From contig CP036201.1 of the NCBI GenBank assembly GCA_004299845.1, positions 1,054,001 to 1,118,000 of the forward strand: a stretch of DNA of 64,000 nt, written 5' to 3'. Of this stretch, positions 1 through 64,000 are shown in pieces; positions within the stretch are counted from its first letter, which is position 1; the number at the start of each line of letters is the position of its first letter. The position numbers and the translations under genes are program-made. Source of the DNA: Verrucomicrobia bacterium S94 (GTDB lineage: Bacteria > Verrucomicrobiota > Kiritimatiellia > Kiritimatiellales > Pontiellaceae). The notes under the pieces were generated by a model. That model was not told the DNA's origin and searched no databases. It worked only from the letters and a program-made list of their open reading frames with translations.

Positions 1-768
1 GGCCTTTTTAGCGATGACCTTGAGGTAGGCCCTCCACATGTCGGAGCAGACGAACTCCAGCCGGGCGCAGCGATCCCGGCCGAAGGCCCGGAAGATCCGC
101 AGCAGGGTTTTGGCCGTACGGTCTTTACCGACGAACAGCAGGCGGCGCATCCCCGCATCGATCTGGTAGACCACGGTAAGGTATTGGTGTCCCTTGCCGT
201 ATTGGATTTCGTCCACGCCGATGGCCATCACGCCGTCAAGGTTGCGGTGCGCCAGCCCATAGTTGACAATGGCTTTGACCGAGCGGTAGACCGTGTCCCA
301 GCTTGTGTGGAACGATTCGGCGGTTTCCTTCCACGAGAGTCTGCGTGCCCAGCGGGCAAGAAACAGCTGAAACGCTTTGGTTGTATGCGACTTTCCATCC
401 GCCCACGGAACCTTTTCGACCTTTACACCGCATTCGGGGCAGTTGACTCGGCGCATTCGGTATTCAAGTTGGACGGGAATATTCCAAAGCGGAACGAATT
501 CGAATTGCCGCACCGATTGGCGGTCGTAGCATTTCCTTGGCTTGCCGCACCCCGAGCAAAGCACCTTGCCGTTGAGTCGGGGCCTGATTTCCGCCACCAA
601 CGCCGGACCGGCATTACGCAGTTCCAGACGGCAGGCGGAGTAAACAAATGATTTGAGCGGATGAACTCTGTTGAGTAGGGTCTGGATTCGCACCGGGCAT
701 ACCTCTTCTGTGTTGTGCAGTTCTGGTAGACCACACATTACAGATAAGTTGCCCGGTGCGTTAATCAT
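1..768 (-). CDS. ISL3-family transposase, cut by window edge
   Basis: Translating the minus strand from an ATG at 768 gives 256 uninterrupted residues that run off the left edge, so the C-terminus is missing. Two Cys pairs near the N-terminus (CSGCGK and CPECGVK) form the zinc-ribbon seen in ISL3 transposases. A helix-turn-helix-like stretch follows (SWKETAESFHTSWDTVYRSV). Then comes the DDE core: first Asp in AIGVDEIQYGKGHQYL and second Asp in FVCSDMWRAYL. These are the family hallmarks. A second possible start is the ATG at 736. Open frames on the opposite strand here are shadows. The family is confident; activity cannot be judged from a partial gene. Confidence 0.9.
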   Translation of the reverse strand, partial: MINAPGNLSVMCGLPELHNTEEVCPVRIQTLLNRVHPLKSFVYSACRLELRNAGPALVAEIRPRLNGKVLCSGCGKPRKCYDRQSVRQFEFVPLWNIPVQLEYRMRRVNCPECGVKVEKVPWADGKSHTTKAFQLFLARWARRLSWKETAESFHTSWDTVYRSVKAIVNYGLAHRNLDGVMAIGVDEIQYGKGHQYLTVVYQIDAGMRRLLFVGKDRTAKTLLRIFRAFGRDRCARLEFVCSDMWRAYLKVIAKKA

Positions 769-800
769 TATTTTTTACCCACAGATTCAGCAGAAGACCC
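1..800 (-). mobile_element. ISL3-like insertion sequence, 5' end
   Basis: The transposase gene lies close to a sequence that reads GGGTCTTCTGCTGAATCTG on the minus strand, ending at 800. ISL3-family elements typically have ends beginning GGGT or GGCT followed by CTT, so this is taken as the transposase-proximal terminal repeat. ISL3 elements duplicate 8 bases of target, so the bases just beyond (TTTAGAAT, 801-808) would be the target duplication. The other end lies outside the window, so neither the repeat pairing nor the duplication can be confirmed here. Confidence 0.65.
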
Positions 801-859
801 TTTAGAATTAATACGAACGAGTTTTCCCGGAGTCTGGAATTCAAGGAACAAAAATAGAC

Positions 860-3090
860 ATGAACTCCAAAGCTGTATTTTTCACCGCGATGGTTATGTT
901 CTCTTCCAGCGCAGTTGCTCACACTGATTATGAACGCTTTCGAGATTTATCTATAAAATGCCGGAAAACAGACGTATTTGCATCAATATTTTTTGCAGTC
1001 AAGGCCCAGAAAGAGTTGCCGGGAAAGTCAGATGAATTATGGCCTTTGATCAATCAGGGTGTTTTCAATGATATGGTCGCTGTTTCAAATGCTGCATATG
1101 CCCCGCTTCAGGGCACGTACTACTATTTTATTCTCGGGGAGAAAGGAATCTCCAAGCAAACATCTGAATATCGTTTGGCTGATGGAAGCGAAGAAGCATT
1201 GAGGAACAGAAAACAATTGCAGAAAAATACAACCTGCCTATCGAAGTTGAAAGCCGTAAGAGCAAAATTAAGTTTCGACTGATCCCACCTCAACAACTGA
1301 CAATGACCGGGCGAAGTGAATATGGAAATATTCTGCGTAAAGTTAAATCAGAAGGGCCTTTCTATGTGGGGAAATATGAAGTCACCCAAGAACAATGGGA
1401 ACATGTGATGGGATATAACCCATCGTGTGAAAAGTGTAGGGATCCCAAGCTTCCCGTCAACAATGTGCTTTGGGATGAATGCGAGCGATTCGTTGAAAAG
1501 CTCTGTGAATTGGAGGGGGTTGCTCCGGGGACTTATCGTTTGCTCTATCTATCAGAATGGAATGTTGTTGCTCGGGGAGGGACTCGGTCAAAGTTTTATT
1601 TTGGAGAATGGGTCAATACCGGATTTGCCAACATCAGACCGGTCGTTTCAAAAAATGGAGTTCATGAGAAAGGGATTAATCATATTGTGTATCCCGGACA
1701 GTATCCGCCCAATGCGTGGGGGTTATATGATTTGTACGGGAACGTAGAAGAATACGTGCTTTCTTCCGGTGAAATCCTCGGGAAAAAAACGGCCTGGGGG
1801 AAACAGCCCTATGCTACAGCTTATTCCACGTTGGGCGGTAGTTTTAGCTGCTCCTCCCTTAATTATGAAGGGGGGAGCGGAAAGGTTCGGTATGATCAGC
1901 GAAAATGCGGGGTGGGTTTTAGAATAATGCGGATATCGCCTTTAGTTTATAGGGAAGGTTATTCGTTTGGAAGTGATTATGTTGGCGGGCAGCATATCAA
2001 AACTGAATATTGGAGAGATATGGCTGAGGCCTCTGTTGCTTCATACGATGAAGCTCTCGAGATAATTCAGAAACTCGAGAAAAGTTCCAGAACTCAATCA
2101 CCCTCATCAAGGGAGAGAATGATTGCAGCGTTGTTTCTTTCTCTATCCGGAATCAATGATGTTTTTTCTGCCGTTAAAGAACCTCTGATGGATAAAGCGG
2201 ATATGTTGATCCGGGAACTGCCTTATGAAGCGGCTTCTTCTATTAATATTCTCCAACTTGGAATGCGTGCATGTAATGAACAGGGGGACTCCGCTATCAA
2301 CCCTGAAAAGGAAGGTTCGGAGCAAAAACAGATCCAAGAGATGATTGCCGAAAAATATCTTCTTCCTGTGGAAGTAGAGGCAAACCAAATTCACTTTCGA
2401 TTGATTCCTCCGGGAGGAATACAGCTTGGATCCGCTGAAAAATTGAGCACGGAAAACCCTTCCTTCCTGAAGCCGACCTTCCGAACGTTTGAGAAACCCT
2501 TCTATTGTGGAAAATATGAAATAACGCAGGGTGACTGGGAAAGAGTTATGGGGACGAAAGCTCCATTTAATAAGTTTGGAGGAAAGAAGGAAAACGACTT
2601 TCCTGTCCGAAAGATTTATTTTTATGATGCTCAGGAATTTGTGCGAATGCTCTGCATAAAAGAGGGAGTGCCCATTGGGACGTATAGGCTTCTGACAGAG
2701 GCGGAATGGGAGTATGCCTGCCGGGCTGGTGAAGATGATTGTGATAACATAAAGAATATTGGGGAATTGGGGTGGTTTGCAGAAAACAGTGGGATAAAAC
2801 GGAAAAAGGTTGGAACCAAGAATCCCAATTCATGGGGACTATATGATATGCAGGGAAACTGTTGGGAATGGTGTATATCTCCTCATGATGATGAACAAAA
2901 ATTTTACCGAATTGTTCGGGGCGGTTCTGCTTATTATCCTTCAAAATATGCAAATCCATCCATCTATTACAAAGTCAATTACAATAGCAGAGAAGATTAT
3001 ATTGGATTTAGGATTATGAGAATTGTACCGGACAATTTTCTTAAAAAGAAAGCTAGAGAAAGAAGTGGAGCTCCTGAAAACACTGAATGA
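860..3090 (+). pseudogene. Double SUMF1/FGE-like domain protein, frameshifted
   Basis: A frame starting at 860 encodes a Sec-type signal peptide (cleavage after SSAVA) and about 110 residues. The reading then has to change frame between about 1190 and 1203. From 1198 the other frame reads IEEQKTIAEKYNLPIEVES and runs to 3090. That junction matches the linker before the second domain of the same protein (MIAEKYLLPVEVEANQ), so the ATG at 1303 is not a natural start. Two formylglycine-generating-enzyme-like (SUMF1) domains follow, each with YEVTQ or YEITQ, NAWGLYDLYGNVEEY or NSWGLYDMQGNCWEW, and GFRIMR. Domain 2 has no Cys near its RGGS motif, so it is unlikely to be a true sulfatase-maturing enzyme. 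It may be a secreted or surface protein of the SUMF1 superfamily. Confidence 0.75.
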
Positions 3091-3119
3091 AGTGTAAACC
3101 AGTCTCTTAAAAGAAGAGA

Positions 3120-3275
3120 AGTGGACTCACTCTTTAAACTACCCGCTGGCCAATAACTTCATTTTTTTCTGTTGTTTTCTCCCTCCGCCGGAGGAGGGAG
3201 GAAACAAAGAAAACAACCGGAGTTATGCACCATAACTAAAACTGACCGCCGAGTGGTTTAAAGATTGGGTCCACT
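3120..3275. repeat. MITE-like long inverted repeat
   Basis: The outer 26-30 bases form an imperfect inverted repeat. The left arm begins AGTGGACTCACTCTTTAAAC; the right arm read backwards begins AGTGGACCCAATCTTTAAAC. Inside is a second palindrome: GTTTTCTCCCTCCGCC faces GGAGGAGGGAGGAAAC (about 3172-3204), with flanking ATAACTTC and GAGTTAT segments. The whole can fold into one long hairpin and holds no gene. This architecture suits a non-autonomous miniature transposable element. It may also act as a bidirectional terminator between the convergent genes on each side. Confidence 0.6.
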
Positions 3276-3309
3276 TTTCATCCATCTTAAATCTTAAGCT
3301 CGTCTCTGC

Positions 3310-4221
3310 TTATCCCGGCTCAGGGGAAGGGGCGATAATTTCGAGGATTTGATTCAACGAGGTGATGATGGCGTCCGGTTTCAGGTTTTTGCAGCGGTCG
3401 TCTGTTTCACGCAGGCGTAATGAACGTTTGTCTCCGGCAAACAGCACGGTTTTACAGCCGGCTTCTTTTGCGGTGTACATATCGTTCAGCATATCGTTGC
3501 CGACATAGACGGTTTCCGAAAGTTTTATACCGTGGTTCTGTTCAAGAAATTTCCCGGCTTTGGGAAACAGGTCTGCTGAGGGTTTGGCCTTCAGTTCTTT
3601 GTATGACCAGATGCAGCATGCCGGATCAAAGCCGATTTCCTCAAGAGAACGTTTAAAGAATGCGGAAAAAATGATGGGGGTGTAATATTGCGCGTTTGAG
3701 ACAATGCCCATCGGTAGTCCGCGCTGTTTCAGGCCGTTGAGCAGTTCAGTGCTTCCAGGCATGGGGAAGACCGGATTTACGCGGCATTCATATTCAAGCC
3801 CGAGTCGGCGGATACGTTCTACGGAAACATCGTGTGCCCGGAGCGCTTCTGTCTGGCTGAGTTTTTCAATGATTTTTTTCCAGACTTTGGTGATTTCAAC
3901 TTCCGGAAAATCAGCACCGGCTTCTTTTCCGGCTTTATGCCATTCCTGAATTTCGGTTTTCATCAGGTCTTTTCCAATCACACCCGCCTGTTCCGGTTCT
4001 CCTTCGAACCCGGAAACCACCAGTGCCTGGGTCAGTGCTTCCGCGGTATCGGTTGCGGTTGCCGTGCCGACGTCGCCGGAACCTGAAATGATTAATGTGC
4101 CATAGACATCGAACAGCACAGCCTTTACACCGTCGATCTTGTTCAGCTGCGGTTCGATTCCGGTAGGGATGGGCGACAATGGCCCGCAGTTTTTGAGAAT
4201 AATGTCTTCGAGTCTGTTCAT
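3310..4221 (-). CDS. HAD-superfamily hydrolase
   Basis: This 303-residue protein has no signal peptide, so it is cytoplasmic. The four HAD motifs are visible: motif I AVLFDVYGTL (nucleophile Asp about residue 38), motif II GIVSNAQ, motif III Lys in ELKAKPS, and motif IV YVGNDMLNDM. It has a large helical cap between motifs I and II, as in class C1 haloacid-dehalogenase-like phosphatases. The substrate is not predictable. It lies 81 bases downstream of the last of four sulfatase genes on the same strand, so it may be the final gene of that operon and act on a sugar phosphate or related metabolite released by them. Confidence 0.85.
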   Translation of the reverse strand: MNRLEDIILKNCGPLSPIPTGIEPQLNKIDGVKAVLFDVYGTLIISGSGDVGTATATDTAEALTQALVVSGFEGEPEQAGVIGKDLMKTEIQEWHKAGKEAGADFPEVEITKVWKKIIEKLSQTEALRAHDVSVERIRRLGLEYECRVNPVFPMPGSTELLNGLKQRGLPMGIVSNAQYYTPIIFSAFFKRSLEEIGFDPACCIWSYKELKAKPSADLFPKAGKFLEQNHGIKLSETVYVGNDMLNDMYTAKEAGCKTVLFAGDKRSLRLRETDDRCKNLKPDAIITSLNQILEIIAPSPEPG

Positions 4222-4302
4222 GCCCTTATCTTTTTCTAATACCGGTTATTTTCCAAGCCTTGGATGCAGGAAAGGGCAGAACAGCTTTGCAGAAGGCGGA
4301 AT

Positions 4303-5670
4303 TCAGCGTTTAGCCGGATTGAGCGCCGGCGGGAGCGGATCAACAAAATTACGGTATTTTCTCATGAGGCGCTCCACTATTTCGGGTTTGGTTTTGGCGA
4401 GATCGTGCTGTTCGCCTATATCTTCGGTCAGATTGTATAGCCAGTGTTTATCCTGCCAGACGAGCAGTTTATAATCACCCTGAACCACGCAGCCGCTGTT
4501 GTCGTGATACCAGTAGAGGGTTTCGTGCGGACGCCCTGTTTTCTCTCCCTTCAGAAAAGGCAGCAGATTAACTCCGTCGAGATGGGTGGATTCGGGAATT
4601 TCGGCTTCGGCCGCGGCGCAGAAGGTGGGGTATAAATCGAGTGTGCTGACGGCGTGATCATAAACCTGCCCTGCCGGCAGTCTGCCGGGCCAGCGGATGA
4701 TGTAGGGAACCCGGTTTCCGCCTTCATAGTTTGAACCTTTATTTCCGCGAAGGGGACCAACACTGCCGAGCAGTTCCTTCGGCCAGTCTTCCGGCCAGTC
4801 GACATTGTAGGCAAATGTTGCGCCGTTGTCGGACGCAAATGCGACAAGGGTGTTTTCAGTGAGTCCGAGTTCATCGAGTTTATTCAGTACTTTGCCGACG
4901 TTTTCATCCATGGAAATCAGCATGGCTCCGTACATTTTCGTGGCTTCGGTTTTCAGGTGCGCCACTTTCGGTTTCAGGCTGGTTTTAGCCTGCATCGGCG
5001 AGTGGGGAGCATTGAAGGCCAGATAGTAGAAAAACGGTTCGTCTTTATGCCGTTCGATAAAATCGACGGCATGATCGCCGAGCCGGTCGGTCAGGTAAAC
5101 ATCGCCCTCACGTTCAGGGCCCCAGAGAATACGTTTGTGTCCTCCGCGGGCGACGGGTTCATCGACTCCGGCATAGTGTCCGTTTTCATCGGGAAAATAC
5201 TGTCCGCCGAAATGCATGATCCATTTATATTCATCAAACGTGGTATCGGGGTAACCGGGGAGATTGTATTTTCCCGACATACCGGTCACATAGCCGGCCC
5301 GGCTGAGCGTCTGATTCATCATCAGCTGACCGTCAGGGATGCGGTTGTTTCCGATTGTTTCCGTTTGCCCGTTTTTGAGGTCATTCCAGGTATCCTGATT
5401 CCACTGAACACCGTATTTCTGCTGATACATACCGGAGAGTAAACCGTAGCGGCTTGGACCGCAGGCCGAAGCGGTGACATAGCCCTGAGTAAAACGCACG
5501 CCTTCTTTAGCCAGCCGGTCGATGTTCGGTGTCGGGACGAGGTTATCGTATCCGTAGCATCCGGCATCGCCGTATCCCATGTCATCGGCAAAAATCATGA
5601 TGATATTGGGCGATGAGGCATTCGCCATACAAGCCAGCGAAAAGAGGAGAATCAGGGTTGTTTTTTTCAT
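4303..5670 (-). CDS. Type I sulfatase (S1 family)
   Basis: This secreted arylsulfatase-like protein of 455 residues hydrolyses sulfate esters, probably on a polysaccharide or oligosaccharide. It has a Sec signal peptide (about 1-18), the N-terminal metal site [11 protein letters not shown], and the catalytic motif SACGPSR. The Cys (about residue 70) would be converted to formylglycine. The second metal-site stretch VAFASDNGA and a C-terminal sub-domain are present. It starts 3 bases after the stop of the upstream sulfatase gene, so it is the fourth gene of a minus-strand sulfatase operon. The precise sulfate ester attacked cannot be read from sequence. Confidence 0.93.
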
Positions 5671-5673
5671 TGT

Positions 5674-7344
5674 TTACCTCGGTGCGTTGTATTCGGTTTC
5701 ATAAATATTGTTTTTCTCGAGAACCTTCAGGAGCATTTCCCGTTCTTCGCGATGCTGTTCGGAGACGCTTCCCCAGTCTTTAATTTCCGGAAAGCTGCAG
5801 TGATCTTCAGGCAGGACGGAGACATCCCACCATTGGCCATAACCGTCGCGCAGCACCTTACGACCACGGGCCAGCTGTTTCCCTTTTTTATATGAGTAGA
5901 TCCAGTCGTGGGGTTCCGGACCGTCGGCTGTCAGGTAGGGCCAGAGGCTTTTTCCATCCAGTTCATAGTTTTCCGGGATTTTTACGCCCATGATATCCGC
6001 CAGGGTGGGGACAATATCCACCAGCGAAGCCAGTGCGCTGAGTTCACCTTTTCTGGTTAAATTCGGGGCGTGAATAATCAGCGGAACATGAACCCCGCGC
6101 TGCTGGTCGATCCGGCCTTTACCGAATTTGTGCGAGCCGTTGTCGGCGGCAAAAATAAAAACAGTGTTTTCATAAACGCCGAGTGCTTTGGCTTTTTCGA
6201 TATAGCGCCACATGATGTAGTCGCAATAGTTGATGTGGGCGTGCAGTCCCGGTTCCGTTATGGTGCCATGCGTGTCATAGACTCCTCTGCTTCCGGTGAT
6301 ATTCGGTTCGGTCCGGAGGTATCGGCTGCCGTCCCATTGAATGATCGGCGTTCCCGGCCATTTGTTCCCGGAATCCGGGTTCAGCCAGTCAAAATCGCCG
6401 TGACCGAGATGTGTGGCGTGATAGACAAGAAAGGGTTTCCCGGCGTTATGCTGCCGTTCCATGAAATCGAGGCAGTAGTCGGTTTCAACATCCGGTCCAT
6501 AGGTATTCAGACCGAAGGCGGCTTTAGCTTCGGGGGTATTCGGCCACCATTCGAGGCCGGCCTTTTTTCCTTTTTCATTAACCACGACCTGATGCGGGTT
6601 GAAGCCGTAGCTGCGGCGGGCCAGCGGATATCCCGGAGCCGGTTTCCCGGAATCGAGGTTTTTCACGGTGGGATTCCCATCTATATTTATTACAGTCGTC
6701 CGGAAACCGTACGGGTGATTGCGTACATCCAGTTCATCGCCGGTTCCGATCATACCTTCGGCAAAACCGAAGCGCTGGAATTCCTCACCCTGTACCTGCA
6801 TCTGGGTTTTACCTGCCCAGACACTGGCATAACCGCCCATCAGCGCAATCTGTCCCATACCGATCGGGGAGCTTTCGAAGAGATACCAGGTCCGTTCACC
6901 TTTCGGGGTGCGGATTTTGCCGAAATCGCGGTTATCCCACCATTTGGTGCGTGTGGCATAGCGGCCGGTCATCATCATGGCCCGGCTCGGCATGCAGACG
7001 GTGGCACCCCAGACACTGTTAAGATAGCATCCTTCCGTGGCCAGCCGATCGAGTACCGGGGTACGGGCCCGGTATTTCGGATCGGAGGTGTCGCCGCCCT
7101 TCGGTTTTGTCCATACGGTGCTTCCATAGACAGGCAGTTCGCGCGGGCTGATGTCATCCGCAAAAAGAATAACCACATTGGGCCGAGTTTCACTGAAACT
7201 GGTTAAAATGCTAAGAAAGGTAAGAAATGCAGCGATGACCAGCGTCCAGTAGACCGAATGAGAGGGGATCGGCAGTCTTTCTCTGCCGGGAGCTTCTGCT
7301 GGCCCTTTTTTCTTATTCATGGCATCTGAATGTAACGAATTCAT
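5674..7344 (-). CDS. Type I sulfatase (S1 family)
   Basis: A 556-residue sulfatase with metal-site residues in [12 protein letters not shown] and the formylglycine motif TVCMPSR (Cys about 117), followed by MMMTGRY. An Asp-Asn pair in [14 protein letters not shown] completes the active site. The N-terminus is long and charged before a hydrophobic segment (about 32-50). An internal ATG at 7320 would shorten the charged region, and the start is not certain. It may be membrane-anchored rather than cleaved. Its start codon overlaps the previous gene's stop by one base (TAATG), which implies translational coupling. It is a close paralogue of the 7344-8882 gene, sharing the long insertion before the catalytic Cys and the THG(T)xTEPG region. 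Confidence 0.93.
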
Positions 7345-8882
7345 TATTCATACTCCGGTAGAATGGTCAGCAGTTTTTCTCTTTCCGCTTGGTGCACTTC
7401 GGAAACGCGGTCCCAGTCTTTAATTTCGGGATAGGTGTTGTAGTCTTCAGGTTCTGAAGAAACATCCCACCAGCGGTTATTACCGTCCCGCATCACGTGG
7501 TGTCCGCGAATAATCTGATTTCGTTCCTGATAGGTATAGACCCAGTCGCGGTGCGTCTGTTTGTCACCGAAAAGAAAGGGCACCATGCTGACACCGTCAT
7601 AGACATAATTCTCCGGAATCTCAAAACCGGTCAGTTCAGCGATGGTCGGCCACAGGTCGACGATGCCGGCCATAATATCCTGTCGTCCCTGTTTGGTCAT
7701 ACCGGGGGCATAGATGATCATAGGAACATGACACCCTTTCTGGTGGTCCGGGCTGTTTTTTCCGTACCCGCCCGAGCCGTTATCGGCCGTAATGATGAAG
7801 ACGGTGTTGTCTAAAATATCCATCTCTTCAAATTTCTGCAGATACTGCCAGATCTGAAAATCGATATAGTTGATATGGCTGTGCATGCCGGGTTCGGTCA
7901 CTGTGCCATGGGTATCATAAACCCCCTTGTCACCGGTAATTTTTGGTTCGGTACGCGTGTAGCGTCTGCCATCCCAGTGGATTTTCGGCGTGCCCGGCCA
8001 GCTGGAGGTTGAGCGGCTGTCGAGGAAGTCAAACTGGTCGTGCCCCAGATGCGATGCATGATAAATGAAGAAGGGTTTAGCCTCGTCCTTCCGGCGGTCG
8101 ATGAAATCGAAGATGAATTCCATTTCAAGATCGGGTCCATAGGTGTGCCGTCCGAAATTCTTTTTCGCTTTCGGAGTATTCGGCCACCAGACCAGTTTGC
8201 CCGGGGCCGACGGATTGTTCCAGAGCCGGACATTAGGCTGCCAGTACCAGCTGTCCTGTGCATAGGTCTTTTTTTCGATGGGTTTGCCGGTATCCATATT
8301 GATCAACACGCGTTTGCCGTTGAGGGTTTGCGGGTCGAGCTGGAAATCGCTGTATGGATTGGTCGGTTCGGCGAGCAGGCCGGGAGTGATCATGGCTTCG
8401 TCGAAACCGTATTTGCTATAATCTCCTGAGAGATGGAATTTTCCCGCCCAGTAGGTGGCATAGCCCGCCTGACCGGCCACATGGCTCAGTAGAATGGGTG
8501 TGCTGTCATAAATATGATATGCCTCATTCCATCCGCCGGCCTTTTTCACTTTGCCGATGTCCCGGTTGCTCCACCAGGTCTGGCGGTGGGCATAGCGTCC
8601 GGTCAGCAGCATGGCCCGGCTTGGTTTACACAGGGTGGCCGCCCAGGCGGAGGTGATCCAGCAGCCCTGTTCAGCGAGCTTATCCAATACCGGGGTACGG
8701 GCCCGGTATTCGGGGTTCGAAGTATCTCCACGTTCCGGAGGGCTCCACTGCGGGGTTCCATAGATCGGAAATTCCCGCGCACTGATATCGTCCGCAAAGT
8801 AGAGCACGATATTGGGTTTAACCGGCATCTTGCCGAGAGTGATGCCGGATACGCAAACTGAGATGAGCAGAAGTCTGCGCAT
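7344..8882 (-). CDS. Type I sulfatase (S1 family)
   Basis: A 512-residue exported sulfatase. It has a short signal peptide, [12 protein letters not shown] (metal ligands), and the catalytic motif ATLCKPSR (Cys about 85). Later it has [20 protein letters not shown], which carries metal-binding Asp and Asn. Its sequence tracks that of the downstream sulfatase over the whole length, so the two arose by tandem duplication. It may act on neighbouring sulfate positions of one substrate. The gene is joined to both neighbours by TAATG overlaps, second in the operon. Confidence 0.93.
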
Positions 8883-10552
8883 TAATTAAATTCTTCGAAG
8901 GGGTGGGGCATTCCGGCCAGATAGGCCGACAGCTGTTTTTTCATTTCGGCCAATGTTTCTGCATAAGCCGGATCATAGGCGAGATTGTTCTGTTCGAACG
9001 GATCCTTTTCCAGATCGTAAAGCTGATCGGCATCAAAATAAGCCGGATATTCCCGGTCACCATCCATGATGACGCCTTTGCTGACATTGTCAGGTGTGTT
9101 TTCCCGGCCGTCCCATGAAACGCGTCTGCGCCGCTGCTGCTCCAATGCCTGGATAGCATCCTGTTTCATGGCTTCTTCAATGTCCGCCGGAGCACGGCAG
9201 GCGATGTATTTGAAGCGGTCTGTGACCACCCCGCGCGTATGCATGATTTCAAGATAGAGCGATTCGCGAGCGGTTTCGGATTTCCCGTTGAGCATTGGCG
9301 CAAAGCTTTGTCCGTCCCGTCCGACATCGCCGGCATCCGTGCTTCCGGAGATATCGAGAATGGTACTTACGAGATCGACATTGGAGCAGATGCCGGCCGC
9401 CCGCGTGCCCGGTGTTGTATGGTTCGGCCAGCGAATTACGGTTGGCACCCGTGCTGTTTCTCCGATGGTGTTTTTGCCGCGGCTCTGGTGATCGGAAGTG
9501 AACACAAAAAGGGTATTCTCCGCCACGCCGAGTTCGTCGAGTTTTGTCAGTACTGCACCGAGAGCGTCGTCAATATGTGTGCCGTAGGCGTTGACCATCG
9601 GCAGACCGGCTTCTTCCACCCGGCGTACGACATCGGCATAGGAGGGCATACAAGCGGGAACTTCATCAAGCCATCCCCCGGGAGAACCGTGAGGATCACG
9701 TTCGAACCAGAATGGCGCGTTGGGGTTGCGGGCCTGAGAATCGTAATACTGCCGGTGCGGCAGAGGGAGGGCGATGTAGAGGTAGAACGGTTTTTCGCTC
9801 TCCTTAGCTTTATCCAGAAAATCGAGTGCGCCCTGCATCACCCAGGGAAGGTTTTCGAGTCGGAGTTCTTTGGGAGCTTTAAGTGCACCGACGTTGCCGA
9901 TCTGAATGCTGGCGGCAAAATCAAACCCCTGTTCTTTTTCCATGGTACGGCATTCAATACGCTGGGCTTCTTTCACTTTTTCATTCACGCCGGGATCTGA
10001 GAGTTTGGCATTGCGCAATTCCGCATTATACATACCTGCACCATGACCGTTGTGCCACTTACCGACCATGCCGGTGAAATAGCCGTTTTGCCGGAGCACC
10101 TTCGGCAGTGTATTTTCTGACGATGGTAATGTGGCACTCCAATCAACACTGGCGGGTTTTCCGGGTTTATATTTTTTCTGGAAGCCGGTGGAGCGGCTGG
10201 CATAGCGCCCGGTCAGCATGGAGTAGCGACTGGGCGTACAGACCGGAGAGGTGATGTAAAACCGGTCCAGAACAACGCCCTCGCGGGCCAGTTGTTCGAG
10301 GTGGGGCATCAGCATATCCGGATTTTCAAAATAGTCTCCCTGGGGCTGGTCGAATTTAGGAAAGTCATCTTCATAGAATCCCTGTTGTTTCATGCCGGTG
10401 TGACTGGGAAACCGGGAAAGATCATACAGACTCCGCGGAACCTCGTCGAAATCGAGATCGTCTGTATAGAAAATAACAATATTGGGGCGGGCTTGAGCCA
10501 GGGCTCCAGCAGTGATCAGCAGTGTAAATAGTAACGAGGTTGATTTTTTCAT
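8882..10552 (-). CDS. Type I sulfatase (S1 family), operon leader
   Basis: The open frame extends to an ATG at 10615, but a start at 10552 is preferred: it gives a clean Sec signal peptide ([20 protein letters not shown]) and the upstream 21 residues look unlike a leader. Mature protein motifs are [12 protein letters not shown] (metal ligands), [16 protein letters not shown] (catalytic Cys about 105) and [10 protein letters not shown] roughly 40-residue insertion before the catalytic motif sets it apart from its neighbours. It is the first gene of the four-sulfatase minus-strand operon and is divergent from the kinase gene at 10797. Confidence 0.92.
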
Positions 10553-10700
10553 GGTTCTATTATCGGAAATCGGCTCTGCCGGTACTATGAGTTCATCTGC
10601 CGCATTTATGCACATTTCCGCCAGGCGGCTATTCTTTAGTTTATTTGTTGTGACTTGCCGGATATGACGTCGTTGGCGGGGGAACGTGGACGAAAGATTT

Positions 10701-10720
10701 ATCCCTCTTTCGGTGGATGT
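10701..10720. promoter_or_regulatory. Candidate operator dyad in divergent promoter region
   Basis: ATCCCTCTTTCGGTGGATGT lies 77 bases before the kinase gene start. It matches sites at 13574, 26641 and 32009 in core sequence and in being followed by a T-rich stretch. Part of it also sits inside a 7-base inverted repeat (CGAAAGA, 8 bases, TCTTTCG at 10691-10712). It may be bound by the adjacent LuxR-type regulator. It lies in the divergent region and could also control the sulfatase operon. Confidence 0.45.
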
Positions 10721-10796
10721 TTTTGAAACCGCAACCGGGGATGGGCATGGTAAAACATTTGTCCTTTTAAGGGTTATCCTCTAAGGATCTCCTGTT

Positions 10797-12941
10797 ATGA
10801 AAAAATGCAAAACAGCAGTTTGGGCGATTCTGTTTCTGGCAGGACTGCAGGTCTGGGGTGCGCCTTTGTCGCGCATTCCGGAGATCCGCAACCTTACTCC
10901 GGAGATTGCTGATCAGAAGCAGGCTGTGGAGCTGGAGGCTCAGATTGTCTGGGTGGATCCGGTGCGGGGCAGTTTTTTTCTGAATGATGGTGCGCACGGA
11001 ATTTATGTTCGCCATCGACAGAAACCCGGAGAGAAGGTGTGTCTGAAACCGGGGGATGTGGTCCGGGTATCGGGGGTTACCGGAGCCGGGGGATTTGCTG
11101 CCGAAATCATTGCCGAAAACGTTCAGATTCTGGAACATCGGGCTTTGCCGAAAGGACGGGCTCTATGGCCGACCCATCTTCATTCTCCGGAAGTTGATTG
11201 TGACTGGTTTTTTATGGCCGGCCGGCTGGTTTCCTATGAGGTGATTGAAGAGTCGTTTGTGATTATGGCGGAAATGATCCGTGATGAGCAGATCATGCAT
11301 TTGCAGATACCTGATACGCCGGATAATCGGAAGCGTATGGCGGCCTTGATGTTTCACTGGGTGGAATTCAATGCCGTTGCCGGAACGGTGAATAACAGCA
11401 GCCGCCAGATTGTGGGACGGATTTTTCATGTTTCATCGGCCGGCGACTTCAAAGTGTCTGGCGTTTCACTGAAAGAAGCATTAAGCGAAGTGAAAGAGGC
11501 GATACCGATCCACGAGCTCATGCGGCAGGGTATGAGACTGCACAGCATTGTGAAAACCTACGGAACGGTTACGCATGTTGGAAACCGTGAGTTGTTTTTG
11601 AGGGGGGAACAGGCCGCATTGTATGTTCAGATTCAGGATCCGGGTAGCGTTGTGGTCGGAGATCGGGTCGAAGTGGTGGGGCTGGTTAATCCGCATCCGG
11701 TTTCGCCGGCCATGCGTGCACATTCGGTACACGTTATCGATCATGGCGGTTCGCCAGAACCTATTCGGTTGAATTCATTGTCGGGCATTACAGACCGTTA
11801 TAATTTTGACTTAGTTCAAATTGACGCGAAACTGGTCGAAACCGGAAACTCGTTTCAATTGAGTAATGGCCGGGGAAATCCGCAAAAACTGATCAAACTG
11901 CTCTGCCGCTCCGATAACCGTTTGTTTGAGGCGAATCTGCAGGCCGGAGCAGAGCTTCCGGAATCCATCCGTTCTGGGGCTATGGTGAGGTTAACGGGAT
12001 TGTGTCATGTAAATCGGGGGAACTGGCGTGCGTGGCATCTGGATATTCAGGGAATCAGGCTGGAGTTGCGCAGTGCGGCGGATATTCAGCTGATGGAGGC
12101 CGCACCGTGGTGGACGGTTAAACGGATGCTGTGGGTTGTTGGGATGATTCTGCTGATTGCTCTGGTTTTCCTGGTCTGGGTTCTGCTGCTGCGTAAAACC
12201 GTAGAACGGCAGACCGGAATTATCGGCGAAAAGATGGAGCAGGAGGCCGTGCTGAATGAACGGCAGCGGATTGCCCGTGAACTGCATGATAATCTGGAAC
12301 AGAGTCTGGCCGGTGCGATTTTCCGTCTGGGCGGGGTGCGTTTTATTCAGGAGTCGAATATTCAGGAAAACCAGGAGCTGTTTGAACAGACGCTAAACGG
12401 GAGTGTTTCCGTGGAACAGCTTCATGCCGCCTGGCGTGAAAGCGTGGAGAAAAGCAATGCGGATCTGGAATCGGTTGAACATATGCTGAGTTATTGTTCG
12501 GCGGAATCGAGAACCTCGATTCTGGACCTGCGCGGCGGATTGCTGGAGAGCATGGATCTGGTCGGTGCAGCGGGAATTACATTGAAAACGTTGAACGGTC
12601 AGTGGAACGCATCGTCCGAATTGCGGGTTGAGGGAACGCCGCGGCGGTTTGCCCGCGAAGCTGAACGGAATGTGCTGCTGGTGATCAAAGAGTCGGTTTC
12701 CAATGCAATTCGGCATGCGGAAGCAGAACATATTATAGTGACGCTGGATTATTCCGCAGGATTCAGAGTGGAAATCAGGGATGACGGGTGTGGGTTCGAT
12801 GTTTCTGCCGCCGAAAAAAGCGGTCGGTTCGGGCTCCGGGGCATGTGTGAACGAATGCGGAATGTCGGCAGTACACTGAAGATTCAGAGTGCGCCCGGAA
12901 AAGGGACAACGATTTCGGCAAGTGTGGAGGTGAAGGGATGA
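10797..12941 (+). CDS. Sensor histidine kinase with OB-fold-like sensor segments
   Basis: This 714-residue membrane kinase has a signal peptide (about 1-21), then some 420 extracytoplasmic residues in about four OB-fold-like segments. The pattern is IRNLTPEIAD..., FFLNDGAHGIYV and GDRVEVVGLVNPHPVSPA. A transmembrane helix follows at about 444-466. The cytoplasmic part has a HisKA_3 dimerisation helix with phosphoacceptor His about 497 (ERQRIARELHDNLEQ), and a HATPase domain with an N box (IKESVSNAIRHA), DDGCGFD and GRFGLRGM. HisKA_3 kinases partner LuxR-type regulators, and the next gene overlaps it by 4 bases. The sensed ligand is unknown; context suggests an algal glycan product. Two paralogues lie at 29211 and 57682. 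Confidence 0.92.
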   Translation: MKKCKTAVWAILFLAGLQVWGAPLSRIPEIRNLTPEIADQKQAVELEAQIVWVDPVRGSFFLNDGAHGIYVRHRQKPGEKVCLKPGDVVRVSGVTGAGGFAAEIIAENVQILEHRALPKGRALWPTHLHSPEVDCDWFFMAGRLVSYEVIEESFVIMAEMIRDEQIMHLQIPDTPDNRKRMAALMFHWVEFNAVAGTVNNSSRQIVGRIFHVSSAGDFKVSGVSLKEALSEVKEAIPIHELMRQGMRLHSIVKTYGTVTHVGNRELFLRGEQAALYVQIQDPGSVVVGDRVEVVGLVNPHPVSPAMRAHSVHVIDHGGSPEPIRLNSLSGITDRYNFDLVQIDAKLVETGNSFQLSNGRGNPQKLIKLLCRSDNRLFEANLQAGAELPESIRSGAMVRLTGLCHVNRGNWRAWHLDIQGIRLELRSAADIQLMEAAPWWTVKRMLWVVGMILLIALVFLVWVLLLRKTVERQTGIIGEKMEQEAVLNERQRIARELHDNLEQSLAGAIFRLGGVRFIQESNIQENQELFEQTLNGSVSVEQLHAAWRESVEKSNADLESVEHMLSYCSAESRTSILDLRGGLLESMDLVGAAGITLKTLNGQWNASSELRVEGTPRRFAREAERNVLLVIKESVSNAIRHAEAEHIIVTLDYSAGFRVEIRDDGCGFDVSAAEKSGRFGLRGMCERMRNVGSTLKIQSAPGKGTTISASVEVKG

Positions 12942-13570
12942 ATGGATCGATTCGGATACTGATTGTGGATGATAACCAGATGATGCGGTTCGGGCTGAGC
13001 GGCAGTCTGGCGGCCATGCCCGGAGTGACGGTGGTGGGCGAGGCGGCCAATGGGGAGGAGGCGCTGGCGCTGGTGGATGAGCACCGGCCGGACATCGTCA
13101 CCATGGACTATAAAATGCCGGGCGATAACGGGCTGGTGGTGACGGAAAAGATTCTTAAGCGCTATCCGGATACCCGGATCATTCTGCTTTCGGCCTTTGA
13201 TTCGGAAGAGGATATCTGGAAAGCGGTGCAGGTGGGGGTGAGGGGATATCTGACCAAGACGGCGGGTAATGTAACTGAGTTGCTCGAGGCCGTTAAAGCC
13301 GTTGCGGCTGGTGAACGGTATTTTCCGGAAATTATTGCCCATCGTTTAAAAGAGCGGCAGAAGGTTTCCGGTCTCAGTTCGCGGGAGGTGGAGGTGCTTA
13401 AACTGCTCGCAGCGGGTAAATCGAATCAGGAAATTGCGGACAGTCTGGATATCGCATTGGAGACGGTGAAATCCCATTTGCTGAATCTGCGTTCCAAGCT
13501 GGGGGCGGCCGACCGGACGCAGGCGGTGGTGATTGCTTATGAAAAGGGTATACTTCATCTGAATGAATAG
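12938..13570 (+). CDS. NarL/LuxR-type response regulator
   Basis: A 210-residue protein with a receiver domain (acidic pair VDDNQ, phosphoacceptor Asp in IVTMDYKMPG, conserved Lys in YLTKTAG) and a C-terminal LuxR helix-turn-helix (LSSREVEVLKLLAAGKSNQE, recognition helix near ETVKSHLLNLRSKL). Its ATG overlaps the kinase stop codon (ATGA), so the two are co-translated. It probably binds DNA as a dimer when phosphorylated. Its recognition helix is nearly the same as that of the regulator at 31364, so both may read the dyad found at 10701, 13574, 26641 and 32009. Confidence 0.93.
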   Translation: MNGSIRILIVDDNQMMRFGLSGSLAAMPGVTVVGEAANGEEALALVDEHRPDIVTMDYKMPGDNGLVVTEKILKRYPDTRIILLSAFDSEEDIWKAVQVGVRGYLTKTAGNVTELLEAVKAVAAGERYFPEIIAHRLKERQKVSGLSSREVEVLKLLAAGKSNQEIADSLDIALETVKSHLLNLRSKLGAADRTQAVVIAYEKGILHLNE

Positions 13571-13573
13571 AGC

Positions 13574-13593
13574 ATCCCTCAAAAGGTGGAGAT
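13574..13593. promoter_or_regulatory. Candidate operator dyad upstream of FAD oxidoreductase
   Basis: ATCCCTCAAAAGGTGGAGAT begins 3 bases after the response-regulator stop and 85 bases before the next start. It shares 14-15 of 20 positions with the site at 10701 and is also followed by a T-rich run. The position suits an activator site ahead of a promoter for the LamG/FAD oxidoreductase gene. Confidence 0.45.
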
Positions 13594-13677
13594 CTTTCTT
13601 GGCGGGAAAAACGGTGTTGTGTCGTTTAATCGTAGTTTGACAGAGCGGGAGTGTTTCCTGATAAACAACTGGAGTGA

Positions 13678-16600
13678 ATGATGAAAAAACTGATTCTTGT
13701 TCTATGTGCCGCCGCAGGGTGGTCTGTTATGGTATCAGCGAAAAACGAAAAGCCAATGGCTTACTGGAAGTTTGATGATGGGGCTGGTCATGTGGTGGCG
13801 GATGCTTCCGGAAACGGTAATTCCGGAAAAATTGAAGACGTCAAATGGGTGATGGGTGCAGTGAATTCTGCCGCGCAGCTGGGGTATCAGGCCGGGGTGC
13901 AGATTGATCACGATGCCAGTCTGCTGCCGGACAGTGCCTTTTCTGTACAGGCCTGGATTAAACCGTGGGCGCCGAAATATGACCAGCATCCGACGATTGT
14001 CCGAAAAAACGGGTCTTATGTGTTCAAGCTTGCGCCGAGTAAATCGCTGGCACTGGTACTTTGGCTGAACGGTGAAAAGAAAACCTTTGAGTCGAAACAT
14101 AAAGAGTGGCCGAACGGCAAATGGCAGCATGTGGCTGCGACGTATGATGGCAAAGAGGTCTGTCTCTATGTGAACGGAGGGCTTGATGCTGTGTTTCAGG
14201 CTTCGGGCATGATTTCCGGCAGTGCATCCGACTGTTTTATCGGCGCCGAGAATAAGCAGTTCTTTTTTAATGGAACGCTTGATGAAGTCCGGTTGGATGG
14301 GGTTGCGCTGAGCTCGCGTGATATTGCTGAGTCGAGTTATAAGGGGCGGCTGGAAATGGCCCGTCGGGATAACCGGTTCACGGATTTTTATGAAAAGACC
14401 CGCAAACGCAGCGGTGAAACACTGGTTCCCGGAACGCTGTGGATTGATGCCGAGGATTTTGAGGATTACGGCGGCTGGTGGATGGATACCCAGTTTGTAC
14501 CGCAGATGGGTTCGCCCTACCTGATGGCGGCCGGTATCGGTACACCGGTTGAAAATGCAACGACCACGGTGAATATTCCGGAATCAGGAACGTATCGCCT
14601 GTGGGTACGAAATAAAAACTGGATCGGTCATCGTCATGCACCGGGTCAGTTCGCGGTATCCATCGGCGGGAAAAAATCAGAAACCACTTTCGGCACCCGC
14701 GAGCAGCGGGCCTGGGTCTGGCAGGATGGCGGTACATTTGAGCTGGAAAAAGGTAAAACAGCCATTGAGCTGGAAGACCTGACCGGCTGGTATGGTCGGT
14801 GTGATGCACTGCTGCTGACGAAGGATCTGGAATTTTATCCGAAGCAGGAGCAGAAGGATTATCTGCCGATGCGGAATAAATTTGTCGGTACGATGCCGGT
14901 GGAAGAGCGGGGTCATTTTGACTTTATTGTGGTCGGCGGCGGAGTGGCCGGATGCAATGCGGCCATTGCGGCTGCGCGCGGCGGAGCAAAAGTGGCGCTG
15001 ATTCAGGACCGTCCGATGGTCGGCGGGAATAACAGTTCCGAAATGGGTGTGCCGGTTTCGGGCGGTTCGAGTCTCGGAAAAGGGCGTGAAACGGGATTGA
15101 ATGAAGAGATCGGCCGTATTCATGCCTATAATTTCCTGAGCAAATGGGCGACGGCGGCCGAGCAGGTGATTGCTGATGAGCCGAATATCACGTTATTCCT
15201 TAATACGCATGTTTTTGAAGCCGAGGTGGATAAAGATAATAAAATCACGGCGGTAAAAGCGTTTGATATGATTGACGGTCATCATACCCGCTACACGGGC
15301 GATATCTTTGCCGACTGCACTGGGGATGGCTGGTTGGGTTATTATGCCGGAGCGGACTGGATGCTGGGTCGTGAATCGAAAGAGCAGTTCGGCGAAATGA
15401 ATGCCAAGGATATTGCAGACAGTGTTACCATGAGTGGTTCGTTGATGCAGAATTCCATTCTCGGTTATCAGGCGATCGATACCGGCAAGCCTTATACCTT
15501 TGAAGGGTTGCCGTGGTTTTATGATCTGCGTATGAATGAAGAAGGGTATGTAAAGCATCGACCGCGGTATGAAAACGGAATCCGTGCCGGAAACTGGTGG
15601 ACGGAAAATCATGGCCGTAACGATGATCTGTGGGATCCGGAATGGGCGCGTGATGATCTGATTCTGGTGAGTCTTTCCTATTACCACTGGATCAAGAATT
15701 ATTCGCCGCTGGCCGAAGAAGCAAAAAACTACCGGTTGCGGTATATTCCTGTTACCAACGCCAAGCGTGAAACGCGCCGTCTGGTAGGGGATGTGATTGT
15801 GACCGAGCACGATATTCTCAACCGCAACGTGTTTCCCGACCGTGTGGGTTATTTTGTCTGGAAGCTGGATGTGCATCATCCGCTGGGAATCTTTTCTCCG
15901 GAAAGTCCATACGACTATGAGAACACGATTTCTCCGGCGAGTTTCCCGCTGCGGATGCTCTATTCCAAAGATGTGCCGAATCTGTTTATGGCAGGACGCC
16001 ATGTCTCGGTCACGCACGTTGCACTGGGTTCCGCCCGGGTTCAGGGTACAACCGGTATGATGGGACAGGCGGTTGGTTCGGCGGCGGCCATGTGTCTGAA
16101 CTATGAGACCACCCCGCGGGGCATTGTTCAAAATCATATGGCAGAATTGCAGCAGCAATTGTTGAAGAATGATGTAACGATTCCGCATCTGCGTAATGAA
16201 GATCCGAATGATCTGGCGCTGATGGCCAATGTGAAAGCTTCCAGCCGGAAATCGCTGGAAGACGGCGTGCAGAATGTGATTAACGGCCTGGCCCGTCCGG
16301 TCGATGAAAACTGGGAAATGTGGATCGGCAAAGTACCGAACAACATGTGGATTTCCGATCCGAAGCAGGATATGCCGCAGTGGGTGGAGCTTGATTTCGG
16401 GGGAAACAGAAGGTGAACTCGGTTTATCTGACCTTCGATACAAACCTGAAGGCCAAGCGTTATATCAGCTGGGAGCAGAAACCGGAAGAGCGCATGCCGC
16501 CGGAATGTGTACGTGATTATCAGGTTCAGGTGCAGCAAAACGGAAAATGGGAAACGGTGGCGGATGTGACGAATAACTATCAGCGTCGTCGGATTCACCG

Positions 16601-16700
16601 CTTCCCGACATTGGAAACAGCGAAAATACGCATTCTGATCACGGCAACTAACGGGGATCCCTCGGCACGTATTTATGAAATCCGTGCGTATAACGAGTAG
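13678..16700 (+). pseudogene. Secreted LamG/FAD-dependent oxidoreductase, frameshifted near 3' end
   Basis: The product has a Sec signal peptide, a LamG/concanavalin-like domain (about 25-230), a jelly-roll-like domain (about 255-390, starting [14 protein letters not shown]) and an FAD_oxidored domain. The last begins [20 protein letters not shown] (dinucleotide fold) with [12 protein letters not shown] next. A discoidin-like end follows. The main frame stops at 16416 just after VELDFGG, and a second frame (from 16413) carries the remaining 95 residues. The intact paralogue at 37296 continues through this point (WIELDFGGKKKLNAVYL). One extra G in the five-G run at 16399-16403 would restore the frame. 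The gene may still yield a protein lacking its last 95 residues. The substrate is unknown. An exported flavoprotein joined to lectin folds suggests oxidation of a bound glycan. Confidence 0.8.
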
Positions 16701-16730
16701 TTCTGTTTCGTATAATCAAATTGAGTTGAC

Positions 16731-16768
16731 GCCCCGCGCTGTTTTCATACAGGCGCGGGGCTTTTTTG
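16731..16768 (+). terminator. Rho-independent terminator
   Basis: A GC-rich stem (GCCCCGCGC facing GCGCGGGGC) with a 13-base loop is followed by TTTTTT. It lies 31 bases after the FAD oxidoreductase reading and separates it from the sigma-factor operon. Confidence 0.88.
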
Positions 16769-16845
16769 TATTCACTGATTTTTTCTGCCTAATATCGAAT
16801 CCGGCCTGAAATGAATGAAAGTGAAGGCGGCAAAAGCGGAACAGA

Positions 16846-17382
16846 ATGATGACTGAACAAGAGAAGATTGAATATCTGCTGAAAGCGTATTATGCGGAAC
16901 AGGACCGGTTTCGCGGTTATGTCTTTTCGGCAACGAAGGATTATCATGCAACGGAGGACATTCTTCAGTCCATTGCGATCGTTGTTGCCCAGAAGGCGGC
17001 GGTGTTTGATATGAACCGTGATCTGATGCCGTGGCTGATGGGGATTGCACGGAATAAAATCAAACACTGGTTTTACCATCACGGAAAACAGGTCCGTAAT
17101 GTCCAGTTTGAAGTATTGGAAAACTGTCTGGTTCATCATTCCGGAGCATTCGGACAGGATGAACTGTCGCCGCGTCAGGAAGCCCTGATGAAATGCCTGA
17201 AGCGTCTTCCGTCAAAACAGAAAAAGGTTTTAGAGCTGCGGTACGTCGGCCGTAAGGACTGTTCTTCTGTGGCGGAGGAGCTGGGGCGTTCTGTTCAAAG
17301 TATTTATTCTACCCTGAAGCGGGTAAAACGTGAGCTCAGAAAATGCATCGAGCGCAGAACCGCTGAATTGGAGATCGTGTGA
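16846..17382 (+). CDS. ECF-type sigma factor
   Basis: This 178-residue protein has region 2 at about 15-85 (YVFSATKDYHATEDILQSIA, then LMPWLMGIARNKIKHW) and region 4 at about 115-170 (LKRLPSKQKKVLELRYVGRK, then a helix-turn-helix ending YSTLKRVKRELRK). There is no region 1 or 3, as in ECF factors. The sequence style matches the Rhodopirellula/Verrucomicrobium sigma family. The next gene, which overlaps it by 4 bases (GTGA), encodes a FecR-like membrane protein, the usual arrangement for a signal-controlled sigma factor. Likely targets are the following secreted-protein genes. Confidence 0.9.
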   Translation: MMTEQEKIEYLLKAYYAEQDRFRGYVFSATKDYHATEDILQSIAIVVAQKAAVFDMNRDLMPWLMGIARNKIKHWFYHHGKQVRNVQFEVLENCLVHHSGAFGQDELSPRQEALMKCLKRLPSKQKKVLELRYVGRKDCSSVAEELGRSVQSIYSTLKRVKRELRKCIERRTAELEIV

Positions 17383-18668
17383 GCAAACATTTATCAGAAG
17401 CGGAACAGATGGCGTTCGAATATTTTGAGCGAGACCTTTCCGAACACGAAATGGATCAGTTGTTCGATAGGTTAAACGAGTCTGCAGAACTGCGGGATAG
17501 CTTTATGGAGGTGGCGCGGGACGAATGGCTGCTTCAGCACTCGCTTCACCTGCAGCACTCGATGCTGAAACCGGAGATGAAACGGCTCAATTTCAGAAAG
17601 AAAGTTCGCCGTGTTGCCGCGATGGCGGCGGTTCTGCTGGCGGTTGTGAGCATTTTCATTGCCCATCAGGTGCGGGTGAATCTGGTGTCGGCCGCCGAAA
17701 CGGTGCAATTGCATCCGCTGGCAAAGGTTGTCGATTTTTATGTGATGGAAAATGATATGATCACGCTGGTGAATCAGGGTGAAGTGCGGGAGCTGACGGC
17801 GAGGAGCCGGTTGAACAGCGGTGATCGTATTGTCGTTCCGCCCGGGGCGCGTCTGATTTTTCAATATCTGAATGAGAAAACAGCGGTTGCTGTGGCGGGT
17901 AATAGCCTGCTTTCGGTTTCAGACGGACAGCGGGGAAAGACGATTCGGCTGAACCACGGACATTTAAAAGCAGACGTGGATAAGCAGGATCCTTCCGCCC
18001 CGATGCGCGTCCTTACAGATGATGCCGAAGCGGTTGTTCTGGGAACGACTTTTGAAATCAGTGCTTTGGGGTACACCCGGTTGGCGGTTCATGAGGGATG
18101 TGTCCGACTCAAATCGTTCCTGCATAAAACATCGGTCGATGTTTCCGCGGGACATCTGGTTAATTCATTCGATATGGAGAAAGCCGGTGAGATGTCGTTT
18201 GTACAGATCGAGCTCGTTCCGGTTCTGAATAAAACGCTGAATGATCCGGTATCAGACTATTATCTGATCGTGGATGATGATCGTAACTATTCGGCTTTTC
18301 TGGCCTTTGATCTCGGAGATGTGAGTGAGCGGATTATTGAAGCGCGGCTGCAGCTCACGGTAGCCCGCAGTCAGCAGGATCGCTGGGGTGAAGGGCTGTT
18401 CCGGCTGCATCGGCTCAGTCCGTCGGCCCGGCCTGGCGAACCGGAGACCTTCGGCATGAAAACGCAGGTGGCCTATTTTCAGGGGCAGGTGGATCGGGAT
18501 CTTCAACTTGAGATGGTGATTGATCCGAAACAGCTGAAAAACGGAATCAATAATTTTGAACTGAGTCTGGATGAAGGCGGTAACGACTGCTGGTTTGCTC
18601 CGGTCAAAAGCAGTACGCCACCCCGCCTGATTCTCAAGGTCCGTAACGGGCCAAGCGGTGAAGAGTGA
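17379..18668 (+). CDS. FecR-like transmembrane regulator with lectin-like tail
   Basis: Starts at GTG overlapping the sigma-factor stop. The 429-residue protein has a short cytoplasmic N-terminus (LSEAEQMAFEYFERDLSEHE, resembling the anti-sigma zinc-less segment of FecR proteins), one transmembrane helix (about 69-92), and a periplasmic FecR domain (about 120-270, LNSGDRIVVPPGARL and AEAVVLGTTFEI). The last 140 residues (from about 290, LIVDDDRNYSAFLAFDLGDV) resemble the DNRLRE/CBM96-type beta-sandwich found in secreted polysaccharide-binding proteins. It probably holds or activates the sigma factor in response to an outside signal. Fusion of a lectin-like domain suggests the signal may be a glycan. 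Confidence 0.8.
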   Translation: MSKHLSEAEQMAFEYFERDLSEHEMDQLFDRLNESAELRDSFMEVARDEWLLQHSLHLQHSMLKPEMKRLNFRKKVRRVAAMAAVLLAVVSIFIAHQVRVNLVSAAETVQLHPLAKVVDFYVMENDMITLVNQGEVRELTARSRLNSGDRIVVPPGARLIFQYLNEKTAVAVAGNSLLSVSDGQRGKTIRLNHGHLKADVDKQDPSAPMRVLTDDAEAVVLGTTFEISALGYTRLAVHEGCVRLKSFLHKTSVDVSAGHLVNSFDMEKAGEMSFVQIELVPVLNKTLNDPVSDYYLIVDDDRNYSAFLAFDLGDVSERIIEARLQLTVARSQQDRWGEGLFRLHRLSPSARPGEPETFGMKTQVAYFQGQVDRDLQLEMVIDPKQLKNGINNFELSLDEGGNDCWFAPVKSSTPPRLILKVRNGPSGEE

Positions 18669-18682
18669 AAGAGGAGGGAAAT

Positions 18683-21600
18683 ATGAGGAAGAAAAAAGTA
18701 CAGAAACCGAAAAGGGGAAAAATGAAATATAAACTCGGTAAACATAAAACCGTGTGGTTGATGGTACTGACTGTTTTCAGCTCGGTTCATCTGGTTAAGG
18801 TGGAGGCGGCAGAATCGCCATGGACTTCCGCCAACCGGATTGCTATCAGTGCAGACGGTAATCCGGATGCTGATGCCGACGATATCGGTGCAACGCCGTT
18901 TGCATTGGCGATGCTGGCCAAAGCGGGGCTGCAGGACAATCTGGTGCATTATGATTTCAATAATTTTCTGGAATATAAGAAAATTGAACCGGCAGATAAT
19001 GCCATGTGGGACAGTGCGATGGGGGCACAGGTGCGATGGGGATTTGATGCCGGCCGGTTTTTTGATGCTTCAATTGATCCGGACGGTGCGGTTGACCATC
19101 TTACGGAGGAAATCAATAAATCTTCGGCCGCCGATCCGCTCTATCTGATTGCGGCCGGACCGATGGAGCTGATTTACCGTGCTCTGAAAAATGCGGACAG
19201 CACGGCGCGACAGCATGTAACGATTGTTTCGCACCACGATTACAATGAATATTTTAAACCGCGCCTGTGGCAGCGGAACTGGAATGATATTCAGGCATTG
19301 GTTCCGAATATCGGCTATCTGAGGATTGCCGATCAGAACGGCAGTAACGGAAACGGCCTGAAGGGTACCGCGGATTCGGATTTCAGTTGGCTGGATACCC
19401 ATGCGGATCCGAATCTGAACTGGGTGTATGATCGTATCGTGGCCGGGAAGCCGGATGTTTCCGATGCAGGTATGCTTGCCTGGCTGATTGGAATTAACGG
19501 AACTGATGAAAAAGTAACGATTCCGGAAATGCAGGCCTGGTTCGGCACCGGGCTGATTCCGGCCAACGGCGGCAGTTCGACTGCTCCCACTGCTCCGGCC
19601 GGCGTGACGCCGGAGGTTGTGCCGCCCTCCACCGACAGTATCTTTGAGGAAGTCGATGGAAAAATTGTGATTGAAGCCGAGAGTGTTCCGCTGACGGATG
19701 ATTGGATTTTGGATACGACGGAAGCGGGGTACAGCGGCTCGGGATATATCCGCTGGGTGCCTTCCTGGATCAATAAAATCAGCCATCAGCATGAAGGGGT
19801 GCTCGTCTATAAACTGCGGATCTCCAATCCTGGCAATTATCGGATGGCGCTCCGTTCCTCCCACTTCGGTGCGCCGGCCCGTGACCAATGGAATGACTGC
19901 TGGACGGTCATGGGGCTGAATCCGGTGAATCCCTATGGTATCACCCGAAAGACCTATCATTCCATTTCGCAAGCGGAGTTTGATGCCGGGGCCGGTTTTA
20001 CGTGGCATACGACGCATGATAATTATGGAACTGTTGCGAATACCGACGGCCATTTTTCGGCACCGCTCTATAATCTGGATGCCGGGGATCATTATTTCTT
20101 TATCTGCGGGCGCTCGGGGGGATTCCGAATCGATAAAATTCATTTCTTCAAAGAGGGCGTTTCCGGATTCAAAAGTGATTCAGAGCCGGCCACCCCGATT
20201 ATTCCCGGAACCGGTGTGCCGCTGGTTTCCGCCGGGAATGACCGGAAAGTGCTGATGCCTGCAACGGGCACGCAGCTCGCAGGATCGGCCTCGGACGACG
20301 ACGGAACGATTGTATCCACGGAATGGACCCAGAAGTCGGGACCGAATACAGCCGTGATTTCGACGCCCTCGCAACTGACGACGGAGATCAGCGGCATTAC
20401 ACTGGGCACTTATGTTTTCACGCTGACGATTGAGGATAATGACGGGAACATCCGCTCAGACGATGTTACTGTTGATTGTGTGGGCAGCCTGATGATTCAG
20501 GAAGATGATTTCAGTGCGTACAGCGGGAATATCAATGGTGATCACTGGAATCCGAAATGGTCATCGGGCACTGATCAGCAGAGCCTATGTGAGGGAAACG
20601 GCGGATTACTGACGCTTGATACAACGGTGGCGGCGGAAAACTATCATGTGGCGGCGAAACATCCTTTTGTCCTGACGGTGGATGGACAGAAGGCGGTGAT
20701 GGGTTCTGATTTCCGGTATACCCACATGGCTGGAGGCGAAGCGGCCGAAGGACTGAACCGGTCGGTATTCGCGCTGATGTTTACGGGTGCCGACAACTGG
20801 TGGACCGGTCCGAACCGTTTTTTCAGTATCTGTAATCGCGGTTCCGGAATCGGGACGTTCAATGCAACGGGTCCGGATGTCATTTCTCATACAACACTGG
20901 GAGTGGATACGGAAACCGGCGGGCAGAGTGATTGGTTCCGGATGGAGTGGACGCTGGAACGTGGGGAGGAAAACTATATTGCCTCTGCCCGGATTCTGGA
21001 TTCCGGCGGTGCGGTGCTCTATGCCGGTCCGGCCGTAGATCTGGGAATTGCCAACGGAACCACTCTTTACGGCGGGTACAGCACCGGAGGGGACGGCGGT
21101 AACGGATTCACCACTAATGTGGCTTCGTTTTCGCGGATATCGTCTGTTCAGATGGATAACTTTTCGCTGGAGGTTTTCAGTCCGCATATGACGCCTGTTT
21201 ATGAAACGGTTTCAAAGATGATTGATTTCACTGAACCGGAGGGATTCGTTAACGGCGGTCTGAACGGTCAGCAGGGGTGGGTCAATGCCGGAGCAGGCTG
21301 GACGGTGGATACGACTGTTTCCGGTACGGCCGGCTGTTCCGCCGCGAATGCCAATATGACGCTGGGACGGGGCATCAGACTGAGTCATGAAGGCGATACG
21401 CTGGAATTCAGTGTCACCTATACCGTTTCCGGAACCCATGTGCCTACGGGCTGGAAATACCTTGCGCGCATCGGCATCACTTCCGATGCCTCCGGCAGCA
21501 ATGCGGGGTATGATGCGGCGGGTACTTCTCTGACCGAAGCGATGTTTACCATTCAGTTGCATCAGAGTACCGCCGATGCTTATCGTATTTATGGCGACGG

Positions 21601-22258
21601 CTGGGACGGACCGTTTACCGATCCGTTTAATTCCAATCCAGGAGATACCTTTACGGCTCATTATTCGCTGACGTTGGGGGAGGATGCGTCCGGCACGGTA
21701 TTTTCGGTTGAACTCGAAAATGATACCCAGTCGACGTTGTCGGGGGCTATCAGCGAAACAGACGGAATCGGGGCGGCGCTGTACGAAGCGATTAAAGCCG
21801 GTAATGCCTATGTCTACTTCGAAACGGGCGGGCTTGGTGACGGCATTACCGGGGTGTATGTGGATGCGGTGCGTGTGTTTTACTCTTCGCTGCAGATTGA
21901 CAGTTATCCCGGCTGGATCAACGACTACGGCTTCCTCGGTTCCGAGGCCGAAATGGAGTTTGATTATGACGGCGACGGCGTGTCGAACCTGAAAGAATAT
22001 ATCTGCGGAACCGCGCCTGATGATGCGGCTTCGGTTTTCCGGGTAAATGCGGAACGGGAACGGACTTCAGACGGTCTGGTGATTTCCTGGCATGCAGCTC
22101 CGGGACGCTCGTACGATATTCTGAAAAGTGAAGATATAACGTCGGGCGTGTATACATCGGTTGTTGAGAATATCCCGTATCCCCGGAACAGCTGCACCGT
22201 CGAAGTCAGTCAGGTGGAATCCGGAGCCTTCTACAGAGCGGCGGTTCGTATTCCCTGA
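18683..22258 (+). CDS. Giant secreted multi-domain protein, nucleoside-hydrolase-like N-domain
   Basis: The frame opens at GTG 18665, but GAGGAGGG at 18671-18678 sets the ATG at 18683 as the better start. After a charged leader and signal segment, the first domain (about 45-300) carries an Asp cluster, DGNPDADADDIGATPFALAM. It also has VSHHDYNE, both reminiscent of the metal site of nucleoside hydrolase/DUF1593 folds. Next are a CBM6/35-like jelly roll (IEAES start), a PKD-like domain, two LamG-like sandwiches, and a C-terminal module with a calcium-type repeat (DYDGDGVSNLKEY) ending AFYRAAVRI. The enzyme activity is not established. It overlaps the FecR gene, so it is in the sigma-factor operon. 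A relative with the same first domain starts at 60675. Confidence 0.82.
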   Translation: MRKKKVQKPKRGKMKYKLGKHKTVWLMVLTVFSSVHLVKVEAAESPWTSANRIAISADGNPDADADDIGATPFALAMLAKAGLQDNLVHYDFNNFLEYKKIEPADNAMWDSAMGAQVRWGFDAGRFFDASIDPDGAVDHLTEEINKSSAADPLYLIAAGPMELIYRALKNADSTARQHVTIVSHHDYNEYFKPRLWQRNWNDIQALVPNIGYLRIADQNGSNGNGLKGTADSDFSWLDTHADPNLNWVYDRIVAGKPDVSDAGMLAWLIGINGTDEKVTIPEMQAWFGTGLIPANGGSSTAPTAPAGVTPEVVPPSTDSIFEEVDGKIVIEAESVPLTDDWILDTTEAGYSGSGYIRWVPSWINKISHQHEGVLVYKLRISNPGNYRMALRSSHFGAPARDQWNDCWTVMGLNPVNPYGITRKTYHSISQAEFDAGAGFTWHTTHDNYGTVANTDGHFSAPLYNLDAGDHYFFICGRSGGFRIDKIHFFKEGVSGFKSDSEPATPIIPGTGVPLVSAGNDRKVLMPATGTQLAGSASDDDGTIVSTEWTQKSGPNTAVISTPSQLTTEISGITLGTYVFTLTIEDNDGNIRSDDVTVDCVGSLMIQEDDFSAYSGNINGDHWNPKWSSGTDQQSLCEGNGGLLTLDTTVAAENYHVAAKHPFVLTVDGQKAVMGSDFRYTHMAGGEAAEGLNRSVFALMFTGADNWWTGPNRFFSICNRGSGIGTFNATGPDVISHTTLGVDTETGGQSDWFRMEWTLERGEENYIASARILDSGGAVLYAGPAVDLGIANGTTLYGGYSTGGDGGNGFTTNVASFSRISSVQMDNFSLEVFSPHMTPVYETVSKMIDFTEPEGFVNGGLNGQQGWVNAGAGWTVDTTVSGTAGCSAANANMTLGRGIRLSHEGDTLEFSVTYTVSGTHVPTGWKYLARIGITSDASGSNAGYDAAGTSLTEAMFTIQLHQSTADAYRIYGDGWDGPFTDPFNSNPGDTFTAHYSLTLGEDASGTVFSVELENDTQSTLSGAISETDGIGAALYEAIKAGNAYVYFETGGLGDGITGVYVDAVRVFYSSLQIDSYPGWINDYGFLGSEAEMEFDYDGDGVSNLKEYICGTAPDDAASVFRVNAERERTSDGLVISWHAAPGRSYDILKSEDITSGVYTSVVENIPYPRNSCTVEVSQVESGAFYRAAVRIP

Positions 22259-22387
22259 GCCCGGCTGGCCGGAACGCTCTACGCGCCGGATTCCGGAGGA
22301 CGTTGCTCTTTTGAACGATAGGAAATCCGGAGAATTCAGAATACATTGGAGCCGTTTAACCTGCAGAGGAAGTGCTGGTAAAGGGGA

Positions 22388-24675
22388 ATGGCTGTAATGA
22401 ACATGATCAGATGGATTCTTCCGGTTTTCGCCGTGATTTCAGCAAGGGCTGCGATCATTGATTTTGATGCCGTCTACGGCAGCGCATCGGGCTGGACGCT
22501 GGCACAGCATTTAAGTGCGGCGGTCGATTCAGCCAGCCCGGGGGATATCATCCAGTTCAACAGTGCCTATTATGATTTTCAGGGACAGGGGCCGTCGGTT
22601 GATAAAGCGGTCACATTGCGCGGTATTGTGCCGGACTCCTTCGACGGCAGTTCGGTCGGTGCCACCAATGTGACCACGGTTTTTGATCATCTCAAACATT
22701 TCAACGTCTACAGCAGCAACTTCACACTGCAGCATCTGGAACTGCGTGAGGATGCATCAACCACGTATGCGTTCAATCGTTTCAAACGGACGGTTCCCGA
22801 GGATGAGGATCCGCATCAGTTCTACACGAATATCGTGGTGTAAAATGTGATCTATCGCGGCGGGGAGGTTCTGGTTTATGGCGGCGACGGAGCGGGCATT
22901 GAATTCCGGAACACCTCGTTTCTGGAATTCCGGAAAAACGGCTATGTGATCAACCGGCAGAACCGGGTGGACTATGCGCCGCAGGTGATTATGTACAACT
23001 GTTTTTTTAACCGGATTTCGATGCCGTCTATTTCAACGTCCGGGTCATTTCGATGGATGCGGGAAACTCGGAATATCCCGTGGTCTGGGATCAGAGCAAC
23101 CTGTGGCTGGAGGGCTGTCTGCTGGATGGCACCGGTTTCGGTCTGGGATCGAAATGCTCCAATGTCACCGTGACCAACTGCCATTTCAAAGGATACCGGA
23201 TGGATGTGGATATGCTGCACATCGAGGAATTCGGCTATAACTTTGTGATTGTCGATAATACCTTTGAACATGTCAGTCCGGCGCGCAGTATTTACATTGA
23301 TCGTGAACTCCAGCCGAATCACAGTATCCGGATTGAAGACAACACCTGGTTCGGAGAATACGGCTGGATCATCTCCTGTTATTCTCCGGAAGGTGTGATT
23401 TTCAGAAACAATGATTTTTCAGGTGCGTGGGCCAGTGATACCAACTTTGCGACCATTGATTTCACTTATCTGCACACCTCATCCGAAGCGGCTTACCTGC
23501 CTTATGATCTGCCGTGCGCGGATATTATTTTCACCAACAATACCGGACTGACAGCTGCAAAGGATGGTTATCTGGTCTATCAGTCGCTTTACGGGGACAC
23601 CTCGATTCAGATCGATTACCCGAAAATTCAGCATCGCGTTGTGCTGGAGCAGCCGCGGGCGGTATTCAGTCCGTACAGACAGTACCGCATCAAAAACAGG
23701 CAGAGCGGCGAATATATTGCCGCGATCGACGGCACAGACGAACTGGGCCTGATTTCCGGCGCAGCGTCCGATGGCTCCGATCTCGGGCTGCCTGCAGACC
23801 TTATGGTCTCCGGTTCAGAGGTGGTGCTGAAGGTTACCAATGCTCCCGCTAAGAGCTGGTTTGCACTGCTGTCCAAAACCAATCTGCATGATGCGGTATG
23901 GACCACCAACCGGACTGACCTTCCGATTGGCGGGCTGGGAGTCGGTTCCGTTACCAATTCCATTACCCAGCCTCAGGAGTTTTACATGCTGGTTGAAACC
24001 GAGGCGCCGCCGGTGCCGGTTATTGCATTTACAGCCCCGGACTATACCAACGGACTGCTTAATCTTCATCCGCGCTGGAATACCGAAACCGGCTGGATGG
24101 TCGGGGATGCGGAGGGGAGCGGACATATTCTGACGGAAGGGAATTCCGAAGCGGCCCTGCTGAACGAACCGGTGGTGCTGACGCCGGGGAGGCAATACCG
24201 CCTGAGTATCAATCTGCAGTTCGGCGGTTTCTATTCAACACCGTCGAACTGGGTTTACGCATTTCTTGGAGGACTGAAGCCGGACAATACAGGTGCCTCG
24301 GTCGGCACCGCTGAAGCTTCCGCTGCGGATGCAAATATTCAGATTTCAGCTACAGATTCTTATCGTCTGCTCAATAATTACAGCCAGATCGGCAGCAAAA
24401 TAGAAAACGGGGTTTTAAATGCCGGAGATGTGCTTCAGTTTGATTATGAGCTGACCATGGGGCTCAATGCCGATGGTACATTCTATACAGTTCGGCTGCA
24501 GAATCTGACCGATGGTACCGATACGGGACTCGGAACAGTCAATGGCGTCGATCAGGCGCTTTACAGCGCACTCAGCGGAAGCGGAGCCTACGGGTTCTTT
24601 CAGTCCATCAATCCGGGGAATAACGGCAGTGGACTGAGCGGAGTACAGGTGAATTCGGTGACGGTGGAGTACTAA
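22388..24675 (+). pseudogene. Secreted parallel beta-helix protein, broken by stop and frameshift
   Basis: The frame starting at 22388 (or 22397, better spaced from AAGGGG) has a signal peptide and then pectate-lyase-like sequence (SASPGDIIQFNSAYYDF, VTLRGIVPDS). It halts at TAA 22841-22843. The same frame continues directly as NVIYRGGEVLVYGGDGAGIE, so a single base change, such as CAA to TAA, would explain the stop. The frame shifts near 23010, after MYNCFFN, to PDFDAVYFNVRVISMDAG and runs to 24675. Beta-helix turns fill the middle, with LamG-like and FYMLVE-like ends. If whole it would be about 760 residues and could be a polysaccharide lyase or hydrolase. It is likely inactive if the sequence is right. 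Confidence 0.75.
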
Positions 24676-24704
24676 GGAAATAGGTGAAAAGGTATGGAGG
24701 ACGT

Positions 24705-26566
24705 ATGAAAATTGAAATGGGTTTAATTCTGATGCTTAGCGGTATCTGTTCCGCGGCGTACAAACAGCCGAATATTCTCTGGATCATTACCGATGATCAT
24801 CGCCCGGATTCAATCCAGGCCTATAACCGGGCAACAATCGGCCAAAGTGAAAGTCCGCTCGGTTATGTGTCTTCGCCGAATATCGATCAGCTGGCAGGAG
24901 AAGGGGTGCTTTTCACGCAGGCATTCAATAATTCGCCGGCGTGCGGCCCGTCGCGTACCTCCATGCATACGGGGCGCTATCCGTTCCGCAATGGAAAATA
25001 TGCCTGGGAGGCGACCCATCAGGAAGCCGATTTCACGCGTCCGGCGATTTCCCAGCAGCTGAAAGCGGCGGGCTACGGTACGGCAATGTTCGGCAAGGAC
25101 CATTACAGCATCAGTGAAAAGCTCGGTGGCGAAGGTGATATTTTTGATTATAAAATGGAGTTCAACCGCGATCTTCATCGACAGGGATTCGGCGGTCTTT
25201 TTTCCACCGGGGCGTATGGGCTGATTGACGCAGTGTTGTATCGCCGTGATGCCACCGAAACGGTGTTTTATCCGGACGGTCGCAGAAAGACCTATCCCAT
25301 TTCCCGGGCGGATCGTGCGCTGAGTCCGGAGGAGCAGCAGACGAAAGAAGCCGTGGAAAAAGAGTTTGATATTCTGCGGGCCTATACCCGTATCAATACC
25401 GGGCTGATTCTGGGCGGCGTCAATCCGCAGCCGGCGGATAAAACCGTCGATGCCCGCATCGTGGAGGAATATAAAAACTACCTCTCTCATGCCGGCACCA
25501 CCTACACCACACTGGCGGGAAAGAATGTCCGGGGTGCGGATCCGGAAAAACCGTTGTTCATCAACCTTGGTTTTCACCTGCCGCATTCCCCGGTTCTTCC
25601 TCCGAAAAAATTCCGGGATCAATTTAAAAACCGATCCTATAAAATACCGGAATTCGATACGGATGACATCGCTTCATTCACCCCTCAGCAGATGCAGATT
25701 TATAATGAATCGAAAACCGATCTGATGGATCCGGAGGATAAGCTGCAGGCCATCCGGGATTACTACGCCTTCACGGCATTCGGAGATGCACTGGTCGGGG
25801 AGGCCGTCGATGCCTTCAAGGCCTACTGTGCGGAACGGAATGAAGATTATCTTATTGTTTTCACGATAGGCGATCATGGATGACATCTGGGCGAGCAGGG
25901 CATTATGGCCAAATTCGGTTCCTGGAGGGCATCACTTAACGGAGCAGTGATTGTGGTCTCTTCCGATAAGGAAAAATATCCCGCCGGCAAAGTGGTAGAT
26001 AAACTGGTGGAATATGTTGATTTTGCGCCGACGATTATGGACGAAGCCGGAATTGATATTGAGCAGGATGCATTTGATTATCTTGACGGGTTCAATCTTG
26101 CGCGTGTCGTCAACGATTCCTCATTCCGCCGGGATTATATTCTGGGAGAAATGAATCTGGTCTCTGTGGTCATCGGGCTTATCTGCGCACGAAGGATTTT
26201 GCCTTCTCCATGCGTACGCGTAAGCGGCGCACGGTGGCCGAAACCCCGTACCTGAATGATGATATTACCTGGGCATTGACCACGGAGCCGCTGAATGCCG
26301 AAATGGCGCTGTATGATCTGCGGCACGACCCGATGGAGCGCCGGAATGTGGCCTATACCGTTGAATATATTGAACTGGCGGAATGGTTCCGGCAGAAACT
26401 CGGCCGTATTGTACTGGGAGACGGGCGCGTGGAAATGGACTGGTCGACCGTTAACTGTTATAATCTGAGCAATTCTGCCGCCGGGGCGGACGATAAGATG
26501 AGCGATATTCCGAAAGCGCTCATTCCCGAAGGCCCCGTTCGGCGACCGGAGCGCTTTAATCTCTGA
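24705..26566 (+). pseudogene. Type I sulfatase, broken by stop and frameshift
   Basis: Start at 24705 has a GGAGGA ribosome site just upstream. The first 392 residues hold the signal peptide, WIITDDHRPDS (metal site) and PACGPSRTSMHTGRY (catalytic Cys about 80). The frame stops at TGA 25881-25883 in TIGDHG, where iduronate-sulfatase-like proteins read GDHGWHLGEQG. The next codons in frame are HLGEQGIMAKFG, so TGG has become TGA. A frameshift near 26155-26170 then moves the reading to GHRAYLRTKDFAFSMRTR, which runs to 26566. It resembles iduronate-2-sulfatase-like and choline-sulfatase-like S1 subfamilies. It ends the sigma-factor cluster. Confidence 0.8.
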
Positions 26567-26640
26567 TTTCAGCATTTTCCCGTCTTTGGAATGTTCGGAG
26601 ACTGTAAAATATTCTTTGAGGGTTTCGTTCTTCGTCGGAC

Positions 26641-26660
26641 TTCCCCCATATGGGGAATGG
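26641..26660. promoter_or_regulatory. Candidate operator dyad upstream of Gfo/Idh gene
   Basis: TTCCCCCATATGGGGAATGG contains a near-perfect 17-base palindrome (TTCCC, 7 bases, GGGAA) followed by TTTTT. It sits 119 bases before the gene start at 26780. It is the most symmetric of the four related sites (10701, 13574, 32009). Confidence 0.5.
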
Positions 26661-26779
26661 TTTTTCGATGCACAGCGGAAGCTTCTCCTGACTTAATGTT
26701 TTCCGATTCTGTGTCGTTCAGGCCTGTGAGGTACAGGCAGGATGCAGAACGGAGTATATTTAAATTCACAGGAGGAACC

Positions 26780-28141
26780 ATGGCTGTAACACGGAGAGGA
26801 TCCTTAATCACGGGCGGCATTGCATCGTCCGCGTTGCTGATTCCCGGATCGGTACTTGGTGCAAATGAAAAAATTAGTATTGCATTTATCGGTATCGGTG
26901 CCAGAGGAAACACCCTTTTGTCGCTGTTTGAAAAATCCGGCCTGATCCATGTGGCGGCACTCTGCGACGTTGATCTGGAAACGGACTATGTGGCAGAGGC
27001 AAAGAGCCGTTTTCCTAAAGCCTGTGTCTACAGCGACTGGCGGAAACTGTTTGATGAAAAGTCGCGTGAATTTGATGCGGTGATGGTGATGGTGCCGGAC
27101 CATAGCCATTTTCCCATTACCATGGCGGCGATGGCACTGGGTAAACACGTCTACACCGAAAAGCCGCTGGCACGCACGTTTGAGGAAATCGAGCTGATGA
27201 CGGCGGCTGCAAAACGGTACGGCGTGGTAACGCAGATGGGGAATTCCGGATTTTCGGGACCGAATTATTTTCAATTTAAAGCATGGAAAGAGGCAGGGAT
27301 TATTAAAAATGTGCGCCATGTGGATGCCTTTATCAACATCAGCTTCCCCTGGTACGGCCGCCGGATCAGCAGTTGGCCGGCAGGAGAAAAGATGCCCGGT
27401 CACATTAACTGGGATGTCTGGCTGGGAACAACACCGGAGCGGCCGTTCAGTAAAGAGTATGCCCGTTGGTCCTGGCGCGGCTGGCAGCAGTACGGAACGG
27501 GAGCGTTCGGTGACTGGGGGGCGCATATTTTCGATTCCATGCATCATTTTCTGGAGCTGGGTCTGCCGGAAAAAATCGAGATTAAAAAACTCGTCGGCCG
27601 GAATGATTTCACCTTTTCAAGAGCTTCAACCCTCCGGTTTACATTCCCGGAGCGGAACGGTATGCCGGCGTTGCGAGTCGATTATTATGACGGACGAAGC
27701 GAAGAGGATTATCCGCCGGAACCCGCAGCATTTGCCGGTCGGGAAAATGATTATACGAAACATCCCGGTAAATTCATTTTTTCAGATTCGTTAACATTTT
27801 TTGGGGGACATCACGGTACCCCATTACAGGTGATCCCCTATGGGAAAATGCGGGAACTGCTGCAGGCCGGAACATTGCCGAAGGATTTCGGGCGTCATTC
27901 GGATCACTATACCAACTTCCTGCTGGCCTGTAAGGGTGAGGAAAAGACGAGATCGCCTTTTGAAATCGGCGGACCGCTTTCGCAGTTTCTGGTACTGGGT
28001 TCTATTGCCCAGCGCATGGGAACAGAAGGGCAGATACTGACATTTGATCGAATGAAAAAATGTTTTTCCAATAACGATCGGGCCAATGCACTGCTGAAAG
28101 ATATACCCCGTAAAGGGTGGGAACAGTATTACACACTTTAA
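26780..28141 (+). CDS. Gfo/Idh/MocA-family oxidoreductase, exported
   Basis: The frame is open from 26591, but GGAGGAACC directly before the ATG at 26780 marks the start. This gives a protein of 453 residues with a Tat-like leader ([10 protein letters not shown] then a hydrophobic stretch), and excludes the upstream operator from the coding region. The Rossmann fold has GIGARG and CDVD, and the substrate domain has TEKPLA and [11 protein letters not shown]. Family members oxidise or epimerise sugars with NAD(P). The following gene, 14 bases downstream, encodes a DUF1080 protein. Such pairs are known to form and cleave 3-keto glycosides, so oxidation at C3 of a glycoside is the likely reaction. 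Confidence 0.9.
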
Positions 28142-28155
28142 GACGGAATAGGTAT

Positions 28156-29163
28156 ATGGCTATGAGATATAAACGACGCTGGGTATTTTTTATACTGTTC
28201 ATTCTATCTGTTTCCTCGCATGGCTTTGAATATGAAAATGCGGATGATTATCCGCTGATGGGGGACTGGGCCGGGCAATGGTATGGGGCCACCAAAGGGC
28301 ATGAACGGGTTCGACCTCAGATCTACGCCCAGCTTGTACCTGCCTGGGAGGGGTATTACCGTGTGCTGCTGCTGCCTGAACTGTATAACCGCGCGGAGCC
28401 TTATCTGGATGTCACAGTTCCCGGGAGCCATGAAAAGGTGGTGGTGAATCAGGACGGGTTTCATGTGGTATTCAGCGGTGACCGAGTTGAAGGTGTCGGG
28501 GAAATTTACGGTGAAAAGCTCCGTTTTACCCTGAGCAAACAGCCCTTTCTTCCCGCATCTGTCGGACAGGAGCCGCCGAAGGGGGCAGTTGTGCTGTTCG
28601 ACGGCAGTTCGTTTGACGCCTGGCGACATGAACCGGATAAACCGGTTACCTGGGATATTGTCGGAAATGCGATGCAGATAGCTGCAGCATCAAATAAAGA
28701 GAACAGGGAAAAGGGAATCGGTGGCAATATACGAACACGGGAAGCTTTTTCGAGTATGCGGTTTCATATGGAATTCCGTTACCCGGTGGAAGAGGGCCGA
28801 TCCGGACAGAACCGGGGAAACAGCGGTCTGTTTTTTCTGGGTATTGGCGAAGTGCAAATTCTGAACAGCTATACCACTCCGGGCTATTGGAACGAGGCAG
28901 GTGCAATCTACAAAACAGTACCGGCGAAAGTCAATGCAGCCGGTCCGCCGCTGGCCTGGCAGGCTTATGATGTGGAGCTGCTGCTTCCGGATGAGGGCGG
29001 CCGGCCGGCCATTATGACGGTGCGGCTGAATGGGAAAATTCTGCACCATAAAATGGAAATCCCATGTTCAAGGCGTGAAGTTGAAGTGATGCTGCAGGAC
29101 CACTCAAATCTGCTGCAGTTCCGTAATATCTGGTTGGTGGAATATCCGGCTGGCACGGAATAA
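28156..29163 (+). CDS. DUF1080 / 3-keto-disaccharide hydrolase-like protein
   Basis: A start at 28156 or 28162 gives a signal peptide ([17 protein letters not shown]); the frame is open from 28117 but that would overlap the preceding gene. The 335-residue protein has an extra N-terminal half (about 20-140) and then the DUF1080 concanavalin-like fold starting [12 protein letters not shown]. Typical features are [15 protein letters not shown] and the closing [12 protein letters not shown]1080 proteins hydrolyse 3-keto glycosides, and the upstream Gfo/Idh protein would supply them. The N-terminal extension is not in the 46473 relative. Confidence 0.85.
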
Positions 29164-29210
29164 AATTTCCGGAGCTTGGAATCAACAGCGACAGCGGGTA
29201 CATTCCGGAT

Positions 29211-31348
29211 ATGCGTAAAAAACGGTTCAGCGTATGGTGTCTGGGGTTTGTGCTATGGTCCGGATATACGTGGGGCAGGTTCCGATTACCTCCATTCTGG
29301 AGATACGCCGGTTAACTGCGGAGCAGGCGGAACTGGGCTACCCGGTCGCGGTTGAGGCGCAGGTGGTTCGGGTGAATCCGTATAAAAACCATTTTTTTAT
29401 CAATGACGGCGAGTTTGGTATTTTTGTCGGAGGGATATCGGAATCTCCCTCGATTGTTGAATCGCTGAACGCGGGCGATGTGGTGCTGGTTTGCGGAAAA
29501 ACAACAGCGGGTGCGTTTATGCCGGACATTCAGGCTACGTCTGTACAGGTTCGGGGCAACCGGCCGCGGCCGGAGCCGATGCAGATTTATAATACAGATT
29601 TTGTGAGTACAGGCAGTGACTGCAAATGGGGTTGGATCCGGGGCCGCCTTCTGTCCATGAAGATTTCGGCTGATCAAACGGCCATTTTACTCGAATTGAT
29701 TGATGTCGACAGCGAAGAGTATGTGGTTGATCTGCCGTATTCTGAATCCAATGAGCAACGGATCAGGGAGCTGATGTTCAGCTTTGTGAAGTTGAGTGCT
29801 GTCTGCGGAACCGTGGCGAATGAAAACCGGCAGATGGTCGGCCGTATTTTTTATGCTCATTCAGCGGATGATTTTCTGCTCTCAGGGGAGGAGTGGCTGC
29901 TGAATACGGTTGATACTGCCGAAATTCATGAACTCCTGCGCTATAAAGTGTCATTTAACCGTCCGTTCCGGACTCATGGCACTGTGCTGTATTCCCGGGA
30001 TCAGGAGATGGTACTGCGGGGCAGACGGGCCTGTCTTAAAGTGGCTCTGAATGATCCGGTTGATGTGGAGCCCGGGGTTGAAGTTTCATTGACCGGTTTC
30101 ATCTGGCTCCAGCCGGTCAGTCCGGCATTCCGGGCCGGTAAGGTTGAGGTGACCGGTAAAGCGGACAAGCCGCTTCCTGTACTGCTGGATCTGTCGGAAC
30201 CGCTTGATCCTCTGATGAATTATGATCTGGTTCAGGTGGATGCGGAACTGATCGAAATCAAGAAAGACTATGCCAAAGGCGGTACAGTTCCGCAGTATAC
30301 TATGCGCTGCCGCTCGGCCGGTGAATTTTTTGAAGCACGCCTGCCGGCAGGGATACAGCCGACAGGCCGGATTGATCCGGGCGCGTTGCTGCGTCTTTCC
30401 GGTATCTGTAATATGCAGCGGGATGATGCGGAATACCTGAATCTGGTGATATCCGGTTTCTGGATGCAGTTGCGCGGAACGGCGGATATTGAAGTACTCA
30501 GTCCGCCCCCCTGGTGGACAAAAGCCCGCCTGCTCATGCTGCTCGGCGGGGTACTGAGCATTACGCTGATTTCCATGGTCTGGATTGTGATCCTGCGGAA
30601 AACCGTGGAACGTCAGACCCGTATTATTGCCGAAAAAGTGGAGCGCGAATCGATCCATGAAGAGCGGCAGCGGATTGCCCGGGAACTGCACGATAATCTG
30701 GAGCAGGGCCTGGCCGGGGCGATTTTTCATCTGGGAGGGGTGCGGCGTATTTTCCGGAAGAGTGCTGAAAAGAATTTCCGGCATCTGGCCGATTTGGCGG
30801 CGGCGGGCAATCTTGAGGGTGTGCATGCTTTTTCCGGGAAGTGGAAGACGGAAACGGATCAGAATGCAGAGGCGCTGGAAGCTGTCGAGCATATGCTCTC
30901 ACACTGTTCGGAGGAATCGAGAACCTCGATTCTCGACCTGCGCGGCGGTCTGCTTGAAAAAATGGATCTGGCAGAAGCGGTCCGGGTCAGCTTCCGGACC
31001 CTGGAAAAAGAACGGGGGATTAAAGTGAACATCAGGATTGATGGGCAGCCCCGCCGTTTTGTACCGGCGGTGGAGCGGAATGTTCTTCTGGTCATCAAAG
31101 AGGCGGTTTCCAATGCCGCGCGGCATGCTTCGGCGGATCGGATTCATGTGAAACTTGATTTTTCGGCGGGCCTGAAGGCAGTGGTTATCGATAACGGATG
31201 CGGGTTTGATTTAAAGGAGCAGTCGCAAGCCGGGCGTTTCGGGCTGCAGGGTATGCAGGAACGAATGCAGAACATAAAAGGTTCGTTAAGTATTGAAAGC
31301 AGAAAAGGCGAAGGTACCGTGGTGACAGCGGAAGTGGCGTCGGTTTAG
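29211..31348 (+). CDS. Sensor histidine kinase with OB-fold-like segments, signal peptide frameshifted
   Basis: Paralogue of the kinase at 10797, with the same order: about four OB-fold-like segments (FINDGEFGIFV, VEVSLTGFIW), a transmembrane helix (LLMLLGGVLSITLISMVWIV), HisKA_3 (EERQRIARELHDNLEQ) and a HATPase (IKEAVSNAARHA, DNGCGFD, GRFGLQGM). The open frame begins at ATG 29234, which gives no signal peptide. A different frame from ATG 29211 encodes one ending YTWG. Adding one G to the four-G run at 29272-29275 would join it to the kinase frame (WGQVPITSILEIRRLT), matching kinase 1. If the indel is real, export of the sensor part would be lost. It follows DUF1080 by 47 bases and precedes its regulator. 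Confidence 0.85.
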
Positions 31349-31363
31349 AAAGGGGCGGATGAT

Positions 31364-31996
31364 ATGGACCAATGTATTCGAATTCTGATTGTTGATGATA
31401 ATCCCATGATGCGTTTCGGACTGCGGGGCAGCCTCAGTTCTGAGGAGGGATTCAAAGTGATCGGCGAGGCGGCAAGCGGGGAAGAGGCCCTGGCTTTTGT
31501 TCGGGAGTATCGACCGGATGTGGTTACGATGGATTATAAAATGCCCGGAGGAAACGGGATCGAGGCCACGACAGAAATTTTAAAGGATGTGCCGGAAACA
31601 AAAATCATTCTCCTTTCGGTGTTTGATTCGGAAGAGGATATCTGGAAGGCCGTTCAGGCAGGGGTCTGCGGTTATCTGACCAAGACTGCCGGTGATGTGG
31701 ATGAACTGATTGACGCGGTTAAAACCGTGGCGGCCGGAAAAGAATTTTATCCGGAAATTATTGCTCAGAAACTGAAAGAACGGCGTAAGATGTCGGACCT
31801 GAGTCCTCGTGAGGTCGAGGTGCTCAAGTTGCTGGCTGCGGGGCATTCCAATAAGGAAATGGCTGCTGCACTGGGGATTTCAGATGAAACGGTAAAAGCG
31901 CACCTTGCAAACCTGCGGTCCAAACTCGGGGCCAGTGACCGTACGCACGCGGTAGTGATGGCCTATGAAAAAGGCATTCTTCATTTAAATGAATAA
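31364..31996 (+). CDS. NarL/LuxR-type response regulator
   Basis: A 210-residue paralogue of the regulator at 12938: receiver domain with VDDNP, phosphoacceptor Asp in VVTMDYKMPG, and Lys in YLTKTAG, then a LuxR domain (LSPREVEVLKLLAAGHSNKE, ETVKAHLANLRSKL). GGGGCGG precedes the ATG. It lies 15 bases after kinase 2, so the two form a two-component pair. The recognition helix differs from regulator 1 at only two residues, so they may share sites. A dyad of the shared type (32009) lies 12 bases beyond its stop. Confidence 0.93.
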   Translation: MDQCIRILIVDDNPMMRFGLRGSLSSEEGFKVIGEAASGEEALAFVREYRPDVVTMDYKMPGGNGIEATTEILKDVPETKIILLSVFDSEEDIWKAVQAGVCGYLTKTAGDVDELIDAVKTVAAGKEFYPEIIAQKLKERRKMSDLSPREVEVLKLLAAGHSNKEMAAALGISDETVKAHLANLRSKLGASDRTHAVVMAYEKGILHLNE

Positions 31997-32008
31997 TTCA
32001 GACGCTCC

Positions 32009-32028
32009 ATCCCCCAAATAGGGAATCC
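32009..32028. promoter_or_regulatory. Candidate operator dyad upstream of PEP-CTERM gene
   Basis: ATCCCCCAAATAGGGAATCC holds the palindrome (A/T)TCCC, 7 bases, GGGAA, followed by TTTTT. It lies 82 bases before the PEP-CTERM gene at 32110 and just after the regulator gene, in the same relation seen at 13574. Confidence 0.5.
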
Positions 32029-32109
32029 TTTTTGAGCACTTACGTTCTCATTGTGAATGGTATACGTGGGTATCAAATGTGAACTGTAATAACAAAAAGG
32101 AGATTCTGG

Positions 32110-32871
32110 ATGAGTAAGAGGATGTATTTTGCGTGCGGTGCGGTTGCACTGGCTCTGGGGGTTTGTGCGGATGTTTCGGTTATTACCGCGGTGAATCCCG
32201 CTGAGGGATGGTGGAGCAACGGTGTCAACAGCAGCAATAAAACGATGGGGGCATCGGCAACCATTACAGATGCAGGGGGCACCTATTCCGGTTTTACCGG
32301 CATCAGCAGTGTGGCGGGCAGTATCGGCGGAAACATTCTCCACGGCAGTATTGCAACAGACAATCCCGGAACAGCGGCAGAGGCACTGACCGATAACCGT
32401 CTGGATACAGGGGTGGGTAATCCCAGCGACAATACGCAGTTCTGGCTGGGGGAGACGGTCTCATCGCGGCACTTGCTGGCATTTATTTGGACCGGTACCC
32501 GAACGGACAATGGATCAACGAGTTCATGGTACGATCAACCAGCATCCATTACAGCTTTTGATAGCAGCGGTTCGCAGGTCGGAAGCACGGTCAGTGTTCC
32601 GGATGTGGGCGGTGAACATTTCGGACGGGTGAATCTGGGGGGATATACGGCTTTAAATGACCGGGGTATTTTCGGGGTCACGGTTGACATTGCCGATTTC
32701 GGCGGAACGGCTTCCGAGATTGCCTATGTCAGCATCGCCGGCACCCCCAGAACAGATACAACAGATATGATGTATGTCGGAACCGCTGCTGTTCCGGAAC
32801 CTGCAACGCTCGGACTGATTGCTCTGTCCGGCGGAGCGGTACTTTGCATACGCCGCACGTTTATGATCTGA
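32110..32871 (+). CDS. PEP-CTERM sorted secreted protein
   Basis: A 253-residue protein with a Sec signal peptide (CGAVALALGVCA), a beta-rich body of about 200 residues, and a C-terminal PEP-CTERM tripartite signal: VPEPATLGLIA, a hydrophobic helix, then Arg-rich RR. PEP-CTERM proteins are processed by an exosortase (not in this window) and are linked to extracellular polysaccharide in Gram-negative bacteria. The body has no recognised catalytic domain and may bind a sugar. It has a GGAGA ribosome site 6 bases before the start and likely heads an operon with the following LamG gene 25 bases downstream. Confidence 0.85.
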   Translation: MSKRMYFACGAVALALGVCADVSVITAVNPAEGWWSNGVNSSNKTMGASATITDAGGTYSGFTGISSVAGSIGGNILHGSIATDNPGTAAEALTDNRLDTGVGNPSDNTQFWLGETVSSRHLLAFIWTGTRTDNGSTSSWYDQPASITAFDSSGSQVGSTVSVPDVGGEHFGRVNLGGYTALNDRGIFGVTVDIADFGGTASEIAYVSIAGTPRTDTTDMMYVGTAAVPEPATLGLIALSGGAVLCIRRTFMI

Positions 32872-32896
32872 ACGGAAAATTACAGGAGAAAGAGAA

Positions 32897-34822
32897 ATGA
32901 AGAAACTATTATTCACTATAGCAGCAGGCTGTGCCGCTGCATCCGTTCAGGCGGGCGATCTACTGAACTACCTCGATAAAGTCGGCACTCCGTCGGACGG
33001 CGGCAGCGGACCGGTCATCTGGTATAAAACGGCCAGCACTCCGAATGACGGTACGGCCGGGGCGCAGTATACCTTGACCTGGGGCCAGCCGATGACCCGA
33101 CTTTCAACTGATTTCTGGGGGAATGCAGATTCGGCGTTCGGTCTGGAAGCCGGTGCTTCCGGAGGAGCTAATATTGCGAATGCATCGGGGCTTTTTGCAT
33201 CGGGCGATACCGGGACGGTATGTATGCTTTTCCGTACACCGAGCAATATGGCACCGGCTACGGTTTACAGCGTGTTCAACCAGGGACTGTGGGGGGACGG
33301 AGCGCCGTTTGAAATCCGAATCTATGATGGTATACTGGAAGGCAGTACGACGGAAACCGGCGGTGCCCGGCCGACCTGGGACATGATCAGTGGATTGAAA
33401 GGCGGAACCTGGTATTATGTAGCGTATGCCTGGGACCTGACTCTTGAAAGCGATACGCTTTCCTGGTATGCGGGTGAACTGGGGGTAAGCCTGAATAAGG
33501 GAACACGGACCATTATTTCGGCGGGTATGGACTCCAAGGCTGTATTTGTCGGGGGGCGGCCTTCCGGAGGTTCTTTGGATGACGGAGCTGTACAGAGTTT
33601 TGCTATTTATGAACGTATGCTGTCAGAGCAGGCGATTCAGGATCAGTTCGCTACAACCCTTTCCGATTCTGCGCAACGCTTGACGGATTATTCTGAAGTG
33701 ATTGCCAACCCGGCAGATGGAGGTTCCGGCCCGGCGTTATGGTATAAAACCGCCAATCAGCCCAATCTGGGATCGGCAGACAGTTCCTATGTCCTGACCT
33801 GGGGCGGAAAAATGACAAATACGACGGCTGATGTGTGGGGCAATGAGGATGCTGCCTTCGGTCTTGATTATACGGTCGTAACCAATGGGGGGCTTAAGTA
33901 TGCCAATGTGGCATCCTCATCGGGACTGTTTTGCACCGGCGATACCGGAACGATTACGTTCATGTTTAAAACGGGGTCAGCAGATGAGCTGACCGGTTTC
34001 GATTCGCTGTTCAATCAGGGTATCTGGGGCGACGGACAGCACATTGAGGTCGGTATTGAAAACGGACAGCTCCGGGTTACTCATTTCGACAGCGCCTGGA
34101 CAAATGATGCCGGACGCCGGAAGACCTATTGCGGTGAAGCACTGGAAAGCGAAACCTGGTACTATTTCGGTATGACCTGGGATCTCGGGCTGAGCACGAA
34201 TCAAATGACCTGGTTCAAAGGCCGGGCGGGTGATGTTGAACTTGAATCGGGCCGTGCAGGTATGACGGCATCGGGAAATACAGCCAGGTCTATCCTGTTT
34301 GCAGGCCGCAATAACTACTATCCGTTCAAAAATGGATTTTATCAGAATATTGCGATCTATGAGCGAGCTCTTTCGGAAGCTTCCATGCACGCGATGTTTG
34401 ATGCAATTCCTGAGCCGGCACCGCCGGGTTATGATGGATTCAAGGAATTTTTCGGAATGCTGGGTGAACCGAATTCGGGGCCGAATGATGACTATGATTC
34501 CGATGGGCTGAACAATCTTTATGAGTTTGCTCTGGGCGGACATCCCGCCAATGGGACGATAGAGCCGGCTATGCTGCCGACGATGACGTTAGAGGGAAAT
34601 TCGGTTGCCTATACCAACGTGATGCTGACTGCCGGGGATGCGGGAATCAGCTATCGGGTTGAGCAGTGTGATGATCTGATTACCGGAACCTGGACCAATG
34701 CGGGCTGGAGTTCGGTTTCAACCAATCTTACGGCCGATCCTGATTTTAATGTCATGGTTCATGAATTGGATGCAGGCGCTAAAGACCGGCTGTTTATTCG
34801 CCTGAAAATCACACAGCCGTAA
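32897..34822 (+). CDS. Secreted protein with two LamG-like repeats
   Basis: A 641-residue secreted protein with a signal peptide ending in SVQA. Two LamG-like repeats of about 230 residues follow, each starting with a pattern like TPSDGGSGPVIWYKTAS or NPADGGSGPALWYKTAN, and sharing LTWG and FCTGDTGTITFMF-type strands. The repeats are about 40 to 50 percent alike by eye, so they arose by internal duplication. The C-terminus has a calcium-type DYDSDGLNNLYEFALGG motif and an open beta-module. It is probably a carbohydrate-binding or surface protein acting with its neighbours. No catalytic motif was found. Confidence 0.85.
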   Translation: MKKLLFTIAAGCAAASVQAGDLLNYLDKVGTPSDGGSGPVIWYKTASTPNDGTAGAQYTLTWGQPMTRLSTDFWGNADSAFGLEAGASGGANIANASGLFASGDTGTVCMLFRTPSNMAPATVYSVFNQGLWGDGAPFEIRIYDGILEGSTTETGGARPTWDMISGLKGGTWYYVAYAWDLTLESDTLSWYAGELGVSLNKGTRTIISAGMDSKAVFVGGRPSGGSLDDGAVQSFAIYERMLSEQAIQDQFATTLSDSAQRLTDYSEVIANPADGGSGPALWYKTANQPNLGSADSSYVLTWGGKMTNTTADVWGNEDAAFGLDYTVVTNGGLKYANVASSSGLFCTGDTGTITFMFKTGSADELTGFDSLFNQGIWGDGQHIEVGIENGQLRVTHFDSAWTNDAGRRKTYCGEALESETWYYFGMTWDLGLSTNQMTWFKGRAGDVELESGRAGMTASGNTARSILFAGRNNYYPFKNGFYQNIAIYERALSEASMHAMFDAIPEPAPPGYDGFKEFFGMLGEPNSGPNDDYDSDGLNNLYEFALGGHPANGTIEPAMLPTMTLEGNSVAYTNVMLTAGDAGISYRVEQCDDLITGTWTNAGWSSVSTNLTADPDFNVMVHELDAGAKDRLFIRLKITQP

Positions 34823-34836
34823 CTGTTTCATCTCAA

Positions 34837-34853
34837 TTCCCTTTCACAGGGAA
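34837..34853. promoter_or_regulatory. Palindrome resembling the shared dyad
   Basis: TTCCCTTTCACAGGGAA matches the TTCCC, 7 bases, GGGAA pattern of the sites at 26641 and 32009. However, it sits directly in front of a terminator, so it may only be part of the terminator structure. Confidence 0.3.
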
Positions 34854-34854
34854 C

Positions 34855-34889
34855 AGGGTGCTCTGAAAACAGAGCGCCCTTCTTGTTTA
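34855..34889 (+). terminator. Rho-independent terminator
   Basis: AGGGTGCTCTG, loop AAAA, CAGAGCGCCCT, then TCTTGTTT. The stem has one G-T type mismatch. It follows the LamG gene by 33 bases and separates it from the GH16 gene. Confidence 0.8.
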
Positions 34890-34911
34890 TTTATAATAGG
34901 GTTGGTGAATT

Positions 34912-37098
34912 ATGAAAGCAGAACCTATTCGATATACTTTGGCAGTCTGCTTCGGACTGATACTTTGCCAGGCCTGGGCTCAGGATATTGATCCGGCGAG
35001 CGATCCGGATGTACAGCCGGCTTCCGCTACCTCTTTGAACGGTTACCGACTGGCCTGGTCGGATGAGTTTGACGGAACGGCGGTTGATGAAACCAGATGG
35101 AATTACCGGGAGGGGGATGACAGCCGAAGCTTTGTAAAAAGCTACCAAACCTCGGCGAATAATACGGTTTCCAACGGACTCTATCACTGCATATTGAAAA
35201 AAGAGTCTATGGGCAGCAAAGAGTTCACTGCCGGCGGGCTCATCAGCTCTAAACAGATGCGTTACGGTTATTATGAATCCCGTTTCAGATGTCCGCCGAC
35301 AGGGGGATGGCACACCTCGTTCTGGATGATGCCGTATAAGGGAGGTGGATCGCCGGTGATTGAACTGGATGTGTTTGAAAATGATTCGGTCAATCTATAT
35401 GATTATTCCGTAAATGTGCACCGCTGGAAACCCGAACCGCATATGATGTTTGGAACCAGGAAAATCGATACTCCGAATTTGAGTGCCTCGTTTCATGTTC
35501 TGGGCTGTGAATATACACCGGATGCGGTCCGCTACTTCTTCGATGGTGTTTTGGTGCAGGAAGTCGATGCGACTGCGTTTCCCCACGGTGATATGAATAT
35601 CTGGCTGACTTCGCTGGGGCTGGTATATGACGGGCAGCCGACTATTGACGAGTCGCAGCTCCCGGTTGAAGCGCAATACGATTATGTCCGCTATTTTGAA
35701 CTCGGACCGCACGCCACGGTCGAGATTGTTTCTCCGATTTCCGATGGTGCAACCCTGACGGATACGAATACGACCGTCGTGCTTCAGGCGGCAGTGACGG
35801 CGGTCAATACGGGAGCGGTTCCGACGGTTATCTGGTCAAAACAGTCGGGACCGGGCTCGGTTGTTTTTGATGACACCTCCTCCACCAATACGGGGGTGCG
35901 ATTTGCTGCAGACGGCTATTATGAAATCATGTGCTCTGCAATTATCGGGAATATTACTAATTCAGATACTGTTGCCATTGCTGTGAATGCGCCTTTAAGC
36001 GTGACGTTACGAAATGGTGCCGACGGATATGAGCATGCTGCAACGTTCATTCGTGAGGATTATCCGGATCTGAATTCCGGGGCGGATAATGAGCTGATTG
36101 TCGGTCGCTGGGGAGGAGGGGCTTTACGCGGCCTGCTGGAATTTGATCTGAGTGTGCTGGGTTCAAATGCGGTTATTCAGGCTGTGGAACTTTCTCTGTA
36201 TAATTACGGAGGTGCTGGAGCGGTGGGTGATATGGAACTTCGTGAATTGAGTAGGTCTTTCATTGAAGGAACCGGAGATGGAGGTGGGTGGAATGATGGA
36301 AATGGGGACGGTTCAGGGGCCACCTGGTTTTCGCGTACCGGTTCTCAGAACTGGAGCACGGCCGGCGGTGATTTCTATCCTGCACTTCTATCTTCGCATC
36401 CGGGATATGACGCCACGGAAGCCGGTTATAAAACATTTCCCACTTCATCCCGTTTTGTTGATTCCGCGCAGTCCGCCCTGAATGATGTGCAGCCGCTTAA
36501 ACTCATACTTTCGTCTCCGGAGGCAGAGAGCAGCCCGGACGGCAATATTAGCCGGTTCCGTTCCGACGATGCTTCGGCGGCAGATGAACGTCCGGCGCTT
36601 AAAGTGAGTTATCTTGGAAATTTTATTCCGGAGATAAGCGCGGGATCTGATCTGGCGGGAATCATCAACCGTCCGGTTGTTCTGCAGGGCAGTGCCCGTT
36701 ATGCGGATGAGGTGGAATGGCGGCTGGTCAGCGGGCCCGCTCCGGTGAATTTTCCGGATCCATATGTACTTACAAATACGGCACTTTTTGCTGCTCCCGG
36801 GCGTTACCGGCTACGCCTCGCGGGAACCAGTACACAGGGAAGCGGATATCAGGAGATTTCTGTCTCCGTAGTCGATGAACCGCCGGTATTCCATGAAGCG
36901 GAATTGGTGGGCGATGCTTATGTATTTGAAGTCAGTGCCGTAACCGGACTGACCTATACCATACAGCTTTCGACCAACCTGATGTCCGGAAGCTGGAAGG
37001 ATCTCTATACGACAAATGCAGATACTGATCCGATATTCATTGAAGTTCCGTTTTCAACAAACAATGCCGGTTTCTACCGTCTGATTCTTAAACCGTAA
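34912..37098 (+). CDS. GH16-family endo-glycoside hydrolase
   Basis: A 728-residue secreted enzyme that probably cuts beta-1,3 or beta-1,4 galactan chains. After a signal peptide (about 1-23), the GH16 domain (about 40-265) has the catalytic motif VIELDVFEN, with nucleophile Glu about 151, Asp 153 and acid/base Glu about 156. The ExDxxE spacing is that of the beta-bulge GH16 group, which includes agarases, porphyranases and kappa-carrageenases. Substrate-side tryptophans are in GWHTSFWMMPY. Then come a PKD-like domain, a DNRLRE-type domain (about 365-575), another PKD-like domain and a C-terminal module ending AGFYRLILKP. Context with the GH86-like enzyme favours agar or porphyran. Confidence 0.9.
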   Translation: MKAEPIRYTLAVCFGLILCQAWAQDIDPASDPDVQPASATSLNGYRLAWSDEFDGTAVDETRWNYREGDDSRSFVKSYQTSANNTVSNGLYHCILKKESMGSKEFTAGGLISSKQMRYGYYESRFRCPPTGGWHTSFWMMPYKGGGSPVIELDVFENDSVNLYDYSVNVHRWKPEPHMMFGTRKIDTPNLSASFHVLGCEYTPDAVRYFFDGVLVQEVDATAFPHGDMNIWLTSLGLVYDGQPTIDESQLPVEAQYDYVRYFELGPHATVEIVSPISDGATLTDTNTTVVLQAAVTAVNTGAVPTVIWSKQSGPGSVVFDDTSSTNTGVRFAADGYYEIMCSAIIGNITNSDTVAIAVNAPLSVTLRNGADGYEHAATFIREDYPDLNSGADNELIVGRWGGGALRGLLEFDLSVLGSNAVIQAVELSLYNYGGAGAVGDMELRELSRSFIEGTGDGGGWNDGNGDGSGATWFSRTGSQNWSTAGGDFYPALLSSHPGYDATEAGYKTFPTSSRFVDSAQSALNDVQPLKLILSSPEAESSPDGNISRFRSDDASAADERPALKVSYLGNFIPEISAGSDLAGIINRPVVLQGSARYADEVEWRLVSGPAPVNFPDPYVLTNTALFAAPGRYRLRLAGTSTQGSGYQEISVSVVDEPPVFHEAELVGDAYVFEVSAVTGLTYTIQLSTNLMSGSWKDLYTTNADTDPIFIEVPFSTNNAGFYRLILKP

Positions 37099-37140
37099 AA
37101 TTTAACAATAAATATGCACTTATGCGCTGTCCGGTAGTTC

Positions 37141-37216
37141 TTTAGACCACTGGCTGAATGTACAGCTTTTGAAACGCGGGAAATCAGGTACCCTGAGTGG
37201 CGCAAAAGTGGTCAAA
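37141..37216. promoter_or_regulatory. Spaced inverted repeat and palindrome before FAD gene
   Basis: TTTAGACCACT (37141-37151) and AGTGGTCAAA (37207-37216) are inverted relative to each other with one mismatch, spaced 55 bases. Between them is a near palindrome, TCAGGTACCCTGA (37184-37196). The rest of this 197-base gap is unremarkable. These could be regulator sites for the following gene or a weak stem. Confidence 0.3.
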
Positions 37217-37295
37217 AGATGCTGTCTATGATGTATATGCCGGTGCGGCGGATACGTATATATAGCATGCTCAAGGAAACAGGAGTATTGGAGAG

Positions 37296-40200
37296 ATGAT
37301 GAAAGCTTTAATCTACTCATTGGTATTAGGCTTACTGGCTGGTGCCGCTGAAGTAACGCATGCGGATCATGATATCCGTGCATATTGGAGAATGAATGAT
37401 GGAACCGGGCATACTGTTGCCGATTCATCGGGCAATGGAAATACCCTTCAGTTGACCAATTTTGCCTGGTCTGCAGGGATAAACAGTCCGGCCGTTACCA
37501 TGAAAACGGGAGGATTGATTTCGGCAGAAAACAGCAAGACGCTGAATCCTGAAAAATCGATCTCTATTGAAGGTTGGGTGGCACCATGGAATCCGAATTA
37601 CAAGGATTCTCCAACATGGGTCCATAAAGAAGGATCTTACAGTCTGGGTTTTATTCCCGGTGGAAAAATCGGGGCGACGATCTGGATTGACGGGAAATCC
37701 CATACCGTTCAATCGAAAAAATCCGATTTTCCGAAAACGGTCTGGATTTATGCGGCGGCCACCTATGACGGCGAAAAATTAAAGCTTTATATCGACGGAG
37801 AAAAAGATTCGGAAATCGCGGTCTCCGGAAAAATAGATAAAAGTGAATCTCCGGTATTTATCGGTTCGCAGAATGGGAAACATATTCTTTGGAATTCGAT
37901 CGACGAAGTCCGGATTTCCGGCAAAGCACTGAATGCGGAATTTATTGCTGAAACGCATCTTGCAGGGCGTTTTGAAGTGGAACGGGCCGATGCACGTTTT
38001 CAGGCTTTTTTCCATAAGGGCGAAAAGCGGAAAGCAAAGGAAGTGGTACCCGGTTATATCTGGATCGATGCTGAGGATTTTGATGAATACGGCGGCTGGT
38101 GGCTGGAAACCCAGTTTGTCCCGCAGGTGGGGTCGCCCTACATGCTTGCCGCGGGAACCGGCGAGCCGGTGGAGGATGCTGTAACGAAAATCCGCATTGA
38201 AAAAGCGGGTACTTATAAACTCTGGGTTCGCAGCCGCAACTGGATTAAAGAGCACAACCCGGGCACCTTCAATGTGATCGTAAACGGCAGAAAATCTGAA
38301 ACGGTGTTCGGTACGGAGCCGATTCAGGAGTGGGTGTGGCAGGATGGCGGTACTTTTGAGCTGGGTATTGGTGAAGTCGAACTGCGGCTTCATGATCTGA
38401 CCGGATGGTACGGTCGTTGTGATGCGATTATTCTGACACGGGATATGGCTTATGTTCCGCCTTTTGTTCTTGCAGGGTACAAAGGGGAACAGCGCCGTCT
38501 GACCGGTCGTGGAGCAGACGAAGTCACTGTGGGCGATTATGATGTGATTGTCGTGGGTGCTGGTGCTGCCGGCATTAATGCGGCTATTGCCTCGGCTCGT
38601 ACGGGAGCCAAAACCGCGCTGATTCAGAACCGCCCGATGATTGGCGGAAACAACAGTACGGAGATGGGGGTTCCGATTCTCGGTCCGGCTGACTACGGAA
38701 AGAAGAACGCCCGCGAAGGCGGTTTGAATGAGGAAATCGGACGTCTGCGCTCCTATAACTTCATGAAGAAATGGAGTAACGGAGCTGAGGTCGTGGCCGC
38801 GCGGGAGAAGAATCTGACCATTTTCCTGAATACGCATGTTTACGATGTGGAACGTACGGATGGCAATCGTATTACGGCGGTTCGGGCGTTTGATATGATT
38901 GACGGGCATCTGACGCGCTATACCGGAAAACAGTTTATCGACTGCACCGGTGATGGCTGGGTTGGTTATTATGCCGGTGCCGAACTGCTGCGCGGCCGTG
39001 AACCGAGCTGGATGTTCAACGAAAGTCATGCGCCGGAAGACGGCGATATTTTCACGATGAGCGGTGCGTTGTTCCACTCCTCGAAACTGGCCTACGGCAG
39101 TGTGGATACAGGGAAACCGACTCCGTTTAAAGCACCTTCATGGGTATGGGATCTATCGGATAATACAGAAGCGCTGGAGGCGCGTAAAGGGGTGGAGTCA
39201 AGTTGGAAAAGCGGTACCTGGTGGCATGAAAACCGGAATGAAGTGGACGATCTCTGGGATCCGGAATCCGCACGTGACGGACTGATCAATGTCAGTATCA
39301 GCTATTGGAACTGGATTAAAAATGTGTCGAAATTCAAAGAAAAAGCCGCCAATCGGAAATTGACGCAGCTTCCGCTTACCAACGCCAAACGCGAAACGCA
39401 GCGTCTGGTGGGCGACTATATTCTGACGCAGGATGATGTGCTGGAGGCCCGTCATTTCGAGGATGCCATTGGTAACGGTGGATGGGGCTTGGATATCCAC
39501 CATCCGGAAGGAATCTTTTCCAAGGAAGGTCCCTTTGATTTCAATACCCATACGCCGCTGTATAATATTCCGTTCCGGATTCTCTATTCCAGAAATGTGC
39601 CGAATCTGTTTATGGCGGGGCGGAACGTTTCCTGTTCGCATGTGGCGCTTGGAACACTGCGTGTGCAGGCTACTACAGGCGTGATGGGTCAGGCGGCCGG
39701 TACTGCGGCTGCAATGTGCGTGCAGAAAGGTACGGATCCCCGGGGAATCTACGAGCACCATATTCGGGAACTGCAGCAGCAGCTGTTGAAAGATGATGTG
39801 TACATTATCGGTCTGCGAAATGAAGATCCGAATGATCTCGCGCTGATGGCTTCTGTTTCGGCGTCGAGTGAAAAGTCGGCGCTGTTCAGTGCACAAAACG
39901 TTATTAATGGCGTAACCCGTATTGTTGATGATGAAATGAATATGTGGGCGTCCGATCCGGAACAGGAACTGCCGCAGTGGATTGAGCTGGATTTTGGCGG
40001 TAAGAAAAAACTGAATGCGGTGTATCTGACCTTTGACACCGATGTGAATGAGGCCAAGCGGGCGACCTGGGAGTGGAAAAAAGAACATCGGATGCCGCCG
40101 GAAGCGGCCCGCGATTATCAGGTTCAGGTTCAGATCGGTAACCGCTGGAAGACCGTTGCGGATGTGAAGAGCAATTATCAGCGCCGGCGTATTCACCGTT

Positions 40201-40298
40201 TTGAAACCGTGAAAACAGAAAAAATGCGTGTGGTGATCGCTGCCACCAATGGCGATCCTTCCGCACGCATTTACGAAGTGCGCGCATATAATGAATAA
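37296..40298 (+). CDS. Secreted LamG/FAD-dependent oxidoreductase
   Basis: Intact 1000-residue paralogue of the broken gene at 13678. Order: signal peptide (1-23), LamG (about 28-225), jelly-roll-like domain (about 250-385, WIDAEDFDEYGGWW), FAD_oxidored domain with YDVIVVGAGAAGINAAIASA (about 415-435) and MIGGNNSTEMGVP, then FMAGRNVSCSHVALG, and a C-terminal discoidin-like domain ending ARIYEVRAYNE. FAD proteins of this type are often named xanthan-lyase-like by homology, but no lyase activity should be assumed. The leader is Sec-type, without twin arginine, which is odd for a flavoprotein. Its stop codon directly abuts the stop of the convergent gene at 40299. Confidence 0.88.
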   Translation: MMKALIYSLVLGLLAGAAEVTHADHDIRAYWRMNDGTGHTVADSSGNGNTLQLTNFAWSAGINSPAVTMKTGGLISAENSKTLNPEKSISIEGWVAPWNPNYKDSPTWVHKEGSYSLGFIPGGKIGATIWIDGKSHTVQSKKSDFPKTVWIYAAATYDGEKLKLYIDGEKDSEIAVSGKIDKSESPVFIGSQNGKHILWNSIDEVRISGKALNAEFIAETHLAGRFEVERADARFQAFFHKGEKRKAKEVVPGYIWIDAEDFDEYGGWWLETQFVPQVGSPYMLAAGTGEPVEDAVTKIRIEKAGTYKLWVRSRNWIKEHNPGTFNVIVNGRKSETVFGTEPIQEWVWQDGGTFELGIGEVELRLHDLTGWYGRCDAIILTRDMAYVPPFVLAGYKGEQRRLTGRGADEVTVGDYDVIVVGAGAAGINAAIASARTGAKTALIQNRPMIGGNNSTEMGVPILGPADYGKKNAREGGLNEEIGRLRSYNFMKKWSNGAEVVAAREKNLTIFLNTHVYDVERTDGNRITAVRAFDMIDGHLTRYTGKQFIDCTGDGWVGYYAGAELLRGREPSWMFNESHAPEDGDIFTMSGALFHSSKLAYGSVDTGKPTPFKAPSWVWDLSDNTEALEARKGVESSWKSGTWWHENRNEVDDLWDPESARDGLINVSISYWNWIKNVSKFKEKAANRKLTQLPLTNAKRETQRLVGDYILTQDDVLEARHFEDAIGNGGWGLDIHHPEGIFSKEGPFDFNTHTPLYNIPFRILYSRNVPNLFMAGRNVSCSHVALGTLRVQATTGVMGQAAGTAAAMCVQKGTDPRGIYEHHIRELQQQLLKDDVYIIGLRNEDPNDLALMASVSASSEKSALFSAQNVINGVTRIVDDEMNMWASDPEQELPQWIELDFGGKKKLNAVYLTFDTDVNEAKRATWEWKKEHRMPPEAARDYQVQVQIGNRWKTVADVKSNYQRRRIHRFETVKTEKMRVVIAATNGDPSARIYEVRAYNE

Positions 40299-42185
40299 TT
40301 AACGGACCAGTTCAACGCGTAGCGTTGCCAGCGACGCCTTCCATTTCTTCGGGGATTCCAGCTTGAAATGGAAGGTGTTTTCTTTTTCAAGGATGCCGTC
40401 GGGCAGTTCGAAATGAAGCGGGATAAAAAGATCCTTTATACCGGCGGTGAAACCAAGCGTAATGGTTTGTGTATGCCCGTTGATGTGAAGTGTTAACGTC
40501 GAGCCCGGAGCAAAACCGTTCGGGCAGGCCAGGGTGGGGATGACCGTTGTGTGTCCGGCAGGGCGATGTGGAAGGTTGAGTGTTATGCGGGCTTCGCCAT
40601 CCTGCAGACTTTGAAGGGTCGTACTGGAATAAAAACGTTCGATCGTCTGGTTTGCCGGTTTTTCGGGCGCGGGGAGATCAGCGTATATTATGACGGTTTC
40701 TTCCGGCTGAAGCGTAAGATTGGAGCAGTCGATATGTTCCTGCGGCCGGAGATCAATCCGCCAGGTCTTGTTTTCCCAGCGCATACGGGCTGCAGTTGCG
40801 GTTGTTATGCTGCCGCATTTGAGGTGGATCCGTTTTTCAGTATCAAATGCATTGTGCAGCAGAACCATCAGCCGGTTTCCGCTCCGCATCGGCAGCGCGG
40901 TCAACCCCAGCTGTTCTTCGGGTGTTGTTTCCTGCCAATTGAATTTTACGCGTTTGCCTTCCAGAGCCTGGAAAAAACGGTAGAAATTATAAAGTGGAGT
41001 TCTGACCGGTTCCCCTTTTTCGTTGCGGGTGTACATGGCCTGACCGCGTTGCGGGGCGTAGCCCGGGTCGCTGACGGGCAGAATAAAGGGAACGGTTAAC
41101 TGCACCTCCGGCCGCTGCATGAGCTGCATCCAGATCCGGGTGACGGTTGTACCGTATAGATAATAATTGATGTCGTTTTTCCAGGGACCTTTCTGAGGAA
41201 AAATATTCTGCCGGCCGAATTCGGTGATAATTACCGGAAGCGACGGCTCATTCCAGAAAGCCTGATGGTGGGCATAAACCAGATCGAGAAAGGCATCAGC
41301 TTTACCGAAATCCCAGACGAACGGGTTTCCGTTGGTGTAGGAATCATAAAAATTGGGGGAATCGTGGCGGGGATTTTCCAGTGCCCACTGTTCGGCGGAA
41401 TAGAGGTGAAAATCATAGGCGGCTGCCACATTGCCGCAGGTTTCGACAAAGCGTTTTTCCCATCCGGAATCCGTCCATCTCCGGAGATCTCCGCGCGGGT
41501 GCGGCCAGGCGGTGCAGGGACCGGAAATTCCGGTATTCGGAAAATCGGTTTTAAGTTTTTGGGCAAGCAAGCGTGCAAAGTCGGCCTGGTCCTGTGGAGG
41601 CCGGGGTGAATTCCGCCAGTTCCCATCCGGTTCGTTGAGTGGAGAAAACCAGCGGGGCGGGGTCACATTGTCCGTTTGAAGTGTTTTCAGCCATTGATAA
41701 ACGAGGTCGGCACATTTTTCAAAATCTTCAGGAGGAATGCCTTTGCGATGTTTGTCGACCATTGAGGCATCGGCATCGTACAGTTTCCGGTTTTCGGTTT
41801 TTGTAAATTCCGGATAGTTTCCACCGCCAAGGGCGTGAGGAGCTCCGGGATACCGTTTATCCGCATTCCGGTAAAATTCCACATAGTTCCGGATTTGCTC
41901 GGTCAGATCGGGATCCCAGCCGGCGCGCTGGCTGTCGCCCCCGTTATGTCCGAAATAAGGGCCCGTTCCACGTCCCGGCGAAATCCGCAGTTCCCGCAGT
42001 TCTTCCGCAAGCGCTTCATCGAACATGCCGGGGATGTGATAGGTGCGGAAATAGATGTTCCGGTCTATTTTCGCAGTTTTGTGCGGTCCGGCCTGGAGGG
42101 TAATAAACGTATTGGGTTCAATCTGAAGTGTTGCCGCCCGGCAGGCACAGGTTGCAAGGGCGATTACATAGTAACAGCGGGACAT
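40299..42185 (-). CDS. GH86-like beta-agarase/porphyranase candidate
   Basis: A 628-residue exported protein with a short signal peptide. The clan A type barrel has an acid/base Glu in FSPLNEPDGNW (about 185) and a nucleophile Glu in PVIITEFGRQN (about 322). These, with TYHIPGMFDEALAEELRELR and IRNYVEFY near the front, resemble GH86 beta-agarases and beta-porphyranases. A beta-sandwich C-terminal part (about 440-628) follows. It lies 3 bases after the sulfatase gene and is last in an operon led by a PAS-AraC regulator. GH86 membership is from recognition by eye; another clan A family cannot be excluded. Confidence 0.75.
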   Translation of the reverse strand: MSRCYYVIALATCACRAATLQIEPNTFITLQAGPHKTAKIDRNIYFRTYHIPGMFDEALAEELRELRISPGRGTGPYFGHNGGDSQRAGWDPDLTEQIRNYVEFYRNADKRYPGAPHALGGGNYPEFTKTENRKLYDADASMVDKHRKGIPPEDFEKCADLVYQWLKTLQTDNVTPPRWFSPLNEPDGNWRNSPRPPQDQADFARLLAQKLKTDFPNTGISGPCTAWPHPRGDLRRWTDSGWEKRFVETCGNVAAAYDFHLYSAEQWALENPRHDSPNFYDSYTNGNPFVWDFGKADAFLDLVYAHHQAFWNEPSLPVIITEFGRQNIFPQKGPWKNDINYYLYGTTVTRIWMQLMQRPEVQLTVPFILPVSDPGYAPQRGQAMYTRNEKGEPVRTPLYNFYRFFQALEGKRVKFNWQETTPEEQLGLTALPMRSGNRLMVLLHNAFDTEKRIHLKCGSITTATAARMRWENKTWRIDLRPQEHIDCSNLTLQPEETVIIYADLPAPEKPANQTIERFYSSTTLQSLQDGEARITLNLPHRPAGHTTVIPTLACPNGFAPGSTLTLHINGHTQTITLGFTAGIKDLFIPLHFELPDGILEKENTFHFKLESPKKWKASLATLRVELVR

Positions 42186-42188
42186 CTG

Positions 42189-44018
42189 CTAATGCCTGCC
42201 GGTATACCGGTCTGTATCCTGGGCGAGCGGCTGAGGGGGAACCCGTCCGTAATCCGGATCAAACCGGGGAATGCCCATGCCTTCGGGCGTCTGCCAGCCT
42301 TTGAAGGGTTTGTGCGTTACATAGACATAGTAGGGGGTAGAGATTTCGCCGCCGCCGGAAAAATAGGGGGCCAGTGTGGTCAGGCCTTTTTTAAGTTCCA
42401 CCCTGAAGGTGATTTCCTTTGCTCCGGCCGGGATCGGTTTACTTTGTCTGAAATCCCCGATCTGTATGGTTGCCGTATCAAAGTTGAATCCTTTGTATCC
42501 GTTGGCTTCATTGATGGGCAGGTCGGCTTCGACCGGCCAGCGGCGCAGGGAGAATTCATAGATGCCGGCGTGTTCCGTTTCGACCGCCCAGTGTGCTTTT
42601 TTTGCATACATGCCATGCATGATCTGGGCCTGGTTCCAGGGGATCTGTTCGACCAGCCAGTCGTGGGAGCAGAGCTTAACAATGGGCGATTTATCGGATC
42701 CGATAATCATGTAACTGGTCAGGTTGTGTTCCCGGGAAACGTCGGCCCACCAGGTTTCATAGCTCCCGCGCAATCGTTCAACGACTTCGGGGTACTGTTC
42801 GGCAATATCGGTTTTCTGTCCGGGATCTTTGAGAATGTCATAGAGTTCTTTGCCGTCAACGAGTCGCCAGCGTTCGGTCATAACGGAGCATTTACGCCAT
42901 TTAACCGGGTCGACTACGCGTTGTGTTTCAACCATGAGGGTCCGCTCCGGCCACGCACTGCCATCTGTATAGAGCAGATTTCGGATGCTTTTTCCATCGA
43001 AAGCAATATCCGGAGCATCCAGTCCGCAAAGATCGATAAGAGTCGGAAGGATGTCGAAGTGGGCGGTCAGCTGTTTCACACTTTTACCTTTATTCAGTCC
43101 GCCGCCGGGCCAGCGCAGAAAGAAGGGAACGCGGTGGCCTCCTTCGTATTGCGAGCCTTTGGTACCGCGCATGCCGGCATCAAATCCCTTGCCGCCCCAG
43201 ATTCCGCCGGCCGTGCCGTTGTCGGTGGTGAAGATGAGGATGGTGTCATCGGTAATACCACATTTATCCAGCGTCTGGAAAAGTCGCGCCATGTTATCGT
43301 CAATATGCGTAATCATGCCGTAAAAACCGGCATTAGGAACTTCTGGATTGTCCTTATACCGATTGTAATATTCCTCCGGGCAGTAGAAGGGACCATGCGG
43401 GGCATTGGGGGTAATATAGACCAGGAACGGTTTGCCGGCTTTGGCATTCCGCTCGATAAAGCTGATGCCTTCATTGAACCAGATGTCGGTACAGAAGCCT
43501 TTGAACCGTTTCAGTTTTCCATTCACGGAATAGGTATCGTCAAAATAATCATTACCCCAGTAATCGGGGGCCTGACCGACACCGCCGGCCTGATGAATAA
43601 CGGAATACTGAAAACCGTTGTCTTCAGGGCGGTAGGGATAGACATCACCCAGATGCCATTTCCCGAAAATGCCGGTAGAATAGCCGTTCTGGCTGAAAAT
43701 ATCGGCCATGGTGATTTCGCGGCGACGGATCATGTTGCGCCCCTGAACGGTGTGCCAGACTCCGACGCGGTTTGAATAGCGTCCGGTCATCAGGGCCGAG
43801 CGGGAGGGGGCGCATGTGGTATCGACATGGTAATTTTCGAGTCGGATGCTCCGGGCGCCGAACCGGTCGATATTCGGGGTCTGGATGAGGGTGTTTCCGT
43901 TGATACCGAGATCGCCGTAGCCCTGGTCATCGGTCATCACAATGACGACATTGGGTTTCTGTGCGCAGAACGCCTGTACAGCGAGCAGTCCGAAGAGAGC
44001 GAGTAGAAGTTTTTTCAT
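42189..44018 (-). CDS. Type I sulfatase (S1 family)
   Basis: A 609-residue exported sulfatase. It has a signal peptide (1-19), the metal site [12 protein letters not shown], catalytic [15 protein letters not shown] (Cys about 69), KWHLGD and [10 protein letters not shown]. The 170-residue tail after the sulfatase fold (from about 430) is longer than usual and beta-rich, and may be an added sugar-binding part. It lies between the AraC-type regulator and the GH86-like enzyme and is probably induced with it, so it may remove sulfate from galactan products. Confidence 0.92.
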
Positions 44019-44099
44019 GGTATCATCCTTGTGTCCCGGAGCTGTTTTTCAGCCGTCGGAAGTTCTGTTGGGTTAATAGGGAAAACGTTATAGCAGAGA

Positions 44100-44855
44100 T
44101 CATTTGGACATTCCCGGCCCGCGACGATTTTTTTTGCGGTAGGCCGATGGCGAAATGTTGAGGTGAGAGCGGAAACTGCGGGTCATGGAGCTCTGGTCGT
44201 AGAAACCGCATTCGTCGGCAATTTGGGCAATAGAGCGGGTGGTTTCGGTCAGCATCCGGCAGGCGGATTTGATACGGAACTGAATAATATATTTCGAGGG
44301 GGTCGTACGGAAAAACTTTTTAAAATCCCGTTCAAACTTACTGACGGAGGCATGCATCAGAGCCGCCAGTTTCGGAATCTCGATCCGTTCGGAAAAATGA
44401 TTTTCGATATAGATAAAAACCTGTTCAAACTGCTGGAAATGTTCGAGAGCGGCTTTGGAGCGTTTAATATCGCGGGCAATCCCGGCCAGTCCGATGACGT
44501 GTCCATTCTGGTCGTGAACCGGAATTTTAGTGGTGATAAACCAGTTCATGGTTCCGTCGTAGGACTGGTTGAGCTCGAGAATGTCATAGCTCGGTCGGTT
44601 GGACTGCATCACCTCAAGGTCATCTTTAATATATGCACTGGCCAGTTCCGGTGGACAGGTTTCCTCGGTGGTTTTTCCCAGTAGGTCGGTCGGGTTTTCA
44701 TACCCCAGCCGCTGTGCAAAGTTGTGATTGAATCCGGTATAGCGGCTTTGCCGGTCTTTCATGAAAAAGTGGATGTCCGGAAGCTGATTGAACAGCGTTA
44801 TGACGGAGGAGGGATCGCCCAGATTTTCTATAAATCTTTTATCAAAAAAATCCAT
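44100..44855 (-). CDS. PAS-AraC transcription regulator
   Basis: A 251-residue cytoplasmic protein. A PAS domain spans about 20-130 (DIHFFMKDRQSRYTGFNHNF, then IPVHDQNGHVIGLAGIARDI). The AraC double helix-turn-helix spans about 150-240 (IEIPKLAALMHASVSKFERD and IAQIADECGFYDQSSMTRSF). PAS domains bind small ligands or cofactors, so this is likely a direct sensor. It lies 81 bases upstream of the sulfatase on the same strand and is divergent from the Gfo/Idh gene at 45017, so it probably governs both directions from the region at 44856-45016. Confidence 0.92.
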   Translation of the reverse strand: MDFFDKRFIENLGDPSSVITLFNQLPDIHFFMKDRQSRYTGFNHNFAQRLGYENPTDLLGKTTEETCPPELASAYIKDDLEVMQSNRPSYDILELNQSYDGTMNWFITTKIPVHDQNGHVIGLAGIARDIKRSKAALEHFQQFEQVFIYIENHFSERIEIPKLAALMHASVSKFERDFKKFFRTTPSKYIIQFRIKSACRMLTETTRSIAQIADECGFYDQSSMTRSFRSHLNISPSAYRKKNRRGPGMSK

Positions 44856-44864
44856 ATTCCGGCC

Positions 44865-44908
44865 TGAATTTAACGAAGGGATAGTTCTTTTGGTTGAATT
44901 TAGCCGAA
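44865..44908. promoter_or_regulatory. Direct repeat, possible AraC-type binding site
   Basis: TGAATTTAACGAA (44865-44877) and TGAATTTAGCCGAA (44895-44908) are direct repeats 30 bases apart, about three helix turns, in the divergent region just outside the regulator gene. AraC-family proteins bind direct repeats, so these may be its sites. Confidence 0.45.
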
Positions 44909-45016
44909 ATATTACAAAAAATGTCCCAGCGGTTACAAGAAAAGCGTCACTCTGTTTAGGTATGTTGTTCAGGCATCAGAAAAGCGGTTTTTACTGTAAT
45001 CAAGGAGTGTTCAAGC

Positions 45017-46402
45017 ATGAATAAAATGAAGAGAAGATCGGTGCTCAAAGCCGGTACCGCGGTTGCAACTGCACCCGCCCTGTTTTCCATCGGTAAGCCG
45101 GGACCGTCGGCCAACAGTAAACTGAATATTGCTATGATCGGAGCGGGTAATATTGCCGGAATGGCTTATGGCGGCTGCAAGGGGGAGAATATTGTGGCGT
45201 TGGCCGATGTGGATTCTAATATGTTCCTGCAACAGGCCGGCAAACATCCGGAGCTGAAAAAGGCCCGGCAGTTTGCTGATTTCAGGGTGATGCTCGATAA
45301 GATGGGGAATGAAATTGATGCTGTCTGCATCAATACGCCGGATCACACCCATTTTGTGGCGACCATGGATGCCATGCGCCGCGGCAAACATGTCTGCACC
45401 CAGAAACCCCTGACGCACAACATCTGGGAGGCCCGGATCTTGAAGAAGGCGAAGAAAAAATATGGGGTCGTTACCAATATGGCGGTGCAGGGGCATACGT
45501 TTGACGGAATTCGCCAGATGCGAGAATGGTATGAAGCAGATGTTTTCGGTCAGATTACAGAAGTGCACTCCTGGCGGAGCGGTCCTCCGTGGAAGGCATA
45601 TAGCGGCGGGGATAATTTTTATTGGCATAAGCCCGCAGAGTTTCCGCCGCCGGCAGCGGCAGTACCTTCGAATTTCAACTGGGATCTGTGGAAGGGGCCG
45701 GTTGTGACCGATCTTCCGTTCAATCGGTTCTATCACCCCAAGAGCTGGCGCGGATTCAATATGTTCGGTAACGGAATTTTCGGCGACTGGATGCCCCATA
45801 TTTCCGATGCTCCGGTCTGGATTCTGGATCTTTATGAACCGGCGGTGGTTGAGCTGGAAGAGAAAGAAGGCGGCAACGAATGGATGGTACCGGATGGAAA
45901 CCGGGTACGCTGGGAATTTAAACAACGCGGGAACAAAGCCCCTTGTACTTTTTACTGGCATAATGGCCAGGGCGAGGTGGGTCCGGAATATTTTGATGAC
46001 TGGACCTGGAGCAAAAAGCTGCCTTGGAGCGGAACCATCTATCGCGGGGAAAAACAGAACGGATTTACGGATCACCGTTCAAACCATCCGCGGCTGGCCA
46101 ATAAAGAGGCGGCTAAAGCTTTTAAGGAATCGGGATATCCGGCAGAAAAATATCCTCGTATTGAGGGCGGGCCGTTTCAGGAATGGATTCGTGCAATCAA
46201 GGGCGATGGACCGGAACCGGGAGCTAATTTTGATTATGCTTCGGCGTTTACCGAAATGATGCTGATCGGTGTGCTGGCGGCACGCTTCGGAGGCCGGATT
46301 GAGTGGGATTCGAAGAATATGAGAGCCACCAACCGTCCGGAACTGGATGCGTTTATTCGGGAACCCGTCCGTAAGGGCTGGGATTATTCTGAATATCTTT
46401 AG
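45017..46402 (+). CDS. Gfo/Idh/MocA-family oxidoreductase, Tat-exported
   Basis: A 461-residue protein. The leader [18 protein letters not shown] carries a twin-arginine motif, so it is probably Tat-exported with its cofactor. The alternative start at 45026 would begin with MKRRS. The Rossmann fold has IGAGNIAG and the substrate domain has CTQKPLTHN and [11 protein letters not shown]. The usual EKP Glu is Gln here, a change also seen in some glycoside-oxidising members. It precedes a DUF1080 gene by 70 bases, with a hairpin between. It is the second such pair in the window, though its sequence differs clearly from the 26780 gene. Oxidation of a sugar at C3 is likely. Confidence 0.9.
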
Positions 46403-46421
46403 TAACCAGCGCGGGAAGACA

Positions 46422-46449
46422 CAGCGGGTCGGAGTGTTCCGACTCGCTG
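46422..46449 (+). other. Stem-loop between Gfo/Idh and DUF1080 genes
   Basis: CAGCGGGTCGGA, loop GTGT, TCCGACTCGCTG, with one mismatch and no T run behind it. It lies just before the ribosome site of the DUF1080 gene. It is unlikely to end transcription and could set the relative level of the two messages. Confidence 0.5.
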
Positions 46450-46472
46450 CAATGAAGGATGGAGACAGAATT

Positions 46473-47276
46473 ATGAAAAAACTTTTAATCCTGGCCGGTC
46501 TTGTTGCGGTTTCTGCGTTTGCCGAAGAGGGGTTTAAGCCGATCTTCGATGGAAAGACATTGAGCGGATGGCACATTATGCAGAAACCGGCGGGCGATAA
46601 ATATTATGCTACCGATGAGAACTTTTATGCGAAAGACGGCGCGATTCATTGTTTCCAGACGCCGGAAAAAAAAGGCGGCCTTCTGCTTAGTGACGAAAAG
46701 TACGGAGATTTTATTCTGGAAATGGAGATTAAAAGCGACTGGGGGTGTGATTCCGGCATTTTCCTTCGCTGTACGGAAGACGGCCGGGGTATTCAGGTGC
46801 TGAATGATTATCTGAAGGAAGGGAATGTCGGGTTCCTTTTCGGACAGGGTACGGGGGGATATATTTCCCGACCAATCCGGTTCTCGGAGGCGGGTGACAA
46901 TGGCACAGCTTATGATGTCTACGATGGCGTTGAAATCGACGGTCTGAAATACGGTATTGATGCCGAAGGCTGGAATGCGATCTGGAGGCATGGTGAATGG
47001 AATACGGTCCGGATTAAATGTGTTGGTTCGGAACCGATCATTACGACGTGGGTTAACGGAGTGAAAATCATGGAAATGGATGGTACCGTGTATAAAGCCC
47101 GTATGCTGAGAGATGAAAATAAAAAGAATTGGTCCGCTCGGTCGGCGTGGGATCGTGAAAAGGTGCAGGATATTACCGGAGGGAAGGGTTCGATTGCATT
47201 TCAGATTCATCCGGGCGGCCGCTGGAAACCGGGAGGCGCGGCCATGTATCGTAATATCCGGATTAAAGCGCTTTAA
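46473..47276 (+). CDS. DUF1080 / 3-keto-disaccharide hydrolase-like protein
   Basis: The frame opens at 46347, but ATG 46473 follows GGATGGAGACAG and starts a clear signal peptide (MKKLLILAGLVAVSAFA). The 267-residue product begins FKPIFDGKTLSGWHIM, then shows a DUF1080 concanavalin-like fold: DSGIFLRCTEDGRG, WNTVRIKCVG and closing YRNIRIKAL. It is likely periplasmic and would cleave the 3-keto glycoside made by the upstream Gfo/Idh protein. The cleavage partner sugar is not known. Confidence 0.9.
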   Translation: MKKLLILAGLVAVSAFAEEGFKPIFDGKTLSGWHIMQKPAGDKYYATDENFYAKDGAIHCFQTPEKKGGLLLSDEKYGDFILEMEIKSDWGCDSGIFLRCTEDGRGIQVLNDYLKEGNVGFLFGQGTGGYISRPIRFSEAGDNGTAYDVYDGVEIDGLKYGIDAEGWNAIWRHGEWNTVRIKCVGSEPIITTWVNGVKIMEMDGTVYKARMLRDENKKNWSARSAWDREKVQDITGGKGSIAFQIHPGGRWKPGGAAMYRNIRIKAL

Positions 47277-47325
47277 TTCTCCCGTCTGCGGTCATAGGTG
47301 CGGGCTGGCGTAAAAGTGCATGAAT

Positions 47326-47365
47326 AAGCCGTTGCTGTCGGTATGAACCGGTTGCGCGGCTTTTT
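47326..47365 (+). terminator. Possible weak Rho-independent terminator
   Basis: AAGCCG faces CGGCTT with an inner CGGT/ACCG stem, followed by TTTTT. It lies 50 bases beyond the DUF1080 gene. The next gene starts 12 bases later, so read-through is likely. Confidence 0.4.
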
Positions 47366-47376
47366 ATCTTCCGGAA

Positions 47377-48351
47377 ATGAAACTTCAATTGCTGCCCGTG
47401 CCTGATGAATCGGTATTTTCCGATCCGGATTATTTTATCTGGGGGGCATCGATGGTTCGGGAATCGAATGGTTTGTGTCATTTATTCTATTCCCGGTGGA
47501 AAAAAGAGTATGGCTTCAATGCCTGGGTCAGCCATTCGGAGGTGGCGCATGCCGTTTCTGAAAATCCGTCAGGACCGTACCGGCATCTTGATGTGGCGCT
47601 TCCGGCGCGAGGGGCGACGTACTGGGATGGATGTTGCACCCATAATCCGACGGTTCGGGAGGTGGAGGGCAGGTTTTATCTGTTCTATATGGGGAATACC
47701 GGTGACGGTAAAACGGAGCCGGATTCCGAGGTATGGAATTGGACGCACCGGAATAGCCAGCAGATCGGAGTGGCCGTTGCTGAACATCCTTCCGGCCCCT
47801 GGAAACGGACGGATCAGCCGCTGATTGCTCCGGATGAAACAGAATTGATGGTTTCCAATCCGGCGGTGACGCAAAGGCCGGATGGCGGTTTTGTCATGAT
47901 TTATAAAGCGGTAAAAAAAGAGCGGCCGCTGCCGTTCGGCGGGCCGGTGGTGCATCGGGTGGCCTTTGCTGAAAAACCGACGGGACCGTTTGTGAGTGAG
48001 CCGTTTCCTATTTTTGGAAAAACAGGAGATGATTTTCCGGCAGAAGATCCTTTCCTCTGGTTTCAGGAAGATGAATTCCGGATCATCCTGAAGGATATGA
48101 ACGGATCATTTTCAGGGGTGGGGCGCTCTTTGGTCATGTTTCATTCCAAGGATGGTAAAAACTGGAATCTATCAGATCCGCAACAGGTTTCCGGTTGTGA
48201 TGTCCGGTTTTCAAACGGAGTATTGCGTACGTTTGATTTTCTGGAACGGGCTCAGTTGTTTATTGAAAGCGGCAAGCCATCCATCCTATTCTGCGCGGCG
48301 AGATCGGGGAATGATACGGTTAATATACATATCCCTGTCCGTACGGGATGA
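47377..48351 (+). CDS. Five-bladed beta-propeller glycosidase-like protein
   Basis: A 324-residue protein with no signal peptide, so cytoplasmic. Repeats such as LCHLFYSRWKK, HNPTVREVEGRFYLFYMGNT, SNPAVTQRPDGGFVMIYKAV and AEDPFLWFQEDEFRIILKD are blades of the five-bladed propeller found in GH43, GH32, GH117 and related families. Acidic candidates are Asp near DPDYFIWG at the start and Glu in PAEDPF. In agar or porphyran clusters a GH117-like enzyme removes 3,6-anhydro-L-galactose ends, which would suit this position, but the family assignment is uncertain. It ends by overlapping the next gene (ATGA). Confidence 0.7.
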   Translation: MKLQLLPVPDESVFSDPDYFIWGASMVRESNGLCHLFYSRWKKEYGFNAWVSHSEVAHAVSENPSGPYRHLDVALPARGATYWDGCCTHNPTVREVEGRFYLFYMGNTGDGKTEPDSEVWNWTHRNSQQIGVAVAEHPSGPWKRTDQPLIAPDETELMVSNPAVTQRPDGGFVMIYKAVKKERPLPFGGPVVHRVAFAEKPTGPFVSEPFPIFGKTGDDFPAEDPFLWFQEDEFRIILKDMNGSFSGVGRSLVMFHSKDGKNWNLSDPQQVSGCDVRFSNGVLRTFDFLERAQLFIESGKPSILFCAARSGNDTVNIHIPVRTG

Positions 48352-49496
48352 AGATGAAACGGGTCAGAGAAATTAAACGTGTGGCGATTCTTGTGGATTC
48401 CTCCACTTCGTGGTCGCGGTTGCTTATTGAAGGTATTCTTGAATATTCCAAGATTCATGGCCCCTGGCATATTCATCTGGAGCCGCAGCCGCGGGATCAA
48501 TTGCTGCATCTGCCGGAGGGCTGGGAGGGCGATGGGATTATCTGTCGGGTTGCTTCCAAGGAAATTGCCGATCGTCTCCATACACTGAATCTTCCGGTGG
48601 TGAATATTTCGGCCATGCAGATTGAGGGCGCGGATTTTCCGCGGGTGATTACCTCGCCTGAATCGGAAGCCCGGCTGATTCTGGAAACGTTTAAATCGCG
48701 CGGTTTTCGAAATCTGGCCTATTTGGGTGATCTTTCACAGGCCTATGTAATCCGGCACTGTTCGATTGTGGAGTCGGAAATAAAAAAAGCCGGAATCCGT
48801 ATGGACCGCTTTTCCACTGCCGAAGGTCGGGATATGACGGAGTGGCTGAAAAATCTTCCAAAACCGGTGGGGCTGATCTGCTGGGGACCGAGTCTGGGAC
48901 ATCAGGTGATCGATGCCTGCCAGCTGGCCGGTATTATTGTACCGCACGATGTTGCTGTGCTGGGGACGGACTATGATGAACTGCTGAGCGAAGCGTCATA
49001 TCCTCCGCAGGCCGGTGTTCGTTTTAATGTGGAGCAGATCGGTATGACCGCCGCTTCGGTGCTCGATTGCCTGATGCAGGGAGAGGTGCCGAAGCAGAAA
49101 GAGTGGTTGCTGGAGCCAAAGGGCATTGTTGAGAAACTATCGATCGATACCGTCGCTGTGGAAGACCGGCGTATGGCATCGGTGATGCGTTATCTCAAGG
49201 AGCATGCACTGGAGCCGATTTCCGTTAATGATATTCTGAAGGCCAATCCGATGGCCCGACGCTCGATGGAGCGGAAGTTCCGCCAGCTCTATGGCTGCTC
49301 CATTGTGGATCAGATCCGCCAGCTGCGGATCAACCATGCCCGGAAGCTGCTGGCAGAAACGGATGAACCGGTTACGGTGATTGCCGAGGAGTGCGGTTTT
49401 TCCTCGTATAATTATCTGAACCGGGTTTTCAAGCAGGCCACCGGTCTGACACCCAGTCAATACCGTGCCGAGCAACATGCCGGTCCGGTGAAATAA
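48348..49496 (+). CDS. XylR-like regulator (LacI-type sensor, AraC DNA-binding domain)
   Basis: A 382-residue protein. Residues about 10-275 form a periplasmic-binding-type sugar sensor (VAILVDSSTSWSRLLIEGIL, VAVLGTDYDELLSEASYPPQ). Residues about 280-375 form an AraC helix-turn-helix pair (RRSMERKFRQLYGCSIVDQI and VTVIAEECGFSSYNYLNRVF). This arrangement is that of XylR activators, which bind a free sugar. It overlaps the propeller gene by 4 bases and probably ends an operon starting at 45017, so it may sense the monosaccharide released by that set. It is convergent with the LacI gene, with 16 bases between. Confidence 0.92.
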   Translation: MKMKRVREIKRVAILVDSSTSWSRLLIEGILEYSKIHGPWHIHLEPQPRDQLLHLPEGWEGDGIICRVASKEIADRLHTLNLPVVNISAMQIEGADFPRVITSPESEARLILETFKSRGFRNLAYLGDLSQAYVIRHCSIVESEIKKAGIRMDRFSTAEGRDMTEWLKNLPKPVGLICWGPSLGHQVIDACQLAGIIVPHDVAVLGTDYDELLSEASYPPQAGVRFNVEQIGMTAASVLDCLMQGEVPKQKEWLLEPKGIVEKLSIDTVAVEDRRMASVMRYLKEHALEPISVNDILKANPMARRSMERKFRQLYGCSIVDQIRQLRINHARKLLAETDEPVTVIAEECGFSSYNYLNRVFKQATGLTPSQYRAEQHAGPVK

Positions 49497-49512
49497 GCGC
49501 TGTTGAAATCGG

Positions 49513-50541
49513 TTATTTTACAGAGTGGCGCTCCATCAGCTCCGGCGGCAGCAGTTTTTCCTTCGGTTTCGAAGTGCCGTTCTGAATTTGATGCAGCAAC
49601 CGCTTTACGGCGGTTTGACCGATCCGATTTCCGTTCTGACGAAGTGTGGTCAGCGATGGAGAGAGGTAGGGGGCGAAATCAAGGTCGGCATAGCCGACGA
49701 CGGCAAGATCTTCCGGTATGCGGAGACCGAGCTGCTCGGCGGCTTTATAAATCTGAGCGGCATAGATGTCGGTAATGCAGAAGACCGCATTGGGGGCGTT
49801 GCTTTTCCCGAGAAACTGAATCATTGGCTGAAGATTTTCCTCCAGGGTCCAGGTGCTGAGCGTCAGTTCGCGGATTTTTTTTCCGGCGGTTTCCAGCGTC
49901 CGGATAAAACCGGCGGCGCGCTGGCTGAGATTTTCAGAGGGACCGGAACTCTGGACAATACCGAACTTCCATCGTTTGGAAATAGAGAGTAAATGTTCGG
50001 CGGCGCACGTTCCGCCTTTGAATTCATCGGTGCCCACAAAATCAACCGGTTCGATATTTCTGAGCCGTGCATTTATGGTAACAACCGGAATACGGCGTTC
50101 GATGATTTCGGAAAAATGATTGGAATCGACCTGGTTTTCATGCGGGATCAGTAGGATACCGTCGACCCGGCGTTCGACCAGCTGGCGGATGCAGCTGCGC
50201 TCATCGGCATTTTCCGAGGTCTGCAGAACAATGGGGGCCCAGTCGGTATTGATGAGGGCATCCTGAATTCCGGTCTGTATATCTGCGAAAAAGGAGTCGC
50301 AGTTGGCGCGGGGAACGAGCACGCCGATACTGTAGGTTTTTCCGGCCACCACACTTTTGGCCAGCAGATTGGGGCGGTAGCCCAGCTGATCGGCGATCTG
50401 TTTGACACGATCCACCGTATCCGGTTTGTGTTTATGTTCTTTGCCGCCGAGGATACGCCCCGCCGTCTGGCGCGAAACGCCGGCCGATTCGGCAACCTGA
50501 GCCAGTGTTGCTGTCGATGTTTTATAGGTTACATTTTTCAT
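49513..50541 (-). CDS. LacI-family repressor
   Basis: A 342-residue protein. The N-terminal helix-turn-helix reads ATLAQVAESAGVSRQTAGRI, then the hinge helix region KPDTVDRVKQIADQLGYRPN. The effector domain has the PBP fold, with GVLVPRANCDSF and VVGYADLDFAPYLSPSLTTL. It is divergent from a GH29 gene, and two copies of TGAGCACGAGAACATTT lie in the shared region (50599, 50666), so it very probably represses that gene and itself. A decayed copy of this gene lies at 52315. The inducer is likely a sugar made by the GH29 enzymes. Confidence 0.93.
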   Translation of the reverse strand: MKNVTYKTSTATLAQVAESAGVSRQTAGRILGGKEHKHKPDTVDRVKQIADQLGYRPNLLAKSVVAGKTYSIGVLVPRANCDSFFADIQTGIQDALINTDWAPIVLQTSENADERSCIRQLVERRVDGILLIPHENQVDSNHFSEIIERRIPVVTINARLRNIEPVDFVGTDEFKGGTCAAEHLLSISKRWKFGIVQSSGPSENLSQRAAGFIRTLETAGKKIRELTLSTWTLEENLQPMIQFLGKSNAPNAVFCITDIYAAQIYKAAEQLGLRIPEDLAVVGYADLDFAPYLSPSLTTLRQNGNRIGQTAVKRLLHQIQNGTSKPKEKLLPPELMERHSVK

Positions 50542-50598
50542 ACTGCTTCATTCCAGTTGATCGAAGAATACGAAAAGCGGGGAAAAAATCAAATAAAA

Positions 50599-50615
50599 TG
50601 AGCACGAGAACATTT
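50599..50615. promoter_or_regulatory. LacI-type operator O1
   Basis: TGAGCACGAGAACATTT, an imperfect dyad centred on CG, as in LacI-family sites. It lies just upstream of the -35 element and 58 bases from the repressor start. Confidence 0.8.
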
Positions 50616-50620
50616 GTAGG

Positions 50621-50650
50621 TTGATTTTGTCCATTTCCAGAGTGTATATC
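50621..50650 (+). promoter_or_regulatory. Sigma-70-like promoter between operators
   Basis: TTGATT (50621-50626), 18-base spacer, TATATC (50645-50650). The same elements appear at the same place in the second module (52763). Confidence 0.6.
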
Positions 50651-50665
50651 CGTTCTGTTTAAAAA

Positions 50666-50682
50666 TGAGCACGAGAACATTT
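50666..50682. promoter_or_regulatory. LacI-type operator O2
   Basis: A second, identical TGAGCACGAGAACATTT, 67 bases from O1 and about +10 to +25 relative to the predicted start of transcription. Two operators flanking a promoter allow a DNA loop. It overlaps the ATG at 50665, which argues against that start. Confidence 0.8.
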
Positions 50683-50691
50683 GAGAAATGG

Positions 50692-52194
<1,503 letters not shown>

Positions 52195-52314
52195 CAGTCG
52201 GTTATCTGAAACCGATGATTGGGGTTCTGTTAAAAAAACTATGAAAGGAATGAATGAGATCTGAGCAGGGGAGAAGAAGGTAGTTCCGATCTGAGTGATT
52301 GACTTTTTATTGGC

Positions 52315-52682
52315 TCAGATTAGTTGTCGAATGCAGCTTCGTTCGTCGGCTTTTTCTGATGTTTGAAGAATTATCGGGGCCCATTCGGTATCGGTCAGAG
52401 CATCCTGAATGCCGGTAAGAATGTCGGCAAAAAAGGAATCGCGATTTGCACGGGGAACAAGAACACCTATGCTGTAGGTTTTTCCTGAAACCACGCTCTT
52501 GACCAATAGGTTGGTGCGGTATCCGAGGTCGTCGGCAATCTGTTTTACACGTTCAACGGTATCGGGTTTATGCTTATGCTTTTTACCGCCGAGAATACGC
52601 CCGGCCGTCTGGCGGGATACGCCGGCGGCCTCGGCCACCCGGGCCAGCGTGGCGGTGTTTTTTTGTAGGTCTGATTGTTCAT
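52315..52682 (-). pseudogene. Decayed lacI copy, truncated
   Basis: The start matching the intact gene would be ATG 52682 (MNNQTYK), but the run of seven T on the plus strand (52658-52664) then puts the frame off by one. The frame that carries TATLARVAEAAGVSRQTAGR has no good start. The protein stops at RQLI, where the intact copy goes on for about 200 residues, so most of the effector domain is gone. It arose by duplication of the LacI, operator and GH29 unit. At best it would make a DNA-binding fragment. Confidence 0.82.
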
Positions 52683-52739
52683 GTTTATATTTCCTGTTGT
52701 CTGGAAAGATACATGAACAGGTGGTTTTTTTAATCCCGA

Positions 52740-52756
52740 TGAGCACGAGATCATTT
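52740..52756. promoter_or_regulatory. LacI-type operator O3
   Basis: TGAGCACGAGATCATTT. It has the same layout as O1: upstream of the -35 element of the second GH29 promoter. Confidence 0.78.
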
Positions 52757-52762
52757 TTTATA

Positions 52763-52791
52763 TTGTGCTGTCCATATATGGCTTGTATATC
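52763..52791 (+). promoter_or_regulatory. Sigma-70-like promoter between operators
   Basis: TTGTGC (52763-52768), 17-base spacer, TATATC (52786-52791). GTATATCCGTT is shared with the first module. Confidence 0.6.
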
Positions 52792-52807
52792 CGTTTTATG
52801 TTAAAAG

Positions 52808-52824
52808 TGAGCACGGGAACATTT
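52808..52824. promoter_or_regulatory. LacI-type operator O4
   Basis: TGAGCACGGGAACATTT, 68 bases from O3, just downstream of the promoter and just before the ribosome site AAAGGAG of the second GH29 gene. One base differs from O1/O2. Confidence 0.78.
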
Positions 52825-52839
52825 TAAAGGAGACGATGG

Positions 52840-54411
52840 ATGAATATAAAGGGGATAGGATGGATTCTGATCTTGGTGGTTGGGGTAAATGCGCAGCATG
52901 TTCCTGGTCAGTTTGAAGATGGAAGTGTTGATACGTATACGGATTATGATGGAAATCCTGTAGTTCCTCGTATTGAGGAGCGCGACGGTAAACGGTTTTA
53001 TTACTGGCCTCATTGGAATGAGTGGAAAAACAGTAAGATGCAGCTGCAGGGTGAACGGACTCAGCATCCCGATGCGCAGTGGTGGCCGCATGCGGGGTTG
53101 GGTCTGTTTATCTGCTGGGGAATGCCCAGCGTTTTTGAGCCGAATGGTGAAGGCTGGGCCGGGCGCTGGACACAGGCCAAAGAGGATGCCGGTATGTTTT
53201 ATCCGCAGGCAGAGTTATGGGCTTCAACCAAAGGGTGGAACCCGGAGCACTACGATCCGGAAAAATGGATGTCGGCGGCCAAACGAGCCGGTTTTAAATA
53301 TTCGGTACTGACGTTGAAGCATCATGGCGGATATGCCATGTGGGATTCTGATTATTCGGTTTATGGTGTGCGTCAGGAAATGGGCGGTCGCGATCTGGTG
53401 GCTCCGTGGGTGAAGGCCTGTCGGAACAACGGGATCAAAGTCGGGTTCTATTATTCCGGTATGGATTGGTATTTTGAACGCGACTATATGGATTTCAGTA
53501 TGCAGGCCGGAACGCATGTAAACTGGAAGGGCGAAAAGGTGAAGAGTCTGCCGAAGCGCCCGCCGAGTTTTAAGCTGGCATATGATGAGTTTAATCAAAA
53601 TTCAGTCAGAGAAGTGATTGAAAAGTTCGATCCTGATCTCTGGTGGGGTGATGGAGGACACGGTGCTACTGCTGATCAGATTCGTAAATGGCGTCCTGGG
53701 ATTGTCTGCAATAACCGTGGAGTCGGCGGCGATTATGTAACCGCTGAAATGTTCGAAATGGCACAGCCGCAATATGTGAAAAAACCGGTCGTTGGCAATG
53801 GCTGGTGGTGGGAGGAAAATTCCATTATCCAGAAAGGGTCCTGGCATTACGATAAACATCTGGGCGAAGAGGTTTATCCGGCTGACCGGGTTCTGATCGA
53901 GCTGGCCCGTGTGCGTTGCATGGGCGGAAATTTTCTGGCGAATCTCGGGCCGCGTCCCGACGGCCGAATGCAGGACGATGCTTATCGTCTGTTTGATGAA
54001 ATGGCGGAGTGGATGGAGACGAATTCCAATTCGGTATTCGGAATCAACGGGGGAGGGCCTTGGCCGGAAAAGTGCAACGTTCCGATTACCTGCCGCGACA
54101 ACATCTGGTTTTTCCATGCTTTGAAAAATGAAGCAACCGCGAAGAATCCAATTATTCTGACCGATTCCGCCAAGCCGGTTTCCGTGACGCTGATGCGTAC
54201 TGGTGACAGGCTTCCGTACGAATACAACGATGAAACGCTGGTAATGAGCGTCCCCGAAAAACTCAAAGCCGGCAATGTAACGGATGTCATTCTGGTTGAA
54301 TTCGACAGGAAATTTGACCCCGGTCCCTATTGTTTTACGCATTGGAAATCGGATGGCAATATCCATGATAACGATGACTGGGGGGACAATGGCTGCAAAG
54401 AGGAGGGATAG
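52840..54411 (+). CDS. GH29 alpha-L-fucosidase-like exo-glycosidase (copy 2)
   Basis: A 523-residue paralogue of copy 1 with signal peptide (cleavage after VGVNA), GLGLFICWGMPSVFEPN, LTLKHHGGYAMWDSDY (again HHGG in place of HHDG), FYYSGMDWYFERDYMDF and LWWGDGGHGA (nucleophile Asp). AAAGGAG lies just before the ATG at 52840. A 20-residue charged tail with DNDDWGDNGCKEE is not in its relatives. It lies in a duplicated module behind operators O3 and O4, and the intact LacI protein at 49513 may control it in trans. Confidence 0.9.
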   Translation: MNIKGIGWILILVVGVNAQHVPGQFEDGSVDTYTDYDGNPVVPRIEERDGKRFYYWPHWNEWKNSKMQLQGERTQHPDAQWWPHAGLGLFICWGMPSVFEPNGEGWAGRWTQAKEDAGMFYPQAELWASTKGWNPEHYDPEKWMSAAKRAGFKYSVLTLKHHGGYAMWDSDYSVYGVRQEMGGRDLVAPWVKACRNNGIKVGFYYSGMDWYFERDYMDFSMQAGTHVNWKGEKVKSLPKRPPSFKLAYDEFNQNSVREVIEKFDPDLWWGDGGHGATADQIRKWRPGIVCNNRGVGGDYVTAEMFEMAQPQYVKKPVVGNGWWWEENSIIQKGSWHYDKHLGEEVYPADRVLIELARVRCMGGNFLANLGPRPDGRMQDDAYRLFDEMAEWMETNSNSVFGINGGGPWPEKCNVPITCRDNIWFFHALKNEATAKNPIILTDSAKPVSVTLMRTGDRLPYEYNDETLVMSVPEKLKAGNVTDVILVEFDRKFDPGPYCFTHWKSDGNIHDNDDWGDNGCKEEG

Positions 54412-54575
54412 CCGTTAGTTAAGCACACGATTGTTGAAGGGGAACGGCACTGGCTGCGGATTCAGGACAGATGAATGTTCGGGAAACCGGAAGTGTATGG
54501 TCTGGTTTATAAAAAGGTTTTAGCTGCGCGAAAGCCAGGTGGAAACAGTAGAGGTAAACGAGTGGAGAGAGCAGA

Positions 54576-56117
54576 ATGACAAAGAAAAAAAACGGAGTGT
54601 TCGCGTTAATGCTGGTGGGTGCGCTGATATCGGCAGAGTCGAAAGAGGGGGCTGGTTCAATGACGGAAAAATATACTCCCGATTGGTCATTCTTGAAAAA
54701 GCACAAGGCGGCACCGGAATGGTTTCAGGACGCCAAGCTGGGGGTCTATTTTCATTGGGGTCTTTATTCCATTCCGGCCAGCGGTGGCGAGTGGTACCCG
54801 CGCTGGATGTATACGCCGGGAATCAATGACCGCGGCCAGTGGGTGTATGATTACCATCAGAAAAACTACGGCCCTGATTTTCAGTATCATGACTTTATTC
54901 CGTTGTGGAAAGCGGAGCGGTTTGATGCGGCAGAGTGGGTGGATCTTTTCGAGGAAACGGGCGCAAAGTATGTGGGTGCACTGGCTGAGCATCATGATGG
55001 ATTCTCGCTGTGGGACAGCGAGGTGAACCCGTGGAACTCGGCGGATATGGGACCGCGTGTCGATATTCTCGGCGCCATTCAAAAAGAGGCGCAGAAGCGT
55101 AACCTTAAATTTATGGCCACGTTTCATCATGGATTTCACATGATGTATTATCCGAAGCCTGAGAACTCATATCCGCGGCCAGAGAGTAATTACAATATGC
55201 CCGAGAATCCGGACTTTACGTATCCCAAAGGCGGCGATTTCGACAAGCTGTACGGCAACATGTCGATGGAGGATGCCAATGAATACTGGCTGGCGAAGCT
55301 GAAGGAGGTGGTCGATCAATACTGCCCGGATTACATGTGGTTCGATTTCGGGCAGAAGTTTATCGGGGAAGAGCAGCGGAAAGAATTTCTGGCCTACTAC
55401 TTCAACGAGGCTGAACGCCGGGGACAGGAGTCGATGGTGAATACCAAGGGCACGTTCTTCCCGACGGATCTCGCCATCGTGAATATTGAACGGGCGACCT
55501 TTCCGGACATTACGGAATTTGTCTGGGCCTCTGATTTTAAGCTGGGTCCCAACTGGAGTTTTAATCAATCCAAACGTACGGCGGTCGACTCCGGGCAACT
55601 GATCCGCATTCTCGCGGAAATCGTGAGTAAAAACGGCACCATGATTCTCAATGTGAGTCCCATGGCCGACGGAACACTACCGGCGGAGCAGGTGGACTCG
55701 ATGCGGAAAATCGGAGCATGGCTGAAACGCAATGGAGAGGCCATCTATGCAACTCGGCCGTTCGTTGTTTTTGGCGAAGGGGTAACGGAGATCAAACCGG
55801 ACATGGAGTTTGAGTGGAATACCCGCAACATGATTCGTACGGGGTTGTGGGATCTGAATGCGGGTGATGTACGGTTTACCCGAAAAGGAAATACGGTTTA
55901 TGCCATCCAGTTAGGCTGGCCGGGAGCCCATACGCGCCTTTTGATGACGAGCTTTGCTGAAGAGGCAGAAGATCTGGTGGTCAGGGATGTTTCTGTACTG
56001 GGATCAGACGAGCCTATTCGCTGGAAACGTACCGCTGAAGGATTGGAAGTTTTTGCACCGAAAGAAAAGCCTGCAGAAGCCGATGCTGCGATGGTTTACC
56101 GGATTGAACTTAAGTAA
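54576..56117 (+). CDS. GH29 alpha-L-fucosidase-like exo-glycosidase (divergent)
   Basis: A 513-residue exported enzyme from a different GH29 branch than its neighbours. It has GVYFHWGLYSIPASGGEW, YVGALAEHHDGFSLWDSEV (intact HHDG), FHHGFHMMYY, and DYMWFDFGQKF with the nucleophile Asp of WFDFG. The C-terminal beta domain (from about 400) is typical of classical alpha-L-fucosidases. The region in front (54412-54575) has no LacI-type site. Its start is in a 31-base gap from the next GH29 gene, and the operon then runs into kinase pair 3. Confidence 0.92.
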   Translation: MTKKKNGVFALMLVGALISAESKEGAGSMTEKYTPDWSFLKKHKAAPEWFQDAKLGVYFHWGLYSIPASGGEWYPRWMYTPGINDRGQWVYDYHQKNYGPDFQYHDFIPLWKAERFDAAEWVDLFEETGAKYVGALAEHHDGFSLWDSEVNPWNSADMGPRVDILGAIQKEAQKRNLKFMATFHHGFHMMYYPKPENSYPRPESNYNMPENPDFTYPKGGDFDKLYGNMSMEDANEYWLAKLKEVVDQYCPDYMWFDFGQKFIGEEQRKEFLAYYFNEAERRGQESMVNTKGTFFPTDLAIVNIERATFPDITEFVWASDFKLGPNWSFNQSKRTAVDSGQLIRILAEIVSKNGTMILNVSPMADGTLPAEQVDSMRKIGAWLKRNGEAIYATRPFVVFGEGVTEIKPDMEFEWNTRNMIRTGLWDLNAGDVRFTRKGNTVYAIQLGWPGAHTRLLMTSFAEEAEDLVVRDVSVLGSDEPIRWKRTAEGLEVFAPKEKPAEADAAMVYRIELK

Positions 56118-56148
56118 GTTGGAATGAATAGAAGAAGGAGAGTTAAGT

Positions 56149-57672
56149 ATGCGATTTTCAAAATCAGTATTATGGATATGTGCAGGGACGTTATGCGTTT
56201 CTGCTCAGGCAGCCCGGCTGTCGGGGCAGCAGAATGTAGATGGCAGTGCGGCGGCCTATTCGGGACAAAGCAGTGAAGATTTGGTTCCTGAAGTTCGGAT
56301 TGAGAATGGAAAGAAGTATCTGTACTGGCCGGGCTGGAATCAGTCCAAAAACCGTAAACTGCAGGTAAGGCGCGAGCGGACGACGCATCCCGGAGCACAA
56401 TGGTGGCCGCATGCCGGATTCGGAATTTTTATGCACTGGGGCATTGTCAGTGAATTTGAGCCGACCGGTGAGGCCTGGGCCGGGCGCTGGACACCGGAGC
56501 GGGAAGAGCGTGGAGAGTTTCATCCTCAGCAGGAAATCTGGGATGCTGCGAAAACTTTTAACCCGGTGAAATATGATCCTGAAAAATGGATGGCCGGAGC
56601 AAAACGTGCGGGATTTAAATATGCGGTGTTGACCACGAAGCATCATGACGGCTATGCGCTTTGGGACTCAGACTGGGCGCTGATGGGTGTGCGGCAGTAT
56701 CTCAACGGCCGTGATCTGGTGGCGCCTTTTGTAGAGGCCTGTCGCAACAACGGTCTGAAGGTGGGGTTCTATTATTCCGGTATGGATTGGTATTTTGACC
56801 GCGACTACATGAATTTCAGTTTTGATCCGGACCGGAAAATGAACTTTAAGGGCGAGTGGGTGAAAACGCTGCCGAAACGTCCTGCCAAACGGTGGGCTGC
56901 GTATCAGGAATATAATGAACATCAGGTGAAGGAGCTGATTGAAAGGTTTGATCCGGATATCTGGTGGGGAGATGGCGGTCATGGCCTGTCGGTTGAAGAG
57001 ATCCGCAAACTGCGCCCCGGAATTGTCTGTAACAACCGTGATCCCGGCAGTGGTGATCATGCGACAGCGGAAGGGTTCGGTATGTCGGATCCGAAATTTA
57101 TTAAGCCGATTCTTGAAAACGGCTGGTGGTGGGAGGTCAATTCCATCATTCAGGGGGGATCGTGGCATTATGACGCCCGTTACGGAGAAAAAATTCATCC
57201 GACCGATGCGGTCTTAATGAAGCTGGCCGAGGCACGGTGCATGGGAGGAAACCTGCTGGCTAATATCGGGCCGCGTCCGGATGGAACCTATCAGGATGAT
57301 GTATGGCGTCTTTTTGATGAGTTAGAAGAGTGGATGTCCACCTGCAGCAACTCTGTGTTCGGTATTAACGGCGGCGGTCCGTGGCCGGAAAAATGCAATG
57401 TGCCGATCACCTGCAAGGACCGCACGTGGTATTTCCATGCGAAAAAGAATATGGCCACAGAACAGAACCCGGTTGTGTTGAAAGAGTGTTCTGCAAAGCC
57501 GGTTTCCATGACGCTGATGCGGACTGGAGATGCCATTCCGTTTACGTATAAAAATAAAACCCTGACCTTTTCGATTCCTGAAAAACTGAAAGCCGGTAAA
57601 GTGACCGATGTGGTGAAGGTTCAGTTCGGGGATGAGTTTGATGTGACTCCTTTTATATTCACGCATTGGTAA
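56149..57672 (+). CDS. GH29 alpha-L-fucosidase-like exo-glycosidase (copy 3)
   Basis: A 507-residue exported protein related to copies 1 and 2: FGIFMHWGIVSEFEPTGEAW, LTTKHHDGYALWDSDW (intact HHDG), FYYSGMDWYFDRDYMNF and IWWGDGGHG with nucleophile Asp. GAAGGAGAG lies before the ATG. It sits 31 bases after the previous GH29 gene and 9 bases before the kinase gene, so it belongs to a four-gene operon whose regulator pair may answer to its products. Confidence 0.92.
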   Translation: MRFSKSVLWICAGTLCVSAQAARLSGQQNVDGSAAAYSGQSSEDLVPEVRIENGKKYLYWPGWNQSKNRKLQVRRERTTHPGAQWWPHAGFGIFMHWGIVSEFEPTGEAWAGRWTPEREERGEFHPQQEIWDAAKTFNPVKYDPEKWMAGAKRAGFKYAVLTTKHHDGYALWDSDWALMGVRQYLNGRDLVAPFVEACRNNGLKVGFYYSGMDWYFDRDYMNFSFDPDRKMNFKGEWVKTLPKRPAKRWAAYQEYNEHQVKELIERFDPDIWWGDGGHGLSVEEIRKLRPGIVCNNRDPGSGDHATAEGFGMSDPKFIKPILENGWWWEVNSIIQGGSWHYDARYGEKIHPTDAVLMKLAEARCMGGNLLANIGPRPDGTYQDDVWRLFDELEEWMSTCSNSVFGINGGGPWPEKCNVPITCKDRTWYFHAKKNMATEQNPVVLKECSAKPVSMTLMRTGDAIPFTYKNKTLTFSIPEKLKAGKVTDVVKVQFGDEFDVTPFIFTHW

Positions 57673-57681
57673 AGGATTTTA

Positions 57682-59874
57682 GTGCGCATTGGAAAATCAA
57701 TGACTTGGAGCTGTTCTTTTTCCGGCCCGGTCAGGAAGCACATTCCAGGTATGATAGTGGTCTGTCTGCTCCTATGGGGGCAGGCAGTTTCTGCGCAAAC
57801 CGTTATCCGTGAAATTGAGCGTGTTCGGGCGCTGTCTGTTGAGGATGCTGATCGGCATATTCCTGTTGAAGTGGACGCTCAGATCATCTGGAAGCATCCG
57901 CGGCGGTATGGTGTTTTCATTTTTAATGGAACGACCGGAGTTTTTGTATCGGCGTCTAAAGATTCTTCATTGCTGAAAGAGTGCCGCACGGGAGACCGGG
58001 TTAGGGTGCATGGGGTGACGTCTGCAGGAAATTTCAATCCGGTGATTGCCCTTGATTCCATCGAAGTGCTGGCACATGACCCGCTCCCCGAGGCCCGTTC
58101 CTTCGACGTGGATGAGGTTGAACTTTCGACGGTTGACTGTGATTGGGTTTCCGTTACCGGCCGGTTGATTTCGATGAAGGTTATTTCTGAATATCAGTCC
58201 ATTATGCTGGTGATGAAAATCAGGGGACATAGGGTGGATGTTCAGGTTGTTAATACGAAGGCGGCAGTGGAACGGGTGTCTGAACTGCTGCAGCATGAGG
58301 TTGAGATTCGAGCGGTGGCGGGGGTGCTTTTTAATTCGCAGCGCCAGATGACAGGCCGTATTTTTTATGTGAATTCAGCTGATGATATTATGCCGGTTCA
58401 GTCTCCGGATGCTGATTCCGTACCGAGATTCTGCGCGATTCACGATTTGCAGCGTGCAGATTTTGATTGCCGTGAAATGGTGAAAACGCATGGCTGGGTG
58501 ACCTATGCTGACGGCGGGGATACCTTTTTACGCGGAGAAAAAACATCCTTATTGGTGCGGATGCAGAACAGTTATCACGTTAAGGTGGGGGATTATGTGG
58601 AGGCGGTCGGATATGTCTGGCCGCAGCGAATCGGGCCGGCTTTCAGGGCGAGAACCATTAACGTCAAGGAGAGGAGAGGGCTGCCTGAACCGATTCGTCT
58701 GGATGCGGAGGTTCCACTTGCGGCGGAATTGAACTATGAACTGGTAGAGGTGGACGTCCGGCTGGTCGAGATCGGGAAATCATTCGGGAAAAGTGCCGGG
58801 AGTCAGCACACGTTGCTCTGTCGGGCGGGAGACTATTCATTTGAGACCCGCCTTCCACCGGGAATGGATGTCAGCGAACTGGAATCCGGCGCAAAACTCC
58901 GTTTGACCGGGATTTGTCATCTTACCTTAAATCCTAAAATAAGGTATCGCCTTGATTTTAACGGCTTTTGGCTGGTGCTGCAGGATGAAGACGGAATTGA
59001 AGTGCTGCAGGCGGCTCCGTGGTGGACCGAAGAACGTTTACTGCGGGTGCTGGGTATGGTGTGCGGAATTCTGGTGTTAGCACTGGTTTGGGGGTGGATG
59101 CTGCGCCGAACTGTAAATAAACAGACCGGAATTATTCAGGAAAAAGTGGCGGAGGAAACGATTCATCAGGAGCGGCAGCGGATTGCGCGGGAACTCCATG
59201 ACAGTCTGGCGCAGGGGCTGGCCGGTATTGCTCTTCAGTTGAAGGGCTGTTTGAAGCTGGTTGATGTCAGCACTCAAAATCGTCTGGAGTGGATCAGTCA
59301 AATGACGGCGTTGTTGAAAGACGGGAATTCTGATATGCAGCATCAATTTTCGGAGTTGCGGGAGCTGGTGCTGGTGGATGACGAAAGAACCCGTGATTCG
59401 ATTAAGATTGTTCAGAATGCTTTGTCGCACTGCAGTGCGGAATCACGGAGTATGATTTTTGATTTGCGGGGAGGTCTGCTTGAACGGATGGATCTGCCTT
59501 CGGCTTTACAGGAGACGCTGCAGGCATTGACTGAAGAGTGCGGTGCAGAACTGGTGATTCATGTTTCCGGAGAGATCTCGCGGTTGAAGCCGGTGGTGGA
59601 GCGTAATCTGCTGTCGGTTGCGAAAGAAGCTGTGATCAATGCTGTCCGGCATGGATCGCCGAAACGGATTGATGTGGAATTAATTTACACGGACTTTTCG
59701 GTGAAGCTGTGTGTCCGGGATGACGGATGCGGATTTAATGCGGATCAGCTGCCGCCGGTTGGACATTTCGGGCTGCGGGGCATGCGCGAGCGTCTTAAAA
59801 AACTGGGTGGATGTTTCCGGATTCAGAGTGAACCGGGACACGGTAGCACTGTTACAGCGGATTTATCGTTGTAG
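57682..59874 (+). CDS. Sensor histidine kinase with OB-fold-like segments
   Basis: A GTG start 9 bases after the GH29 stop gives 730 residues; an internal ATG at 57700 is possible. Signal-peptide-like segment (MIVVCLLLWGQAVSA), then four OB-fold-like segments (FIFNGTTGVFV, VGDYVEAVGYVWPQRIGPA), a transmembrane helix (VLGMVCGILVLALVWGWML), HisKA_3 (QERQRIARELHDSLAQGLAG) and HATPase with AKEAVINAVRHG, DDGCGFN and GHFGLRGM. It is more distant from kinases 1 and 2 than they are from each other. The following gene encodes its regulator, 23 bases away. Being in one operon with GH29 genes, it may sense fucose- or galactose-containing products. Confidence 0.92.
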   Translation: MRIGKSMTWSCSFSGPVRKHIPGMIVVCLLLWGQAVSAQTVIREIERVRALSVEDADRHIPVEVDAQIIWKHPRRYGVFIFNGTTGVFVSASKDSSLLKECRTGDRVRVHGVTSAGNFNPVIALDSIEVLAHDPLPEARSFDVDEVELSTVDCDWVSVTGRLISMKVISEYQSIMLVMKIRGHRVDVQVVNTKAAVERVSELLQHEVEIRAVAGVLFNSQRQMTGRIFYVNSADDIMPVQSPDADSVPRFCAIHDLQRADFDCREMVKTHGWVTYADGGDTFLRGEKTSLLVRMQNSYHVKVGDYVEAVGYVWPQRIGPAFRARTINVKERRGLPEPIRLDAEVPLAAELNYELVEVDVRLVEIGKSFGKSAGSQHTLLCRAGDYSFETRLPPGMDVSELESGAKLRLTGICHLTLNPKIRYRLDFNGFWLVLQDEDGIEVLQAAPWWTEERLLRVLGMVCGILVLALVWGWMLRRTVNKQTGIIQEKVAEETIHQERQRIARELHDSLAQGLAGIALQLKGCLKLVDVSTQNRLEWISQMTALLKDGNSDMQHQFSELRELVLVDDERTRDSIKIVQNALSHCSAESRSMIFDLRGGLLERMDLPSALQETLQALTEECGAELVIHVSGEISRLKPVVERNLLSVAKEAVINAVRHGSPKRIDVELIYTDFSVKLCVRDDGCGFNADQLPPVGHFGLRGMRERLKKLGGCFRIQSEPGHGSTVTADLSL

Positions 59875-59897
59875 AAAGAGCGGGGATCGGAGTCGGT

Positions 59898-60530
59898 ATG
59901 AGTGAGCGGATTCGGGTGATGATAGTGGATGATAATGCTGTGCTGCTTGTGGGGCTGATGCAGGTGATTGCGGCGGATCCTTTACTGGAGTCTGCAGGAT
60001 ATGCCGAGAGCGGTGAGGATGCTGTTGAGCTGTATCGGAGGTTGAGACCGGATGTTGTGACGATGGATTATGAAATGCCGGGCTGGAACGGGGTGGAGAC
60101 GACGAAGGCTATTCTTGAAGAATTTCCGGCGGCAAAAATAATTCTGCTTTCGGTTTATGAAAAGGAAGAAGATGTCTGGCAGGCTTTCAGGGCCGGCGTA
60201 AAAGGATATCTCACCAAACGGGCGGGTGAGGTTGAGGATATTCTGGAAGCTATTCATGAAGTTGCCGCCGGCGGAACCTTCTTTCCGGCCGGCATTGCGC
60301 AGAAAATTGAGTACCGGAAAAATCAGCCCGAACTTTCTGTGGCGGAAATGAGTGTGCTGCAGTGGTTGAGTCGGGGATTGTGTAATAAGGAAATTGCGGA
60401 ACGGCTCGTGATTTCCGAGGCCATGGTTAAGTTTCATATCGTGAACCTTCGGAAAAAACTGGGCGCAGCGGACCGCACACAGGCGGTTGTCGCAGCCTGT
60501 AAACGGGGCCTGATCCGGTTGGAAGAGTAA
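59898..60530 (+). CDS. NarL/LuxR-type response regulator
   Basis: A 210-residue regulator: receiver domain (VDDNA, phosphoacceptor Asp in VVTMDYEMPG, Lys in YLTKRAG) and LuxR domain (LSVAEMSVLQWLSRGLCNKE, recognition helix MVKFHIVNLRKKL). The recognition helix differs clearly from regulators 1 and 2, so it should bind other sites. The dyad seen at 10701 and related places was not found near it. It ends an operon of two GH29 genes, kinase and regulator. Confidence 0.92.
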   Translation: MSERIRVMIVDDNAVLLVGLMQVIAADPLLESAGYAESGEDAVELYRRLRPDVVTMDYEMPGWNGVETTKAILEEFPAAKIILLSVYEKEEDVWQAFRAGVKGYLTKRAGEVEDILEAIHEVAAGGTFFPAGIAQKIEYRKNQPELSVAEMSVLQWLSRGLCNKEIAERLVISEAMVKFHIVNLRKKLGAADRTQAVVAACKRGLIRLEE

Positions 60531-60674
60531 TTCGGTACTTCGCATTTTTTTCATCGATTAGTCATTATCATATGGATAGCTGGCCGTTTTCTTTTTCTAT
60601 GAGACATTCCATCGCATGATTTTGAATAGACGATTCAGGAAACCTATAGGATTCAACAGAAAGAGGAATATCAT

Positions 60675-63600
60675 ATGAAAAAGATTCGTTTACTGCTGAT
60701 GTGTACTGTTATGCCCGTGTTCAGCAGTCTGGGCTTTTTTAATGCCGCAACCGATATTTTAATTCCGCAGTATGACAGCAATCATGATCCCGACGATATT
60801 CATTCAATTGCGGCACTGGGTTGTATGCTGGCTCATGAGGATTACAGCAATGTGAACTATTTTGCCGTTCATGGTGCCTACGGTATTCAGAACGATAATA
60901 ACTTTATTGATTCACCTCAGTTTTTTAAGCTGGTTTTCGGGCAGGAGGATGAGAAATGGGTGAATGCTTCGCCTCAGGATCCGGACTGGAACGGGGCTGT
61001 TGCTAAAATAGCAGCAAAGGTGAAACCGGTTCTGGATGCCGGTGGGAAGGCCTGGGTTGCCGAGGCCGGGCAATCGGATATTACGGCAGACTGGGTTGCT
61101 GCGCTGATTGCGGATGGGGTTCCTGAAGCCACGGTTAAATCCAATGTGGTTGTGGTTCAGCATAGCGACTGGAATGAAGAGCACACTACGGCGGAGGATC
61201 TGGCCTATGTGAAACTGAAGTGTAACTATCAGGTCATTAATGACGGCAACGGCACCTCAACCGCTCGAGATCCCGGTGCTCCGGCGACACCAAGCTATCG
61301 ATCGACAACCACCAGCTTTCAGGTGGATGCAATGACTTCACCGAACAACAAGGCCCGGGCGTATTGGCTGGAAGCGGACTGGGTTATTCAGGATGAAGGG
61401 TATCTGCCGAGTCATTCGTCCATTACCGTCGGGGGTGTGGATTTTTCCGATGCGGTTGAGGCGCACTGGATTTTCGGTTCCCCGACGGACTGCAATACCA
61501 TTGCCAAATTCTGGGATAAATTTGTAACCAATGTTCCGGATCCCAATCCTGAACCTGAATATCCGGCACGCGATTACGGAGCCGGCGGAGAAGAAACAGA
61601 GACGGACGGGGTCTGGATCGAAAATAACGGGATTGTTGTCATTGAACCGGAACATGGAGAACTGCATGAGGACTGGGTGGTTCAACCCAGCACGTATCTG
61701 GATGATCCGACGATGGCCGGAAGCATGGGCGACGGCTGGATTGAGTGGAACGGGGCTCAGAAATTCAGCACGACATTAGACGATGCGCTTGCGAACGGAA
61801 TCTCCACCTTCCGCTTTGAAATCAAGACGGCCGGAGACTACACATTCCGGTGGCGTTCAAAACAGTATGATGATGTAGAGGCCGGTGATGCCGGTAATGA
61901 CACGTATGTGAAATTTGAAACCGGCACACCGTTGCCGATGACGGCGAACGACGGCAGTACTCAGACGATAACCAAATTCACAAAGGTCTGGGTGCAGAGT
62001 CAGGCTTCCTGGTCCTGGAATACCAGCTTTGAACCTGTGCATGGTGTATTTGTAACGAATCCGAAAGTACATTATGACGCCGGGATTCATGAGATCAAAA
62101 TTGCTGGCCGTTCCAAGGGACATGCCATCGATCGGCTCATTCTTTATCACAGCACGGCAAATGGTTCGACAGCTCAGAATGCCCCCGAATCTGAACGTAT
62201 TTCGACAGAGTCCTACGTCTATGAGGCGGTAAATGATTTTCCGGAAATCAATGCCGGAGAGGTAAATTACTATAAGGATAACGGAAACAACGCTCTGGCT
62301 ATTAATGCCGCAACGGTAAGCAACCGGGGTAAGTTTGCCCGGGCAGAAACCGTCTTCAGCGGTTCAACAGGAGTGTATGATGTCACGATCACGGCGCTCA
62401 GGGAACTCGATGGAGAATGTGTTTATCAGTTTCTTGTTAACGGGGTTGTGAGAGGGTCTGCAACAAACAGTCCCGCTACTGTTGATTATGAGGAGCAGGA
62501 TCACACCTTCCGCAATATCACCATTCCGGAAGGAGCCACAATTGCTGTTCAGTCTAAAACAGATTCCAACGGTCTTGTTGCAGAGGACGACGGCTTTGCC
62601 TGGGCGCGGGGACGCTGGCGCACACTCAGCGTGGTCGAAAACAGTTCGGGCACGGGACTCTCCGTATCAGCAGGTCCGGATCAGACGCTGTATTTTCCGC
62701 CGGCATCCACCCTGATTCAAGGTTCGGCGTCTGATGACAGTGCGGTGGTATCCACAGAATGGACTCAAGTTTCCGGGCCGAATAGTGCGACGTTGTCTGG
62801 CACAAATACTGTAACACTGAGTGCTTTAAATCTGATTGAAGGGACCTATCTCTTCCGTCTGACCGTCATGGATGATGAAGGAAATATCGGAATTGATGAG
62901 GTTTCAGTTATTGTAGAGAACGAGCCGCCGATTATTCCGACGATTTCGCTTTTGAAGGAGGATTTTGAGGGAGCAGCCACCGGAAGCCAGTCGCTGGCGG
63001 GAACGGTGGTTGAAGCCGCTAATACATTGTCGGCTAAAGTGGTTGAAGCTCCGGCTGCCTTTACCGGTGCATCCGGAAATGTGATTCTTCTTTCAACCGG
63101 TGCAAATAGTTATTCCGCCATACGGTCGCCCGGTGCAATTGATCTGAGTTCGTATTATTTCCGGGATGGTGATCACTATTCTATTTCGTTTGATATCTAT
63201 ATTCCGATCAATCTGGCGGTATCTGTAGGCGGGGTAAATTTCCGCTGGAAAGATGCATCTAACACCGGTAACGGGCCGACGGTTTCTGACTTTGCCACGT
63301 TAAGTGCCGGGGTTCATCATATTGATTATACAGGTACCTTTCCGGTAAATACCGGCGGCAGCGACTTCAATCCCTCCAGTGTTCAACCCTTTATCTGGTT
63401 TCATCAGGATGGTGCTGAGCTTGCTGATTATGTCTACATGGACAACCTCGAATTTAAAATCTGGGCGCCGAATGTGGCTCCTGAATTTGCATCCGATCCG
63501 ATCAATGGCGGTTCGGTGCAGCAGGGATATTCCTACGTTGGAGCACTCGCGGATCATGCATCCGATCCGAATGGCGATGCTCTGGTTTTTTCAAAAACCA

Positions 63601-64000
63601 GCGGCCCCGCATGGCTGGAGGTTGCAGTCGATGGAACGCTGAGCGGAACGCCGGCGGAATCGGATGTCGGTACAAACCGTTTTGATGTGGTTGTTGAAGA
63701 TCCCTCCGGGGAAACAGATACGGCCGAGCTGACCATTGTTGTGCTTGATGGACCGCCGCCATTGGAACAGACCATGTTATGGGAAGAGGATTTCGATACC
63801 ATTGCGGTAGGAACCACTTCCGGCAATAATCAGACGCTGGCCGGCACAGCGGTGCAGACCGCGAATACCTTAAGTGGTGAAGTGGTGGCTGCTCCTGCCG
63901 GATTCAGCACGGCCTCCGGGAATGTATTCGTGATAAGCACTGCGGATAATGCTTATTCCGCCATACGGCCATCCGCTAATCCGATAGACCTGTCTTCCTA
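60675..64000 (+). CDS. Giant secreted multi-domain protein, cut by window edge
   Basis: Reads open from ATG 60675 through the right edge, giving 1108 residues, with an AGAGGAA ribosome site. After a signal peptide the N-domain has IPQYDSNHDPDDIHSIAALG. This Asp cluster is like that of the 18683 protein and nucleoside hydrolase/DUF1593 folds. It also has VQHSDWNEE, the counterpart of VSHHDYNE. Next come a CBM-like domain (FRFEIKTAGDYTFRW), a second such domain, a PKD-like domain (VSAGPDQTLYFPP), a LamG-like region (EDFEGAATGSQSLAGTVV), a cadherin-like Ig domain and the start of another LamG-like region (EEDFDTIAVGTTSGNNQTLA). The activity is not known. It is likely regulated with the GH29 operon upstream. 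Confidence 0.85.
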   Translation, partial: MKKIRLLLMCTVMPVFSSLGFFNAATDILIPQYDSNHDPDDIHSIAALGCMLAHEDYSNVNYFAVHGAYGIQNDNNFIDSPQFFKLVFGQEDEKWVNASPQDPDWNGAVAKIAAKVKPVLDAGGKAWVAEAGQSDITADWVAALIADGVPEATVKSNVVVVQHSDWNEEHTTAEDLAYVKLKCNYQVINDGNGTSTARDPGAPATPSYRSTTTSFQVDAMTSPNNKARAYWLEADWVIQDEGYLPSHSSITVGGVDFSDAVEAHWIFGSPTDCNTIAKFWDKFVTNVPDPNPEPEYPARDYGAGGEETETDGVWIENNGIVVIEPEHGELHEDWVVQPSTYLDDPTMAGSMGDGWIEWNGAQKFSTTLDDALANGISTFRFEIKTAGDYTFRWRSKQYDDVEAGDAGNDTYVKFETGTPLPMTANDGSTQTITKFTKVWVQSQASWSWNTSFEPVHGVFVTNPKVHYDAGIHEIKIAGRSKGHAIDRLILYHSTANGSTAQNAPESERISTESYVYEAVNDFPEINAGEVNYYKDNGNNALAINAATVSNRGKFARAETVFSGSTGVYDVTITALRELDGECVYQFLVNGVVRGSATNSPATVDYEEQDHTFRNITIPEGATIAVQSKTDSNGLVAEDDGFAWARGRWRTLSVVENSSGTGLSVSAGPDQTLYFPPASTLIQGSASDDSAVVSTEWTQVSGPNSATLSGTNTVTLSALNLIEGTYLFRLTVMDDEGNIGIDEVSVIVENEPPIIPTISLLKEDFEGAATGSQSLAGTVVEAANTLSAKVVEAPAAFTGASGNVILLSTGANSYSAIRSPGAIDLSSYYFRDGDHYSISFDIYIPINLAVSVGGVNFRWKDASNTGNGPTVSDFATLSAGVHHIDYTGTFPVNTGGSDFNPSSVQPFIWFHQDGAELADYVYMDNLEFKIWAPNVAPEFASDPINGGSVQQGYSYVGALADHASDPNGDALVFSKTSGPAWLEVAVDGTLSGTPAESDVGTNRFDVVVEDPSGETDTAELTIVVLDGPPPLEQTMLWEEDFDTIAVGTTSGNNQTLAGTAVQTANTLSGEVVAAPAGFSTASGNVFVISTADNAYSAIRPSANPIDLSS

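Follow-up and report, generated by a model that had tools for sequence, protein, structure and literature searches.

Four short inverted repeats, each before a gene or operon of a polysaccharide and sulfatase cluster in the window analysed here (64,000 nucleotides of Verrucomicrobia bacterium S94; CP036201.1, positions 1,054,001 to 1,118,000), are, judging from their sequence and setting, likely to be operators of two NarL/FixJ-type response regulators (regulators 1 and 2), which would activate from near position -54 and whose kinases differ in their sensors. Sequence reading and a script show that a single 16-mer, TCCCYC-N4-RGKGRA (TCCCYCNNNNRGKGRA), covers all four sites (10702, 13575, 26642 and 32010). 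All were listed in an earlier, sequence-only reading of this DNA, whose variable gap of 4-5 bases is thus unnecessary. Site 1 (TCCCTCTTTCGGTGGA, 10702..10717) lies in the 181-bp divergent spacer (10616-10796) between a sulfatase operon on the minus strand and kinase 1 on the plus strand. Site 2 (TCCCTCAAAAGGTGGA, 13575..13590) follows the stop codon of regulator 1 by 4 bases, site 3 (TCCCCCATATGGGGAA, 26642..26657) is upstream of a Gfo/Idh gene, and site 4 (TCCCCCAAATAGGGAA, 32010..32025) follows the stop codon of regulator 2 by 13 bases, so that two sites do stand directly behind regulator genes, as had been claimed. All four are intergenic, and their ends lie 77-120 bases from the starts of kinase 1 (HK1, 10797), a LamG/FAD gene (13678), the Gfo/Idh gene (26780) and a PEP-CTERM gene (32110), in agreement with the 77-119 bases given before.

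The left half-site and the spacing are common to all sites, whereas the right half-site is GGTGGA near pair 1 and RGGGAA near pair 2, with the same split in a congener (G027). The earlier description as a dyad followed by a T-rich run survives in part: the four sites align, but sites 1, 2 and 4 are dyads of imperfect symmetry, and site 2 has only a weak T-run. Palindromicity does not exceed that of shuffled sequence, and taken as a test by itself it fails to reach significance for sites 2 and 4 or for the G027 orthologues of these two. Single sites match in 4-5 of 6 arm positions, and their 16-bp length and C/G-rich core fit the NarL-type 7-2-7 arrangement. The NarL/NarP operators of Escherichia coli likewise span 16 bp and have a C-rich left and a G-rich right arm; they consist of two inverted heptamers, to which a response regulator with a GerE domain binds as a dimer (PMC4549865). 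The length and CCC/GGG core shared with an engineered NarL 7-2-7 site, TACCCCTAAAGGGGTA (PMC4549865), argue for the operator reading. In contrast to NarL/NarP operators, the present sites have C rather than A at position 2 and less symmetric arms, and there is one putative operator per promoter and a local rather than a dispersed regulon.

The regulators adjoining the sites are of the corresponding type. PF00072 and PF00196 (Response_reg and GerE) score above the cut-off in regulator 1 (12938..13570, plus strand), regulator 2 (31364..31996, plus strand) and regulator 3, which places them in the NarL/FixJ (LuxR-type) class, and a HisKA_3 kinase is encoded beside each. Regulators 1 and 2, the proposed readers of sites 1 and 2 and of sites 3 and 4, respectively, share the recognition helix TVK[S/A]HL-x-NLRSKL, which is absent from all other family members examined, where S/A is replaced by L, F, Q, V or H, and the S of RSK by E, K, D or V. 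Of the pairs examined, only these two regulators, in either species, combine S/A at the position corresponding to NarL V189 with S at that corresponding to K196. In NarL, K188, V189 and K192 contact DNA. The helices had been called nearly identical; they are distinctive and common to the two regulators, but they differ at the V189- and K192-aligned positions (S/A and L/A). The distinctive helices support the operator reading, as does the location of GerE regulator genes next to the sites.

The two pairs are related in their output halves and not in their sensors. Kinase 1 (10797..12941, plus strand) consists of a large N-terminal sensor followed by HisKA_3 and HATPase_c domains, and the transmitter, not the sensor, of kinase 2 (29234..31348, plus strand) is sister to its own. 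Tree support for sisterhood is 100/99 for the regulators and 100/97 for the transmitters. The sensors, however, fall elsewhere: that of kinase 1 clusters with kinases of G014, G017 and G019, and that of kinase 2 with a G022 kinase and pair 4. In topology tests, where the groups were named after the trees had been seen, a sensor clade of pairs 1 and 2 is rejected (p-AU 2.8e-5), as is the sensor-like grouping for regulators (1e-35) and transmitters (2e-7). Sister outputs joined to non-sister sensors suggest that the output half is shared and that the sensor was probably exchanged, which would amount to a natural rewiring experiment. The kinase 1 sensor has no Pfam match. Its AlphaFold2 model (residues about 43-434, mean pLDDT 83) resembles four tandem OB-like beta barrels, and OB-fold proteins of the HIN and CST kinds are among the top Foldseek matches, although they superpose poorly over the full length; tandem OB folds are accordingly the predicted architecture.

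The claim of one regulon read by two regulators is borne out in part, by the sister regulators, their common helix and the confinement of the sites to their locus in two species. As the right halves differ in both species, a pair of sub-regulons is equally possible. In the strict form of this alternative, regulator 1 reads only TCCCYC-N4-GGTGGA, regulator 2 reads only TCCCCC-N4-RGGGAA, and the likeness of the sites is a relic of duplication. At 7/7 sites in the two species the form of the right half-site goes with the pair next to it, which, with the two differing probable contact positions, favours an own preference for each regulator, and the non-sister sensors also fit insulation. Against it, the left half and spacing are common to both sub-types, and the receiver alpha-1 (MMRFGLxGSL) and the kinase DHp helix (GAIFxLGGVR), unlike those of most paralogues, scarcely differ between the two pairs, which favours cross-talk. 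Complete insulation is thus a serious contender that falls somewhat short of being favoured; it is a sub-case of the operator reading, and its probability is contained in that of the latter rather than added to it.

The operator reading also draws support from other clusters, in which the same layout recurs with other dyads. The genome has ten kinase/regulator pairs of this family, several of which carry a dyad of their own. A CTATC-N4/5-GGATAG dyad follows regulator 7, its G027 orthologue (G027_f), G017b and G005a; CTATC-N5-GATAG belongs to pair 4 and G017a, and CTACCC-N4-RGGTAG follows regulator 5 (pair 5) and G019a. Regulator 3 indeed shows no site of the present class, as had been noted, but it is not without a candidate: TTATCATATGGATAG (60565..60579) follows it and departs at one base from the CTATC-N4-GGATAG class found in paralogous clusters. 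The dyads of these other classes lie between the regulator and the next gene, whose start is 65-129 bases further on, and 15 of the 17 positions matching their patterns, which were partly read from those same positions, are intergenic, where intergenic DNA makes up 4-17% of the stretches. No clear dyad could be named for regulators 6, 8, 9, G014a and G014b; conserved blocks are present at the dyad place of regulators 8 and 9. Several promoters of paralogous clusters (L083, L085, L091, L082 and L094) have a second conserved element in common, ATGTTAAC[TGC]GTCTCG or something very similar, which lies about 40-70 bases past the dyad. Binding by another factor is conceivable because the window encodes further regulators, among them an ECF sigma factor (16846) and an AraC-type regulator (44100), and a global regulator might also serve. 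This is unlikely, however, as in both species the class tracks the genes for these two regulators, 1 and 2, and occurs nowhere else, and clusters with regulators of the same family have different dyads at the equivalent place. For the genus as a whole, a tentative picture, almost evenly balanced between holding and failing, is that each genome has about ten kinase/NarL-type pairs, each with its own dyad that co-changed with the helix, and that in pairs 1 and 2 a sensor exchange lets two polysaccharide signals feed one local regulon. Ten paralogues with visibly different putative operators would be a natural series for DNA choice by NarL-type regulators. These sulfatase-rich bacteria have many polysaccharide clusters, and a readable operator behind each regulator gene would allow targets to be assigned to kinases by sequence alone.

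The signal is real and, in intergenic DNA, almost confined to this locus within the genome. Between 860 and 44855 of the window, where intergenic DNA amounts to ~2.2 kb of 44 kb, the full 16-mer has four intergenic matches and no genic one. Relaxed slightly to TCCCYYNNNNRGKGRA, the pattern matches 12 times in the genome (one contig, 4.11 Mb), 5 of them at the locus; 6 of the 7 others are inside ORFs, and 474727 alone seems intergenic. Since the pattern was derived from the sites, all these counts are no independent test. The genome-wide pattern search gave nothing target-like off the locus, and the regulon is local; a genome-wide one is rejected, with 12 matches in 4.1 Mb and those off the locus nearly all in ORFs. 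A fifth site (34838, earlier given as a weaker match at 34837) was discarded, as it is not conserved and adjoins an intrinsic terminator (34855-34880).

An independent test is provided by conservation in G027, which has an orthologue of kinase 1 (78%) with a pair 2 orthologue nearby. Its sites L075:10868 (before kinase 1), L075:13742 (after regulator 1) and L076:2149 (after regulator 2) are orthologous to sites 1, 2 and 4, with identities of 15/16, 16/16 and 16/16 against 72, 65 and 79% in the remaining spacer. Equally well conserved 16-base spacer windows number 13/166, 4/92 and 15/98, the product, by the authors' own arithmetic, being about 5e-4. Of 12 pattern matches in the 4.4 Mb of G027, 3 fall within the orthologous 11-kb stretch. 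Confinement and conservation together speak for operators, and they make chance recurrence of an eye-picked pattern very improbable: the motif was derived from the sites themselves and each site is weakly palindromic, but three orthologous sites are conserved within faster-changing spacers, and the clustering is at the same locus in both genomes. In five other congeners (G005, G014, G017, G019 and G022) pattern counts are about those of a reversed-pattern control, so the class is rejected there, although some of their kinases are 48-54% identical to kinase 1, and the examined stretches around their related pairs hold no full match. The class is carried by two species only, and site 3 by one, as no counterpart was found in G027; this narrow spread counts against the operator reading. 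The closest Gfo/Idh relative in G027 (72%) sits in the cluster of another pair with the CTAT-type dyad CCTATTGGATAGG in front. In the two species' pair-7 clusters (L085:4595 and L091:16359), CCTATTGGATAGG stands 67-79 bases ahead of an ORF of 458 aa, which in L091 is Gfo/Idh. A possible explanation for the TCCC site before the homologue in the window, as against CCTATTGGATAGG elsewhere, is an exchange of operator when the gene moved between clusters.

The components are of a known kind; what stands out is the series of paralogues whose putative operators differ, together with the probable exchange of a sensor. Among solved structures, the nearest to regulators 1 and 2 is VraR (E 1e-41 to 1e-46), with DesR and NarL also found, and VraS and DesK are structural matches of the catalytic part of the kinase. 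Differences from VraR, DesR and LiaR-type systems lie in the targets and in the sensor, here a large one predicted to consist of tandem OB folds. Bacteroides hybrid two-component systems, which have many paralogues per genome, each adjoining its own cluster, are similar in regulating polysaccharide utilisation genes. The hybrids combine kinase and regulator in one protein (PMC11253607), whereas here the two are separate ORFs, the regulator is NarL-type and no fusion is found. Histidine kinases and response regulators with the same domains (PF07730, PF02518 and PF00072) are reported near GH and sulfatase genes in Pontiella agarivorans, where the passages found describe no operator, sister pair or sensor exchange (PMC10880615). 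A literature search found no described operator for these systems and no paper on the control of these sulfatase/polysaccharide clusters.

The best -10-like hexamer score peaks 33-36 bases past the sites and was reached by 2/1000 shuffles, in a test of nine promoter directions (from this genome and G027, with site 1 entered in both orientations) that treats orthologues as separate promoters though they are not independent, and whose offset was first noticed by eye. The proposed -10 of kinase 1, TAAAAC (10751..10756, plus strand), corresponds to a perfect TATAAT at the same offset in G027, and the sulfatase run has a conserved ATAT-type -10 candidate on the minus strand. The peak makes an activator site near -54 likely and supports the operator reading, and an activator is also suggested because no -35 hexamer was seen at the usual distance. 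That the sites are instead transcription terminators or RNA hairpins behind the regulator genes, as a short inverted repeat followed by T-rich DNA, only 4-13 bases past stop codons at sites 2 and 4, might suggest, is rejected as highly improbable, since sites 1-4 lack a stable stem with a U-run (fold z-scores -0.8 to +0.6, no better than shuffled), site 1 has no upstream plus-strand gene, site 3 is 75 bases past one, and the area's true terminator is quite unlike them.

If the sites are operators, kinase 1 or 2 would sense a signal outside the cytoplasm and give rise to a phosphorylated regulator, whose dimer would bind the inverted repeat, NarL-like with a 7-2-7 spacing and with its centre near -54, and activate promoters that have a -10 box and no good -35. 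Site 1 would serve kinase/regulator 1 itself and may also serve the divergent run of four consecutive sulfatase genes (4303..10615, minus strand), a possible second target. Site 2 would control the LamG/FAD gene behind regulator 1, and site 4 the PEP-CTERM gene and the genes following it. Behind site 3, the Gfo/Idh gene, a 3-keto-disaccharide hydrolase gene, kinase 2 and regulator 2 follow with gaps of -25, 70 and 15 bases and probably form an operon, which would be the target of that site; as it ends in kinase 2 and regulator 2, autoregulation is possible for both pairs. Transmitter, receiver, DNA-binding domain and operator class would share their ancestry, and the different sensors would feed two signals into one operator class, with each regulator probably preferring its own sub-type. 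The spacer 10616-10796 also contains a second conserved block, GGCTATTCTTTAGTTTATT, perhaps a second operator, which resembles CCTATTCTTTAGTCTATC before the pair-7 dyad. At the same locus, an overlapping operon (16846-22258) encodes the ECF-like sigma factor, a FecR protein and a 1197-aa PKD-domain protein.

Follow-up and report, generated by a model that had tools for sequence, protein, structure and literature searches.

The window analyzed here, a stretch of 64,000 nucleotides from Verrucomicrobia bacterium S94, contains genes for three exported proteins (18665, 32897 and 34912), which have a C-terminal beta-module in common that is generally preceded by a TSP3-type calcium loop (Table 1). 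An earlier note on this DNA had described such a shared C-terminal part, with a calcium-type repeat in two of the three proteins, and checking all three C-termini confirmed both observations: the repeat reads DYDGDG in 18665 and DYDSDG in 32897, and none occurs in 34912. A leave-out profile of 48 rows from other genomes only, containing zero window sequences, recovered the C-terminal ends of 18665 (49.8 bits, iE 1.4e-14) and 34912 (28.8 bits, iE 5e-8) clearly and that of 32897 weakly (9.8 bits, iE 0.044), the top score among 8340 shuffled ORFs being 7.8 bits. Chance resemblance was ruled out for 18665 and 34912 by the profile and the shuffles, the same test being weak for 32897. The latter protein carries a sister form of the module, which a profile comparison linked to the main form (probability 94.9, E 4.7e-8) and which is scored at 106.6 bits by a sister-form profile trained on 18 selected proteins of the same genome, 32897 among them. 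A six-frame scan of the window turned up other likely exported proteins without the module, such as the sulfatase at 42189–44018. One weak non-terminal copy lies inside the 23011–24672 frame; this frame is a fragment, and the gene appears to be split across several frames. The three window tails gave no match to PHROGs, and no description of the module was found in the titles and abstract openings of the papers listed by literature searches.

Table 1. Module-carrying genes and associated features in the window.
Feature	Position	Strand	Remarks
Module-carrying exported protein 1	18665–22258	+	1197 aa; PKD-like domain at 523–603; the 18683 protein of the earlier note
TSP3-type calcium loop DYDGDGVSNLKEYICGTAPDDA of protein 1	21962–22027	+	DYDGDG
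Main-form C-terminal module of protein 1	22028–22255	+	six-stranded FN3-like fold predicted; runs up to the stop codon
Weak internal module copy, 23011–24672 frame	23809–23991	+	iE 0.31 with leave-out profile, 0.0034 with trained profile
PEP-CTERM protein	32110–32871	+	253 aa; 25 bp upstream of the 32897 gene
Module-carrying exported protein 2	32897–34822	+	641 aa; Laminin_G_3 lectin-type domain
Sister-form C-terminal module of protein 2, including DYDSDG loop	34490–34819	+	profile
Module-carrying exported protein 3	34912–37098	+	728 aa; GH16, DNRLRE domain; PKD-type match under its cut-off
C-terminal module of protein 3, without calcium loop	36901–37095	+	profile; six strands predicted
Start of a further module-carrying gene	60675–64000	+	L079, 1344 aa; sister-form module just past the window end

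Searching the 4.1-Mb genome with the module profile yielded 75 matches, 56 of which were taken on; the 19 omitted were 16 restricted to the TSP3 loop part and three others (104612, 1513641 and 1772255) with E values of 0.099–0.4. The main form ends at most 5 residues before the stop codon in 36 of 41 proteins from this genome and in 69 of 74 from other genomes. In 42 of 48 own proteins and 58 of 78 others, an FYR-like triplet was assigned within the last 16–18 residues, its first residue lying 5–12 positions before the protein end. The other beta-sandwich domains of these proteins (PKD, Laminin_G_3, CBM96, malectin, Big_9, CGLA_C) are located more internally than the module. The bodies preceding it are unrelated and include subtilase, GH8, GH16 and lambda-carrageenase as well as beta-helix proteins; in a Pfam analysis of 20 own carriers and the three window proteins, no family matched 7 of the 20 at E ≤ 0.001. 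Across S94 and its relatives, the same small fibronectin-like domain forms the end of dozens of secreted proteins that are otherwise unrelated. A minority of copies are internal or N-terminal, occurrence inside proteins being what the earlier note had named as refuting its idea: before a DUF1800-like region in L071, in frame ahead of sulfatase-like sequence in L078, directly after the signal sequence in L111, and further non-terminal copies in L154 and L179.

The module is frequent across the phylum of the window, and in one other phylum it was detected in 1 of 199 genomes, with two matches that are both partial. The earlier suggestion that it is special to this group agrees with these counts, but a single match (E 4.1e-5) in a genome recorded as WWE3 (L147) makes a restriction to the phylum uncertain. 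By profile, the module is absent from the L147 protein and from the TSP3-only proteins L156, L178, L183 and L184. A putative outgroup carrier labelled 'Omnitrophota' (L140) was rejected, because a phylum search around it returned already-seen genomes with hits at identical contig positions, placing its genome in the window's own phylum.

Export of the carriers was assessed by a simple in-house rule for signal peptides, which was satisfied by 43 of 49 complete module-carrying ORFs from other genomes versus 104 of 389 other ORFs at the same loci. In the S94 genome, 41 of 56 carriers passed, among which L084 and L099 may be false positives. Regarding the 15 failures, L060 looks signal-peptide-like by eye, and ten (L056, L057, L059, L064, L065, L066, L067, L087, L091 and L105) are preceded by a frame with a signal-like start, which overlaps the module-carrying ORF in nine cases and is located one frame earlier still for L066; of the remaining failures, which include L078, L062, L068 and L081 are ambiguous.

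The main-form module was modelled as a fibronectin type III (FN3)-like beta-sandwich (pLDDT 93.5), and the top rows of a VIA-align comparison were FN3 domains, namely 5g56 (CtXyl5A; Z 9.0, rmsd 2.9, 81 aligned residues) and 3mpc (Z 8.5, rmsd 2.2, 73 aligned), with Z values barely exceeding those from common arrangements. A Foldseek search with the model retrieved nothing at E ≤ 0.001. The Fn3-like 3mpc was also found by comparing the module profile with the PDB (E 0.0044), and the fn3 family (PF00041) matched 1 of 20 members at E ≤ 1 (E 0.024, 15.3 bits vs. a gathering threshold of 25, covering profile positions 5–67 of 84). As in PF00041, a W in strand B, a Y in strand C, a W in strand C' and an aromatic F strand are conserved, and the loop between strands C and C' contains a conserved [ST]-x-[ND]-L motif. 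In contrast to FN3 domains, the module stops after strand F: each of two predicted models has six strands and no seventh strand (G), whereas all 11 of the single-domain FN3 chains compared (up to 100 residues, numbered from about 1, without 4wtx and the fragment 1dan_T) run on for 9–20 residues beyond the aligned end. The calcium-loop part resembles TSP3_bac (PF18884, only 22 positions long), which matched 9 of 20 members at E ≤ 1, with L065 passing the cut-off (37 vs. 25 bits) and L063 just under it (24.2 bits); the loop is absent from the 34912 copy. The same part resembles the Amuc_1099 family (NF042425; 13/20 members at E ≤ 1), the match in the first member covering its residues 1–25 only.

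In its C-terminal position, its numerous copies per genome and its attachment to varied signal-peptide proteins, the module resembles the PEP-CTERM sorting signal, which is reported from Verrucomicrobia (PMC1569441). It differs in being a folded domain of about 75 amino acids. Inspection of the carriers' C-termini by eye showed neither a PEP motif nor a membrane helix nor a basic cluster, and we therefore rejected the module as an exosortase substrate; a folded domain without cleavage motif or membrane helix is not a sortase-type signal. The genome does encode an exosortase (TIGR02602, 155.7 bits, above cut-off) at 1831269–1831961, but this enzyme acts on the PEP-CTERM proteins, and its presence does not turn the module into a PEP-CTERM. 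The earlier statement that no sorting enzyme is in the window holds for exosortase and secretins, as the exosortase and the five secretins detected in the genome are all located outside it.

The two kinds of C-terminus are connected by gene order and by the bodies to which they are attached. PEP-CTERM genes were located next to module-carrying genes, on the same strand and within 2 kb, in 6 of 26 cases versus 0.66 expected by rotation (p 0.0006; 53 modules with E ≤ 0.00135), in a test that was run after the adjacency had been noticed in the same data. Tandem pairs of the two gene types also occur. Comparing 21 of the 26 above-cut-off PEP-CTERM proteins (five omitted), we found that 6 of these 21 match 12 of 51 module-carrying bodies, in the best cases with 46–60% identity across 155–205 residues; in protein 1, the region around residues 629–836 is related to the body of a PEP-CTERM protein. 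Paralogous pairs with a shared body and different C-termini were observed in Pontiella (L187) and another member of the Kiritimatiellales (L153). The 74 other loci (739 kb) contained four PEP-CTERM-like ORFs, of which L130 was dropped by eye, and two of the three credible ones adjoin a module-carrying gene. The pairing belongs mainly to the sister form and the Kiritimatiellales. Because extracellular domains are freely shuffled, shared bodies alone are no proof of equivalent tags. Exosortase was present in 40 of 40 module-rich genomes (at least 16 matches each) vs. 13 of 40 genomes without a match (18 listed, 22 inferred from absence among the matches; the no-match genomes G142 and G239 of the window's class were left out), an association confounded by relatedness and lifestyle, as the window's class makes up 30 of the 40 module-rich and none of the 40 module-free genomes.

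Computation shows where the module sits, that its carriers have export signals and diverse bodies, which fold is predicted for it, and that PEP-CTERM genes lie nearby and share bodies with the carriers. On this basis, we tentatively propose that exported proteins of this phylum may use it as a C-terminal docking tag for retention at the surface or in the matrix. The proteins would be exported via Sec first, and the tail would then fold into a calcium loop, inferred to bind calcium, and a fibronectin-III-like domain. Because the domain ends after strand F, its conserved FYRVxV strand would be a free edge. This edge and the [ST]-x-[ND]-L loop might be bound by a component of the envelope or matrix that would retain the protein on the cell surface or within the extracellular matrix, and docking would represent an alternative to the exosortase route of PEP-CTERM proteins; we identified no such receptor. 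The earlier idea of a sorting or anchoring tag is partly supported, by the terminal placement, the exported carriers, their unrelated bodies, the frequency within the phylum and the PEP-CTERM alternative, but not in the sense of a sortase-type signal, and the minority of non-terminal copies speaks against it.

A different role, which we regard as unlikely, would be that of a type II secretion determinant, with the GspC/GspD platform reading its FN3 loops so that the enzyme could pass the outer membrane in folded form, as for the Fn3 domain of the pectate lyases PelI and Pel3. The Fn3 domains of these two enzymes rank high in the structural comparison (3b4n, Z 8.5; 4u49, Z 8.2; 6.7 and 6.2 with the second model). 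Their loop 3, which joins strands C and C', reportedly acts as a signal for T2SS secretion (PMC7949064), the [ST]-x-[ND]-L motif of the module occupying the corresponding place. Because the Pel Fn3 is N-terminal and the fold common, these Z values are weak evidence, and the Pel domain occurs in one enzyme family whereas the module is C-terminal in many. The S94 genome contains five PF00263 secretin matches and one type_II_gspD match above the cut-off (393.8 bits). GspD-like proteins were found in 40 of 40 module-rich genomes but likewise in 36 of 40 module-free ones (E ≤ 0.001; Fisher p 0.12), indicating no specific co-occurrence. The GspD cut-off was passed by 29 of the 80 genomes, none of them module-free, and this looks like a clade effect because 28 of these genomes come from the window's own class. 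Moreover, the window encodes likely exported proteins without the module, so that any T2SS signal it formed would not be a general one.

We are equally doubtful of a reading without any sorting role, in which the module would cap and stabilize the C-terminus or serve as an accessory domain that binds carbohydrates weakly, and would be copied together with the secreted enzymes. FN3 domains act as spacers in secreted glycoside hydrolases, as in the best structural match CtXyl5A, many carriers are carbohydrate-active, and a few copies are internal. Such a passive cap poorly accounts for the near-exclusive terminal place, for the subtilase and beta-helix carriers and for the PEP-CTERM alternative on homologous bodies. 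Finally, an equivalent of the type IX secretion C-terminal domain (Por_Secre_tail) specific to this phylum, which a dedicated translocon and sortase would recognize and cleave off, appears highly improbable: the type IX domain is comparable in size class, terminal place and diversity of cargo to the beta-domain of about 75 residues at the extreme C-terminus of many diverse exported proteins studied here, but no T9SS tail family matched any of 20 members in Pfam or NCBIfam at E ≤ 1, and no candidate machinery was found, SprA giving 0 hits in this genome and also 0 in control genomes.

Within the preferred reading as a docking tag, a more specific and quite improbable version is suggested by analogy. 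Pilin subunits are completed by a strand from a partner, and the module, as an FN3 fold without its last strand, might similarly have its free F edge completed by a strand of an envelope receptor; in the Kiritimatiellales, a two-gene unit with a PEP-CTERM paralogue of the same body might then supply a sorted copy that serves as anchor and a tagged copy with multiple domains. The tag/PEP-CTERM paralogue pairs represent a natural experiment with two C-termini on one body. A tag on dozens of the many extracellular polysaccharide-degrading enzymes of this phylum per genome would offer a handle on their secretion or anchoring route and would aid the annotation of many unnamed exported proteins.

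The earlier note described the C-termini of three exported proteins, encoded from positions 18665, 32897 and 34912 of the window, as sharing a β-module behind a calcium-type repeat in two of them, and their sequences bear this out. A DYDGDG or DYDSDG motif lies about 100 residues from the end of the 18665 and 32897 proteins and is absent from the C-terminus of the 34912 protein, and the β-module of all three contains Y-x-[IV], then a [STCD]-x-[ND]-[LI]-like stretch and, as its final strand, an FYR- or FIR-type sequence. Because a four-sequence alignment is weak by itself (four invariant columns), evidence for the module had to be sought outside those sequences.

The genome of strain S94 is a single contig of 4,107,983 bases (the window spans 1054001–1118000), in which a single module copy as the query gave 30 matches at E ≤ 10 and a 20-row profile 75 matches at E ≤ 1, of which 56 were retrieved and 19 omitted, 16 of the latter being TSP3-only. 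Using a profile of the β-part only, which contains rows from this genome, we found the main form in 41 proteins (iE < 0.01), ending within five residues of the stop codon in 36 of them. A profile with rows from other genomes only still recognized 36 S94 proteins at iE < 0.01, three of these through weak matches lying some 750 residues before the C-terminus. Of the 15 proteins that lack the main form, 12 were assigned by eye to a sister form, as was the 32897 protein. The sister form carries GGNP-like and FIxL-like motifs in place of AGTDP-like and FYRV, and comparing the two profiles links it to the main form (probability 94.9, E 4.7e-8).

Scanning species genomes yielded at least 79 loci in records labelled Verrucomicrobia, Kiritimatiellae, Lentisphaerae and others, mostly with 93–105 residues from the calcium loop to the stop. 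Within the window's phylum, 176 of 288 genomes matched a 60-row profile at E ≤ 1e-5, which spans the calcium loop too, so lone weak matches may be loop-only. The β-part alone was matched by 27 of 59 genomes of this phylum at E ≤ 1e-4 (maximum 91 matches per genome) versus one of 199 genomes of a contrast phylum, that of locus L178, labelled Gammaproteobacteria. The proposed restriction of the tag to one group is supported by this contrast and made uncertain by a single match (E 4.1e-5) in a genome labelled WWE3. The named strain Pontiella sulfatireligans carries the module (L117, L187), with a PEP-CTERM neighbour at L187, so localisation could be tested in this strain.

C-terminal placement of the module is a rule, not a law. 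Among the matches listed, it ends within five residues of the stop in 69 of 74 module-bearing loci of other genomes; the exceptions are internal modules in L154 (followed by a calcium loop) and L179, a partial match with 61 residues remaining in L132, and shortened forms still ending FFRV in L118 and L133. Four proteins (L115, L148, L164, L188) contain two copies each, the last being terminal. In S94, the L071 module has a calcium loop on each side and precedes a region which we take to be DUF1800-like, followed by a presumably DUF1501-like gene; the L078 tag continues in frame into sulfatase-like sequence, resembling a fusion of two adjacent genes; a variant copy is found close to the N-terminus of L111, 29 and 25 residues follow the module match in L099 and L082, and a weak copy is internal to the 23011–24672 frame of the window. 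Internal copies, which the earlier note named as a finding against its tag idea, thus occur in a minority of carriers.

An in-frame signal peptide was assigned by a simple rule to 41 of the 56 tagged ORFs of S94 and by eye to one more; for ten others, an upstream frame that overlaps or precedes the tagged ORF begins with a signal-like stretch, and the remaining four were left unassigned. In other genomes, signal peptides occur in 43 of 49 complete tagged ORFs versus 104 of 389 other ORFs of the same loci. No family was found at E ≤ 0.001 for seven of 20 scanned S94 proteins. The tail of the λ-carrageenase is located past its named C-terminal domain (aa 1065–1142 of 1277). Besides the beta-helix type and sulfatase genes of the window, about ten tagged genes elsewhere in S94 are apparently split, through indels in the assembly or because many genes have recently become pseudogenes. 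The sigma-70 region 4 and FecR proteins may regulate the 18665 gene.

Features of the window and of tagged loci in the S94 genome
Feature	Position	Body or content
Flanking protein	window 13678-16416	large, Laminin_G_3 + FAD-dependent oxidoreductase
Sigma-70 region 4 and FecR proteins	window 16846-18668	immediately 5' of tagged 18665 gene
Beta-helix type gene	window 22388-24675	apparently split, two or three frames
Frame with weak module copy	window 23011-24672	
Sulfatase gene	window 24684-26566	apparently split, two or three frames
32897 protein		Laminin_G_3
34912 protein		GH16
Flanking protein	window 37296-40298	large, Laminin_G_3 + FAD-dependent oxidoreductase
L108	G000:C1:61461-66000	four related stretches (L108), then single-copy PEP-CTERM protein (L219)
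L078/L213	G000:C1:108963 onward	tag, then sulfatase-like sequence
L071/L212	G000:C1:2708689	module between two calcium loops
L057		porphyranase-type domains with malectin
L063, L064		subtilases
L066, L073		beta-helix proteins
L069		DUF2961
L072		glucose/sorbosone dehydrogenase
L077		Sortilin/BNR with CBM96
L083		lambda-carrageenase
L090		GH8

AlphaFold2 predicted a loop, a short helix (9–15) and six strands for the 18665 tail (pLDDT 93.5), and six strands for the 34912 tail without calcium loop (pLDDT 79.1, first 11 residues under 50). Foldseek with the tail model returned nothing at E ≤ 0.001. VIA-align placed FN3 domains on top for the 18665 model (5g56, Z 9.0; 3mpc, Z 8.5; PelI 3b4n, Z 8.5), slightly above the best Z of 7 to 8 that, by the tool's guidance, can reflect just a common arrangement, while the best match of the 34912 model, the calcium-binding adhesin 2yn3 (Z 7.2), does not exceed that range and FN3 domains rank lower. 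3mpc was also found by sequence with the module profile against the PDB (E 0.0044). Because the fn3 family match spans positions 5–67 of 84 and each of the 11 short FN3 chains with a single domain in the 18665-model list keeps 9–20 residues past the aligned end (an approximate count given chain lengths and numbering, omitting 4wtx and the 75-residue fragment 1dan_T), we read the module as a predicted fold ending after strand F, without strand G. Conservation in the β-part of the 78-position profile is strongest at W21, G26-R27, Y29 (113/118), [ND]36-L37, W42 and F70-Y71-R72-V73-x-V75.

S94 encodes an exosortase, five secretins and 26 PEP-CTERM matches over the cut-off. Six of the 26 PEP-CTERM genes lie within 2 kb of a tagged gene on the same strand versus 0.66 expected by rotation (p 0.0006), and five within 1.2 kb versus 0.40 (p 0.0016), the test having been run after the adjacency had been noticed in the same data. 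Adjacent pairs include 32110/32897 in the window; at least seven tandem pairs have gaps of about 25–180 bp, six with the sister form, and the tag of pair L221 reached only E 0.099 with the 20-row profile but 2.3e-22 with a sister-form profile. The bodies are also related: the L220 PEP-CTERM protein is 58.7–60.1% identical to tagged L060, L061 and L077 over roughly 200 residues starting at the signal peptide, with 46% identity to the tagged protein beside it, L097, the L219 protein is a single copy of the domain forming the four stretches of tagged L108 just upstream (37–55% identity), and the L229 protein shares 32% identity over 211 residues with the 18665 protein. Altogether, at E ≤ 1e-3, 6 of 21 PEP-CTERM bodies had matches among the tagged bodies (12 of 51), with 0 matches for reversed bodies as the control. 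In the surroundings of 74 tags from other genomes (739 kb), a pattern search gave four PEP-CTERM-like ORFs, three of them credible; two of these, L187 (Pontiella) and L153 (Kiritimatiellales), adjoin a tag and are paralogues of the protein that carries it (E 4.3e-14 and 1.8e-41, computed against that single sequence). The pairing is therefore real but limited. In sets hand-picked from the phylum scan with the 60-row profile, an exosortase (E ≤ 0.001) was present in 40 of 40 tag-rich versus 13 of 40 tag-free genomes; outside the window's class the counts were 10 of 10 versus 13 of 40 (Fisher p 0.0001, ignoring relatedness and lifestyle).

A C-terminal docking tag is the predicted function that fits these data best, because the module is folded, terminal and attached to exported cargo, and PEP-CTERM serves as an alternative C-terminus on related bodies. 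The best-documented rival is recognition of the module by a type II secretion system, since one Fn3 loop of PelI/Pel3 is reported to act as a secretion signal (PMC7949064) and such domains are among the structural matches of the modelled tail; however, GspD-like proteins barely differ between tag-rich (40 of 40) and tag-free genomes (36 of 40) and are uninformative. The module may also act as a passive cap or bind glycans weakly.

The known models matching the calcium loop are TSP3_bac and Amuc_1099; beyond these, Pfam and NCBIfam gave nothing better than E 0.008 for 20 members, PHROGs gave no match to the three window tails, and a literature search of titles and abstract starts found no description of the module. 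We therefore call it a novel variety among the C-terminal sorting or anchoring domains, with a putative sorting role; as a docking tag, it would hold the tagged proteins on the surface or within the matrix.
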